From the NCBI RefSeq assembly GCF_000003815.2, contig NW_023365773.1:376882-440881 (forward strand): DNA of 64,000 bases. Direction: 5' to 3'. The notes below the pieces were generated by a model. It was not told the DNA's origin and did not search any database. It saw only the letters and a program-made list of their open reading frames with translations. Positions 1 to 64,000 of this stretch are shown piece by piece (position 1 is the stretch's first letter; each line of letters starts with the position of its first letter). Source of the DNA: Branchiostoma floridae. Its lineage: Eukaryota; Chordata; Leptocardii; Amphioxiformes; Branchiostomatidae. The translations under genes were made by a program, and so were the position numbers.

Positions 1-60
1 AGATAGGTGATATCATAAAAGGCAATGGACCTGTAAGTGCTAGGGTGTGTATATGTGAAT

Positions 61-430
61 GTGTGAATGTATGTGTGTGTGTGTGTGTGTATGTGTGATN
101 NNNNNNNNNNNNNNNNNNNNNNNNNNNNNNNNNNNNNNNNNNNNNNNNNNNNNNNNNNNNNNNNNNNNNNNNNNNNNNNNNNNNNNNNNNNNNNNNNNNN
201 NNNNNNNNNNNNNNNNNNNNNNNNNNNNNNNNNNNNNNNNNNNNNNNNNNNNNNNNNNNNNNNNNNNNNNNNNNNNNNNNNNNNNNNNNNNNNNNNNNNN
301 NNNNNNNNNNNNNNNNNNNNNNNNNNNNNNNNNNNNNNNNNNNNNNNNNNNNNNNNNNNNNNNNNNNNNNNNNNNNNNNNNNNNNNNNNNNNNNNNNNNN
401 NNNNNNNNNNNNNNNNGTGTGTGTGCGTTT

Positions 431-473
<43 letters not shown>

Positions 474-590
474 TATATGTGTGAGTGTATGTGTGTGTTT
501 GCGCGCGTGTGTGTGTGTGTGTGTATGTATGTATGTGTGTGAGTGTGCGTGTATGTGTGAGTGTCTGTATGTGAGAGAGTGTGTGTTTTA
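61..590 (+). repeat. (TG)n and (GA)n microsatellite around an assembly gap
   Basis: TG-rich simple repeat lies on both sides of the 100-416 gap, with (GA)n at about 454-473. The gap is probably a collapsed or unsequenced continuation of the microsatellite. Confidence 0.9.
100..416. other. Assembly gap (317 N)
   Basis: A run of N inside a TG microsatellite. The next UGT exons should lie beyond it, to the left. Confidence 1.
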
Positions 591-652
591 TACAACTAAA
601 TTTATACATCGGCGTGTATGAAATCCTGTAATCCAGGTGACATCAGGAGTAC

Positions 653-2647
653 CTCGTGTTGGTGACGACATGAAGAATGGCCTGGTACAACTGGTCGGAG
701 GTGACCGTGCTGAAGTCCAACCTCACCCCCAGTCCCCTGGCCACCACCCGGGCGGCGTTGCCGGGCTGGTCCGAGACCAGCGGCAGACAGACCATGGGCA
801 CACCGTGGTGCAGGGCCTCGTACAGGCCGTTCGACCCAGCGTGAGTGATGAAGGCTCGGATCTTTGGGTGGGCTACAACAGATAGAGCAAGTCAGAAGCA
901 AAGCAAATCATCTGGAAAAGTTAATGTGCTCGATGTACATAGATATGTAGGAAAACCTGGGAGAAATATATTTTTAGACACAGAATTCGCTTGGTGTTCT
1001 TGGCTTAGTAATTTATCATTCAAGACAGTCGCGATATTACTGCTGTATTATTCGATTGGCTACGTCCCAATGTTTTGTTGGTCTTATAAGGAAAATATTA
1101 TTAATCAAGTTTATTGCAAATTCTTGCCCGAGGGCTAATTGCAGGTAACATGAGAGATTCAAACAATGTAAAAACAATACCACAGGTGTCTACTCTAGTC
1201 TAAAACTAGTAAAAGCTCACTCTAGATCCTGGGTTATTGGGTTCGACTCCTTTTTCGAAGACCGTGGAAGACGAAAGATCCAACCTGTTCTATTTTGTGT
1301 GGGTTTTGTGATGTTAGAAGGAGAGTTGTTTTCTTTTGGTCGGTGAATGTTAAGAAGTTTAGATGGAATTTGGTAGCCTCTTCAAACAATTCTTTTCTTT
1401 CGTGATCGTAGAAAGAGCAGTTTGATATAAAATGTTACCCAGCAGGTCGTTCTGAGGTAGCCAGGCCAGTAGTCTGGTGTTGTTACCCAGACCGGTCGGC
1501 TTCTCTCCCACGTACCGCCACACCACCTTCTGTCGGAGCCGGGCGAAGGCTGCCGCGAAGACTTCTTGCCTCTCTGCCGACATCGTCTTAATCATCGACC
1601 CGAAACTGACGACAATCACTCCATCGTCTCCAGAGCTCTGGACAAACGCGTCCATGTTCTGTGGAGAGATGAATCGCCTTTAGTGAAATTTATGACAGTC
1701 GACATTAAGAAACGTTGAGTTAACGCCTGGACGGTGCTTTATTCGCTTCTCGCAGGCAGTCAGTAAGGGAAACTCACCTCAGTTAGGGGGGCGGCCACAC
1801 GGACATTCAATCCTCCAACCTGAACCATGTTGGGCATGCTGGGACGAGGAAAATCCAGCACGTTGTCGGTTTGATAGAGCCACAAGTCCGTGCGTGACGT
1901 CACGCTCTGAATAGTTTCTTCTTCACCGACGTAGGTACGGACCAGTCCGTCAAATGCTCTACCCCCAAAATGGCGTAGCAGAATTGGTAGGAGAGTAGAC
2001 AAGGCAGAGTTCTGCACTCGTTGTCCAAAGGTCATATCATCGGTAAAATCGGCCAATAGAGAGGGTACGTAAGAAGGAGGGGTCGGCACACCTGTACCTT
2101 TTTCGTCAATGCAGTAATTATCTTTACGCATGACGGCTATGTGAGGGACCCGGATGTGCAGACGGGCTGAGAGGATAGCGCCGCAAGGAAACAAGGGGTG
2201 AAAAATGACAACACTGTACTGGGATGCTCTCAGTCGATGCTCCAGCTTACCGTCACCTAGAAGCAGACCACAGTGTTTTGCTAACTCTCCAGCCCAAGCG
2301 ACGAATGCTTTTCCTTTCTCAAAAAAGGACAATTTCCCAGCCGTAGAAAAGTCACGGTCTTGTAATTCAATGAGCCTGGCTCGGGTTCCTTGGTCTTGGA
2401 ATGCCTCAAACTGAAAGTCGGGCCACTCTGTGTGTCGTTTTTCTACAATGTCCTCTGAGATCACGACAGCGACCGTATGACCTTTATCCACCAAAGCACG
2501 GCCGATTTTGGCCAGAGCCATCCAGTGGCTGTCGACTACTGGCGGAGGCACCAACAGAACCTTCTCAGCGCTGCTCCTGTGTCTGATCAGGACACCCAGG
2601 AAAACTAGCAGAATGGCGGAACATCGAAGCTTCGGACCGATCCCCAT
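653..2647 (-). CDS. UDP-glucuronosyltransferase, 5' three coding exons (3' part off window)
   Basis: This gene encodes an ER-membrane glycosyltransferase that transfers a UDP-sugar to small lipophilic acceptors. Exons on the minus strand are 2647-1778 (290 codons, donor GAG|gtgagt), 1658-1439 (220 bp) and 872-653 (220 bp, donor ACGAG|gtactc); phases agree across both introns. A hydrophobic signal peptide covers residues 1-27. The motif DSHW places the usual catalytic His at residue 41. Exon 3 carries the UGT signature FITHAGSNGLYEALHHGVPM followed by SDQPGN, which contacts the UDP-sugar. The C-terminal transmembrane anchor and dilysine tail are missing because the gene continues left of the window, beyond the gap at 100-416. 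From memory, mammalian UGTs have 132-, 88- and 220-bp exons here, so the 220-bp exon 2 equals 132+88 fused. The family is certain; the subfamily and substrate are not. Confidence 0.92.
1127..1262 (+). mobile_element. SINE-like repeat with B-box-like motif
   Basis: It is shared with 62745-62865 (caggtaacatgagagattca, gtgtctactctagtct, actctagatcctgggt). It contains ggttcgactcc at about 1249-1259, a match to the RNA polymerase III B box (GGTTCGANTCC). It lies in the UGT intron between exons 2 and 3. Confidence 0.5.
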
Positions 2648-4392
2648 GATGCTGCTACGCTTCTTTCCAAACTTTGTTGACTGCTCTTAGGAGAGATCAA
2701 AGGTTAAAACCGTGATCATTCAGTCTACTAGTCTGAATGCACTTATCTGATAGAACCAGTATAGAAGCAGAGGTACGATTGGTAGTCCGTGGATTGCTTC
2801 TGGACCAATCATTATGGCCGACGTGCCATAAGTTACTTGTTGTCTGTAAGGGGCCATAGCTATGGGTTCCCAGGCTGGGTACACTACGAGCTATTCGTAC
2901 GGACGGAGTTCTCACGGGGCATAGCGTTCTAATAGTAACATTTAAACAGATGTTTCGACTGCAAAGCCGTGCCTACCGGCCAAGACAGTCCTCTGCCAAA
3001 AGTCTTTGGTTTATACGATCTTCCGTGGTCTTCAATAGGATTTAGGACCGATCTGGACGGCAGTTGCGATTTGACCACCGGAGGATCTTCTTGGATGTCT
3101 ATGGTGCACTGGTGTGATTATAAGCTATTATTATTATATTGATAACAACCGCGAGAATCCTGAAAGGCTATAGCTAGTACTTGAAGCTGAGGATAAGTGC
3201 TCAAGAAAACAAGGGGTCAGAAATCGACAAAACACGACCCTCAGCCGTATGACACTCCAGGTCCATGTCTCCCAGGCCACAGTGCTGGTACCCGATAAAT
3301 ACCCGATGTCAGCTGGCCAAGCTGTTTTGATAAGAATCGCTCACGTTGCTATCTGTAACACAAAAGTACCTGCCCCCATTCTTAAATACGTATTGTGGGC
3401 ACAAGTTTGAAATGTCTGTTTGAGACAGGTGCAAGCATTTGTTTGTTCGTATAAATCTTTGTTTATTCATGTTTAGCATAGATACGAGATAACGGGGACG
3501 TCCTAAAACTACATGGAGACGCACAGTGGCTAAAGACCTAGCGGCCATTGGGATCCCCAGGGATGCTGCTCAGCCCCTAGCACAGAACAGACCCCAGTGG
3601 AGGAAACGTAGCCTCTACCAGGCTCCCAAGTCGCTGGGAAAAATAGCAGAAATTGGCCAAATAGACTGAAAACACACCAGAGGAATTGGTTGCCCGAGGA
3701 GTACAGTTTGCGACCTCCCAAACAAACTGTATTCCTCGGCAAACCAACTCCTCTGGTGTGTTTTCAGTCTATTTGGCCAATTTCTACTATTTTTTCAGCG
3801 CCCTTGGGAGCCTGGTAGAGGCTAGAGGAAACTTATCACAGCCTCATGTCCCACATGGGATGAAGAGGATAAGTAAATAAGTGAGCATGAATACGCGATC
3901 ATTTGTATTGATAAACTGTCAATCTAAAGCGCAGCTAACAATATCGTATTGGAGGTGTTTTGTTTCTTGACACAACGAGGGGCGTGTTTGTTGCTATGGA
4001 CACGGAGCGATTCCGCTTCTCCATCAATGGCGATGTCTGCTGATCTCCAGGCAGGTTTACCGGTGAGGTAAGATAGTATCAAAGCTGGCCAAGAGTCAGT
4101 CGGGACCGGCTGACTACATTTGGCCGGCTATACCCCTCCAATTTAAATCTGGCATCCATATGACGACGTTATATATTACACGATTGACGTCCTTGGCCTC
4201 GTATAAATAAGCCCGATTGCAAAACAAACTTTGTACAGCGGCTTTTCAAAAACGCACATAACGATTGCTTTTCAACATTTAGCACGTCTTTCGAGAGGTG
4301 TACAGTACTTTTTCTTAGATAGGTGTGCAAACGTTAGGTGGGACGGGTCGTTCAGTGTAATATAACCAGCTGCTGTCACACCGCGTGCCTGC
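2648..4392. other. Intergenic region upstream of the UGT gene
   Basis: No convincing exon. The region holds the palindromic element at 3608-3830 and a fragment (4066-4140) related to the element at 7099-7245. Otherwise it is unique sequence. The UGT promoter should lie in the first few hundred bases, but no TATA box is evident. Confidence 0.5.
3608..3830. mobile_element. Palindromic MITE-like element
   Basis: Long inverted arms (about 100 bp) meet at about 3716; outer ends are tagcctctaccaggctccc and its complement, inner parts attggccaaatagactgaaa. Relatives are at 61838-62155 (with extra outer arms, acatgcgtatatattcaagt) and 20277-20372. Confidence 0.85.
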
Positions 4393-5008
4393 GAAGCTGG
4401 TGTGTTACGCCGAACGGCGGTTATACCGGCTATATAGATACAGATACAGAAGCTGGTGTGTTACACCGAAGGCGGTTACACCGGCTATATAGATACAGAT
4501 ACAGAAGCTGGTGTGTTACACCGAAGGGCGGTTATACCGGCTATATAGATACAGATACAGAAGCTGGTGTGTTACGCCGAAGGGCGATTATACCGGCTAT
4601 ATAGATACGGATACAGAAGCTGGTGTGTTACACCGAAGGGCGGTTATACCGGCTATATAGATACAGATACAGAAGCTGGTGTGTTACACCGAAGGGCGGT
4701 TATACCGGCTATATAGATACAGATACAGAAGCTGGTGTGTTACGCCGAAGGGCGGTTATACCGGCTATATAGATACAGATACAGAAGCTGGTGTGTTACG
4801 CCGAAGGGCGGTTATACAGCCTATATAGATACAGATACAGAAGCTGGTGTGTTACGCCGAAGGGCGGTTATACCGGCTATATAGATACAGATACAGAAGC
4901 TGGTGTATTACGCCGAAGGGCGGTTATACCGGCTATATAGATACAGATACAGAAGCTGGTGTGTTACGCCGAAGGGCGGTTATACCGGCTATATATAGAT
5001 ACAGATAC
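4393..5008 (+). repeat. Promoter-proximal minisatellite, 11 copies of a 56-bp unit
   Basis: Unit starts are at 4393, 4449, 4504, 4560, 4616, 4672, 4728, 4784, 4840, 4896 and 4952. The unit runs gaagctggtgtgttac, then gccgaagggcgg, ttataccggc, then tatatagatacagatacag. Copies are near identical; the main variant is acaccg versus acgccg. The array ends about 210 bp upstream of the HGSNAT start codon, so it lies in the promoter or 5' leader. The unit contains short dyads (ggtgt/acacc; gccg/cggc). Confidence 0.95.
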
Positions 5009-5108
5009 AAATACAGAACTATTCGCCTCCTTCTAGAAAAAGTTACACACTTAAAACACTGAAACGGAGTCGACCCTTACATCTGCCCAGAAAGTAAGTG
5101 AAAGGTAC

Positions 5109-5216
5109 ATGTGCAGAAGTAAACAACACGGAGAGACAGACTTTGGAGTTTGCCCGACCGGCTCTCCGCAGACGGCGTCTGTTCCGAGTCTGTTCTATCC
5201 CGTCTCTACTGCGAAC
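5109..5216 (+). other. HGSNAT: Possible in-frame N-terminal extension of HGSNAT
   Basis: An in-frame ATG at 5109 precedes the ATG at 5217 by 36 codons with no stop between. I chose 5217 because it is followed directly by a hydrophobic signal-peptide-like stretch (ARALLGCVGLILLTQG) and sits in a good context (gcgaacATGG). From memory, the human protein also has an upstream in-frame Met ahead of its signal region. With the longer start the protein would be 622 residues. Confidence 0.4.
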
Positions 5217-8200
5217 ATGGCGGGTTGTAGGGGGCCGGGCCTTGCACGAGCGCTGCTGGGGTGTGTGGGTCTAATACTCCTAACCCAAGGTAAGTCTTAG
5301 TAATATGGCCTTCGGTCAATATTGACCATGGTAAATCCTAATTGATGTCAGCCCTACAGCGTCGGCTGTGACTAAATAGTCCTATGTGATAATGACAGTC
5401 TCTGCCAAATAGGGCACATCTGTAAGCTGACTCCGGTCTGTTGCAGAATTCGCTTTCTATTCTTCAGCCATTCGCATCAGTCTGACTTCTCCTGATTTTA
5501 GCTGCCTGGACAGTGTGGATGTAAAGAAAGTTTATAGACCTGACAAAAGTACCTGTACAGGAAGCTTAAAAGGGTCAACCATGCTACACTAGTAGAGTCA
5601 ATATTCAAAATATAACGTTACAAATTTAAGTCCATGTGGGCTTGGGTTCGGGTTAAATTTAACGCATTCAAAAGTTCTATGGCTTTCTTCTGTGAACCTT
5701 CTTCATTTTACAGTGTTAATCATAGTCACACGTTTAGTTTTGATACCGCGTTAGCTGTGCCATTGGGAGGTTAGCTCGTATAATAATACAAAAGTGCAGC
5801 ATAACTGTTACTTTTAAACATATAAAGCTTCATTGTTTGGTTGAACCTGCCAAAGTATATTTTCAGAGACACCAAAAACAAAGAAGTAACCGTTGAATCG
5901 GACCATAGATATAGTGCAAAGGTCACATGTCAGGTATCACATGATGCTAAGGCGCACGTGTACCGTGAACTTTGACCCTGCGTGTAGGCGTGTCCGGGGA
6001 GGGAGGGGTTCGTGTCGGCAGGGACTCCAAGCAGATGTAGGGGTGGACACAATCGTAACGTTTACTTACGTCATGACATAGGTGACGTCACAGAGGCGTC
6101 GCCCTTTGACCTGAAGATGGACAGGGCGCTGCTGACCGTGACCTCTGACCTGACCTACCCTGTGGAGGCGTGGACGGTGTCGGACGTGTGTTACCAGGTA
6201 ACGTTGGGGGAGGGGGGGCGTAACATGTTTCAGGCATTTTAAAGATTTTATACGCTTTAATAATCTCCCTCAAAAGTGCATCGCTCTTAGCAACAAGTTT
6301 TCAGTCAGTTCTATGTTGAAATGACACCTGTCAGACCTATGTCACGTGACTAGAACAAAAATGTGACATCAGCAACGGATCAAAATGGCCAACCGAGACG
6401 GGGGCCGATACCAACTTCCGTATTACCGTCGCAGACGATTCATGTTGATATTAACCTACTTCATTATCATATCTAATGCATATTTCTGAAATATGGGGAT
6501 TTTTGGTTTAATGAATCAAATAGGACGACAATAGTCATTTGTTAACCCCTTTTAGTGCAACTTGAGTTTCACTGGACTGATAGTGACGTCACGTAGTAGC
6601 GGGAACCTGACGACCAACACGTCATACCCCACCCGCCTCGACTTCGTCTGGAACCATGGCAACGGGACAAACCAATCTGTCTGTAGGTAGGGACAGCTCC
6701 ACACCTTTCAAAAAGTCTATCGTTTTACTAGGACCTTTACTTTGATAGGAAGTGCATCATATTTAAATTTGTTCCTATGTCGTTCATTCAAAGTCTTGGT
6801 GTTTGTACAAAACGGAGTTTTACACAATGATGTTATGGGCGCGACTGGAAAAGAATCGCATCAGCCTATTAGCAAAGGGGTCGTAAGTCCGACGGCGTCA
6901 TTTACGAGCAATGAGCTTTCTTGGTACGAGGGAGCTCAGCTCAGACGTCAAACCTCAGCGACATCTGTCCTGCCTGAGTACAATGTGAACCAGTCAGAAT
7001 TGCCCTGAAGAAGGTGACAGACGGTCACCGAAATGTCGGTGAGAATAAAGCATTGGTTGTGTAAAAAGATTCTCTTTATTCTCAGCGCATAACAGTTAGT
7101 CTCCAAGCAGACCCTACGGTGCCATAAGATAGTATCAAAGCTGGCCAAGTAGTATAGCAGGTGCCCGGCTAACTTCCTTTGGCCGACTATACTTCTTGGC
7201 CAGCTTTGATACTATCTTAAGGCACTGTAGGGTCTGCTTGGAGACTACATAAAAGAACCCCACACACTTGTCGATAAGAGTAGGGGTGATCCGGTGTGGT
7301 TGGCTGAAGCACGCGAGCCGCAGCGATGCCTCGAACGATAAGCATCATGCTTCGTCCTCCCGCTTGACCATTTTGTGTTCTCACGATGTTTTCTATGACT
7401 GTGTTCGTACTTCGTAGCCACCACTACCACTACGGTGAGTACGGGCACTACAAGATGCAGCTCCCGAAATGCAAGCTGAGCACCCTGACGGACCCTGTCA
7501 ACAGCAACATACGTGAGTTCTGTGGGAGTCTGATTATCTGTGGGGTGATAATGAAAGATGAGAGAGAGAGAGTAAAGCTAAGGGCACCACCCGCCGTACG
7601 TGCAGTTTGTCCGTACGTTTTTTTTTTTTTGGGGGGGGGGGGGGGAGGCCACGTCCGCCACGTATTTCTGAAAACGTTCAGGCTGTACAGGGCATGCGTG
7701 TCGCCCGTACTAGCACGTACGGGGGCGAATCCGCAGCCCGATGGCACACAAAGTTTTGCCTGCACGTAAAGTTCTACGGCGTGTCTGCGTGCTCCAAAAT
7801 CCGTCGGATTCCATACGAGTTCGTGCGGAGGCGGTACTGACCACTTACGGATCCCAAATTTTAAAGATTGACCACGTTTTGTCACGTAGACAGCACGTGT
7901 TTGCATGTATGGCGGGTTGTGCCCTTAACATAAGAGAGCATGGGAGAGAAGAAAGGGAGAAAGGGATAAGGAAACCAAGGAAGGGAAGGAGGGAAGGGAA
8001 GAAGGTAGGGAGGGGGGAGGGAGGAAACAAGGATAAGACCCAGAGTAAGTTTATTAGTAATCGCCAAGTAGATCTTGCGGTGGTTTAAGACAGTATCATA
8101 AGCTGGGGAAGGAGTTTAGCCGGGAGAGGAGTTTTATTCCACCGCGAAGACTCCTCTACCGGCTAAACTCCTTCTCCAGGTTATGTTACTGTCTTAAACC

Positions 8201-11200
8201 ACGTGCACCGCAAGATCTGCGTGGAGATTAGTTTATTAGCTCATAAGACGAAAACTTTATAACATGTTTCACGGCATGTTTCATCTTCCTTCCCAACAGC
8301 CATTCTTGTTGCGTTCTTCGTGTACGTGGCGCTTGGTGCTGTGTGGGTGGTCGCCTCGTATCTGTACAGGTACGGATTTTCTCTTCTATTCATTGTCAGT
8401 TTATGTAACACGACAGAAGCTTTTTACAGGCAATAGTTGTAAACGGCACTCAGAGTTAGATTGTGTAGGTGTTAGTGTGGCAGGCGAAACTGCTTGGTGT
8501 GGTACGACAATAAGAAGTGGTTTGTTTGTTTGTTTGTTTGTTTTACCAGGGGGAACATATCGCCTTTTTTAGGCGCTTTTCAATGTGCTCCGGGGGGTGG
8601 GGGCAGACATACATATACTGATACATACATATTAAATAAAATAAGAAGTAACATAACATGACAAAATTAACTTGTCCATCAATACAAATAATAGCAACTT
8701 AGGAATAACCAATACATAATACCATTCTACGATACAAGTAAATCAAAATTGCAATTATGTTACCATAATATGACTCAAAACATAAGTAGAATGAAATGAT
8801 TAGGGAAATGAGTTGACCGGTACACGATAGCATTGAAACATCTCTGACGATTCCGCCCTGTCTTTTTCAGGAGAAGGTTCGGCGGCGAGGAGGACGAAAT
8901 GAGACATCTTCTGATCAACACGGTATGTCTGTATGAAATATCACATCTTACGAATTATCAGCCCAACATGTGGCCCGTTTTATTCAATCGAAAAGCTACT
9001 TAAGGCCGATACCGTAAAAAGCATGTACATATTAACAGGTGTCCGTAAATATAAACGTCTTTTCTAGCTTCCATTCCTTGACTAACATGACCCAAGAAGA
9101 AGTTTTTCTTACCGACAATGACTGGTGTTTTTTCTTGCCTGATTTGTTTGACAGGGTCGCCACAATGACGCCGGCCCTCCGAAGCCGGAGTCTCCGGCCA
9201 AACCAAGACGTCTCAAGTCGCTGGACACCTTCAGAGGGTGGGTTGCCGCTGTCTTATTTGTTTCTTGCACTTTTTTTAGATGTTCGTTCTCGATTGTTCT
9301 TTGTGTGGCGATGCTTTAGTGGAATACAGTATAAAAGTGTTTGGCAAAAGGTATAGGATTTTTCCATGGTTAAACTCAGACCAGCTGACTTCGATCTTCC
9401 AAGCGTAGAATTTTATTGTCTTACAAACAATTATATCTATTTGCTTTTACCCCCTTTCCACTAGGACGGCGCGCTCTCTCTGCGACCTAAAATTTGACAT
9501 ATCGCTCAACGAATTCTATAGAAAAGAAACGAATGTTTTTTTTTTACACTTCATGTGTTTTGTTGTCTTCTCAGTCACACTTTTACGTTTTGCATGATAT
9601 ACCCAGTGTGAAAGCGAAGGTTACACATATCCTATTGAGGTCGCAGTGAGAGCGCAGCACGATCGCCGTCTAGTGGAAATGGGGCCTTATCGTTAAGGCT
9701 TTACAATGTTCGCGTATGTCTCTGTGTCTTTTGGTTGGCAATTGGTTGCCGGATAATACACATGTATAGTAGTTATGTTGCCATGGTAACGGGATGACGT
9801 GGCACGTTGCTATGGTGCCGAGTTACCATGGTAACAGATGACTTGAAACGTTGCCCACAGGATGTGTCTGTGCATCATGGCGTTCGTGAACTACGGAGGA
9901 GGCGGCTACTGGTTCTTAGACCACTCCGTCTGGAACGGTAAGACGCTCGCAACGTCTTGAAGATACTAACTTTGGAATCCTTTTATACACACTCGGGAAG
10001 GAAATTTCACTTTCTAAAGATGCCTTCTCAATATAACCCAGCTGGTGGGTAAACATGGCTGCTAGTGAAAGCGACATTCAAATTGATATTTACTGGTTTA
10101 CCTACAGTTCTTGTCCATCTAAACTATTATTGAATATGATATCCTTTTTTTTATATTTTCAGGTATCACTGTGGCAGACCTCGTGTTCCCATGGTAACTA
10201 GAGTGTTTTTAAAAACCTGTAGTGATTTATTGAGTTATCATATAAAATCATTTTGTTGCCTAAGCGAATTAACTTTTAAATATTTTAAGATATCTTGCCT
10301 TGTCGAGCTTGAATTCGGGAGCTTCTGTGACTGATAGGTAATGGATGCTTTGAACTTGACCCTGCGTTGACCTAATGTCAAAGTTCATGCCCTGCCCCCT
10401 TCAGGTTCATGTGGATCATGGGAACGAGCACCGCGCTCTCGTTCCGCGGGTTGCAGCGCAAGGCCACGCCCAAGCTGACCATCTTCGGCAAGATCGTGAG
10501 GAGGACCATCACCCTGTTTCTGCTGGGACTGTTCATTGTTAACGCACGTAAGTACGGGAAGGGCGTGGTCTATGTAGGCATTGTTTATTATAACTTACTA
10601 ACTGTGACCGTGTGAGGGAACAGTCACATAAGCACCCTCTCCTTCATTATTATTAGTAGACAAAAATTAAGGGATTTCCTAATGGGACCGGAAGGATTGC
10701 ATTTACAACTGATCTGTTGAACCATATCGGTAGCCATCCAATGTGTTAATTCTGTGTATAGTATAACATTCATCGAATGTGCTAAGTTGGCGTTAGGCGG
10801 CTATCATCATAATTGTCTATCTCCTCTGCAGCGGACGACTGGGCCACCATCCGGATCCCTGGGGTACTGCAGCGCTTTGCGGTGTCGTATTTCGCCGTGT
10901 CCACCATGATGCTGCTCCACATGGAGGTCGGAGGACAGGAGGAACACTACTCACGGGTAGGTGCGCTATTGGCTGTTCACAGTCACGTGACGATGACATC
11001 ATTTAGCGTCCGCATTGTTGATTGGTTAAATCATGATGCTGGTCCACATGGAGGTGGGAGAGCAGGAGGAAAACAACGTACATTACGTACGCTATTGGCG
11101 GTTCGTAGTCATGCGACGATGACCTCATTCAGTGCCCGCCATGTTGGATGGTTAAACAGAACGTATCATGCTTTACGGCGTGGGTGACGAAAAGTGCTCA

Positions 11201-14200
11201 TTCAAGTATAGTATTGACTATTCGCAGTCACGTGATCTGGGGCAGCCATGTTGGCGGGTTAAACAAAATTATGTAGGTGCCAGACTAGAAGGCGTTTTAC
11301 GTTGCGTAATTGTTCCTACAGACGGAGTGGTACCGTGACCTGTAACCTTTGCTCTTACAGACGGAGTGGTACCGTGACCTGTAACCTTTGCCTTACACAG
11401 ACGGATTGGTACCGTGACCTGGTTAAACTTTGCCCTTTCACAGACGGAGTGGTACCGTGACCTGTAACCTTTGCCCTTACAGACAGCGTTGTACCGTGAC
11501 CTGTAACCTTTACCCTTACAGACAGAGTGGTACCGTGACCTGTAACCTTTGCCCTTATAGACGGAGTGGTACCGTGACCTGGTGCCGTACTGGAAGCAGT
11601 GGCTGTTCGTGCTCTGTCTGCTGGCTGTGCACACCTGCCTCACTTTCCTCATGCCGGTGCCCGGATGTCCAACGTGAGTGCGGAAGTCTGTTTCTATGGT
11701 GCTAAGCTCTGAATAAGTCTGTTTCTATAGTGCTGTGCTCTGAATAAGTCTGTTTATGAAAATTATAGTGCTGAGCTCTGAATGGGTTATGGGTTATGGT
11801 CTGATTTCAGCCACAATACCAATACAGTGGAAGCCGCTTAATTGCACGCCCAATTTGCCAGCGAATCCCGTGTAATTATCCGGCGTGTGCGATAATGCGA
11901 AGTTACCCAGTTGGACCGCACCGCCACGGGATTTGGGGATTCCGTGCAATTGACCGAAGTGTGCGTTTATCGTACCAAGTCTAAGCAAATGTTGAAGCCA
12001 GATAGTCAGAAAACTTTATGATATCCACCGCAACACTCTAATTGGGGATATGTACAACTGATTAGTTTGACAGTGGCTTGGTTTAGGATACACTTGACTG
12101 GCACAGATTTGGAGCAATGCTGGTAAGAAAACTTTTTGAGGTGGAAAATTTAGTTGACCTCGTCTATAGAAATTATCGTAAGGAAAGTATTCGGTCTTAG
12201 GCTAAGCGATGTAACATTTCTATTTTATATACATGAATCAGCTGCAGTTGCATTATTAACCTGGCTAAAATCGCGCTCCTAGCGGCCGGCCCTACAGTTG
12301 CCACCACCTAGCTATAGGAGGGGGTCATTCACCCCAGCCAGTAGGAGATTGTTACTCTCCAAGCAGAGGTTAGGCTCCGGCTGTTTTTTTAACGTTCTTT
12401 GTTAGTCGTTTTTATCGGGCTTTCTATTTTGTATTTTATCTTGCCGTGTCAAAACCTAACTTGGCTGGCGTACTTCAAGAAAAATTACAAAATAGAAAGC
12501 CCGATAAAAACGACAAAAAAACAGCCGGTGGCTAACCTTTGCTTGGAGAGTAGGAGATTGTGTAAACGCAGGATAGTTGCATCACATGGTTGAACATTTA
12601 TGTTATACAAAAATGTACAGTAGAAACCAGTTAATTGCACAACGGATAACCGCACACTTCTGTTAATTGCACGGAAACCCAAAATCCCATGGTGGTGCAG
12701 TCCATCTTGATGACTTCGGTTTGTTGCACCATCCGGATAAATGCACGAAATACGCTGGCAAATCGCGTGTGCAATTAAACAGTTTTTACTGTACATCCAT
12801 CCGTTCACTTGCTCACTCCTTTCCAGAGGTTACTTGGGTGCAGGGGGTCTGTCCGATTTGGACCATACCAACTGCACGGGGGGAGCGGCAGGGTACATCG
12901 ACAACTGGCTCCTCACTCAGGACCACATCTACGGCGATGAGACACCAAAGGTCAGGATTTTAGTCATCAGTGTTTTCTTTTGAATATCGTATCTTCAGCA
13001 ACACCGTAGGAGTTTTCGTTCGGTTTCTTGATACCGTGGATACTGTACAAAAGTTACGTCGCTGAAGCCAGTAACTGGTTTGTGGCATATAAAAGTTATT
13101 AAACCAAGCCATGTTTTGTCTAGTTGCTTGAGAATCTTACTACATGGATGTCTATTCTTCATTCATTGACGAAACTGCATAGTAGTATTTTCAGATATAT
13201 AGGCGACGGATAAACGTACCCTTTTTTTTAGATATATTGATGATAGGACCAAAAAGATCATTTTCAATCAAGTTTAGATTTCTTGAGAGTGAACGTTAGT
13301 ATGATTTTTTGTCAGCATGAGTACCAGATCCTAGTGAACTATGACCCGGAAGGAGTTCTGGGTTCTTTGACCTCCATCTTCATGACCTTTCTCGGACTCC
13401 AGGTGGGCTGACGTCATTTTTGTGTCTCTTTGGTAAAGTTTAAGTCAGAAACTCCAAAAACGTCATTCAACATTTTGAATCAGGATCTGAATAAAAAAAA
13501 AGCACTTGTATTTAGCAGTAAATGGAGTGTATGAGACTTTATAGTATTCTTGTAATTACTGTTATAATTTACCTACTTATCCATTTGTTATATTATCGTT
13601 ATCATCTTTATCATTCATTCAGAACCAACATTGCAGAAATACATGGACAATATACATGTAGCTTTGAATTACTTTGATCTTATAATACAGTATAACTAAT
13701 TGTCGTTGTCTCTGTCAGCAGGGCTAGCCCTTTGTTATAGCCACAGGCTAGTTGGACAGCCCTGGCTGTCCGTGCTGAACAGCCAAACCAATAAATTTAT
13801 AGATAAATAGATACATCTGTGTAACGCATTGTGGGGATTCCCACTTAGTGAAAAAAAAATTCCTCTCCGTTTTTTCCTGCCCAGGCGGGAAAAATCCTGC
13901 TGTCCTACGAGGACCACGGCAGCCGGCTGGTGCGCTGGCTCCTCTGGGGGATCGGACTGGTAATACAGGACTTTTATTTCTGTTTCTTCATTTTAGTTCT
14001 TTCACGTCTTCTTTGACCTTGAAATATTCTTTGATATTAGTATAAGTTTTCCGATATTTTTTTTCCAATTCACGGCATATATTTGCTTATTTTGAAGCTG
14101 CTTTGTATGATTTACAACATGGTTGAAAACTTTTTATTTTATTTTTGGAAGCGGCCGAAAATTGATGCGCGCGTGGATATCCATATAATCAAATCAACGT

Positions 14201-17200
14201 AGCATTGGTGTTGATGGAGCTTGTCTTTCCTTTATTCATTCACGAGAGTCTGCATGGGGGATTAAGAGGAACGGTAAACTTGGGAAGGCCCAAAGTGCTG
14301 AATGATGAAGTTCGGGAGGTCAGGCAACGCTCAACCGTAAATTCAGTGACTTGCCATTGCAAAGTTGTTTTTCCCCCTTCGAAACGTGTTAATTGCATTC
14401 ATGGGAGTCTGTTCCAATCATGAGACTTGATTGTAAGCGTGATGCAGATTTCTAGATTTAAAGTAAACATTTGTTTCTGTCCGGTACAGGGCCTGCTGGC
14501 GATCCTGCTGTGTGAAGGTCGGCAAAATGGCGGCTGGGTTCCCATCAACAAGAACCTCTGGTAAGGCCGTTCTGGGAACTGGGAACTTTGAACTTCTTAA
14601 ACGTTTGTTACCTTTACACTTTCTTTCCTTGTGATGTATCTTTTCTGTCAGGTAGGTTACAAGAAAATTGGCTACAAAATTAAGGATTTAGAGTTATCAT
14701 TGCGGTAGGGTATGGTCATATAGTTAGACTAAGGGATATCATCCTCCTACGCACGGTCCCCAACGGCACTGCCACAAGGAGTTTCGACACGACTGTGGTC
14801 CCTCTGCGTAGAAGAATGATGGATATATAGATTTATGTATATAAAGAGGTAGTATCTGCATGAAACGATTTGAAGACATTCAGCGAAAAAAATCTGTACT
14901 CCCTAATGACTGACCAAGTCCTGTGATTCCCTTATCCAAGATAAGAGAATGGAAAGTAAACGTGTCTAATATTATCAAGACATTCATTCAAGATTAAGTG
15001 ACACAAATTGTGTTCATGACTATTTGTACTTTTGCTCTTACATAGCACAATTTTCCTTCCCAAAACAGCCCGACGGAACGCCAGTTTGGAACCCCGTCCC
15101 GAAGGCTAACTTCACATTTCCAAACCGGAGCCCGGCTGGGCTGAAACGAAAAATAGAAATGTGTACTAGATCTGTACACAAAAATATACACAAATAATGC
15201 CCACGACTTTTCTCTTTACGTCTTGTGTTCTTTGGTGTCTTTTGTATACAAGTTTTTGGAAATGTGACGTAGGCCTAAAAAGGTTCGTTTTTACCCTGTA
15301 GGTCGGTGACCTTTGTCCTGTCCCTGGCGTCCATGGCTTTCATCCTCCTCTCGGTGTATTACTTCCTAGTGGACGTGCGGAGGTGGTGGACTGGGTTTCC
15401 CTTCTTCATGGCAGGTAGGTACAGTTTGTTTGTTTGTTTGTTTATTTGTGTGTGTGTTACTTCCTGGTGGACGTGCGACGGTGGTGGAGAGGGTTTCCCT
15501 TCTTCATGGCAGGTATGTACAGCTGTTTGTTTGTTTGTTTGTTTGTGTGTTACTTCCTGGTGGACGTGCGGAGGTGGATAGGGTTTCCCTTCTACATGGC
15601 AGGTAGGTACAGCTGTTTGTTTTTGTTTGTTTGTTTGTTTGTCTTTCCGTGTGTTACTTCCTGGTAGACGTGCGACGGTGGTGGACAGGGTTTCCTTTCT
15701 TCATGGCAGGTAGGTACAACTGTTTGTTTGTTTGTTTGTTTGTTTGTGTGTTACTTCCTGGTAGACGTGCGACGGTGGTGGACAGGGTTTCCCTTCTTCA
15801 TGGCAGGTGGGTACAACTGTTTGTTTGTTTGTTTGTTTGTTTGTTTGTTTGTTTGTGTGTTACTTCCTTGTGGACATGTGGCGGTGGTGGACAGGGTTTC
15901 CCTTCTTCATGGCAGGTGTGTGCAGCTGTTTGTTTGTTTGTTGTTTGTCTGTCCGTGTGTTACTTCCTGGTGGACGTCAAGCGGTGTTGGAAAGGGTTTC
16001 TATTCTTCATGGTGGGTATGTGCACTAGCCTGACTAAAATAGCGCTCCTAGCGGCCGGCCCTACAGTTGCCACCAGAAGGGGGTCATTAACCCCAGGCAG
16101 CGAGAGATAGTGTAAACACGGGCTAGTATGTACAGCTATTTGTTTGTTTATTTGTTTGTTTGTCCGTGTATTACTTCCTGGTGAACGTCCGGCGGTGGTG
16201 GACAGGGTTTAGTACAATCTACGGTTCTCACTTCTATGGTAGAGATCATGGTAGGCATCCCGAACGGAGCCTGTAAATTTAGCTACACGGGTATTCCTCC
16301 AAAAGACATCCAGAACTTTTCAACCTCGATTCGTTTCACTGTCCTCAATTGCATTGACTTCAAACTCAGAATTTCGAAATGCGATCTCTGTCACCACCCC
16401 TCGCCAATCTCTGTCAACAGAGGCGCCGATCGCCACCCCTGCCGTCAGAGTCTATCAGATGGTAATCTCTTCCTGATGTATCCTTCCTATCTCCACCCCC
16501 AGGTATAAACTCCATCTCCGTGTACCTGTGTCATGGCGTGTTCCAGAAGTACCTGTCCTTAGAGCCTATCAGATCGCCATCTCTCCCTGATAATATGATA
16601 ACCCCCTCCTGTTCCTCCCCCAGGTATGAACTCCATCTCCGTGTACCTGTGTCACGGCGTGTTCCTGATAATGTGATATCTCCGTCCTGTTCCTCCCCCA
16701 GGTATGAACTCCATCTCCGTGTACCTGTGTGACGGCGTGTTCCTGATAATGTGATATCTCCGTCCTGTTCCTCCCCCAGGTATGAACTCCATCTCCGTGT
16801 ACCTGTGTCACGGCGTGTTCCTGATAATGTGATATCTCCGTCCTGTTCCTCCCCAGGTATGAACTCCATCTCCGTGTACCTGTGTCACGGCGTGTTCCTG
16901 ATAATGTGATATCTCCGTCCTATCCCACCCCCAGGTATGAACTCCATCTCCGTGTACCTGTGTCACGGCGTGTTCCTGATAATGTGATATCTCCGTCCTG
17001 ATCCTCCCCCAGGTATGAACTCCATCTCCGTGTACCTGTGTCACGGCGTGTTCCTGATAATGTGATATCTCCGTCCTGTTCCACCCCCAGGTATGAACTC
17101 CATCTCCGTGTACCTGTGTCACGGCGTGTTCCTGATAATGTGATATCTCCGTCCTGTTCCTCCCCCAGGTATGAACTCCATCTCCGTGTACCTGTGTGAC

Positions 17201-17945
17201 GGCGTGTTCCAGAAGTACCTACCCGTTTAGCCTACATGTATCAGATCCTCATCTCTCCATGATAATGTGATATCTCCGTCCTGTTCCACCCCCAGGTATG
17301 AACTCCATCTCCGTGTACCTGTGTCACGGCGTGTTCCTGATAATGTGATATATCCGTCCTGTTCCTCCCCCAGGTATGAACTCCATCTCCGTGTACCTGT
17401 GTCACGGCGTGTTCCTGATAATGTGATATCTCCGTCCTGTCCCACCCCCAGGTATGAACTCCATCTCCGTGTACCTGTGTCACGGCGTGTTCCTGATAAT
17501 GTGATATCTCCGTCCTGTTCCACCCCCAGGTATGAACTCCATCTCCGTGTACCTGTGTCACGGCGTGTTCCTGATAATGTGATATCTCCGTCCTGTTCCA
17601 CCCGCAGGTATGAACTCCATCTCCGTGTACCTGTGTCACGGCGTGTTCCTGATAATGTGATATCTCCTTCCTATCCCACCCCCAGGTATGAACTCCATCT
17701 CCGTGTACCTGTGTGACGGCGTGTTCCTGATAATGTGATATCTCCGTCCTGTTCCTCCCCCAGGTATGAACTCCATCTCCGTGTACCTGTGTCACGGCGT
17801 GTTCCAGAAGTACCTGCCGTTCAGCTGGAAGATCCGCCACGAGACGCACGCCAACCTCCTCTTCATGCACCTGTTCGGCTCCAGCCTCTGGACCATCGTC
17901 TTCGCATCCTACCTCTACTGGAACAGCATCTTCATCAACATATAA
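5217..17945 (+). CDS. HGSNAT: Heparan-alpha-glucosaminide N-acetyltransferase, complete, 18 exons
   Basis: This gene encodes the multispanning lysosomal membrane enzyme that moves acetyl from cytosolic acetyl-CoA to terminal glucosamine of heparan sulfate in the lumen. Exons: 5217-5289, 6082-6197, 6556-6686, 7418-7512, 8300-8369, 8871-8922, 9155-9237, 9861-9937, 10163-10193, 10405-10547, 10832-10956, 11561-11673, 12827-12950, 13316-13402, 13885-13959, 14490-14560, 15302-15414, 17764-17945. They sum to 1,761 bp (586 codons plus TAA), and every junction is GT-AG with matching phase. Recognition rests on SLDTFRG, NYGGGGYWFLDHSVWNG (the His aligns with the active-site His of the human enzyme), GYLGAGGLSDLDHTNCTGGAAGYID and NYDPEGVLGS. 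N-glycosylation sequons and Cys residues lie in exon 3, the lumenal part, and exon 5 holds the first membrane span. The 18-exon count matches my recollection of the human gene. Five exon borders have become tandem repeats (listed separately). Confidence 0.96.
7099..7245. mobile_element. MITE-like element with tctccaagcaga ends
   Basis: Terminal inverted repeats gtctccaagcagaccctac and complement; inner arms taagatagtatcaaagctgg. It lies in HGSNAT intron 3. A related element at 8059-8230 (intron 4) has ends gccaagtagatcttgcggtg and palindromic arms. Confidence 0.85.
8059..8230. mobile_element. MITE-like hairpin element in HGSNAT intron 4
   Basis: Arms tggtttaagacagtatcata and complement, with outer cttgcggtg/caccgcaag. 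It is preceded by a purine-rich tract at 7940-8030. Confidence 0.8.
9450..9686. mobile_element. MITE-like element, copy 1
   Basis: It starts ccccctttccactaggacg and ends gtctagtggaaatgggg, with imperfect terminal inverted repeats. A close copy (28020-28236) lies in intergenic DNA and lacks about 20 bp near its start. This copy is in HGSNAT intron 7. Confidence 0.85.
10906..11245 (+). repeat. HGSNAT: Diverged triplication across the HGSNAT exon 11 donor
   Basis: Copies begin at about 10906 (the real exon end, atgatgctgctccacatggag), 11033 (atgatgctggtccacatggag) and about 11164 (atcatgctttacggcg). Each is about 130 bp and includes intron sequence (gctattggctgttcacagtcacg and relatives). The second copy has lost the exact donor. 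Confidence 0.8.
11322..11560 (+). repeat. HGSNAT: Minisatellite across the HGSNAT exon 12 acceptor, six extra copies
   Basis: Copies start at 11322, 11361, 11401, 11444, 11483 and 11522; the seventh, at 11561, is the real exon. The unit is about 39 bp: gcccttacag, then acggagtggtaccgtgacctg, then taaccttt. Each copy keeps an AG acceptor. In most copies, use of an upstream acceptor would read CTG TAA, an immediate stop. Confidence 0.95.
11818..11985. mobile_element. MITE-like element, 'ttaattgcac' family
   Basis: Ends cagtggaagccgcttaattg and related. Copies are at 12612-12797 (HGSNAT intron 12) and 45300-45475 (SZT2 intron 7). Each has inverted ends reading cagtagaaaccagttaattg and a gtgcagtcca-like middle. 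Confidence 0.75.
12250..12590. mobile_element. Element interrupted by the nested MITE
   Basis: gcgctcctagcggccggccc and ctacagttgccaccac, then the nested insertion, then tgtaaacgcaggatagttg. An uninterrupted relative (16023-16132) lies inside the exon 17 repeat array. Confidence 0.7.
12352..12552. mobile_element. MITE nested in another element, with 8-9 bp target duplication
   Basis: Ends tactctccaagcagaggtta and complement; inner arms tcgggctttctattttgta. It is flanked by ggagattgt on both sides (12344-12352 and 12553-12561). An 8-9 bp duplication suggests a hAT-type transposase in trans. Confidence 0.8.
12612..12797. mobile_element. MITE-like element, 'ttaattgcac' family, second copy
   Basis: acagtagaaaccagttaatt at one end and aattaaacagtttttactgt at the other. 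It abuts the exon 13 acceptor of HGSNAT within 30 bp. Confidence 0.8.
15104..15277. mobile_element. MITE-like element, 'cacatttccaaac' family
   Basis: Ends ggctaacttcacatttccaa and ttggaaatgtgacgtaggcc. Other copies are at 22368-22596 and 28488-28678. It lies in HGSNAT intron 16, just upstream of exon 17. Confidence 0.85.
15359..16215 (+). repeat. HGSNAT: Minisatellite across the HGSNAT exon 17 donor, seven extra copies
   Basis: Copies of ttacttcctggtggacgtgc start at 15359 (real exon), 15457, 15550, 15654, 15751, 15860, 15960 and 16171. The unit of about 93-109 bp holds the last 56 bp of the exon, the donor (atggcag|gtaggt or variants gtatgt, gtgggt, gtgtgt) and a (TTTG)n run. The last interval is lengthened by a palindromic element at about 16023-16132. 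Confidence 0.95.
16023..16132. mobile_element. MITE-like element inserted in the HGSNAT exon 17 donor array
   Basis: actagcctgactaaaatagc at one end, aaacacgggctagt at the other; interior gcgctcctagcggccggccc as at 12270. It lies between repeat copies 7 and 8. Confidence 0.8.
16503..17763 (+). repeat. HGSNAT: 78-bp minisatellite across the HGSNAT exon 18 acceptor, 15 extra copies
   Basis: Copies start (after the AG) at 16503, 16624, 16702, 16780, 16857, 16935, 17013, 17091, 17169, 17296, 17374, 17452, 17530, 17608 and 17686; the real exon is at 17764. Thirteen are 77-78 bp and carry the acceptor (tcccccag), the first 41-43 bp of the exon, then ctgataatgtgatatctccg. Two (16503, 17169) are long forms of 121 and 127 bp that also contain cagaagtacct. 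Each long form heads a block of short units, so a whole block appears to have been duplicated. Confidence 0.97.
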
Positions 17946-18746
17946 AACAGCATCTTCATCAACATATAGGAACAGCATCTTCATCATCCTTTGGACCATC
18001 GTCTTCGCGTCCTACCTCTACTGGAACAGCATCTTCATCAACATATAAAACAGCATCTTCATCAACATATAAAACAGCATCTTCATCAACCTCTAGAAAC
18101 AGCATCTTCATCAACCTCTAGAAACAGCATCTTCATCAACATATAGGAACAGCATCTTCATCAACATATAGGAACAGCATCTTCATCAACCTCTGGACCA
18201 TAGCCTTCGCGGCTTACCTCTACTGGAACAGCATCTTCATCAACATATAGGAACAGCATCTTCATCAACCTCTGGACCATCGTCTTCGCGGCTTACCTCT
18301 ACTGGAACAGCATCTTCATCAACATATAGAAACAGCATCTTCATCAACATCTAGGAACAACATCTTCATCAACATCTAGGAACAGCATCTTCATCAACAT
18401 CTAGGAACAACATCTTCATCAACATCTAGGAACAGCATCTTCATCAACCTCTGGACCATCGTCTTCGCGGCTTACCTCTACTGGAACAGGATCTTCATCA
18501 ACATCTAGGAACAACATCTTCATCATCCTCTGGACCATAGTCTTCGCGGCTTACCTCTACTGGAACAAGATCTTCATCAACATCTAGGAACAACATCTTC
18601 ATCATCCTCTGGACCATAGTCTTCGCGGCTTACCTCTACTGGAACAGGATCTTTATCAACATCTAGGAACAACATCTTCATCATCCTCTGGACCATCGTC
18701 TTCGCTGCTTACCTCTACTGGAACAGCATCTTCATCAACATATAGA
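17881..18746 (+). repeat. HGSNAT: Nested tandem repeat of the HGSNAT coding end and stop codon
   Basis: Downstream of the TAA at 17943-17945 the last codons are repeated many times as a 25-bp unit (aacagcatcttcatcaac, then atatagg or atctagg). A longer unit adds ctctggaccatcgtcttcgc and ggcttacctctactgg. The longer unit occurs about seven times. All lie after the first stop and would be 3' UTR. Confidence 0.93.
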
Positions 18747-18794
18747 GATGATTATACTGGAGAAATAGAGAAATTGCTTTACTTCCAACACTGA

Positions 18795-18800
18795 AATAAA
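18795..18800 (+). terminator. HGSNAT: Candidate HGSNAT polyadenylation signal
   Basis: AATAAA lies about 50 bp past the end of the stop-codon repeat array. A second AATAAA is at 19323-19328. Either could end the transcript. Confidence 0.45.
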
Positions 18801-20001
18801 CAATAGGGACTTACCCCTCTAAATTTTTGGTCAATCTCCGTCGACCTTGTTCACAGAATGACCCTTTCTATCTCCAGCAGTGACGTCAGGAACACGCCAC
18901 TTTTGCAGGAGGGGGTCATTAGTATCAGAAAGTCTATCTGGAGATGATTATTGAACTAGTTTAACTGTAATATCCAACACAAAAATTGGACTCACCCAAA
19001 ATTTCGACTGAACAGCACCAGTCTTTGTCAAGGAATGAAATTTGGGTTAGTCCAATTTTCGTGTTGAATATTACAGTTAAACTAGTCCAAAATCGGCATA
19101 ATGTCGAACATTATTTGTTAGCATGCCAAAATACAATGATAAGCTTGATACCGATTTGAATTGCGCATGTCCACTGTAATGCCTTTGGGTAATATATGAT
19201 AGTTCAAGGGCCCGGATCCATAGGCAAAACACTCCTGGACATGTATCAACCATGGTCTATATCCCAACATTTGTGTCTGGTTTCTTATGATTTAAGTGCT
19301 GACAAAGGTTGTAAGATTGAGAAATAAAAGCCACGTGTAAAAGAAAACTAATTGATGGGTTTGAGTTCTTTTCTGTATACAGGGGAGATGAAGTGCCCAA
19401 CATTTTCATATATAAAGGGGTTGGATGATTTAAGCTAGAAGATTGTCTTTTGTCGGTAAGGTGTGAGAAGCTTGGGAATGTTTTGTTGACTTCAAGGATA
19501 ATTTTTTCTCCTTTCGGAATTGTATTGTGGACGTTGACAAATAAAATGTAGTTTATCTTCCAACAATAAACGCAGGTGAAAACATAACATTCTCAGAGAA
19601 AGTGTTGAGAAGAACTTTTGAATCTGTCTCAAGACAAACAAAAGGCTTCGCCCGCGGGTCCTTGTAATGACACCCTGGCGTCTTAGAGAAGACTTACGAA
19701 GACTTAAACAGATAATCTTCAATTCTAAGACGTGTGTAATTGCTTTTGTCTATTTTGTTACTTCTCACAGCAAAATGGATAGGGTTTCACACCTGTCTAA
19801 ATATAGTGGAGACACATGATAGTTACTGTAGCTAGGGCGTCGCTTGGGTGATATCCTAGTTAGTTTCATAACTAGTATTAGGTAAGAGAGAAGTAAGTAT
19901 AGGAGCCTGGAAAACTAGGACAACACCCAATACACAGCTATAGCGGGTTGTGATTAGTACAACGTTCTGAAGGTTGAAATAATTCGTTAAATATATGGAT
20001 C
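18801..20001. other. Intergenic DNA downstream of HGSNAT
   Basis: It contains the second AATAAA (19323) and the element at 18957-19085. No exon is recognised in the rest. Confidence 0.5.
18957..19085. mobile_element. Internally deleted inverted-repeat element downstream of HGSNAT
   Basis: tagtttaactgtaatatcca and its complement at the other end. A longer copy (45705-45992, SZT2 intron 7) has the same ends and also gaacagcaccagtctttgtc in both arms. Confidence 0.85.
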
Positions 20002-20276
20002 NNNNNNNNNNNNNNNNNNNNNNNNNNNNNNNNNNNNNNNNNNNNNNNNNNNNNNNNNNNNNNNNNNNNNNNNNNNNNNNNNNNNNNNNNNNNNNNNNNN
20101 NNNNNNNNNNNNNNNNNNNNNNNNNNNNNNNNNNNNNNNNNNNNNNNNNNNNNNNNNNNNNNNNNNNNNNNNNNNNNNNNNNNNNNNNNNNNNNNNNNNN
20201 NNNNNNNNNNNNNNNNNNNNNNNNNNNNNNNNNNNNNNNNNNNNNNNNNNNNNNNNNNNNNNNNNNNNNNNNNNNN
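20002..20276. other. Assembly gap (275 N)
   Basis: A run of N. The sequence right of it (20277-20372) is the right arm of a palindromic element of the family at 3608-3830, so the gap probably hides the rest of that hairpin. Confidence 1.
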
Positions 20277-22367
20277 CTCTAGCCGGCTTTAGTTGTGTGA
20301 CCGGCTTACTCCTCTATTTGTTTCATTTCTACGATTTCCAGCGACCCGGAGTCTGGTAGAGACTATATAGTACACGTACTGGGATGATGTAATAAGGAAC
20401 ACCTCTAGTTTGGTCCGTACTTTGTTTACGCTGTAATTTCATGTAGATAATGAAATCAGTAAGAGTGACAACATGCCATTACAGGGGGGACAAATCTGAC
20501 GACACGAGAATTGCAGGCGACACCGGAATGATGGATTGTCACAAATTATCGATTAATGAATCGATCGATCACATTGATACCTTCAGGGGATCTGTTGAAC
20601 AATTCAGCAGCGTGGGAAACTTCTTTTCTACTAAAATTGCTCACAGAATTAAACGACTGGGAGTACATACATTAATCCAGAAAATTAAAGATGATGTAAT
20701 GTAATGTAATGTAAAATGTAGTTCTGTATCCCTTTTTTGTAGCTTGTAGCTGACAATACCAAAGTCACTGTACTTTTTGTCGTGTCAATAAATCTTGCTG
20801 TAATAAATACATGTATAGTTTACCCAAAGTCAACTGCTGCTTGTCTATATTTTCAAGAGCACCAGTTTTAAAAAAATTGGAATCATTTATGTAATTCTTA
20901 TACACTAGAATTGAGAATAAACGATAGGGAACATTTATAATACTTTTGTTATCATACGCAATGTATTGACCCTATTGTTTGAAAAAATACAAGCTGATAA
21001 AGTCTTTGCGTCTCTTTGCAACATACCTGGTATTGTCTGAAAGTCAAAAGTCAAAAGGGTGATCAAATCTCACTTAAGGCACGTGTATAATGGACACACC
21101 TCTAAACGCCCAAGAAGCGTAACTTAAGATTTTCCACGCCGTGAAAACGCGATAATGTGTCGCTTGAAAAAAAGGCTGCATAACGGGAGGGTAATTTAGG
21201 GCTTTTATAAAGCTTTTATCTCAGAAACAGAAAGGTTGGGTTCCTACACGCGCTGAAAAGATGTCCAGTGATCCGAATCATTGGGCGGCTATCAGTGATG
21301 ATAAGGGGCAGATACATCACATGGTTATCGCAGGGAGGTATGGTAATTGCAGGGATAATTGTATCCGCCTGGGGGCGCGCGGGTGCACCCGGCTGGAACA
21401 TGCCGCTACGTTTCTGGTTGCTTGGCGATGGTAAGTACGGATAGAGAAAGCACAGTCTTTGTTTTGTTCACAGTTGGTACGGGATTTTGATATGATTAGA
21501 TTCTTTTAAGGGTCTCCTGTCATCTTGAGTTTGTTGTTGAAATAGTAGAGAAATCGACTAATGATAATAGTGGAGTTTACGCGAGTTCGGCGTTTCTGAT
21601 CATTTACAAAGTTGACAATGAAAGAGCTAAAGTGGAGTGAAATTAGAGAAAACACACTTTGTTTTCTTAGGGGAAGATTTTGATATAATAAGACTATTTT
21701 TTTTGGGGGGGGGTCTGTCATTTTGAGTTTGTTGCTAAAATACTAGTAGTACAGAAATGGACTAATTCAATAGTGGAGTTTAATCAGTTCAGAGTTTCAG
21801 ATCCTTTTGGATACAAAGTTGACAATGAAAGATTAGGACTAAACATAGAAATGTAAAAAAATAACAAAATGGGTATGTCGATCGTATCATAGTTTTGAAG
21901 CACGCAAGCATTCATTGCTGTACAACAATGTTGTTAAGACTTTTCTAACTACACCAGTTTGATCAGTTCGAGAAAAAAAACATACGCCTAAAGACAAAGC
22001 AGCAACCGCACGATAAATAATGAACAATAACTTGATGCTATAGAACTCAAATTTCAGCAGCAATATACATGCAACGAATCACATTCGTTTAGAATGCTCG
22101 TAACATTTCATCATTAAGCCGTTATGTTTGGAAGGTCTTGTTAAAAGATTTACAACACCTGTTACAAACAAACAAAGAAACAAACAAGCTGAGATTGTCT
22201 TCAATCGTCTTTAAGCGACGTTTGTGTCAACCTTTTGCCGAGTGATGCATCTTCTGTCAGTTTTCTGTGATAGATGGCTACTACATAGTCCTCTGGCAAA
22301 GTAGCAAAATAAACAAAAACGCAACACTTCAAATTGTCGACTCTCTGACTTCGGGTTACCTACGTAA
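20277..22367. other. Intergenic DNA, no supported gene
   Basis: It holds an element arm (20277-20372), an 84-codon open frame at 20450-20704 with no recognisable product, and a short ATG frame ending in a consensus donor near 21429 (gcgatg|gtaagt) that could be an exon but has no support. A diverged direct duplication lies at about 21480-21640 and 21666-21840. Confidence 0.4.
21480..21840 (+). repeat. Diverged tandem duplication of about 180 bp
   Basis: Both halves share attttgatat, tcttgagtttgttgttgaaa versus ttttgagtttgttgctaaaa, atagtggagttta and caaagttgacaatgaaaga in the same order. Confidence 0.75.
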
Positions 22368-22596
22368 GACCTACGTCACATTTCCAAACCTGGGCCGGGT
22401 CGGGCAGCTTTCGGAAACGAAAAGTATGATATAATAATCATCTGGTGTATAAAAGACACCAAACTACACAAGACGTATGGAGAATGGTCGTGGGAATTAT
22501 TTGTGCATATTTTTACGTGACTGTACATTTCTATTCTTCGTTTCCCGCACAAACAGCTTGGCGGGGCCCTGGTTTGGAAATGTGACGCTAGCCTAA
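22368..22596. mobile_element. MITE-like element, 'cacatttccaaac' family, second copy
   Basis: Ends gacctacgtcacatttccaa and ttggaaatgtgacgctagcc. It lies just downstream of the Arg/Ser-rich gene. Confidence 0.85.
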
Positions 22597-22604
22597 CATA
22601 TGTA

Positions 22605-22610
22605 TTTATT
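22605..22610 (-). terminator. Candidate polyadenylation signal for the R-R-x-S gene
   Basis: AATAAA on the minus strand lies about 40 bp downstream of the TGA at 22648. It abuts the palindromic element at 22368-22596, so cleavage would fall inside that element. Confidence 0.45.
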
Positions 22611-22647
22611 TTGTTTTCCACAAGTTTAAGACGATTTTTTTTGTTTC

Positions 22648-23697
22648 TCAGTAGAACAGTGAGGCCCGTCTAGACCTCCTCGCGGGGGGTCCCGTGGAAA
22701 GTTTGGTCAAAATCCTGCCTGTCCTCGTCTTTTGGACGACGGAAATCGGAACTTTTTGTGCTGGTTTCGGATTGAATCCGGAATTGACGCCAACGTTTAT
22801 AGCCTGCACTTGTTCAGTCGTTCCGAATCCGGATTTTCGCCTGGCAATGAAAGTTTGCAATTGGTCGCTGGATCCGGATGTAGCGGATATTATAGAATCT
22901 TGTAGTCGTGTTCCGGATTCTGATCCGGAACTGGTTCTAGATCCGGTGGATCCCGGTCTATTCCGGATTGGTACAGATGGAATTGTAGATGTACTTTCTA
23001 AAGCTGTTGACGAGGCGTCTACAGGGTTCAGGTAAGGCTCCTCGTACAAGGCGTACTGGACCAGCGAACCCCGGCGGGACACGGAACCGCTCACCGCAGG
23101 TCCTACGATAGATCCTCGGCGGGGAGGTGGACCTGGCCCCGTAGGCCCCGCGAGCGACCCTCGGCGAGAGTGTGAACCCAGCCCCGTAGGCCCTACAACA
23201 GACCCTCGGCGAGACTGAGGGACGGAGCCTATCATCGACGATGTTACAGAGGGTCTCCTTGAGACCGTGCCGACTAGCGAGGACGACACGGACTGCCGTC
23301 GGGACACAAAGCTCGACGACCCCGACTCCTTCACAGAGCTTCTCCGAGACTTTTCGTTGTCGGTCTGGACTCCTGCACTGTCCGACTCCGACTCGCCCGA
23401 CACCGAGGACAGTGTGGAGAGTCTTCGGCCGCCCTCGCCTCCCACCCCGCGGGACGTGGACCTGTGGAGCCGCTGGAGCCGGCTGAGTAGGGCCGGGGTG
23501 ATGAGGTATCCCGGGCCGGTGTCGGGCACGTGGGACTCGCCGTGCGGGTCCAGCTGGCCGGCGGCGGGGACTGCCATGCTCCACCGCCGGTTGGGAACCC
23601 GGGCGTCCGGTGCCGGCCGAGCCGCGTCCTCGGCAGGCTGGAAGGACGAACGGCGGATCCTCTCGTTCCGGAACCCGTCGTCTAGGAAACGGAGAAG
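22648..23697 (-). CDS. Terminal exon of an Arg/Ser-rich protein with repeated R-R-x-S motifs
   Basis: The frame is open from a clear acceptor (cccgttctccag, exon starting at 23697, phase 0) to TGA at 22648-22650, about 349 residues. I do not recognise the family. It is low complexity and Ser/Arg-rich, with 12 R-R-x-S motifs (RRSS, RRWS, RRLS, RRSS, RRQS, RRPS, four RRGS, RRKS, RRAS). Each fits the protein kinase A/G consensus. Six of them lie in a tandem repeat of 14-16 residues of the form SRRGSxxGPTGxGxx. High GC at third positions and the strong acceptor support real coding. An AATAAA on the minus strand (plus tttatt, 22605-22610) lies about 40 bp past the stop. It may belong with the exon at 25012-25562, but that donor is in a different phase, so at least one more exon, perhaps in the gap, would be needed. 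Confidence 0.6.
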   Translation of the reverse strand, partial: LLRFLDDGFRNERIRRSSFQPAEDAARPAPDARVPNRRWSMAVPAAGQLDPHGESHVPDTGPGYLITPALLSRLQRLHRSTSRGVGGEGGRRLSTLSSVSGESESDSAGVQTDNEKSRRSSVKESGSSSFVSRRQSVSSSLVGTVSRRPSVTSSMIGSVPQSRRGSVVGPTGLGSHSRRGSLAGPTGPGPPPRRGSIVGPAVSGSVSRRGSLVQYALYEEPYLNPVDASSTALESTSTIPSVPIRNRPGSTGSRTSSGSESGTRLQDSIISATSGSSDQLQTFIARRKSGFGTTEQVQAINVGVNSGFNPKPAQKVPISVVQKTRTGRILTKLSTGPPARRSRRASLFY

Positions 23698-23770
23698 CTG
23701 GAGAACGGGAAATATTATCATAGGATTAGCAGAATAAAAGACATAGCTCTTATCTAGCTTATTTATCAAT

Positions 23771-23812
23771 TAGTTGGTTGGTTGGTTGGTTGGTGATTAG
23801 TTGGTTGGTCGA
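23771..23812 (+). repeat. (GGTT)n microsatellite
   Basis: ttagttggttggttggttgg, imperfect at its end, upstream (minus strand) of the terminal R-R-x-S exon. Confidence 0.9.
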
Positions 23813-24897
23813 TTCGTTTGCAAAGAAGTGATTAGATATTGAACGTTTAAGTTTAGCAGAAGTTCCTGACAGAGCCCTATTTTAAATATGGTAGTCAAAA
23901 CCTAGACACACGTATACGGTATGGAGCTGCTAATATGTTTGTCACACGTTACGTATCATCATCATCATTTGTCATCCTCTGAGGTGCAGCAAATTACACG
24001 CATATCTATGACTATACTTATAGATACACCTGGTTTGTTTCAGTCAACCTATAGCTTCTTTGATTCTGCCATTTGCATGAAATACTGAAGAAAGGTGGAA
24101 AAATATTATGAACAAAGCAATAAGTCAAACAAACAAACACGGTAACAGGTGTTCCACTTTTGCTGCGTGATGACGTGTATCATCGGGGTAATGGAAATGA
24201 GATCATTACAAAAACGCCAAGTTTCCTTCGGGTGAAAATATGGTGTGCAGTCTTGCACGTATACGTGTCTTACACTGTTCAAAGTTCTCAATTGGGCCAA
24301 GTTAAACTTCATGAATGCCATGAATGCAAGGCGACATTAAGTTGACTGCAATGCGCAGCTTCTGAATCGTGTCGGGGAAGGGGAATTTCCACGCTTGATA
24401 AAAATAGCGTTGTATTGAAGGGCGACATGTGCTGAACGAATTCAAAAGTCAGTAAACAGAGAGTCTGTTTCTGTTCGTGGGTTTTAAAGGAAAACAATAC
24501 GAAATATGAAGACATTTTGAACAAAACGCTGAAGGACGGTAAATTTTGAGGAGATTCGTAGCGTTTCTTTTTTTTTTTGTCCTGTGGTCAACAGAGGGAT
24601 AAGTGAACGTACGGACAAATACATGTATGGCCGAATCAATGCAGTGCAAAGACCCTTGCAAAAATACAACCAATGCTAAACAAACCCTACAAATTGTTGA
24701 AATTTCATCATTGGTATAGTATTCTGTCCTTTTCATGCTTTTGACATTTTAACTACAGTGTTTTTATTGTAGCATCAACACAATCTACCCTTGATAAGAA
24801 GCTTAAGATGACTGAACAACAAAGACTGAAACCATGCAACCCAGTAAATAGTCAGACACATGCCGTACCTTATAGCCGTATTCCATGCTATGTTATG

Positions 24898-25000
24898 NNN
24901 NNNNNNNNNNNNNNNNNNNNNNNNNNNNNNNNNNNNNNNNNNNNNNNNNNNNNNNNNNNNNNNNNNNNNNNNNNNNNNNNNNNNNNNNNNNNNNNNNNNN
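24898..25000. other. Assembly gap (103 N)
   Basis: A run of N 12 bp downstream (on the minus strand) of the donor at 25012. It may hide an exon of the Arg/Ser-rich gene. Confidence 1.
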
Positions 25001-25011
25001 GGGTAGCTCAC

Positions 25012-25562
25012 CAAATCACGCCGTCGTGCGTCAGGTCTCCTAGCGACTCGTTGTGACCGTGAGAACATGTTCTACTCACGGCTGTAGAGTTTCTTGTAGT
25101 TCTGTTCTCAGTATTAGTTAGCGACTCTTCTCTCTTAGCAGCGGTAGAATTACTTGTAGCTGTCCACACGCTCTTAATAATCTCTTCAGTTGAGTCACAA
25201 CGTCTTGGCGACCCTGCTCTCTTTGGGGTCGAGTTCTTTCTAGTTCTCCCCTCGCCGTTCGGCGACAATCTCGGTAACTCGTCTCGTTTCAGAGACGCAG
25301 TGTTCTCGGTGAAGTTTCTGCTATTTCTTTCCCCTCCTTCCGTCCTCGTCGCTTGTGTAGCCGTTGAAGTTCCATTCCGAACAGCATAGCTCTTTGCAGC
25401 GTTTCCCTCCCCATTTCTTACCTCTCTCTGCACCCGGTCTTGTTTCGTGGACGTTTTCGTCGCTGCCGCGTGGTTTCTTGCAGTTCTTCCCCCGCCAGCC
25501 GACCCGGACTCTCCTGTTTTCGTCAAAATGGTTCTGCCGGGAGGCGAAACCCCCTCCATCAT
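25012..25562 (-). CDS. Probable first coding exon of an Arg/Ser/Thr-rich protein
   Basis: An ATG-initiated frame of 183 codons ends at a consensus donor (GATTTG|gtgagc, boundary at 25012), with two bases of the next codon in the exon. The product is hydrophilic and rich in Arg, Ser, Thr, Asn and Gly, with no recognised domain, signal peptide or membrane segment. The assembly gap at 24898-25000 begins 12 bp downstream, so the next exon cannot be seen. Composition and strand match the terminal exon at 22648-23697, so one gene is plausible. The phases do not join directly. Confidence 0.45.
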
Positions 25563-27724
25563 TCATTAGAGTTTTCAAACACCGGAAATGTTCAGACGTC
25601 GGTTAGAAGACTTGAAATGTCGTAAATCACTAAGTACTGCCGAGCGGGGCGTGATCATGATTTATGGTACATTTCTGAGTCCACAGTTCTGCTCGGGAAT
25701 GTACCTAAGCCGTCACGGCGTCTTCTCCCGTGTCTTCAGACAAGATAAGACGGCTGGGCATTAAGACGTCTTCGTTCACCGTCTTGAGACAATCTTCACG
25801 AGTCATCTGCAAGACGTGATCTTAAGAGGCTTAGCGGTGTTTACAGTGTAGAAGGTGGCAAAATCAACACTTTTGGGACCGTACCATAAATTACCGTTCA
25901 CAGCACCGTGAAGCTTGTGTAGAATTATCAGGACAGTTTTGCCGCGATGTCTCTCTCTCTCGTTGTTGTTCGTAAATCCCGTAGACTGTCGTCTCTGTCA
26001 CGTCCGGCCCGTATCCACACCTGACACAGGTGAGCACAGGTAAGCTTACAAAGGTAAGCACAGTTTAGGCTACAAATGACGCCTTGGTGATCGGCAGGTA
26101 AGCTTAGGTGAATCATCTTAAGAAACCCATGGTATACTTAAGTGTCCGCTCCTCACATGCGTCTTGTAAACAACTTGTCCGTTGTTTTTCCTAACGCGGT
26201 TGGTATCTTAAATGTTAACCCAGCTAACATCAGTCCGCTTTTCCCCCAGCGCTCTCCCAGGTCGGAGTGACCGTAGAAAGTGAAACCTGACATGTATGTT
26301 CTCTCCCGGGACCGGTGGAGTTTTGTTGTGTTTCCCTCCTAATCTGACCAGTTGTACCGGTACCTGACGCACCGTGTGTTTACGGGAGTTGTCAGGAGAG
26401 ACTGGCGGCTGTTCTCTCACGCGGAACCAAGGAGGGTCATTATGGACGTAAGGACCACGCCGAGTTCGGTGGGCAACTTTAGCCTAATTCTGAGGATGGC
26501 GTCGAGCCATTCCATAACCATATCCAGTTGCTTGAGTAACTACTTTTTGGTGTATCTTATTACCTGGATGTCTAACCTACATCGACGTATGGCGTCGAGC
26601 GTCTTGTCATTTAAGATCTTCCCGAAAAATAAGGGATTATTTGAGGCTCTCTTTGAATGACAAGCGCCGAAAACAAACGTCCAAGAAACACGGAAGAAAT
26701 TACAACTACTTTAACACGTAAGAGCTGTAGTTACCACAGAAGAATAACGGATTATTTGTAGCTCTCTTTGACTGACAGGCTACGAAAAAACACCAATTCA
26801 ATTTCTTTCTATAATTTTCAAGGTATCGTTCCAATTAACACAAAGGAAATTGCAACTACTGCATTACACGTAATTAGGAGCTGTGATCACTATTTCCTCA
26901 TCTTTAATTACTATGATAAAGCGTTTATTACACATCCTTGCATGATGGCTAACTGCAAGGAAAAGGAAATCAGCTGAAGAGAGTAATAGTATAGCATGTG
27001 ACTGTTCTGGTGTAAATATTGGCTATAACTTTCAACTTTTTGGGTTTGACTTCGACTTGTGTTCATTTCTAGTTTATTTATACTCTTCTTGTTTTCAAAA
27101 TTGAGGAACCTCAAATTTGTAGTCCCATATTTCGTAAGTCTTGAATCGGATTTTGTTTTTCTGTGCTATTTTTTGGGGGCAATTTGAGAATTCGAAGGGT
27201 GGGTCTTTCGAGGTCCGTCCCCCACAACTCATGAACGATGTATTGTATGGCCACTACATTTTCAGGGAATGATTTACACGTAAAACTATAAAATTGACAC
27301 AAGTTTGTCGTCATTTATTTGATTTTTTGCTAGAACCTTGGGAAAGGGCATTCCCACAGACTTCGGGTAGGCCCCCCCCAACACCCCCCCCCACACACCC
27401 CCGTCTGAATGGGGTTAAGGATGTCATCCACAAATTGTTATTACTGTGGCCTGGTAGTAAAGGGTGAAATCTGCCGGGTGTTCCGTGCGATGTGGAAGAA
27501 AGTTTGTTTACAGTCCGTCTGTTGGACCAGGTGGTTCGTGTTGTCGCTCCGTGAAGGGCAGAAGTAGGGCGGGCTCTCTAACCGTCTCCTAGCAACAATA
27601 ACAACTGTGTGGCCTCCTAAAAAGGAAGGCTAGTTATAGCCCACCTGGCCTTCCTAATACCCTGTCACATTTGGCGAAAATCGATCGGACGACGAGTCTG
27701 CGGCAATCGCCCGAGCCTCGCTCA

Positions 27725-27785
27725 TAATAATAACTTTATTGCACAACAATTGTACAAGGTACAAAGTATGGCTTACATGTGACAG
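27725..27785 (-). mobile_element. Retroposon 3' tail, reverse orientation
   Basis: aataactttattgcacaac, then aattgtacaaggtacaaagt, is the reverse complement of the AATAAA tail family seen in SZT2 introns. A decayed sense copy lies at about 62690-62740. Confidence 0.5.
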
Positions 27786-28019
27786 GGACGGTTTTCAGGT
27801 CAGGTGAAGAATACGCACAACCCTCTGTCGATCTTAAATATGGCCGATCTTCCATCGATTCCCCCCTAAGATCGTGGATAATGTGACAGGGATATAAATC
27901 ATAAAGCCGGCGTCAGTTCAGTTCTTGATTTGTGACGGGGGCTTAGGGTGTTATAGCTAGAAGAATTCGGCAAAAGTAGGGTGAATGATATCCAATAACA
28001 TCATTGTCGACGCCCTTAT

Positions 28020-28236
28020 ACCCCCTTTCCACTAGGACGACCTAACATTTGACAGATCGCTCAATGAATTCTATAGAAAAGAAAACAAAATTTTTACACT
28101 TTGTGTGTTTTGTTGTCTTCTCAGTCACACTTCTACGTTCTGTGTGATATACCCAGTGTGAAAGCGAAGGTTACACATATCCTATTTAGGTCGCAGTGAG
28201 AGCGCAGCGCGATCGTCGTCTAGTGGAAAGGGGGCC
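28020..28236. mobile_element. MITE-like element, copy 2
   Basis: It has the same ends and interior (cactttgtgtgttttgttgt, acccagtgtgaaagcgaagg) as the element at 9450-9686. Confidence 0.85.
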
Positions 28237-28487
28237 TTAACAATGGTAACGTTATCATACATAAAGGGGATTACCAACAAAAGGAGCCAGGTAGCCTCAC
28301 ATATCCCCACATTGTGTGGCTTTTTTAGCCTTTCAATCTGGGATTCCAAACTGTCCTAGATAGACAGGTGTGAAGATAAAGCCGGGGATGTCTGTTTGCG
28401 TGACAGCGGTGCATTTGAGTTTTGTTCTGCTGGCCACGTCCGTAACGCTTTGAAGTCTGAATCTTTGGAGTAACACAACAGATTACG

Positions 28488-28678
28488 CTTAGGTCACATT
28501 TCCAAACGGGTGGAATGTTTTAAGAAACGAAAAATTTTAAAATGTATACATAGAAATATACACAAATCATGCCCATGAATCTTGTTTGACATTTTGTATA
28601 TCTTGGTGGCTTTTATATCATTCGTTTCGCTCCCGAAAGCTGCCCAGCCGGGCCCCGGTTTGGAAATGTGACCTAAAC
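28488..28678. mobile_element. MITE-like element, 'cacatttccaaac' family, third copy
   Basis: Ends cttaggtcacatttccaaac and gtttggaaatgtgacctaaa. Intergenic. Confidence 0.85.
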
Positions 28679-29788
28679 CTTACAATGTTTAGGAGCTAGT
28701 GCTTTGTTTCTGACACGTAGTTCTACTGCTTGTATTTAAGTACTCCTTGTCACGCAAAGCAGCTTTTCTAAAACCCTTTTTTGTGAGGCTTAAATGTTTG
28801 CAAATCGTTTAAAGAACAAATATCTTAAATGTCCATGATACGTTGGTAAAGTACAGCCAAAGCTATCATCGCGCTCAATTAACCAAGGGTAGTCTCCTCC
28901 CTGGCGTCAGCTGATTTTTCCACTACATCAAAAACCTTTCCTCTGGACAAAAACGAAATGTACCTAATCACTATTGTATAGCGATAGACAAAATGGGTTA
29001 AATTAAGCAGGAACACTTTCTCTTTTGGATGCCAGATGACTTTTAACGTCACACCAGGTCAGATCCTTTGTTCTTAACCAGACCGAAGAAGTAAAAAAGC
29101 ACAGTGACTAATTGTGCTAAAGTAACATGAAAACTTTTTGTTGTCAATGCAGGCTGATGCAGATTCAGACACTAACTAGTATTCTTAAAGCAAAAAGTAC
29201 TTTAAATACATCTCTAACTACATTTTTTAGCCAGAGCTATCGAGTTTGAAAACCTGACAATACAGAGCGTGAAGCATTTCCAATCTCCTTGCTTTTTCTT
29301 TTTAGTGCCAACCGAATATTCTGTGAAATCAATTGTCAAAACCCTATAAATCCTAACAAACTGCATGCGCGTAGTAGAGGAATTATGGTGTAGCTGTTTG
29401 GAGCTTGCCTTGGCCATGTACTGCGTTAAAGTCCTTCTCCCTGCCCCCCCTGTTGTGTAAAATGTAAAGTAACTGTTACAACTATCGTTTTGCAGCAAAT
29501 TGAGAATTCCTCGAACAAAAAGCACATCGTCACCATTACATGATGAAAGCCATGCATCCCAGCTATCAGTGTACAGTTACCAGTAAAAGTCTTTTATGTG
29601 ACGAATGACTCTTCTGCAACATTAAACTCATTTTGCTCAAGACATTTACACATGTACTCGCAAACATTAGCAGTGTCCATCACAGACTACATGTATGTCT
29701 GGCAATTATTCTTTTACAATTAGCTGGATGGAAATGGTGTAGAACTAACTAAGAGAAAGCCATGCATTAGAAATTCACATTTACTAAT

Positions 29789-30289
29789 GTGAAAGAAAAT
29801 GGTCCTTCGACTAGTACTGGAGAATACTCATGTCATACTTTAAAAGCTTTATGCATGAGTAAGCTTTACAGTGTGACATGCCATCTCAGTTCCTTGGACT
29901 CATATCCTTTTCTAGTACAAATGTATAGTGTTTCTCATATGCTCAAGGTGTTTTTTTTACGCAAATGGTTTGCCAAGTCTACACACTTCAACAACTTTCC
30001 GTGGAATAATGTTCTTGGTTACAAACATAAAACTAAAAGGCACGGTCAGGATTTGAAAGACACATGCAGAAACAGACTAAAACAAGCTACAGTTAGAGTT
30101 AGCCTCTGTCTTCTTTATTCATATGACCTACATGTAGCAGGCTGTTTGTTATATTCTATCTGTTCCAGAACAGAACGGAACAACTTGAAGCAGTCCTGCA
30201 CAAACCTGACACCACCTTTTGAACCTGTCCACAGCTTTGGGACACCTGTCTATCCAGTACAACCAGATGTGTTTATGTTCGGTTTCTAG
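29789..30289 (+). CDS. Unsupported 166-codon open frame
   Basis: ATG to TAG with no recognised domain. The base composition is AT-rich, unlike the GC-rich third positions of the confirmed exons here, and there are no flanking exons I can name. An open frame of this length is only moderately unlikely by chance in a 64-kb window, so I treat it as probably non-coding. Confidence 0.12.
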   Translation: MKENGPSTSTGEYSCHTLKALCMSKLYSVTCHLSSLDSYPFLVQMYSVSHMLKVFFLRKWFAKSTHFNNFPWNNVLGYKHKTKRHGQDLKDTCRNRLKQATVRVSLCLLYSYDLHVAGCLLYSICSRTERNNLKQSCTNLTPPFEPVHSFGTPVYPVQPDVFMFGF

Positions 30290-31073
30290 CGGCGCAGGGG
30301 TACAGAGGGGTACACACATCATTGCCTGACTGGAGAAAATGGCAGGCTCCTATTGGCTCGTATTGGGTAATTAGATCTATTTTCTCCATGGTAATATGTG
30401 ACTTACACTGTCATCTTAGAAAGTTTTTTAGACGGACAGACTATAATATATCATGTAATTGGAAAAAATGGGGAATTGGCATTGGGTATTTAACGGACCT
30501 ATTCACTTCTTATACACATACATGAACATTTATATGCCGACATCTGCAAAAGTCCTTTTACAGCTCAAGATAGGAAAGTACATGCCCAGAAGTTTTTAAC
30601 TTCTTAAATTGTTGTAAATCCATGTGAAAAAACGTTTCTTCAGTGAAAGTCATTTTGGGGACAAACTTGATTTTGTAGAATTGTTGGTGAAAAGAACATG
30701 AATTGTGATGTTCCTATTCATATTACAACCATCCTAGTTTATAAAGTGTAAAGTACAGTGGAATCATTCCTTAAGCTACTGACATCTTTCACACCGCAGT
30801 CATCCCTCATATGATATCAAGTTATGCACTGAAAGGTATGAGTGCACACTTCATGTACTTGTGTCAATAAGCCTCTTGCCACTGAAGTTGTTGTACACAA
30901 CAAAACCAGACTGTGGTGACAGCCTCAATATATGTTTAAAATGGGAACTATGCTTTTTTTAACAGGAAGTATGCGGCTCCCCATGTCTTACTGCGGGACG
31001 ACTGCCATGCGAAAGATGTCCATAGCTAGAGGAAGTTGTGCACTCTACACAGCACATCCTAGTTTCTACAGCT

Positions 31074-37933
<6,860 letters not shown>

Positions 37934-37936
<3 letters not shown>

Positions 37937-37985
37937 TTTTGTCGATCTCTACTTTTCTTTTTCCTCGCAAAGATGGCCAGTCCCG
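37934..37985 (-). promoter_or_regulatory. PSMA1: PSMA1 start region with YY1-like site
   Basis: The start codon is the last triplet of its exon (aaaaATG|gtgagt). About 35 bp upstream on the coding strand is GCCATCTTTG (plus-strand aaagatggcc, 37970-37979), a YY1-type motif common near start sites of housekeeping genes. A purine-rich stretch follows (aggaaaaagaaaag). No TATA box is evident. Confidence 0.35.
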
Positions 37986-39060
37986 CTTCTACCGCATACA
38001 AACGCTATAGAGTGACTATGTTCAACAGCGACGTATATAAGTATAAAATAATATTAGTGTTTACATTCTATATATCCATATATTTTATTACAAATGCATC
38101 TTTTTATGAATATGAATGTGAGTAGAATGATACATTTGAAATTAAGCATAAACCTTTGTCCGTTTGCATGCTGTATAATTTGGAGGGGACCAGTTGAAAA
38201 TATCAGGATTGAAGGGGTGCATTGCCAAAATGTTATAAAACATTTCAAAGATAAAAATACCCAAAAATAAGTGAAATAAATGTAAATTGAATAAGTCTAT
38301 TGAAAGATAGGTTTCACATACAGAATTACGGCGATCTTGGAACATTATGTTTTACTCCCTTCACCATTTGCCCAAAGTGGTATATGCCATATGTGAGGTC
38401 ATGACCTTTTTGATCAAAATGGAGGGAGGTTGACAAAAATGCGCAAGAAAGCTGAAAAACTTGTATTTTGAGGAAACGAAGGTAAGGTTTTGGTTTCCCG
38501 TTTCGCGTAAGGTTGTTGACAATCCAGACTATTAGATGACAAAACAAGAGGACTACCTTTGGCTCCGAATTGTTATATTTATAACGTTAAACTACGTTAT
38601 TTTCTAAACACGTCACAACGTACACATGTCGATTATCTACATCTTCAATCTCTTGTTGAACTTGAATAATTTGAACAGGAAATAGTTTTGTGTCAAAACA
38701 GCAACCCTGACATAAATGTTCCTATAAACAAACAAACTCACTCTCTTTTTTAGCAAGGAGAATTAGAATCAACTACTTGATTTTAGTAAATCCTAATTTA
38801 AGAGGCGGTTGGTGTTATATGCATGTCAAGTTTTCATATCAAACTTTCAAAGTGATGTTGGTTGTTCAGGGTAAAAATTAACTAAAAGGACTTTGATCTT
38901 TCGTTTGTTAGTTTCTAGTGGACTTTATGCAACATAGTTCAACGTCAGTTCAGCAACTGTTTGTCAGCAGTCAGTACTGTAGACTGCATAATTTTGTACC
39001 CCCAGTTCTCAGGTTTGAGTTTGACTGTCTGAAGACGTCGACATCCAGTCTGTCACCAAG
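37937..39060. promoter_or_regulatory. Divergent intergenic region between PSMA1 and SZT2
   Basis: About 1.1 kb separates the two start codons. The DNA is AT-rich for most of its length and holds no convincing exon. A perfect palindrome of two AGGTCA half-sites with no spacer (aggtcatgacct) lies at 38396-38407. A ctcag|gtttgag acceptor-like site at about 39010 suggests that SZT2 may have an intron in its 5' leader. Transcript start sites cannot be placed from sequence alone. Confidence 0.4.
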
Positions 39061-42000
39061 ATGGAGGCTGAGCCTGAAGACACACCCAAGGTCAAGGAGC
39101 CTGAGCAGCAGAAGGTAGGAAGTCTTAACCTGCAGTCTGCTTAAGTAGCTGTTTGGTAATTTTGTATGGGTAATGATGTTGAATCGGGTGGATTGCCCCA
39201 ACACTAAGGGGTGTTACCCAGTATCCATATGTAACAGTGGGGCTCTAGCGCTGCCAAACTGACCACGCCAACAGCTCTTGAGCTTTTGGTGTTGTGGTTA
39301 GCACGTTGGATCTGTGATCCGGCTGCCCGGGTTCGGCGTGGGTTCGAATCCCGGGAGTCGGGATGTTGTTTCTTTCTGTTCTTACTCGCCCCTCTGAATT
39401 TCTACACATACAAGAACAAGAATTGGGCAGCAGGGAGGAGGTAAAATGAATAGCAGGTGCGATGAATTGTAATTACATTTATAGTTCAAGTTTGGAGGTT
39501 GCATTTTTGTTCCCAGATCTAGGCAGGTGTTCTCCAGTTTTGCAGATTTTTTTCAATAGATAAACATTGCGAAAAGAACTCTGCAACAGACCTGAGTCAG
39601 CTTTACAGATGTGCCCCATGTGGCAGAGACTGTTGTTGTGAAATGTGAAATGTTTAATTCAGTAAGGATCTCGCGGGTGCTACACCCGAATTTTGTCCTT
39701 ATTACAAGACTTGACAATAAACGGCATATTAGAAAACACCCTTTTGCGCTCAGCAATCACATAGTACAATGATTCATTAAAATTATGTTAGACAAACCAT
39801 GCAGAAGTTACAGACTGTGCGGATAGCACATAAACTATATGTATATGTCTCGTATATACTATAGGACTGTTTAGCCACAGTCGATGCTGTAGGGCTGATA
39901 TCAATTAGGATTTTACCATGGTCAATATTGACTGAAGGAGGCCATATCATAGATAACTTGTAGTCACTCTTGATAAATTCATAAACCTACATCCTAACTC
40001 TAACCCTCCCCCCCCCCCAGGTGACAGATGCAGGTGAGGTGTTCCTCCTGATGAAGAAGGATTATCGCATCTCCCGCAACATCCGCTCCCAGTGGTTCTT
40101 CTCCAACCTCCACAGAACGGTCCAGGTTACCCCCGACGACCAGCTGCCAGAGTCCGACAGGGAACTCGAGGTAATAAGATATCATGCAGTACTGTTGTTG
40201 GGCTCTAGGTGGTGCTCTTGTGTGGTTGGACATTCATGGTCACGTCATGGTCATGAAAGTTAGAGGTGTAAAATACAAGTTTGCATTCAACAATGTTAAA
40301 AAACAACAGCCTTGCAGTACCTTTGATAGTCACTAGGTGGCTTGTGTCGTATGCATGGTTGTACATTCACTTCATGAATGTTGAGCTCTTTTTTACAAAA
40401 TACAAGGATGCAAAATATAAGTTTAGTTGTGCCACCAGAGGTTTCACAGAGTCTAATGACTTTGATCAATCCACTTGAGATATATGTGTCTCAATCAGCT
40501 CCTTTTTCTCTTTTGCTCTTCAGCAATACAAGAAGCCTTGTAGTAAGCTTGTTCACTTAAGCTGTCTGCAACATACATTTTGATTAAAATGTATCTGAAA
40601 AGCTTGATGTTTTGCAATTTGCTCTAATGCAATATTTCTGCTTTTTTTATCATGTTGACTGGAATTCTCCAGAACAATACCCTGGAGCTTAAGGACCTCC
40701 AAGTAAGCTGGTAGCATCTTAAGTAGATGTGCCTGTGTGTTTGTGCAGTGTGTTGTTGAAACTTTGGTAAGACTTTGAAAGAGGGTGGATAGCCAGTAGG
40801 CTGGTATAAGCTGCGTAAGACCTGACTGTGAGTTTGATCCACTCACATTGGGAAGGACAACCACTATATTTTATAAGTGCTATATTTTATAATTTTTTTT
40901 AAACATGATCAGTGTGTGGCTCTCCTCAGACACAGGTCCTTCTCCGAAGCTGGTCCCATTTCTTAACTGCCTGCGACAAAAATGAATTGCGGCTACCAGT
41001 GCACATTCAATTTCAATTCAGATTTCTGAAAAAAAGTTCAGATCTTGACTTCACTCAAAATATCCCTAATCTGAAACATGCGATGAGGAGCCTTACATAG
41101 TATGATGGGATACACTCTTGTTAAAATGTGGAATTGAACAGCACATTCAGCTATAATATAATACACTGTATATTGGATTTACAAACACAGTGATTTTATC
41201 TTTAGCTAAAAGTGACAAGTAAATTGATAATACATGTAGTTTTCTGTGATCTCCAAGCAGATGTTGTTATTACATTTTTTTTGCTGCCTGTTCCTGTTTC
41301 ATACTGCCTTCCAACATGTAAATGCATATCAGGACATAGGAATTTTCTTTTACACAACTAGTTTTTCTCACCTGCTGACGTTTCGATGTCTGTCAGACAT
41401 CTTCCTCAGAGCTTCTGACTGGAGTTCTGCTTCTCGCCGCTATATGTAGCCGATGTAGGTGGCGCTTTTACATATAGCGGCGAGAAGCAGAACTCCAGTT
41501 AGAAGCTCTAAGGAAGATGTCTGAGAGACATTGAAACGTCAGCAAGTGAGAAAAACTGGTTGTGTAAAAGAAAATTCCTATGTCCTATGATCTACCAACC
41601 TGATGAAATTATTTTCGGAAATGTATATCAGATTAGAAAACGTAACGATTTAGCCTCCCCAAACATCTGCTTGTAGATGTGTTTGGTGGTCCTGACTAGT
41701 CTATCCTGTGTCTGTTCCAGATCCTGTCAGTCCTGCCCCAGGGGTGGAAGGGGGAACCTGTCGACCCAAGCACCTGCTACAGACTGGTGCACACATCCAA
41801 GGTTGGTTTTAGACTGTTATTTTTCCCACAACATTTTCTAAAATGAAAATTGTTTTTGTTTATTCAGAAAATGAATAGATTTTTACATTTTTTCTGCAAA
41901 CCGTACCCAGTTATTACTTTTCCTTATGCTAAGTGGACATTTTGCTGTTAAAACTTAATAATGTTGTTTTCATTTGAGGAAAAGATGTGTTCACTTCATA

Positions 42001-44845
42001 GCAATTTTTAGCTACTCATGAGGCTCATTGCTGTATTGGCAGGCTATAAAATCAAGTTGCTTTTATGCCTCTCTTGACCTTACACTTTCTTCCCTCTCCT
42101 TTACATAATTGTATTTGCTGCCTTCTTGTGTTTTTATATAATGTGTTAAAAGTAGGATCTTTCGTTTTCCACTGTCTCAGAAAAAGAAGTCAACCCAATA
42201 AGTGACATTTTTAAGTTAGACTAGAGTAGTCGCTTACTCTACTGTTTTAGTGCTTACCATTATTTGTCTGTCTTTTTCTTTTGTCACCTGCAATTAGCCC
42301 TTGGGCAAGAATTTGCAATTAACTTATATTATACATATATATATTTTCTCTCTCTCCCCCCTCCCCAGGCCACGTTCCTGGCCCGGCGGTACCGGTTCGT
42401 GTTTGCCCTTGACCTGAGCCCCTCGACCTCCAGTGTGGATGGGTGCCGGGGCAGGGTCATGCTGGAGGAAGTGTTCGCTGCACTTGAAAACTGCCTCTCA
42501 GGTCATTTGTGTTTTTCAGTTTATTGTTTTATTAAACTTTACTATGATAATGGCAGGGAGCCAAAACAGGTGGTTGTTCACTACATGTTGCCTCCCCTTG
42601 ACAAACATAAAACACACTTAGGTAAATAATGTGAGACAAAATGGTACTAACAATTAGAAGCTAATGGTATCTACAATTAAAAGCAAGATACAACTTAATA
42701 TTCTATAAATAAAACATATACAAAATGATAAAACAGAATGAAATCAGGGCTTGATTAGCACTACCTTGTGCCATACATGTGGAACATAAACTGAACGATG
42801 TCCAGGTACATTGGGCTGGAGTACTATTTCATTCCTATTTTTCACTACAGAATGTTACGGAAAAATAAAAAAAATAGCTGTTAAACAACATTCCCTATGT
42901 ACATGTGTAGGTCTGACGGAGCCGTACTCTGCGCCGGGTTCCAGCCACGTGTTCACGCCGCAGATCTATGTGACGGTGATCGCGTACACGCCGCTGATAT
43001 CGTACAAGACCCAGCAGGTCATCATCCAGGGCTGCCTGGTGACTCAGACCAACCTGCCTGCCCTGCTGGCAACCGTCAGACAGCAGTTCTACGAGGTATT
43101 CTCATCTTTAATTTTTGTTGTCCCTGCTGAATCTCGAAGAATTATAATTATGTTTTCGCCGAATTAGTACATTGTATGGCTCTTGAAAGGATTAGATTTT
43201 TATTTCTTTGTGGTCAGGCTTTCTTAGGTCGCAAAAGTGAAAACAATCAATACAATTGAAACCTTGATAAACATTACTTTTTTGCAACAATATATATTAC
43301 TAATTGAGTGTAGATCATATTCCTAGTATTCATGTATTTTAAAATGGAAGTAAATTTTGGGCTATACAGTCACGTATATGTACATAATTATAATATGTCT
43401 TGATTCTTGAATGAAATCAAAATGGAAAAAAAGTGCCCAATCTATAATTCTTTGTGGAAACTTCATTTGTTTGCTGAACATTGCAATACAGCCTTTAAAA
43501 TTGTTTCTCCATATATTTACTTTCTATCAATTGTTTGCAGGTAGAGAACAAGATTGCAGAAGGCTCCCGTGTGGTGATGCAGGGAACTGACGATCTCTCT
43601 GGTGGCATGTTCGACGACATCGTAGACCCCATGGGGGGTAAGAAGGCGTGGGATGCCATGGTTACGCCAGATGTCGGGCTCGTCAACATGCTCCGTTATG
43701 GCATCCTCGCCTTACAGCTTCTTCCAGACAACACCAGCGCTAGGATTGTTGTAATAACAGATGGCGTGACCGCCATGCCAAATATGGAGATGATGGAATC
43801 TCTGTTAGTCCAACTGCGAAGCTCGACGATTGCGTGTTCCTTTCTACAGCTTGGCTCTGCCTACAGGTGACAATACAAACTCATTTTTATGTTTATGCAT
43901 TGTTTTTATATCTCGTTCACAGTTTGTTCTTTCACTCACTCACTCACTCACTCTCCGGTTTAACGTATGATTAATGTAATATCCTCGCAATTCAGCCTCT
44001 CAGGCTGCCAGGAGGAATGTAATCATTGTTGAATAAACCATCTTCTATTGCTACTACTAGTCTACATCTTTCTTACTGGTACTCAGAACGATATTTTCCA
44101 TATAATGCTACGATGTAGGCGGATGTATGTGTTGAATATAATCATATTCAACTCATACATCCGCCTACGTAGGTCGGTTACTTCATACTGTATTCCAAAT
44201 ACGAGACCAGATAACTCATACATGACAACACTGTTGTAGATAATAATTTGTTGTTCTGTATGTAGCCTTGTAGTACCATTGTCTACATGTATATAGCTAT
44301 TAGTTATCATACATTGTACCTTGTGCGATTGTTGAGCAATAAAATTCATTCATTCATTCATTCATTCCAGGCCCAGCATGTCTATGGGCTACATTCTACA
44401 CAGTATGTTATCAGTGACCTGTACCTAGCCTGTCGAGGCATGAATGTACAATAAAGGTCTTTCATTCATCCATCCATTCATTCATTCATTCATTTATTCA
44501 TTCATTCATTCATTCATTCATTCCAGGCCCAGCATGTCTATGGGCTACGTTCTACACAACCAGCTGCTGAAGTTCCTCGCCGCGGCGACGTTCGGCGCTT
44601 ACCTAGAGTTCTGCCCGGGCGTGGGGAGGACAGCCGAGGGGATGAACATATACCAGAAGGCACTGTTCGAGTGGCACTTCCAGAAGGGGCTGAGCGAGCT
44701 GCCGTTGAAGGCCATGCGAGGGCAGTTCAGGGAGAGTGTTCCCCCGGTGATGACAGACCCGGAGAAGCCGCGGTGGATGTGGAACGAGAAGGCGATGAGC
44801 GCGTGCCCCATCATGAGAAAGAAGCACAGCGAAAACACCCTCCAG
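39061..44845 (+). CDS. SZT2: SZT2 exons 1-7: N-terminal region
   Basis: These exons encode the most conserved N-terminal block, residues 1 to about 416. Exon 2 gives the [10 protein letters not shown] motif. Exon 4 gives a strand ending in DLSPS, and exon 6 gives IVVITDGVT, reminiscent of a von Willebrand A-type fold (inference). Exon 6 ends in phase 2 and exon 7 resumes AG|G CCC AGC ATG. An imperfect copy of the exon 7 start lies 156 bp upstream at 44371. Confidence 0.9.
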
Positions 44846-47800
44846 GTGGAGTTTGAGTTTATTGCAGGGCTCTAGCCAGCTCAAATTTTTTTTCCGTCAG
44901 CCGATTCCAATCGTCATGAAAACCGCGAAAATTCATTTTCCCTATGACACTACAAAGTAGTAAATGTTGCCATTGAGACCTTGAAAAACTGGTTTTAATG
45001 AGATGCAAAAGGGCGCCGACACACATTGTCAACAATCATAACAATAGCAAAACAAACAGCGTGTGGCTTTTACGGCCATGGACAGCGTCCGCAAGCCGCC
45101 TGTAGCTTCCACCAAGAATTTTTGTCCGTCAAGGTTGACGGATTGGTTTTAAAATTTTTCCGTCAGACGCAGCAAATTTCCATCAATTGACGGAAAAACG
45201 GACGCTAGCTAGAGCCCTGGTTTCTTGAGTTTATTGAGATACCCTTTAGCTCACATTGAGCTAATCTTCCAGGGCTCATACAAATAAGAAGATATACAGT
45301 ACAGTAGAAGCCAGTTAATTGCACAACGGATTAAGGCACACTTCTGCTAACTGAATGAAATCCCAAAGTCCCAAACCGGTGCAGTCCAGCTGGATAACTT
45401 CGCATTATTGCACCATCTGCACCATGAAATTCACAGGCAAATAGGCCGTGCAATTAAGCGGCTTCTGCTGTATGTACAAATACATAAACAAATATAATAG
45501 CATCCACTTAAATATAGATCAGAATTACATACCAATGCATACATAAAGTCTAAAATCACGAGTGAGGTCAGAGGGTTATATGCACTAAAACCATTATAAT
45601 CTGTAAAACTGGTCTATCATCTTCTTAAACAGTCGTGTATCGGAGACAATCTTGAAATCTCTGGGTAGCAGATTCCACAGTTTAACTGATTTGTTCTTAT
45701 TGAAATAGTTAAACTGTTATATCTAACACAAAAATTGGACTGACCCAAATTTTTGACTGAACAGCACCAGTCTTTGTCAAGGAATGAACAATCCACTGCT
45801 GTCGGGACATCACGTTATGCAGATAGAACACGTGACTCAGTAAGCAGTGGATCATAGGTTGCAGGAAGTCTATGGCGCCCACCGTCTCTGTTCAGGGATG
45901 GTTGTAAAGCTTGTTCATTCCCTGACAAAGACTGGTGCTGTTCAGTAAAAAATTTGGGTGAGTCCATTTTTTGTGTTGAATATTACAGTTTAACTATTTC
46001 AATAATGACTTCTACCAACACAGATGAACTTTCAAGTAATGATCTGTGATCAAAAGTTCTCTTCCCTCTGTTGTTCAATCTTCAGGTGTCCATCTTCAAC
46101 GTTCTGGCGGTGCGGTTACGCGAAGGGTACACCATCAAGGAGGTCATCATGACCAAGAACGACACCCAGATCGAGGTCAAGGTCGTGTTGCCATGGAAAC
46201 ACGACGTGACCTTGGAGTACACAGCGTCCAGTGCCTGGCCTCCCAAGGACACGAAGAGGATCACCCAAGTCGAGGTCAGCCTAGAAGGAAGCTACGACTT
46301 CTTACACGACATCACCTGCCCCATGAAGAAGCCTTTCAAGAGCGCGTACCGCACGTCGGTCGTAAAACGGTTCTGGCAGACCGTCCATGGAGTTTCGCGA
46401 ACGGACCAGCTTCTAGTCCACATTCAGTCCTTTGCCAGCAACCCTCGGTATTACGTCGTGCCGGAAAGCGTACGGAATGGTGTTCCGTTGTTCTACATGA
46501 GTCACAGCTCTGCCGCGCCGGTCCCGTCACTCCAACACTCGGAGATGAAGGAGACCGGTTTGGCGGAATTTGCCGCCTTCTGGCAGCCGATGGTGCAACT
46601 TGACACCAACGTCTGGCAGCGCTGGCTGCACACCCACCGGATCACGATTCTCCTCACCCACGACAAACCCCTGCCCTACCACCTGCACATCCCCGGCCCA
46701 AATGGGCGCTACGACACCGTCCAGTGCCGCGTGTCCTTCACGGAGGTACACAAGCTTCTGAGCAAGGAGACTTCCTTCGTGCTCGTGGAGAGCTACTGCT
46801 ACGTCAAGCTTCTCTTCAGCAACAAGGACAAGCCGCCTACGTCATTCTTCGTGGTCAGAGTCTCCTCTAAGCCACCTTGCATGGTTGTTCGGTTGGCCTT
46901 CTTGGGAGGCACACCAGGACACATCAGAAACGAGATCGTCACCGACATCAAGGAAAAGCTCAACACGCTCAGCAAACGGGCGCACAAAGTGGACACCCCA
47001 AAGGGAAAATCCTCTCCTTCCAAGCAAGGTGACCGTAATAGTCAAACTCACGCACAATGATTTTGTTGGTAACGTTTTATTCTTGTAACGAACTGAATAT
47101 GTTTTGCTGTTTTAAATTCGTTTCAATTGTGTTTTAGAGTTAGTACATGAACTTATATGTATGTGATGAAAGACTCTGAGTAATGTTAAGCTTACTTGTG
47201 TGTGATTTTATCTGTAACCAAAAGTACGCAACTCAGCCGTTACAATTGGCTGCTATGTACTTGGTACAATGAAGTGAAGTGAATAGATGCCAAAAAGTAG
47301 TTACTCAAGCAACTGGATATGNNNNNNNNNNNNNNNNNNNNNNNNNNNNNNNNNNNNNNNNNNNNNNNNNNNNNNNNNNNNNNNNNNNNNNNNNNNNNNN
47401 NNNNNNNNNNNNNNNNNNNNNCCGTTTCCAAACCATATCCAGTTGCTTGAGTAACTACTTTTTGGCATTTATTCACTTCACTTCATTGTACCAAGTACAA
47501 AGCAGCCAATTGTAACCGCTGAATTGCGTACTTTTGGTTACAGATTTGGCGTATCTTACTACGTGGATGTCTAACCTACATTGATGAAGTGAATAAACCT
47601 TTCATTCATTCCAAGGTGCTACAGACAAGCCAGAGCAGGGGCAGGCAGAGAGGGCTTGTCTGGTGTTGCAGGCGAAGCCGCTGGAAAAGATGCTGATTCG
47701 GTACGAAAAAGTTCCCTCTGATTACACCAGCCTGTACTCAGCCTCAGTAGAGGCACCTGCAGCTGCAAGAGTCGGGGGGAGCACGCCTCTGATCACCGTG

Positions 47801-50800
47801 AACAAGACAGCCACCACGATGTTTGGCACGTTATCGCGCTACCTGTACCACCAGCGATGGGTGTGGGGCGTCCAGCTTGGCCCGGCGGCTCCGGTGACCG
47901 CTCAAGACGCTGCACGGATCCTGGCGACTCTGACCAAGACTAGGCTTCGGGAGGGGTTCAGCTTTGCGCACTGCTACTCCGGTATTTATTTATTTCAGCA
48001 CATATACAACAATTAAAAAACAAGTGATGAATAGAATGAAAAGAAAATATGCAGGGGGGAACACAAGCCTGTGCAGCATTTTATGGCTCTCCCTCAGAAA
48101 CTTATTACATTCTAGTAATGAAACGCAATGTACATAATCTAAACATGATCTACAGATCATAAAGAAATAAGTCAAATTTATAGAGTTATCTGTTCGCAAA
48201 TACCAAAGGAAATACAGAAAATCAAACCAAGGGATGCAAACAAATCAGGTGAAAGTAGCACTTGGTGTAATACTTACATTCCATATGATTATCCAAGTAA
48301 TGACTAAACATAACATTCATACAGGAATGGTGAGCATGGTGGCAGAGGTGCACATGCGGGACCCGCTACGCCACGACGTGCCAGAATCCGAGGGTGGTGT
48401 CTTCTCCTGTTTCCTCCAGTACGTGCTGTTCCCTCCACACACCTGCACCACTAAGGACAGCGTAACCAGCATCTCTACTGACGATGATGAACTGGAAACT
48501 ACCGAGGCGGACGGGGAGTTACAGGTTCTTAGATTCTTTATTTCTTTGCATATGCATTGTATGAAGAGTCTGGAATACTTCAAGGGAGCGGTTCCTCAGA
48601 GAGAGTGACAATGGCCTGTCACTGTTTCCCCTTTCAATATTGTATGCATAGAATAGAACCTACATGGAGTTTGTACGAGATGTATGTATGACATAGAGCC
48701 AAAAAGGTGCTTGTTATCTTTGTTATCAACAAGTAGACAACATTTTGACTTTGTCTAACATTCTACACTGTGTGGTTTCCTCAGAAAGAGTGACAATGCC
48801 CTGCTATGAGAATGAGTGAGAGACATTGTTAGTATTACATGAATTAAAAACACATTGAATACAGGCAATAAATACATGCAGGGGTAGGACAGAATCCATA
48901 AAGGCTTAATTTTCATCAGCATCATTTGTCATCCTCTATGAGGTGCAGCAAGTAAAGTTTGACTTCCGGGACAGTCTGTCTCTCATCGCTTCCACTTCCA
49001 GGCCATTCCTGTCCAGTTTCCGACTCAATAAGTTTCTTCAAAGTTAGCACAAAATTATACAGTGTACATGATGAAATTAATTATACGTTATCAGGGTTGG
49101 ACAAGTTTTCTAAAATTGACTTGTCCTATCGGGCAAGTACTTAAAAAATTTACTTGCCCGAACCAACTTTTCACTTGCCCGAAATCTAAATGACATTTTT
49201 CTATGTATATTCATGGCCGTCAATGGAATTTTTGTTATTGGCTCTATTTTCTGTGTTAATCAATGCTTGATGTCATGACTTTGAAAAGTAGCAAGTACAT
49301 CAAAATCTCCCACAATGGAGAAAAGCTAACTTGTCCAATCGGGAAAGTGGGGAAGGACATGCACTTGCCCGATTGGCATTTTCACTTGCCCGGGACTATA
49401 GGGCTAGTGGACTTGTTTATCTCTGGTTATCAAATTGAACTAAATTAAACAAGTTGAAATCATAACGTTGAATAACCTAAGGAAACAGGAATTGTATTAC
49501 GAATGATCATTGATAAGTACCAAACATTACAGATCATCGTGGAGTGCTGGATTGAGCCACAGTGTGGCGTCGTAATCAACTCTCCGGCACAGCAGAGGCA
49601 CCTGGACGGTCTGGAGTACCAGGTGATGTTTTGGTTTAATGATTGTTTGTTGTACACGTAATTTGTTGAATCTGTCCAATGATTGTTTGTTCTGTTACTT
49701 AATTATCTAATACTGTATCTATTAATTTTGTTTGACGGTACCTCACTCTTTTCTTTTATGTTGTGTTATCATTGTTTCTGTTACTATTTCTGTGTCTTAT
49801 TCTAGCCCATCAGGCCTTAGGGCTGGGTGCACTAAGCACAAGACATGTGAATAAAATGTCATTCATTCATTGATTCATTCACTCACTCACTCATTCATTC
49901 ATTCATTCATTTTATTCATTCACTCATTCACTAACTTGCTCACTCATTCACTCATTCCTTTACTCATTCATTCACTCATTCATTCATTCATTCATTTATT
50001 CACTCATTCACTCCTTACTCATTCATTCATTCATTTATTCACTCATTCACTCCTTACTCATTCATTCATTCATTTATTCACTCCATTCATTCACTCATTC
50101 ATTCATTCATTTAACCATCCATCCATCCATCCATATCCATTCATTCATTCATTCATTCATTCATTCATTCACCCATTCATTCATTCACCCATTCATTCAT
50201 TCACTCACTTACTCATTTATGTATCTATCCATTCCATCCCCAGGATATCCCCCAGGCCCTGCTGCCGTTTGACTCCCACATCATCTCCGCTCTGGTGACC
50301 TTCCAGCACCTCAGCGCCATGTGTGGCAACCGCTGCATCCCGTCCCCGACAACCATGGAAGGCAGCGGGTCGGGAAGAACCACCCCCACGATAGCAGACT
50401 ACGGAGTAACAGACAGCAACATCAAGCATGTGTTCTTCCCTTTCGATCTTGTCGAGTTGCTGCCGCATTGCCAGAAGGTGTCGATGCAGTTCCAGGCTTG
50501 TAGGCAGGAGGAGGAACCACAGGATGGAGAGAGTCAGCCGAAGGGGCAGCAAGCAAACCGGGACCTGTTCAAGCTCATGCACGACCGGCTGGAAGAACTC
50601 ACCCACCGTGAGCTGCCTCTGTCGGAGGATGTCTCCGCAAGCTTCACCAAGACTCTGACAACAGAGACAAACGTCTCAGCTGATCACAAGGCTGATGACA
50701 CCATCGTCGAGGAACCTGAACCTGAAGCAGGCAAAGCTACAACAGGTGCAAAGAAGAAAGAAGAGGACAGCACACCTCAAACGGAAATGAAAACTCTGGC

Positions 50801-53800
50801 TGATGCCCTCATGGAGGAACAGGTACCCGAAGTAGAGTGGAAATGCTACATGAAATCTGTCAGAGCAGGCAACGTGGTCCTCACGGTCCTGCCCAAAACT
50901 TACCAGGATGTGGTTGTCTTTGACAACTATCGAAAGAAGAAGGAGGAAGAAGCAAGACTCCTCAAGGAGGAAGATGGAACCCAAGGAGATGAGTCAGCTG
51001 ATAGACATGAGCAAGAGATGCCTTCTGTTTTAACAGAGATAGAAGAAGTGGAGGAATTCAAGTCATTAGAAAGTATGGAAGAGACATTGACAGAAGGTGA
51101 TGAGGATAAAGATGAACAATCAAAACCATCAACATCTGAGAGTGAAGGACAATCAGAAGACAAACCCGAAGCTGCAGAAGAGAAGGCGAGGCAAGAAGAT
51201 GATGAAGAAAAAGATGCAGAAGAAGAAGAAGTTTCAGATGCAAAGCCTACAGTGTCTCCACCTGTAACTATCCCTATCTATGTCTTCAGCTGTCAGCAGT
51301 CCTGCCTACTGAGACAGCTTGAGTTGGGAGTCAACGAGACCACGCCCGAAAGCGTCCGCGACCACCGCTTTGACCGCGAAGGGTTCCTGGTCCGAAGCAA
51401 CAGCCAGTTCAGCGATTTCTGGAAGAGCCGGGAGTCCGTTCGACTGAACTCTGACCAGCGCGTCGACTCCCGTGAGACCATCGACGAAGACTTCAGTTCC
51501 GGTGACTCCTTCAAGGATTTCTGCGACCAGATCTCGGATGGTATTCAGCAGAGTTACGTAACCGCCGTGTTCCAGAGCCTACAGGACGAGGTTCCTCTCG
51601 ACCACCTGGACGTACAAGCAGCAGTGGAGAATGTTTGCGAGGAGCAGCTACATGAGATTGACATCACCGAGTTCCTCGGTACCCTGTGTGGCCACCTGAG
51701 CGACTGTCAACATCTTCGGAAGCAAAGATCGGACAGCACGATCGAAGAGGATCTAAATGAGACAAAGGAAAGCATTGACACTGTCATCGACGCAGAAGAC
51801 AAAACTAAGTTCTTCTCACTCGGTTCTCTACCAGCAGGGTGCGAGTCGAGCTTGGAGCTCCACAAAACAATCAAAGAGAAGTTTGCACAGACGGTGGGAA
51901 AGTATTTCCAGCCTGTCCCGTCCAGCCCAGACCTGTACTTCTACTGCTCGCCGCGGCAGAATCGACACAGCTCCCAGCAGGCAGAGGACCCCGCACAGCC
52001 GCGCTTAGCCAGCGAAGACGAATCTTCCATCACTACAGGTAAAAGGAACCTCAGGATAGCGACTTAAGATTGTAAATATAATCAATGTATTAGATAATGA
52101 TCCTCACTGTGTCTCCTTTCAATATTGTACAAAAATGTATGCAAAGAATAGAACCTACATGTAAGTGTAGTTTGTATTGTATGCATGACATATAGAGCCT
52201 GAAAGGTGCTTGTACTAGATTTTTGTTATAAACAAGTAGACAACATTCTGGCTTTGTCTAACATTGCATGTTGTTTCAATGTAAATTGTAAAGCCTTAAA
52301 TCTACATGTACTGTTATAGTATTAGATTGATTGATTAGTCTTACTATTTACATGTAGCTACTAGTTATATTATACAATACACTCCACATTGCCTTACATT
52401 GTACCCCTTGCAATTGTTGCTCAAATAAACTTTGAATTTGACTCAACAGAAGATGAAGATAACGCACAGTCGGACACAGAGCACATCCGTATAGAGAGCG
52501 TGAGCGACAGTGACATCATCATTGATGATACCATGGAAACCACAGAGGATGAGGAGGATGATGATGAGGATGAACTCGGTCGTACAGAAACTCTAGGTTC
52601 CATCAGCGTACAGAGTGAGTTCGGCAGCCGAGAGTCTGTTGTACTCGAGGAGGCAACCTCTGGAAGTGTTCCTCCTCTCTTCCTCAACCTGACCTGCTCG
52701 TTGAGAAGTGGAAGCCACCGAGGGAGCATGGGAGTGACTCAGGACAGCCTGCCGACTTGTGTGAGGGACGTATCCGCCTGCCTGGACCCCAGTGTAAAGG
52801 AACTCGACCTGTCAGACTTCTATGTCACCCTAGACATCATCTGCCTCACACTTCCAGGCGTAACAAACAACGACGATTCCTTAGAACACCGGCCGGAGTT
52901 GAACCGGATGACGTCGACCGACACGAACCTCGGCAGCCCTGTTGGCAGCCCGCAGGACTTCCAGACTCCTCGCTCCACCGAGCAGGACTTCTTCTCTGAC
53001 ACACACATGGACCCGCTTGACGGCCTCCCCGAAGCTCATCGCAAACTTGTCCTGGACTTTGTGGACCAGGTAAAGTACCTGTTTTTACAGATAAAACATG
53101 TACATTCAGTGGTGCTTGCAGTCTAGTAGCATATAGAAATGTACTGTACAGTAACAATGACTCCCATTTTCTGGCGTGAATACAATTTGTTTTGGTGAGT
53201 GGCTATATTTTTCTTCAGGCTGTGTAAGTATAGTGTATATATGGAAGGTAATAAACTTCTTAATGGATAGATTTGTTACCTCAAAGGCTCACAATTAAAT
53301 GTAAATTTTCCCGACAAGATAACAACATTAGAGGCGATTGAAGTCTTTCAGTACTGCATCCAATGGGTTAATTTTATTCAGTGTCCTGTTGCAATATTAT
53401 ACCATGCTTGAACGCTTTATTATGTTACAAATGGAGTATGTTATAATTTTCACAGGTGAAGTTCCTGCTGAAGGATGAGATCACTGCAGCGCTGCGTCTG
53501 ATCCAGCCGGTTACCATAGAAACGCTGGAGAAAGTGGCGGCCCACGTCCACGACTCCTCCTGCCGGCTGGAGACCGGGCTGTCCGTCAACCCGTTGGACT
53601 TACCACTCACCATACAGGAGGACGTCCCGCTACAGTTCGTCTTCGGTTCGGACCAGAGTCACGCCAAGTTTGTGGAAGCTCTTGATGACCTACAGCTGCC
53701 TGGTTACAAGCTGGAGAAGGTTTGGCCATGGTACTACACAGTGCTGGATCCGAGCGCACCGCAGTGGAAACGGAAGGCAGAGAACCTCAACGACTCCCTT

Positions 53801-56800
53801 CCTCTGAGCAGTGTGAGCAATTCTGAAGACATCACGTCTCCTCGAAGCAGTCGGGAGCACTCAGATTCTGTCTCCACGTCTTACAGTGGGCGAGAACACT
53901 CGGACTCTTTTGCTACAGTAGTGGACACCAAGGCAGCCAAGCAGGACACAAACAGAGCTGCATCACCCGCTGACAAAACCAGCGTCTCACCTTCACAAGA
54001 AACAAGCAAGAAGCAAACTTCCTCGCAGGCAGCGGCTCCTGAAGAGCAGCTCCTTGGGCTGCCCCTTCCAATGGACACTTGGGAATGTCTTGAGGATGGA
54101 GACAAGGATGAAGCAGCAGTGGAGAAAGCTATAGACTCTACCGAACTGATCGACCAGGGGCTTGAAGAGCAGGAAATTGCCAAAGACGCTGAAGAAGGAG
54201 ACAAAAATATGGTGCCCAAAACTGTTACAGAAGAGAATCCACTAAGCCAGGAAGAAGGGGCTGTATCTGTAGACGCTGCAGTGGTGAATAGAGATGAGCA
54301 AAGAAAGGATGAAAGTCAAAATTACAACAAAGAAGACAGTGAACAAAGAGAACCAGGCAGAAATGTAGAGACAGATAAAGTGCAAGTACACGAAGATGAA
54401 ATATCCGACAAAACTTTGGAAGATGTAAGCAGCGATGAGAGCGAACAGACCAAACAACACACAGAAGGCAGTGACGCACCCCTCACAGACAGTGAACTCA
54501 TCGAAAATCTTCCTTTAGAGCGAACAACAGACACTTTGAAAAATGATGATGACTCAGCTTTGCAAACAGATGATTCTAATAAAAGTTTACCAATAGCAAA
54601 ACCCGAAGGTCCGGTCCTACCAAACTTCTGGCTGATCATGAAGGTCTCCACGGATAAAGTCGAAATGTTCTGCCATGCAAGGAAGGGCAACATGGACGAC
54701 CATTCAACCCTGTTCGAGACCCTTGGCGACAAGATCCGCAACAGGTGACAATGACATGACTCTTGTTTTCTGTGGGTTTGTAAGGCCAGTGTTAGAGTAT
54801 GTTTGCCCTGTGTGGTATCCAGGTCTCACTGCTCTCCAGGCTAAGTGCATTAAGCTGTGCAAAAAGGGGGTGTGAATAATTCTAGATAGAATCTATATAT
54901 ACATGTAGGTTGCTCCAAAACGGGGCAGTGTACATGACAGAGAACTAGGAACAAAGGACAACTACACGCAGTTCAGATATAGAATGTCCAGATTCAAAAA
55001 TAGTACCTTACATTTTATTGTAGTGTTGTTGAATGAATTTTGACGAATTTTGACAGACGTTTATGTCTCATACCCCAATTCAGCCATGTATGGCTGCAAT
55101 GGCATGCATATGCGTACTTGTTTGTTGCAAATAAACCAGTCATTCATTCATATAACAGCTGCAAGCTCGTGAACCAGAAGATGCTTCTCCAAGACCTGCA
55201 CGACACGCGCACCTGCAACTCCCTCTTGGTTGCCGAGGACGACGAAGACATCTGGCTGAAAGACGACTATGGCCCCGGTGGAGGTCTGGACCACTTTTAG
55301 TACATTATATCAGATAAAATTAGGGTTCGTCTTACCTGAAAGCCTTAAACTTGTTAACATATGATAGCTTTTGTGATAACCTTGTCCTCAGCAAGATTGC
55401 GACAAAGTTCTACGATCATTTCCTCTCGCTTTAGTAATTAGTCTTTTTATAGTAAGAGGTTGTTTTTATGTGTTAATCAGACAAAGTCTGGAACTTTTAT
55501 GATGTAAATTCCTGAATCTTATTGTTGACGGATAATATGTGATCATTGACGCATTTCAGGTACACTGAATTTATCTCTGTTCCTGCTTTGTCTTTGAAAA
55601 AAAATCTGAAACCAGGTCAAATCGGGGTCACAGCCGTCAGCGCCGTGGAGGATTTCGCAGAGAAGAATAAGAAGTACCTGGCAGCGACCATGCAGTACAT
55701 GCCCGGGTACTTTGCGTGTGACTGTGTGTGGAGGGTCCACTTCTCCATCCACCAGAGGCTGAAGACTGGACCGGCCCGCGGAGTCTCTCGTGGCCAGCAG
55801 GCCCTGAGATCCGCGCTCTCCGCCTTCTCAGTCAACAACCAGAAGAACATGTTTGTGTTCCAGGTGATGTCTACTTGCAAAATCTTACCACTAGGCTAAA
55901 TGCATGTACTAGTACAGTCTCAAAGTAAGAATAAGGGTAAAGTATGCCAGAAAGCAGTTACTCAAGCAACTGGATATGATTTGGGTTGCTTGAGTAACTA
56001 CTTTTTGGCGTAAACCTGGATGTCTAACCTTTATCGACATAAGGGTAAAGTAATGAACAGTACATAACACTAATATCTAATAAACTGTAACTAAGGTACT
56101 TTGTTGACAATGTATTGTGGGATTTGACTTCTTTGAAGGCAGTGGTTGAGGAACTGTTTAGGTGATCTCTGTGTAAATGGTTAAAGCTCTATGAAATTGT
56201 GAAATAATATGATTCTTTAATTTTAGCCTAATATTTCATAGTGAGTACACTGGGTGATGAAATGTATTTCATTTTCCACTGTAGTCATCGATACTTACAA
56301 AAACTCTGTTAAGCTTGGACATGTTTATTTTCATAGCGGGCCCCTTTACTATTTCTAAATGTGCATTGTTCATGTATTCTTGTGTTCCAGGAGCGTACTG
56401 GGGCAGTGTTCTACCTGCAGCTGTTTGAATCCATGTGTGTGAGCGGGTCACACAACACCCTCAACCTGCCTGAGGTGGGTAACAGCAAAACTTAGTGTCA
56501 CACAACACTCTCAACCTGCCTGAGGTGGGTAATACTAATAGCAAACTTACACAATCAAACTGATTTTGACTTTATTTCTTTTTTCACACAAAGAACTTAA
56601 CATGTTTACTGTGATAGAGGAGTTAGACAAGTCCTGTGAATCTGGGCTGTGCTGTTTGTGATAATCCTCTGTTTTAAGTTTCTCTAAGTCTGTTTTAGAG
56701 CTGATAACAATATGGATAAGATGGTGAAATTTTTGTAACGTTAAGCTTATATTGACAACACATTTCAAGTCACAAGACATGACATGGCTGGAAGGTCAGT

Positions 56801-59800
56801 AACCAACTGGAGAGATTGTGCCCAGGACATACCAACCTGGCGCAAACTCTCGGTGTCTGTAGCCGCTATGCATCAGACTATGATGTCTGCGAATGATTTA
56901 TTGGAGCGTATATTTATTTTACTATGATGTGTAATGAAAGGTATGCAATTAAACCGTTGGCTGGCAAAATAAACAAATTTTTCGTCCATCCAGGTCGGTA
57001 AGGGAGAGGACGAGAACTCTCTCCTCAGCTCCCGAACATCATCGCTCCTCTCCCTCCCCATTCGGGGCGGGGCTGCCGAGCTGGAGGAAGACATCAGGGA
57101 GTACCAGCAGGCCGTGGAGAAGGATTCAGGTGTGGAGACGGTCCCTCAGTCACAGACCGGCTCTACATCCTCCCAGGGCCAGGCTGAGGAGAGTGTGGTC
57201 CTGATGGTGCGTACATCCTTAATTGTTTTAGATGTCAGTAGATGACTCATTAAGACTAGAACACTAGTGAAGAAGGACTCAGGGGTGGAGACTGTTCCTC
57301 AGTCACAGACCGGCTCTACATCCTCCCAGGGCCAGGCAGAGGAGAGTGTGGTACTGATGGTGCGTGGATCCTTAATTGTTTTAGATGTCAGTAGATGACT
57401 CATTAAGACTAGAACACTAGTGGAGAAGGACTCAGGTGTGGAGACGGTTCCTCAGTCACAGACCGGCTCTACATCCTCCCAGGGCCAGGCAGAGGAGAGT
57501 GTGGTACTGATGGTGCGTAGATCCTTAATAATGATTATTGTTTTAGATGTCAGTAGATGACTCATTAAGACTAGACTCATTAAGACTAGAACACTAGTGG
57601 AGAAGGATTCTGTAGTGGAGACTGTTCTACAGTCACAGACCAGCTCTACATCCTCCCAGGGCCAGGCAGAGGAGAGTGTGGTCCTGATGGTAAGTAGATC
57701 CTTAATTGTTTTAGATGTCAGTAGATGACTCATTAAGACTAGACTCATTAAGACTAGAACACTAGTGGAGAAGGATTCTGTAGTGGAGACTGTTCTACAG
57801 TCACAGACCAGCTCTACATCCTCCCAGGGCCAGGCAGAGGAGAGTGTGGTACTGATGGTGCGTAGATCCTTAATAATAATTATTGTTTTAGATGTCATTA
57901 AGACTAGACTCATTAAGACTAGAACACTAGTGGAGAAGGACTCTGGAGTGGAGACTGTTCTACAGTCACAGACCAGCTCTACATCCTCCCTGGGCCAGGC
58001 AGAGGAGAGTGTGGTACTGATGGTGCGTAGATCCTTAATAATAATTATTGTTTTAGATGTCATTAAGACTAGACTCATTAAGACTAGAACACTAGTGGAG
58101 AAGGACTCTGGAGTGGAGACTGTTCTACAGTCACAGACCGGCTCTACATCCTCCCAGGGCCAGGCAGAGGAGAGTGTGGTCCTGATGGTGCGTACACCCT
58201 AGGTTCTTTTATGTAGATGATACTTAACTTGCTTTTAGGACTTGAACATCAAGATAGAGACAGAGCTTGAAATATTTCTAGGTTGGAAACGTAGTTTGGT
58301 AGCCAATGTTGTTGATTTTCATTGTTAAAACTCTTCTCACGATACTTAAAGCTTACAAAAATATATTTTTATATCAATTTCATGTCAGGTAAGAATTTGG
58401 GGATGGAAGGGGTGAAGGTTTTCTGCCCCAAGAAGCAGCTTTGAATCCTGGGATGGAGGGATGGGTTCTGGAGACTGTCCAGATGCAGAGACAGCTTGAA
58501 TGTCTACTGTAAAACTTACTACAATTTGCAAGCACAATACTTGTATAACAGCACATAACACTGTTACTCATTCTCTTCATCAAAGACAACCAAGGATGAT
58601 ACCTTGATGATAAAGCACTGCAGTAATAGACTACTTAAAGTTAGATGTGAAACAGTACCTTGTCTTCTTCAAGTCTATAAGTGACAAAGCTAGAGTAACC
58701 TTACCACAACTTGTGTGTACAGAATGATTGTACAATATAACATTTTTTTTACAGGTGCACGGCGTACAGCCCGCGGGAGCGGAGATCCGAGTGGACCTGG
58801 TACAGATCCTGCAGCACCGATTGGACGACGCCACCCTTGATGTCATCATCCTGATGCTGGCGCGGAACCCGATGTGCCGCCTGTCTCCCGCGGACGTGCT
58901 GTTCATCCAGCCTCCGTCTGAGCTGCCCACCCACAGCCTCCGTCTGGCCATCCCTGGTACATATTATCTGTTTGTTTGTTTTGTTGGTAGTAATAATGCT
59001 AAACTTTATGCCCAAAAGCAGTTACTCAAGCAAAAAGCAGTGACACAACTGTCACTGATGAAAGACATCGGATGATGTCTGAAACGTCTGACTGTTTCCA
59101 AAATCATATCCAGTAGCTTGAGTAACTAACTGCTTTTTGGCATATCTTATTATCTCGATTACTTAAACCTTCATGGATGTTATGCTAAACTTTCTTCTGA
59201 CACAAAGGTTTACAAGGATCAAATTTTCAATGACCAATGTCGCCTTCTTCAGGATCAATACTGATCCTGCAATTTCAAACTGTTACATTGCAGTTTCCAA
59301 TAACGTCATCTTTATTCCTGTATCCCAGCCCAACACTCCTCCCACATCCAGGCAGTTGACTTCTACCTGAAGCAGAACCTCCTACAGTTCCTTCACAACC
59401 CCAAGTACAGCGAACACGTCCACTTCCAGGACGTGGATCGGAAGAGCGTGCCCCAAACCGACCAAGACGTCTTCCTTTACAACCGTCCTCAAGAATCGGG
59501 CGGAAAGGGACTTGCTTGTATCATCCTCGGCCATGTGGACCAGGAAGGTACATGTTGGTTCTAAGATAGTTTTGATTAATGGATTTTTTTCACCTTTATT
59601 TAGCCTTGAGTATACAAAATCAGGGCTCGAAATACCACCTGCAGAATAATTGCAGGTTAGTGCAGGTAAAATTGGAGCTGTGCAGGTATTTCTGGTGTCT
59701 ACCTGCACCTAACCTACACTGGTCCATGTACTGGGTTTTGTACATAAATGTCATATGATGTAGGTGTATGTGGATTGTTATTAGCTGCATAGACTGTTAC

Positions 59801-62800
59801 CTGTCTGGTGCAGGTAATTTTCAGTGTTACCTGCACCAGTGCAGGTATGCAGAAAAAAGTATTTCAAGGATATCTAGCTCGTTTGAATGTTAAGCTGTAA
59901 CCCACCTCAGTTGTTTTTGATATCCATCAAAAAGCATGCAATTTAGATTGTGGCTTCGATATACTTTTTTACCTGATCACAATGATCAAATAAACCATTC
60001 ATTCAATACACATTCAAGGTAACTACATCCAGCCTCCGCCAGCCCCGAAAGTGTCTTCTGACGCCTACAAGGTGGCCATGACGTGGGCTAACTTCAAGAC
60101 GTTGACCGAGACGCACAGACTCGAAGGCGGTTCCAGTCCTCAAGACGTTGGCGCAATTCTCCAGTTCAACATCTGGGAGCGGGGTGACATCGACTTCAAG
60201 CAGCTGGCCGAGAAGCTTAGCCAGGCCCTTCAGCACGCGCTGTGTGATGTCATCACGGAGTACTACATGCTGACTGCACCAATAGCAGAGCTGGAGGAGG
60301 AGGATGGGGAGGAGGAGGATCTACTGGATGAGGAGTTGATGGAGAAATTTGGAGAAGGGGATGTTTCGCCCGTGGAGGGGAGGCAACTGTCGGAGGAAAA
60401 TGGGGAAGAACCTTCATCAGAAGTAAGCAATTATTGTAATTTAAAATCAATTAGACTCATTGTATCTTCTATACTCAATGCACCAGCATAACATCTTAGT
60501 TTGGAATTAATGTGTTTTTTAAATTTAGACTGTTACTTAGTAATGTTACAGTGGTTGGTTAATAGTTTGTTGTTATTATCAATCATTACCATTTAATCAT
60601 TATCGTCTAATACGTAAAACTTTTTAAAACTGAAACTGATTAAAGGTTTAGATCTTTTCCGGTCTCACTAAATACTGTAATGGATGTTTTCAGTAATTAC
60701 TGAAAGTTGTTTTTGGTTGTTTTCGGTTTAGTTTTTGGTTTTTGGTATTTAGTGAGTCCCAATCTTTTCAGGTTTTAGTATTTTCTTATTTTCATTTTGT
60801 AAACGTGTACTTTGTGGAAATAAATAAAATCTGATTAAATCCCACTCCCCAGACGACCCTGACCTGGAAGGACCGTGAGGTAGCCAGGAGGAAGGAGGAG
60901 GATCACAGGAGTCAGCTGTGGAGGCTGCAGTCAGGTTGGACACTTCATTCAATCCAGTAGCTAACATACATAAAAAGGGCTTTCGAAGAGGACTGCATCT
61001 AGACCCTCTGAAATGCTTTTTCCTGCATTTCGAGGGGCAAATTTTGCTGGTAGACTAAGCTGTTCAATGGAGTCTGTTTTGGTGAAAAATTACGCAAGGG
61101 AGACAGTTTTATTATAACGATTTTTGTCCGTCACCGAGGACGGAATGGACAAATTTTTTTTTCCATCCCCAGCTGCAAAATTCCGTCAAAGGACGGGTGC
61201 TGGCTACAAACCTGTTGTTGTGTGTCGATGATTCTCTGGAACTGAGAGATTGTATTCACGACCAGTCTTTCTTTCAGGTTCAGAGGGCGTGCTGCACACC
61301 ATGTACATGGGCAGGGTGCAGAGGTGGTTCGACTTCATGGTGGGTATGAACAGTCCTGCAGTGGTTCGCGACACGCAGGCCGTGGACTCCCGCTACGCCA
61401 TCCCCATCCTCCTGCGGGAGCTCTGCGACCTTGTACACCTCCTCGCAAAGGACAACACCTTACGGGTGTACAAACACTGCCAGGAACAGAACTACACCCT
61501 TCTGAAGGTTCCCAAAGGTAGGCATATTCAAACACAGTTCAATGTCTAGTGGATAGCAATGGAGATTTACTTCTGGAAGTTTCAAGTGACATTTGCAAAC
61601 GATCCTTACATGTTAAACCATATTTTTTATTTCTAGACGTAAGTAGTTCATTCTAGTGACACTGAAGAAGATTGATGGATGTCACTCAAAAAAACATCAG
61701 ATACACCAAATAAGCTTTTTTTTTTAACGAGTTTGCTTATTGTGCAAGGCCATTGATTTTATTGACCACTTCTAGGCACTGAACTACATGTATGCTCACT
61801 GTATCAGCATCTCTTCTACCTAAGGCAGAAACATTGAGTCTTAAGGTGGGGACATACATGCGTATATATTCAAGTCTGTTTGAGGTGCGTATGAAGCTTT
61901 TAGTCTCTACCAGGCTCCACAGGTCGCGGGAAAAATAGTACAAATTGGACAAATATAGATACATAACATGCCAGATGAGTTAGCTGACCGAGAAGTATGG
62001 TTAGCGACCCAGCTAACTCGTCTGACATGTTACCTGTTTACCTTTGTCCAATTTCTATTTTTTTTACAACGACCTGTGGGGCCTGGTGGAGGCATATAGT
62101 CTCATGCGCGCCTCATACGGACTTAAATATATACGCAGGTGTGAACCCACCTTTAGCTTTAGCAGGTAGTTTTACTAACAAAGCAGGTCTTCATCTACAA
62201 CTGTATAAAATCATTTGCAATTCTATAAAGAAAAAAAAAGGAGAATGTTCTAGCTTAATGCTTCTCCTAAAGGCCCACCAAAGTCGGAGGAGGTTTGTCA
62301 CGCCCCTGGACTGGCGGATAACTACATCCTGCTGGCTCGGAGTCTGAAACAGTGGCGAGAGTGCATGGATGTGAAGTATGGGGAGATGGGAGGGGACGAG
62401 GAGAAGGCCATGCCTCCTGTCTCATACAAAGGTAATTCACTATTTACAAGGCTATCATCTATTACACCAGGGTATGTTTTAATGGACTTGAATAGCAAAT
62501 TTCAAGTATGTATTTAGCAACGACGTGTGTGACAACCCCTATATGGTATTTATAGGAAAACACATTAAAGAATTTCTAATCGTCAGTAATTCCTCCATTT
62601 ATTGTAAAAGCCCATTCTCATCTCATAGTACCCATACACTTGACTTGTATTAGCTTTTATGGAACCATAGTTATTTACCAGTAGATGCCATACTTTGTAC
62701 CTTGTGTGTACAATTGTTGTGCAATGATGTTTTAAAAAGTTAATTACAAATTCTTGCAGGTAACATGAGAGATTCAAACACTAAAAAACAATATCACAAG

Positions 62801-64000
62801 TGTCTACTCTAGTCTGAAACCTAACTCTAGATCCTGGGTCATTGGATTCGACTTCTTTTTCGGATGTTATCATAATTATCAATGTTAATGTTAATATTAT
62901 CATCATTCCCAAATGAAGGTGTGCAGAAGTTTAAGGCACAGGAGCGGAAGGCGCAGGATAAGCTTCCAGAAGGGGCGGGGTCGGTACCACGGCAACGGCT
63001 GATGATCGTGGAGATCCGAGACACCCAGATCACGACGTACCAGTACAACTGGGCGGGCGACCTTAGCGTGACCTTGAGACAGCAGCTGGCACAGCTCAGT
63101 CAGTGGCACAACGCAAGGTCACATCTACTGCAGTCACTTCTGGTGCAGAAACTGGGTCTGTTCCATCATCATCCATACCAGGTAATGTACATGTACTATA
63201 CTCACTCAGTCACTCAGTCACTCAGTCACTCACTCACTCACTCACTCACTTACTAACTAACAGTGGCACAACGCTCGGTCCCACCTGCTGCAGTCTCTCC
63301 TGGTGCAGAAACTGGGCCTGTTCCACCATCACCCCTACCAGGTAGTATACTACACTTACTCATTTTCTGGGTATCATCTGTTATTCCTCCTCTCATTTGG
63401 GAATAGACTTGCGTATAGATGTCTTGACTTGATGGCAGACCGCCAGGTACTATAAGATTGACAATGTTTACAATCAATGTTAATTATCACTGAACCTGAT
63501 TATGTTACCTTCACAGAAGGGAACATATTGTTTTTGCTTTGTTTCTTCTTCTTTTCCGCGCAAATAAGGTCAACGACCTGGACCAGACGGTTGTCACCAT
63601 GATAACCGGTAAAGTAGCAGGCACCATGTGGTGTTCGGTTACATAATGTAGCAAATGTCAGATCTAGAGGGGCTCGGGTCACTACATTTAGAAATGTGTT
63701 CAAATAAGAATGAACAAAACAGTTGCCAGTGTTAGACTACAACATGTGAAGGTAACATTCTGTATTTGCTTGCAAATATTACCTTTTTAGTTTCTCGTTG
63801 TGCCTGTTTTTATGTATGTACATCACACAAGTGTTGGTATGTCATTGGAAAGTAAAATCTTACTGTGCTTCAGGTTGAGAATGCAGCGAACCCCTTTCTG
63901 CGGTACTCCCAAGATGCTGACCTCCTCGTGAAGTGTTCCGCTCCCCCCGTGAAGGAGCTCCAAGCCCGCGCTGCGCAGGGGTTCCGCGGGAGTGTCCTGT
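39061..64000 (+). CDS. SZT2: KICSTOR complex subunit SZT2, exons 1-26 (3' end off window)
   Basis: SZT2 is the scaffold of KICSTOR (with KPTN, ITFG2 and KICS2), which brings GATOR1 to the lysosome and restrains mTORC1 when nutrients are low. Exons: 39061-39114, 40021-40170, 41721-41801, 42369-42501, 42911-43095, 43541-43866, 44527-44845, 46086-47028, 47616-47981, 48325-48524, 49533-49622, 50244-52038, 52450-53069, 53456-54744, 55159-55277, 55616-55863, 56391-56474, 56994-57206, 58755-58956, 59329-59547, 60019-60422, 60853-60934, 61278-61517, 62273-62431, 62919-63181, 63874 to the edge. All junctions are GT-AG and in phase, giving about 2,970 codons; from memory the human protein is about 3,400. 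Diagnostic stretches are [69 protein letters not shown] and [16 protein letters not shown]. The start sits in caccaagATGG. Confidence 0.96.
39283..39370 (+). repeat. tRNA-derived SINE-like sequence, SZT2 intron 1
   Basis: ttttggtgttgtggttagca is A-box-like and gtgggttcgaatcccggg holds a perfect B box. It is followed by a T-rich stop (gttgtttctttctgttctt). A proper cloverleaf with paired acceptor stem cannot be drawn, so I do not call a tRNA gene. Confidence 0.5.
41250..41677. mobile_element. Long hairpin element in SZT2 intron 2
   Basis: Outer ends ctccaagcagatgttgtt and aaacatctgcttgtag. Inner arms of more than 100 bp (gaattttcttttacacaact; ttctgcttctcgccgctata) are separated by about 20 bp at 41455. 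It ends 45 bp before exon 3. Confidence 0.85.
44341..44526 (+). repeat. SZT2: Duplicated SZT2 exon 7 acceptor with (ATTC)n tails
   Basis: A copy of the first ~32 bp of exon 7 with its acceptor (ttcattccag, then gcccagcatgtctatgggct) begins at 44371, 156 bp before the real exon at 44527. One base differs in the copied exon. Each is preceded by an AATAAA plus (ttca)n tail (aataaaattcattc at about 44338; aataaaggtctttcattc at about 44452). Confidence 0.9.
44867..45219. mobile_element. MITE-like element starting 21 bp after SZT2 exon 7
   Basis: Terminal inverted repeats agggctctagccagc and gctagctagagccct; inner ttccgtcag/tccgtca words repeat in both arms. A relative may lie at 61110-61215 (tttttgtccgtc, ggctac). 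Confidence 0.8.
45705..45992. mobile_element. Inverted-repeat element, longer copy, SZT2 intron 7
   Basis: Arms gttaaactgttatatctaac/acagtttaac and gaacagcaccagtctttgtc with complements; the middle is unique to this copy. The end lies about 90 bp upstream of exon 8. Confidence 0.85.
46086..47028 (+). CDS. SZT2: SZT2 exon 8 (943 bp)
   Basis: This long exon, acceptor aatcttcag, aligns with human SZT2 across [57 protein letters not shown]-like and [14 protein letters not shown] stretches. It ends AAG CAA G|gtgacc in phase 1 after a Ser/Lys-rich linker. No large insertions are seen relative to the vertebrate protein. Confidence 0.93.
47322..47421. other. Assembly gap (100 N) inside an inverted-repeat element
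   Basis: Both sides are arms of one inverted repeat (agtagttactcaagcaactg on the left, its complement on the right), so a hairpin probably defeated the assembly. It lies in SZT2 intron 8. Confidence 1.
48595..48785 (+). repeat. Dispersed repeat, SZT2 intron 10
   Basis: It shares cctttcaatattgta, agaatagaacctacatg, aaaggtgcttgt, acaagtagacaacatt and tgactttgtctaacatt in order with 52105-52270 in intron 12. Confidence 0.8.
49085..49425. mobile_element. Inverted repeat rich in 'acttgcccg', SZT2 intron 10
   Basis: ggttggacaagttttc at one end and agtggacttgtttatctctg at the other; (a)cttgcccga/tcgggcaagt occurs at least six times between. It ends about 110 bp upstream of exon 11. Confidence 0.65.
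49795..50243 (+). repeat. Retroposon tail followed by a 360-bp (ATTC)n microsatellite before SZT2 exon 12
   Basis: A tail (gtgaataaaatgtcattcatt at about 49850) is followed by impure (attc)n/(actc)n repeats to about 50220. Then atccattccatccccag is the exon 12 acceptor. Confidence 0.85.
50244..52038 (+). CDS. SZT2: SZT2 exon 12 (1,795 bp) with an acidic low-complexity insert
   Basis: This is the largest exon here. Conserved ends ([17 protein letters not shown] near the start; [19 protein letters not shown] and FYCSPRQNR near the end) flank a region of Glu/Lys/Asp-rich sequence at about 50,700-51,250. That region reads as acidic, probably disordered linker (runs of [20 protein letters not shown]) and is not obviously matched in the human protein. 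It ends in phase 1 at ACTACAG|gtaaaa. Confidence 0.92.
52290..52449 (+). mobile_element. Retroposon 3' tail ending at the SZT2 exon 13 acceptor
   Basis: The segment cttacattgtaccccttgc, then aattgttgctcaaataaactttgaatttgac, then tcaacag, resembles the tail at 44295-44350 (acattgtaccttgtgcgatt, gttgagcaataaaattc). It belongs to one AATAAA-tailed family, in sense orientation. Confidence 0.6.
52450..54744 (+). CDS. SZT2: SZT2 exons 13 and 14
   Basis: Exon 13 (52450-53069) begins with an acidic Asp/Glu/Ser run and then gives [12 protein letters not shown] and [16 protein letters not shown], both alignable with human SZT2. Exon 14 (53456-54744) starts [14 protein letters not shown], gives [14 protein letters not shown] and [16 protein letters not shown] at its end, and between them holds about 260 residues of Ser/Glu-rich low-complexity linker. 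Exon 14 ends in phase 2. The acceptor of exon 13 lies 15-20 bp downstream of a retroposon tail. Confidence 0.92.
54760..55152 (+). mobile_element. 5'-truncated CR1/L2-like LINE fragment filling SZT2 intron 14
   Basis: The translation [21 protein letters not shown] followed by [16 protein letters not shown] is the C-terminal part of a non-LTR reverse transcriptase ('RPVLEYACPVW' motif). About 240 bp of 3' UTR follows, ending gcaaataaaccagtcattcattcat. It is in the gene's orientation and occupies about 390 of the 414 bp of intron 14. Confidence 0.8.
55159..58956 (+). CDS. SZT2: SZT2 exons 15-19
   Basis: Exon 15 gives the highly conserved [24 protein letters not shown]. Exon 16 gives [18 protein letters not shown]. 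Exon 17 is 28 codons. Exon 18 carries a Ser/Gln/Glu-rich stretch whose 3' part is amplified downstream. Exon 19 gives the conserved [22 protein letters not shown] block. Exons 17 and 18 both have duplicated donor-side borders. Confidence 0.92.
56447..56531 (+). repeat. SZT2: Duplicated SZT2 exon 17 donor
   Basis: The last 28 bp of exon 17 and its donor (cctgcctgag|gtgggtaa), starting at 56447, recur 50 bp later at 56497 with one difference in the exon part (accctc versus actctc). Confidence 0.92.
57114..58202 (+). repeat. SZT2: Minisatellite across the SZT2 exon 18 donor, six extra copies
   Basis: Copies of gtggagaaggactcaggtgtgg start at 57114 (real exon), 57267, 57420, 57597, 57765, 57930 and 58095. 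Intervals are 153, 153, 177, 168, 165 and 165 bp, all divisible by three. Each unit has the last 93 bp of the exon, the donor (ctgatg|gtgcgt; one copy gtaagt) and intron sequence containing ccttaattgttttag. The last three units read through in the exon's own frame without a stop. Confidence 0.95.
59329..64000 (+). CDS. SZT2: SZT2 exons 20-26 (26 truncated by window edge)
   Basis: Exons 20-25 carry the [61 protein letters not shown] and [24 protein letters not shown] stretches. A Glu-rich run sits in exon 21. Exon 26 starts at 63874 (acceptor gcttcag) in phase 0 with [18 protein letters not shown] and is cut at 64000. Human SZT2 continues for roughly another 400 residues. Confidence 0.9.
59626..59875. 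mobile_element. Element rich in 'acctgca', SZT2 intron 20
   Basis: It starts agggctcgaaataccacctg and ends aaaagtatttcaagg. acctgca/tgcaggt words occur repeatedly in both orientations. Confidence 0.6.
61838..62155. mobile_element. Full-length palindromic element in SZT2 intron 23
   Basis: Outer arms aaggtggggacatacatgcg and complement (cgcaggtgtgaacccacctt), then tctctaccaggctcc-type inner arms as at 3608-3830. It shows what the shorter relatives have lost. Confidence 0.85.
63264..63341 (+). CDS. SZT2: Second copy of the end of SZT2 exon 25, possible 26-codon alternative exon
   Basis: A 78-bp copy of exon 25's last 26 codons (63104-63181) lies 82 bp downstream. It has its own acceptor (tactaactaacag) and donor (CAG|gtagta). 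The two differ at 11 positions, every one synonymous, so both encode the same peptide ([10 protein letters not shown]...HHHPYQ). Phase 0 on both sides means inclusion would keep the frame and add 26 residues. Whether it is spliced in is unknown, and an assembly or haplotype artefact is possible. Confidence 0.5.
63502..63758. mobile_element. MITE-like element in SZT2 intron 25
   Basis: Terminal inverted repeats atgttaccttcaca (63502-63515) and tgtgaaggtaacat (63745-63758). Confidence 0.8.

What the first reader, a model, noticed from the sequence alone, without database searches (positions are those of the whole stretch)
10906..63341. Nine exon borders in two genes are duplicated or turned into minisatellites
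In HGSNAT (exon 11 donor, exon 12 acceptor, exon 17 donor, exon 18 acceptor, stop codon) and SZT2 (exon 7 acceptor, exon 17 donor, exon 18 donor, exon 25 donor) the repeated unit always spans the border and not only exon or only intron. Chance placement of arrays in mostly intronic DNA should rarely hit borders. From memory, 'mirage' minisatellites spanning exon-intron borders were described at amphioxus Adh, so the class may be known. Nine cases in 64 kb suggest a mechanism tied to splice sites or to transcription rather than random slippage.
Basis: partly seen in the sequence, partly recalled or inferred. Interest (0 to 1): 0.9.

Follow-up and report, generated by a model that had tools for sequence, protein, structure and literature searches.

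The report
Repeats straddling exon edges in amphioxus-like genes
In two neighbouring genes of what looks like an amphioxus genome, eight exon edges and one stop codon have been copied into small local repeats, a kind of repeat already described in amphioxus, and one copy appears to have become real protein-coding sequence.

Summary
All nine cases exist. A uniform scan for local direct duplications in the two gene spans found 13 loci: 9 cover a border (8 splice sites, 1 stop codon), 4 do not. The genes are HGSNAT and SZT2. The class is known as amphioxus 'mirages' (PMC3087553, PMC3902484). The enrichment depends on the null: placing whole arrays at random hits a border in 5.5 of 10 loci (8 seen, P=0.06); placing the founder unit, 2.8 of 10 (P=0.0006). 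By base coverage splice sites are not enriched. The stop-codon array shows the rule is not splice-specific. Best explanation: local duplications arise without regard to splice sites; those straddling an edge between selected and free sequence are tolerated and kept, because one copy is fixed by selection while extra copies fall into intron or 3' UTR. One departs: the second copy at the SZT2 exon 24 donor differs from the first by 11 synonymous and 0 amino-acid changes, so it is probably a captured coding exon. RNA, other individuals and the rest of the genome could not be examined.

The parts
5217..17945 (+). HGSNAT gene model, 18 exons, 586 aa plus stop
   Evidence: splice-aware model; residues 31-584 align to PDB HGSNAT 8vkj (taken as human) residues 73-661, E=1.9e-124
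39061..63181 (+). SZT2 gene model, 24 exons within the window (a further exon appears to follow near 63870)
   Evidence: PDB SZT2 matches E=6.4e-227 and 1.6e-116 for two pasted sets of its pieces
10905..11156 (+). e11 donor duplication, 127-bp unit; copy 2 has lost the donor
   Evidence: weak third remnant near 11212-11268, not counted as a copy
11310..11583 (+). e12 acceptor array, 39-bp unit, 7 copies, the last one real
15348..16210 (+). e17 donor array, 8 copies, the first one real, the last one truncated before the donor, spacer (GTTT)n
16438..17816 (+). e18 acceptor array, 78-bp unit, 16 copies, the last one real
17882..18746 (+). stop-codon array: last codons plus stop repeated into the 3' UTR; the first copy is real
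44344..44558 (+). SZT2 e7 acceptor duplication, 2 copies, each after an (ATTC)n tract, the last one real
56447..56532 (+). SZT2 e16 donor duplication, 36 bp twice, 50 bp apart, the first one real
   Evidence: absent from the earlier BLAST and TRF lists
57114..58211 (+). SZT2 e17 donor array, 7 copies, the first one real
63101..63362 (+). SZT2 e24 donor duplication, 2 copies
63264..63341 (+). second copy at the e24 donor: a 78-bp phase 0/0 candidate exon with its own acceptor and donor, under protein-level constraint
   Evidence: 11 synonymous, 0 non-synonymous differences; dS about 1.16 on 18.7 synonymous sites; PDB SZT2 has one copy
11687..11755 (+). counter-example: 31-bp repeat wholly in intron 12
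48592..48803 (+). counter-example: 27-bp duplicate wholly in SZT2 intron 10

Best explanation
These are mirage minisatellites of the amphioxus kind. Short local tandem duplications arise with no special tie to splice sites. One lying wholly in an exon changes the protein and is removed; one lying wholly in an intron is free but can decay or be deleted entirely. One that straddles the edge of a selected stretch (exon to intron, or last codon to 3' UTR) is tolerated, because the copy joined to the exon still yields the ancestral mRNA, and it is long-lived, because that copy is fixed by selection and can seed re-expansion. The extra copies are mostly neutral decoys; read straight on from one, the frame nearly always meets a stop. 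Occasionally a copy is captured as coding sequence, as probably at the SZT2 exon 24 donor. Shown from sequence: the arrays, the borders, protein continuity through the exon-joined copies, and the constrained copy in SZT2. Supported but not decided: neutrality of the decoys. Inferred: actual splicing, random origin, the anchoring effect, the species.
For: 9 of 13 local duplications in the two gene spans cover a border. With the exon-joined copies the HGSNAT model aligns to PDB HGSNAT straight through e17/e18 and, but for a one-residue gap, through e11/e12. One of nine is a stop codon, an edge of selection that is not a splice site. Sites variable among decoys are spread over codon positions 1:2:3 as 4:6:7 (HGSNAT e17) and 2:3:6 (SZT2 e17), neither distinguishable from even (P=0.66, 0.31); the e11 copy differs by 3 synonymous and 6 non-synonymous changes. 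36 of 38 extra copies at the 8 splice borders keep the core splice dinucleotide. Read through unspliced, 22 of 22 decoy acceptors meet an in-frame stop before the real exon; of 14 extra donors (the e24 copy included) 13 lie beyond an in-frame stop and one adds 98 nt, shifting the frame. Mirages with the same features are published for amphioxus globins and PGBD5.
Against: Compared with the real copy, differences of the extra copies lean to the third codon position: 10:13:25 in HGSNAT e17 (31 synonymous, 17 not) and 4:7:38 in SZT2 e17 (38 synonymous, 11 not). Changes of the real copy count once per decoy there, and the decoy-only counts are less skewed, but some constraint on the SZT2 e17 copies is not excluded. 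The stop array leans the same way (1:3:7, P=0.08). The exonic part is better conserved than the intronic part in the e18 decoys (5 of 616 against 25 of 545 sites differ, P=5e-5) and e12 decoys (5 of 128 against 10 of 83, P=0.03), not in e17, SZT2 e17 or e11; plain neutral decay does not predict this, though gene conversion or a mutable pyrimidine tract could. Both-end clustering in HGSNAT introns 11 and 17 is not predicted by independent events. No loss rates could be measured.
Confidence: 0.58

Rival explanations
1. A mutational mechanism tied to splice sites, splicing or transcription (for example breaks or R-loops at exon edges) creates duplications preferentially at borders.
For: Excess over founder-unit and density nulls; two introns hit at both ends; both donors and acceptors hit.
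Against: The stop-codon array is not at a splice site; by base coverage splice sites are not enriched (HGSNAT 4 covered against 9.3 expected; SZT2 4 against 3.3 with e16 included); selection and detection explain much of the pattern. No shared motif beyond splice consensus was noticed on reading the units; no motif search was run.
Confidence: 0.18
2. Mostly chance and selection of the example: exons are dense, arrays are long, and the window was picked because it looks striking.
For: A whole-footprint null expects 5.45 of 10 (P=0.063); two genes, ten loci; the finding was selected after the fact; SZT2 alone gave P=0.07 in the earlier list without e16.
Against: Founder-unit nulls P=0.0006 to 0.008, density null P 2e-6 to 5e-4; the same structure is published independently in several amphioxus genes.
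Confidence: 0.18
3. Assembly artefact: alleles or reads placed in tandem.
For: The window has four N gaps; the draft assembly of a published B. floridae mirage (BflGb6) is described as aberrant (PMC3087553 supplementary legend).
Against: No gap lies in any of the nine loci; copies differ by up to 21%, and at synonymous sites by dS about 1.16 for SZT2 e24, which seems too far for alleles; nested longer periods are typical of minisatellites. Exact copy numbers may still be wrong.
Confidence: 0.04

Closest known systems
Mirage minisatellites of amphioxus (Adh3, BflGb6, BflGb9; similar repeats in PGBD5)
   Same: Tandem units spanning exon-intron borders, at donors and acceptors, many copies keeping splice signals, unit sizes close to the published range (10-72, 60, 108, 150-160 bp)
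   Different: Eight splice borders in two neighbouring genes, introns with arrays at both ends, one array on a stop codon, and one copy with protein-level constraint
Intron or exon gain by tandem genomic duplication (potato RdRp, PMC4974935; Rogers model)
   Same: At SZT2 e24 a duplicated segment supplies an intron-like stretch and new coding sequence
   Different: Rogers' model leaves the protein unchanged; here inclusion would add 26 residues, as exonic sequence was inserted in the potato case; no RNA evidence
Internal tandem repeats at human exon-intron boundaries in segmental duplications (PMC2812944)
   Same: Minisatellite-like units at exon-intron boundaries that can generate novel introns
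   Different: Those are recent primate duplicates with transcript evidence; about half lie in coding exons

Membership tests
Amphioxus mirage minisatellites | Tandem repeat unit spans an exon-intron border | tested here: met
   8 splice borders
Amphioxus mirage minisatellites | Unit size and similarity as published (Adh3 10-72 bp, BflGb6 150-160 bp; BflGb6 copies 81-100% identical) | tested here: met
   spacings 39 to 177 bp, the longest slightly above the published range; 38 extra copies 79-100% identical to the real copy; published values from passages of PMC3087553
Amphioxus mirage minisatellites | Many repeats keep AG/GT signals | tested here: met
   36 of 38 copies
Amphioxus mirage minisatellites | Regular splicing is not disturbed | not testable with these tools
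   no RNA; protein continuity is only indirect support
Amphioxus mirage minisatellites | Length instability between haplotypes or somatic | not testable with these tools
   own-genome search not answered
Amphioxus mirage minisatellites | Genome is a cephalochordate | not testable with these tools
   inferred from the repeats alone
Rogers AGGT intron gain | New intron leaves the protein unchanged | tested here: not met
   inclusion of the SZT2 e24 copy 2 would add 26 residues relative to PDB SZT2

The most novel reading that the evidence does not exclude
In amphioxus, minisatellites anchored on edges of selected sequence are common (8 of 81 splice sites here) and act as a standing source of new exons and introns: at the SZT2 exon 24 donor a border copy already has its own acceptor and donor and has been kept as coding sequence long enough for more than half of its synonymous sites to differ with no amino-acid change.
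Probability: 0.3. Interest if true: 0.72.

Novelty: new member of a known kind. Interest (0 to 1): 0.48.

Why it matters
If about a tenth of splice borders carry such duplications, amphioxus would be a natural laboratory for how splicing chooses between identical sites and how new exons and introns arise. The stop-codon array gives a clean way to separate a splice-linked mutational cause from selection at edges of constraint. The SZT2 case, if transcribed, would be a capture of a border copy as coding sequence, a step that the published mirage model of intron gain proposes.

Tried and rejected
Rejected: allelic or assembly duplication as a general cause (divergence too high). Considered and not supported: mutually exclusive use of the two e24 copies; on reading the sequence I found no in-phase donor directly before copy 1. 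Considered: a duplication of a whole intron with both edges as the cause of the both-end introns; the order of the decoys does not fit. Considered: recursive splicing at the e18 copies, whose CAG|GTAT also scores as a donor (8.2 at 14 of 15 decoys and at the real site, 4.3 at the other); only one of three acceptor loci has this, so it is no general rule and remains untested.

Lists and corrections. The early list of 9 non-stop loci lacked the e16 donor and was replaced by the list of 10. From that list I left out a 23-bp repeat at 42640, a repeat at 49119/49329, the TCAT microsatellite and the 7097/8058 repeat; all four were put back in the 14-locus test. The intergenic rate used 5 loci from mixed methods; the uniform scan outside the genes gave 4 clear loci and 2 weak ones, apart from one row that belongs to the stop-codon array; the density null was not rerun. 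The e18 exon/intron comparison was run on wrongly added counts (614 and 36); the correct ones, 616 and 25, are, and my confidence in the best explanation was moved from 0.60 to 0.58 after the third-position counts were set beside it. Splice-site weight matrices were written from memory. The human sequences that guided the first choice of exon anchors were recalled and then checked against PDB alignments. The e16 border rests on 56474 being the best-scoring in-phase donor (9.4; the in-phase one upstream scores 3.8). In one search one of the 600 controls or more reached up to 26.5, above the e11, e16 and e24 border scores (20 to 26).

Full report
What the window holds. Two genes lie on the + strand. 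A splice-aware model of HGSNAT (18 exons, 5217-17945) gives a 586-residue protein whose residues 31-584 align with residues 73-661 of HGSNAT in the PDB (8vkj, taken as human; E=1.9e-124). SZT2 starts at 39061 and runs towards the window end; 24 exons to 63181 were modelled, with PDB SZT2 matches of E=6.4e-227 and 1.6e-116 for two pasted sets of its pieces. The species is not given; amphioxus is inferred from the repeats.

The nine cases. A border-centred scan of all 81 modelled splice sites and the HGSNAT stop, against 600 control positions outside arrays (99th percentile score 15.5, maximum 26.5), gave nine borders with a match of score 20 to 60 that spans the border: eight splice sites and the stop codon. 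A uniform scan of the two gene spans found 13 duplicated loci, 9 covering a border and 4 not. The simpler BLAST and TRF runs did not list the e16 donor.

Chance. They are not: HGSNAT has 34 splice sites in 13.5 kb, and arrays cover 27% of it, so by bases 9.3 sites would be covered and 4 are; in SZT2 it is 3.3 expected and 4 seen. Placing whole arrays at random hits a border in 5.45 of 10 loci (8 seen, P=0.063), or 4.06 if only single-border placements are allowed (P=0.010). The better null places the founder unit in the gene with arrays collapsed: 2.84 of 10 expected (P=0.0006), 3.62 of 14 with four weaker, simple or dispersed repeats added (8 seen, P=0.008), 2.47 of 9 without e24 (7 seen, P=0.0014). 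A density null expects 0.8 to 1.8 border loci against 8 (P from 2e-6 to 5e-4). All suffer from a finding picked after the fact in two genes.

Anatomy. In each array the exon-joined copy (first donor, last acceptor) must be the functional one, by geometry. HGSNAT introns 11 and 17 carry arrays at both ends and are 74% and 90% array; the chance of two or more such introns is 0.03 for 8 of 81 sites and 0.003 for 4 of 34 in HGSNAT alone. Of 38 extra copies at the eight splice borders, 36 keep the core splice dinucleotide; the e11 copy and the truncated last e17 copy do not. Some score above the real site: 57689 (10.1 against 7.3), four of six e12 decoys, one e18 decoy (the matrices are recalled). 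Read on unspliced, 22 of 22 decoy acceptors meet a stop before the real exon, and 13 of 14 extra donors lie beyond a stop.

Selection on the copies. Among decoys, variable sites fall on codon positions 4:6:7 (HGSNAT e17) and 2:3:6 (SZT2 e17), compatible with free sequence; the stop array gives 1:3:7, P=0.08. Against the real copy the differences lean to third positions (10:13:25 and 4:7:38), in part because each change of the real copy is counted once per decoy. So neutrality of most decoys is likely, not proven. SZT2 e24 is different. Copies 63104-63181 and 63264-63341 differ at 11 of 78 bases, all synonymous, with dS about 1.16 on 18.7 sites. If three, five or all eleven changes fell on a free copy, the chance of no amino-acid change is 0.014, 0.0009 or 2e-7. 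Copy 2 is a phase 0/0 stretch between TACTAACTAACAG and CAG|GTAGTA, with weak but usable signals (3.3 and 4.5). PDB SZT2 has one copy: a one-copy query aligns in one piece, a two-copy query in two that skip the extra one. I read it as a captured coding exon; RNA is needed.

Explanation. The stop-codon array decides for me between a splice-linked cause and selection at edges: it repeats the last codons and the stop into the 3' UTR, where no splice site was modelled. Random local duplication plus removal of exon-only events and anchoring of edge events accounts for the splice borders and the stop alike. Against it stand the both-end clustering, the third-position lean, and the better conservation of the exonic part in e18 decoys (5 of 616 against 25 of 545 sites, P=5e-5) and e12 decoys (P=0.03), not seen in e17, SZT2 e17 or e11.

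Known work. PMC3087553 (passages read) describes mirages in amphioxus globins, cites Adh3 and other loci, reports length instability and proposes a model of intron gain. PMC3902484 (passages) adds PGBD5 and cites troponin C. PMC2812944 (passages) reports boundary repeats in human duplicates, and PMC4974935 (passages) an intron gained by duplication in potato. The Adh3 paper itself is not held. Nine literature searches showed no paper on mirages in HGSNAT or SZT2 and none recognisable from its title as a genome-wide survey of them; some searches listed only 20 of 66, 20 of 36, 20 of 23 and 12 of 1,061 papers, and most subscription journals are not held.

Noticed in passing
SZT2 introns, + strand, upstream of acceptors 42911, 47616, 52450, 55159, 56994, 60019, 60880: AATAAA lies within 70 bp upstream of 7 of 23 SZT2 acceptors (random positions in the SZT2 span: 4.5%, P=5e-5) and of 0 of 17 HGSNAT acceptors; 3 of the 7 also have TTCA runs, as in sense-strand retroposon tails abutting the acceptor. 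8 of 17 intronic AATAAA lie within 70 bp of an acceptor against 2.2 expected; the reverse motif shows 4 of 29 against 3.6.
   Followed up: partly
4393-5009: 56-bp minisatellite, 11 copies, 96% matches, ending about 200 bp before the HGSNAT start codon; it may contain the promoter or 5' UTR edge.
   Followed up: no
1763-2686 (- strand): Reading frame matching UDP-glucuronosyltransferase (Pfam UDPGT, E=8.7e-39).
   Followed up: no
36078-36479 (- strand): Reading frame with a short match to the proteasome subunit family (E=2e-06, above the Pfam cut-off), so a further gene may lie between HGSNAT and SZT2.
   Followed up: no
16503-17764: Each e18 acceptor copy reads CAG|GTAT and scores as a donor too (8.2 at 14 of 15 decoys), so a wrongly used copy could in principle be spliced out again (recursive splicing); untested.
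   Followed up: partly
21442-21832, 23063-23217, 26624-26884: Local duplications outside the two genes; whether they touch borders of other genes is unknown.
   Followed up: no
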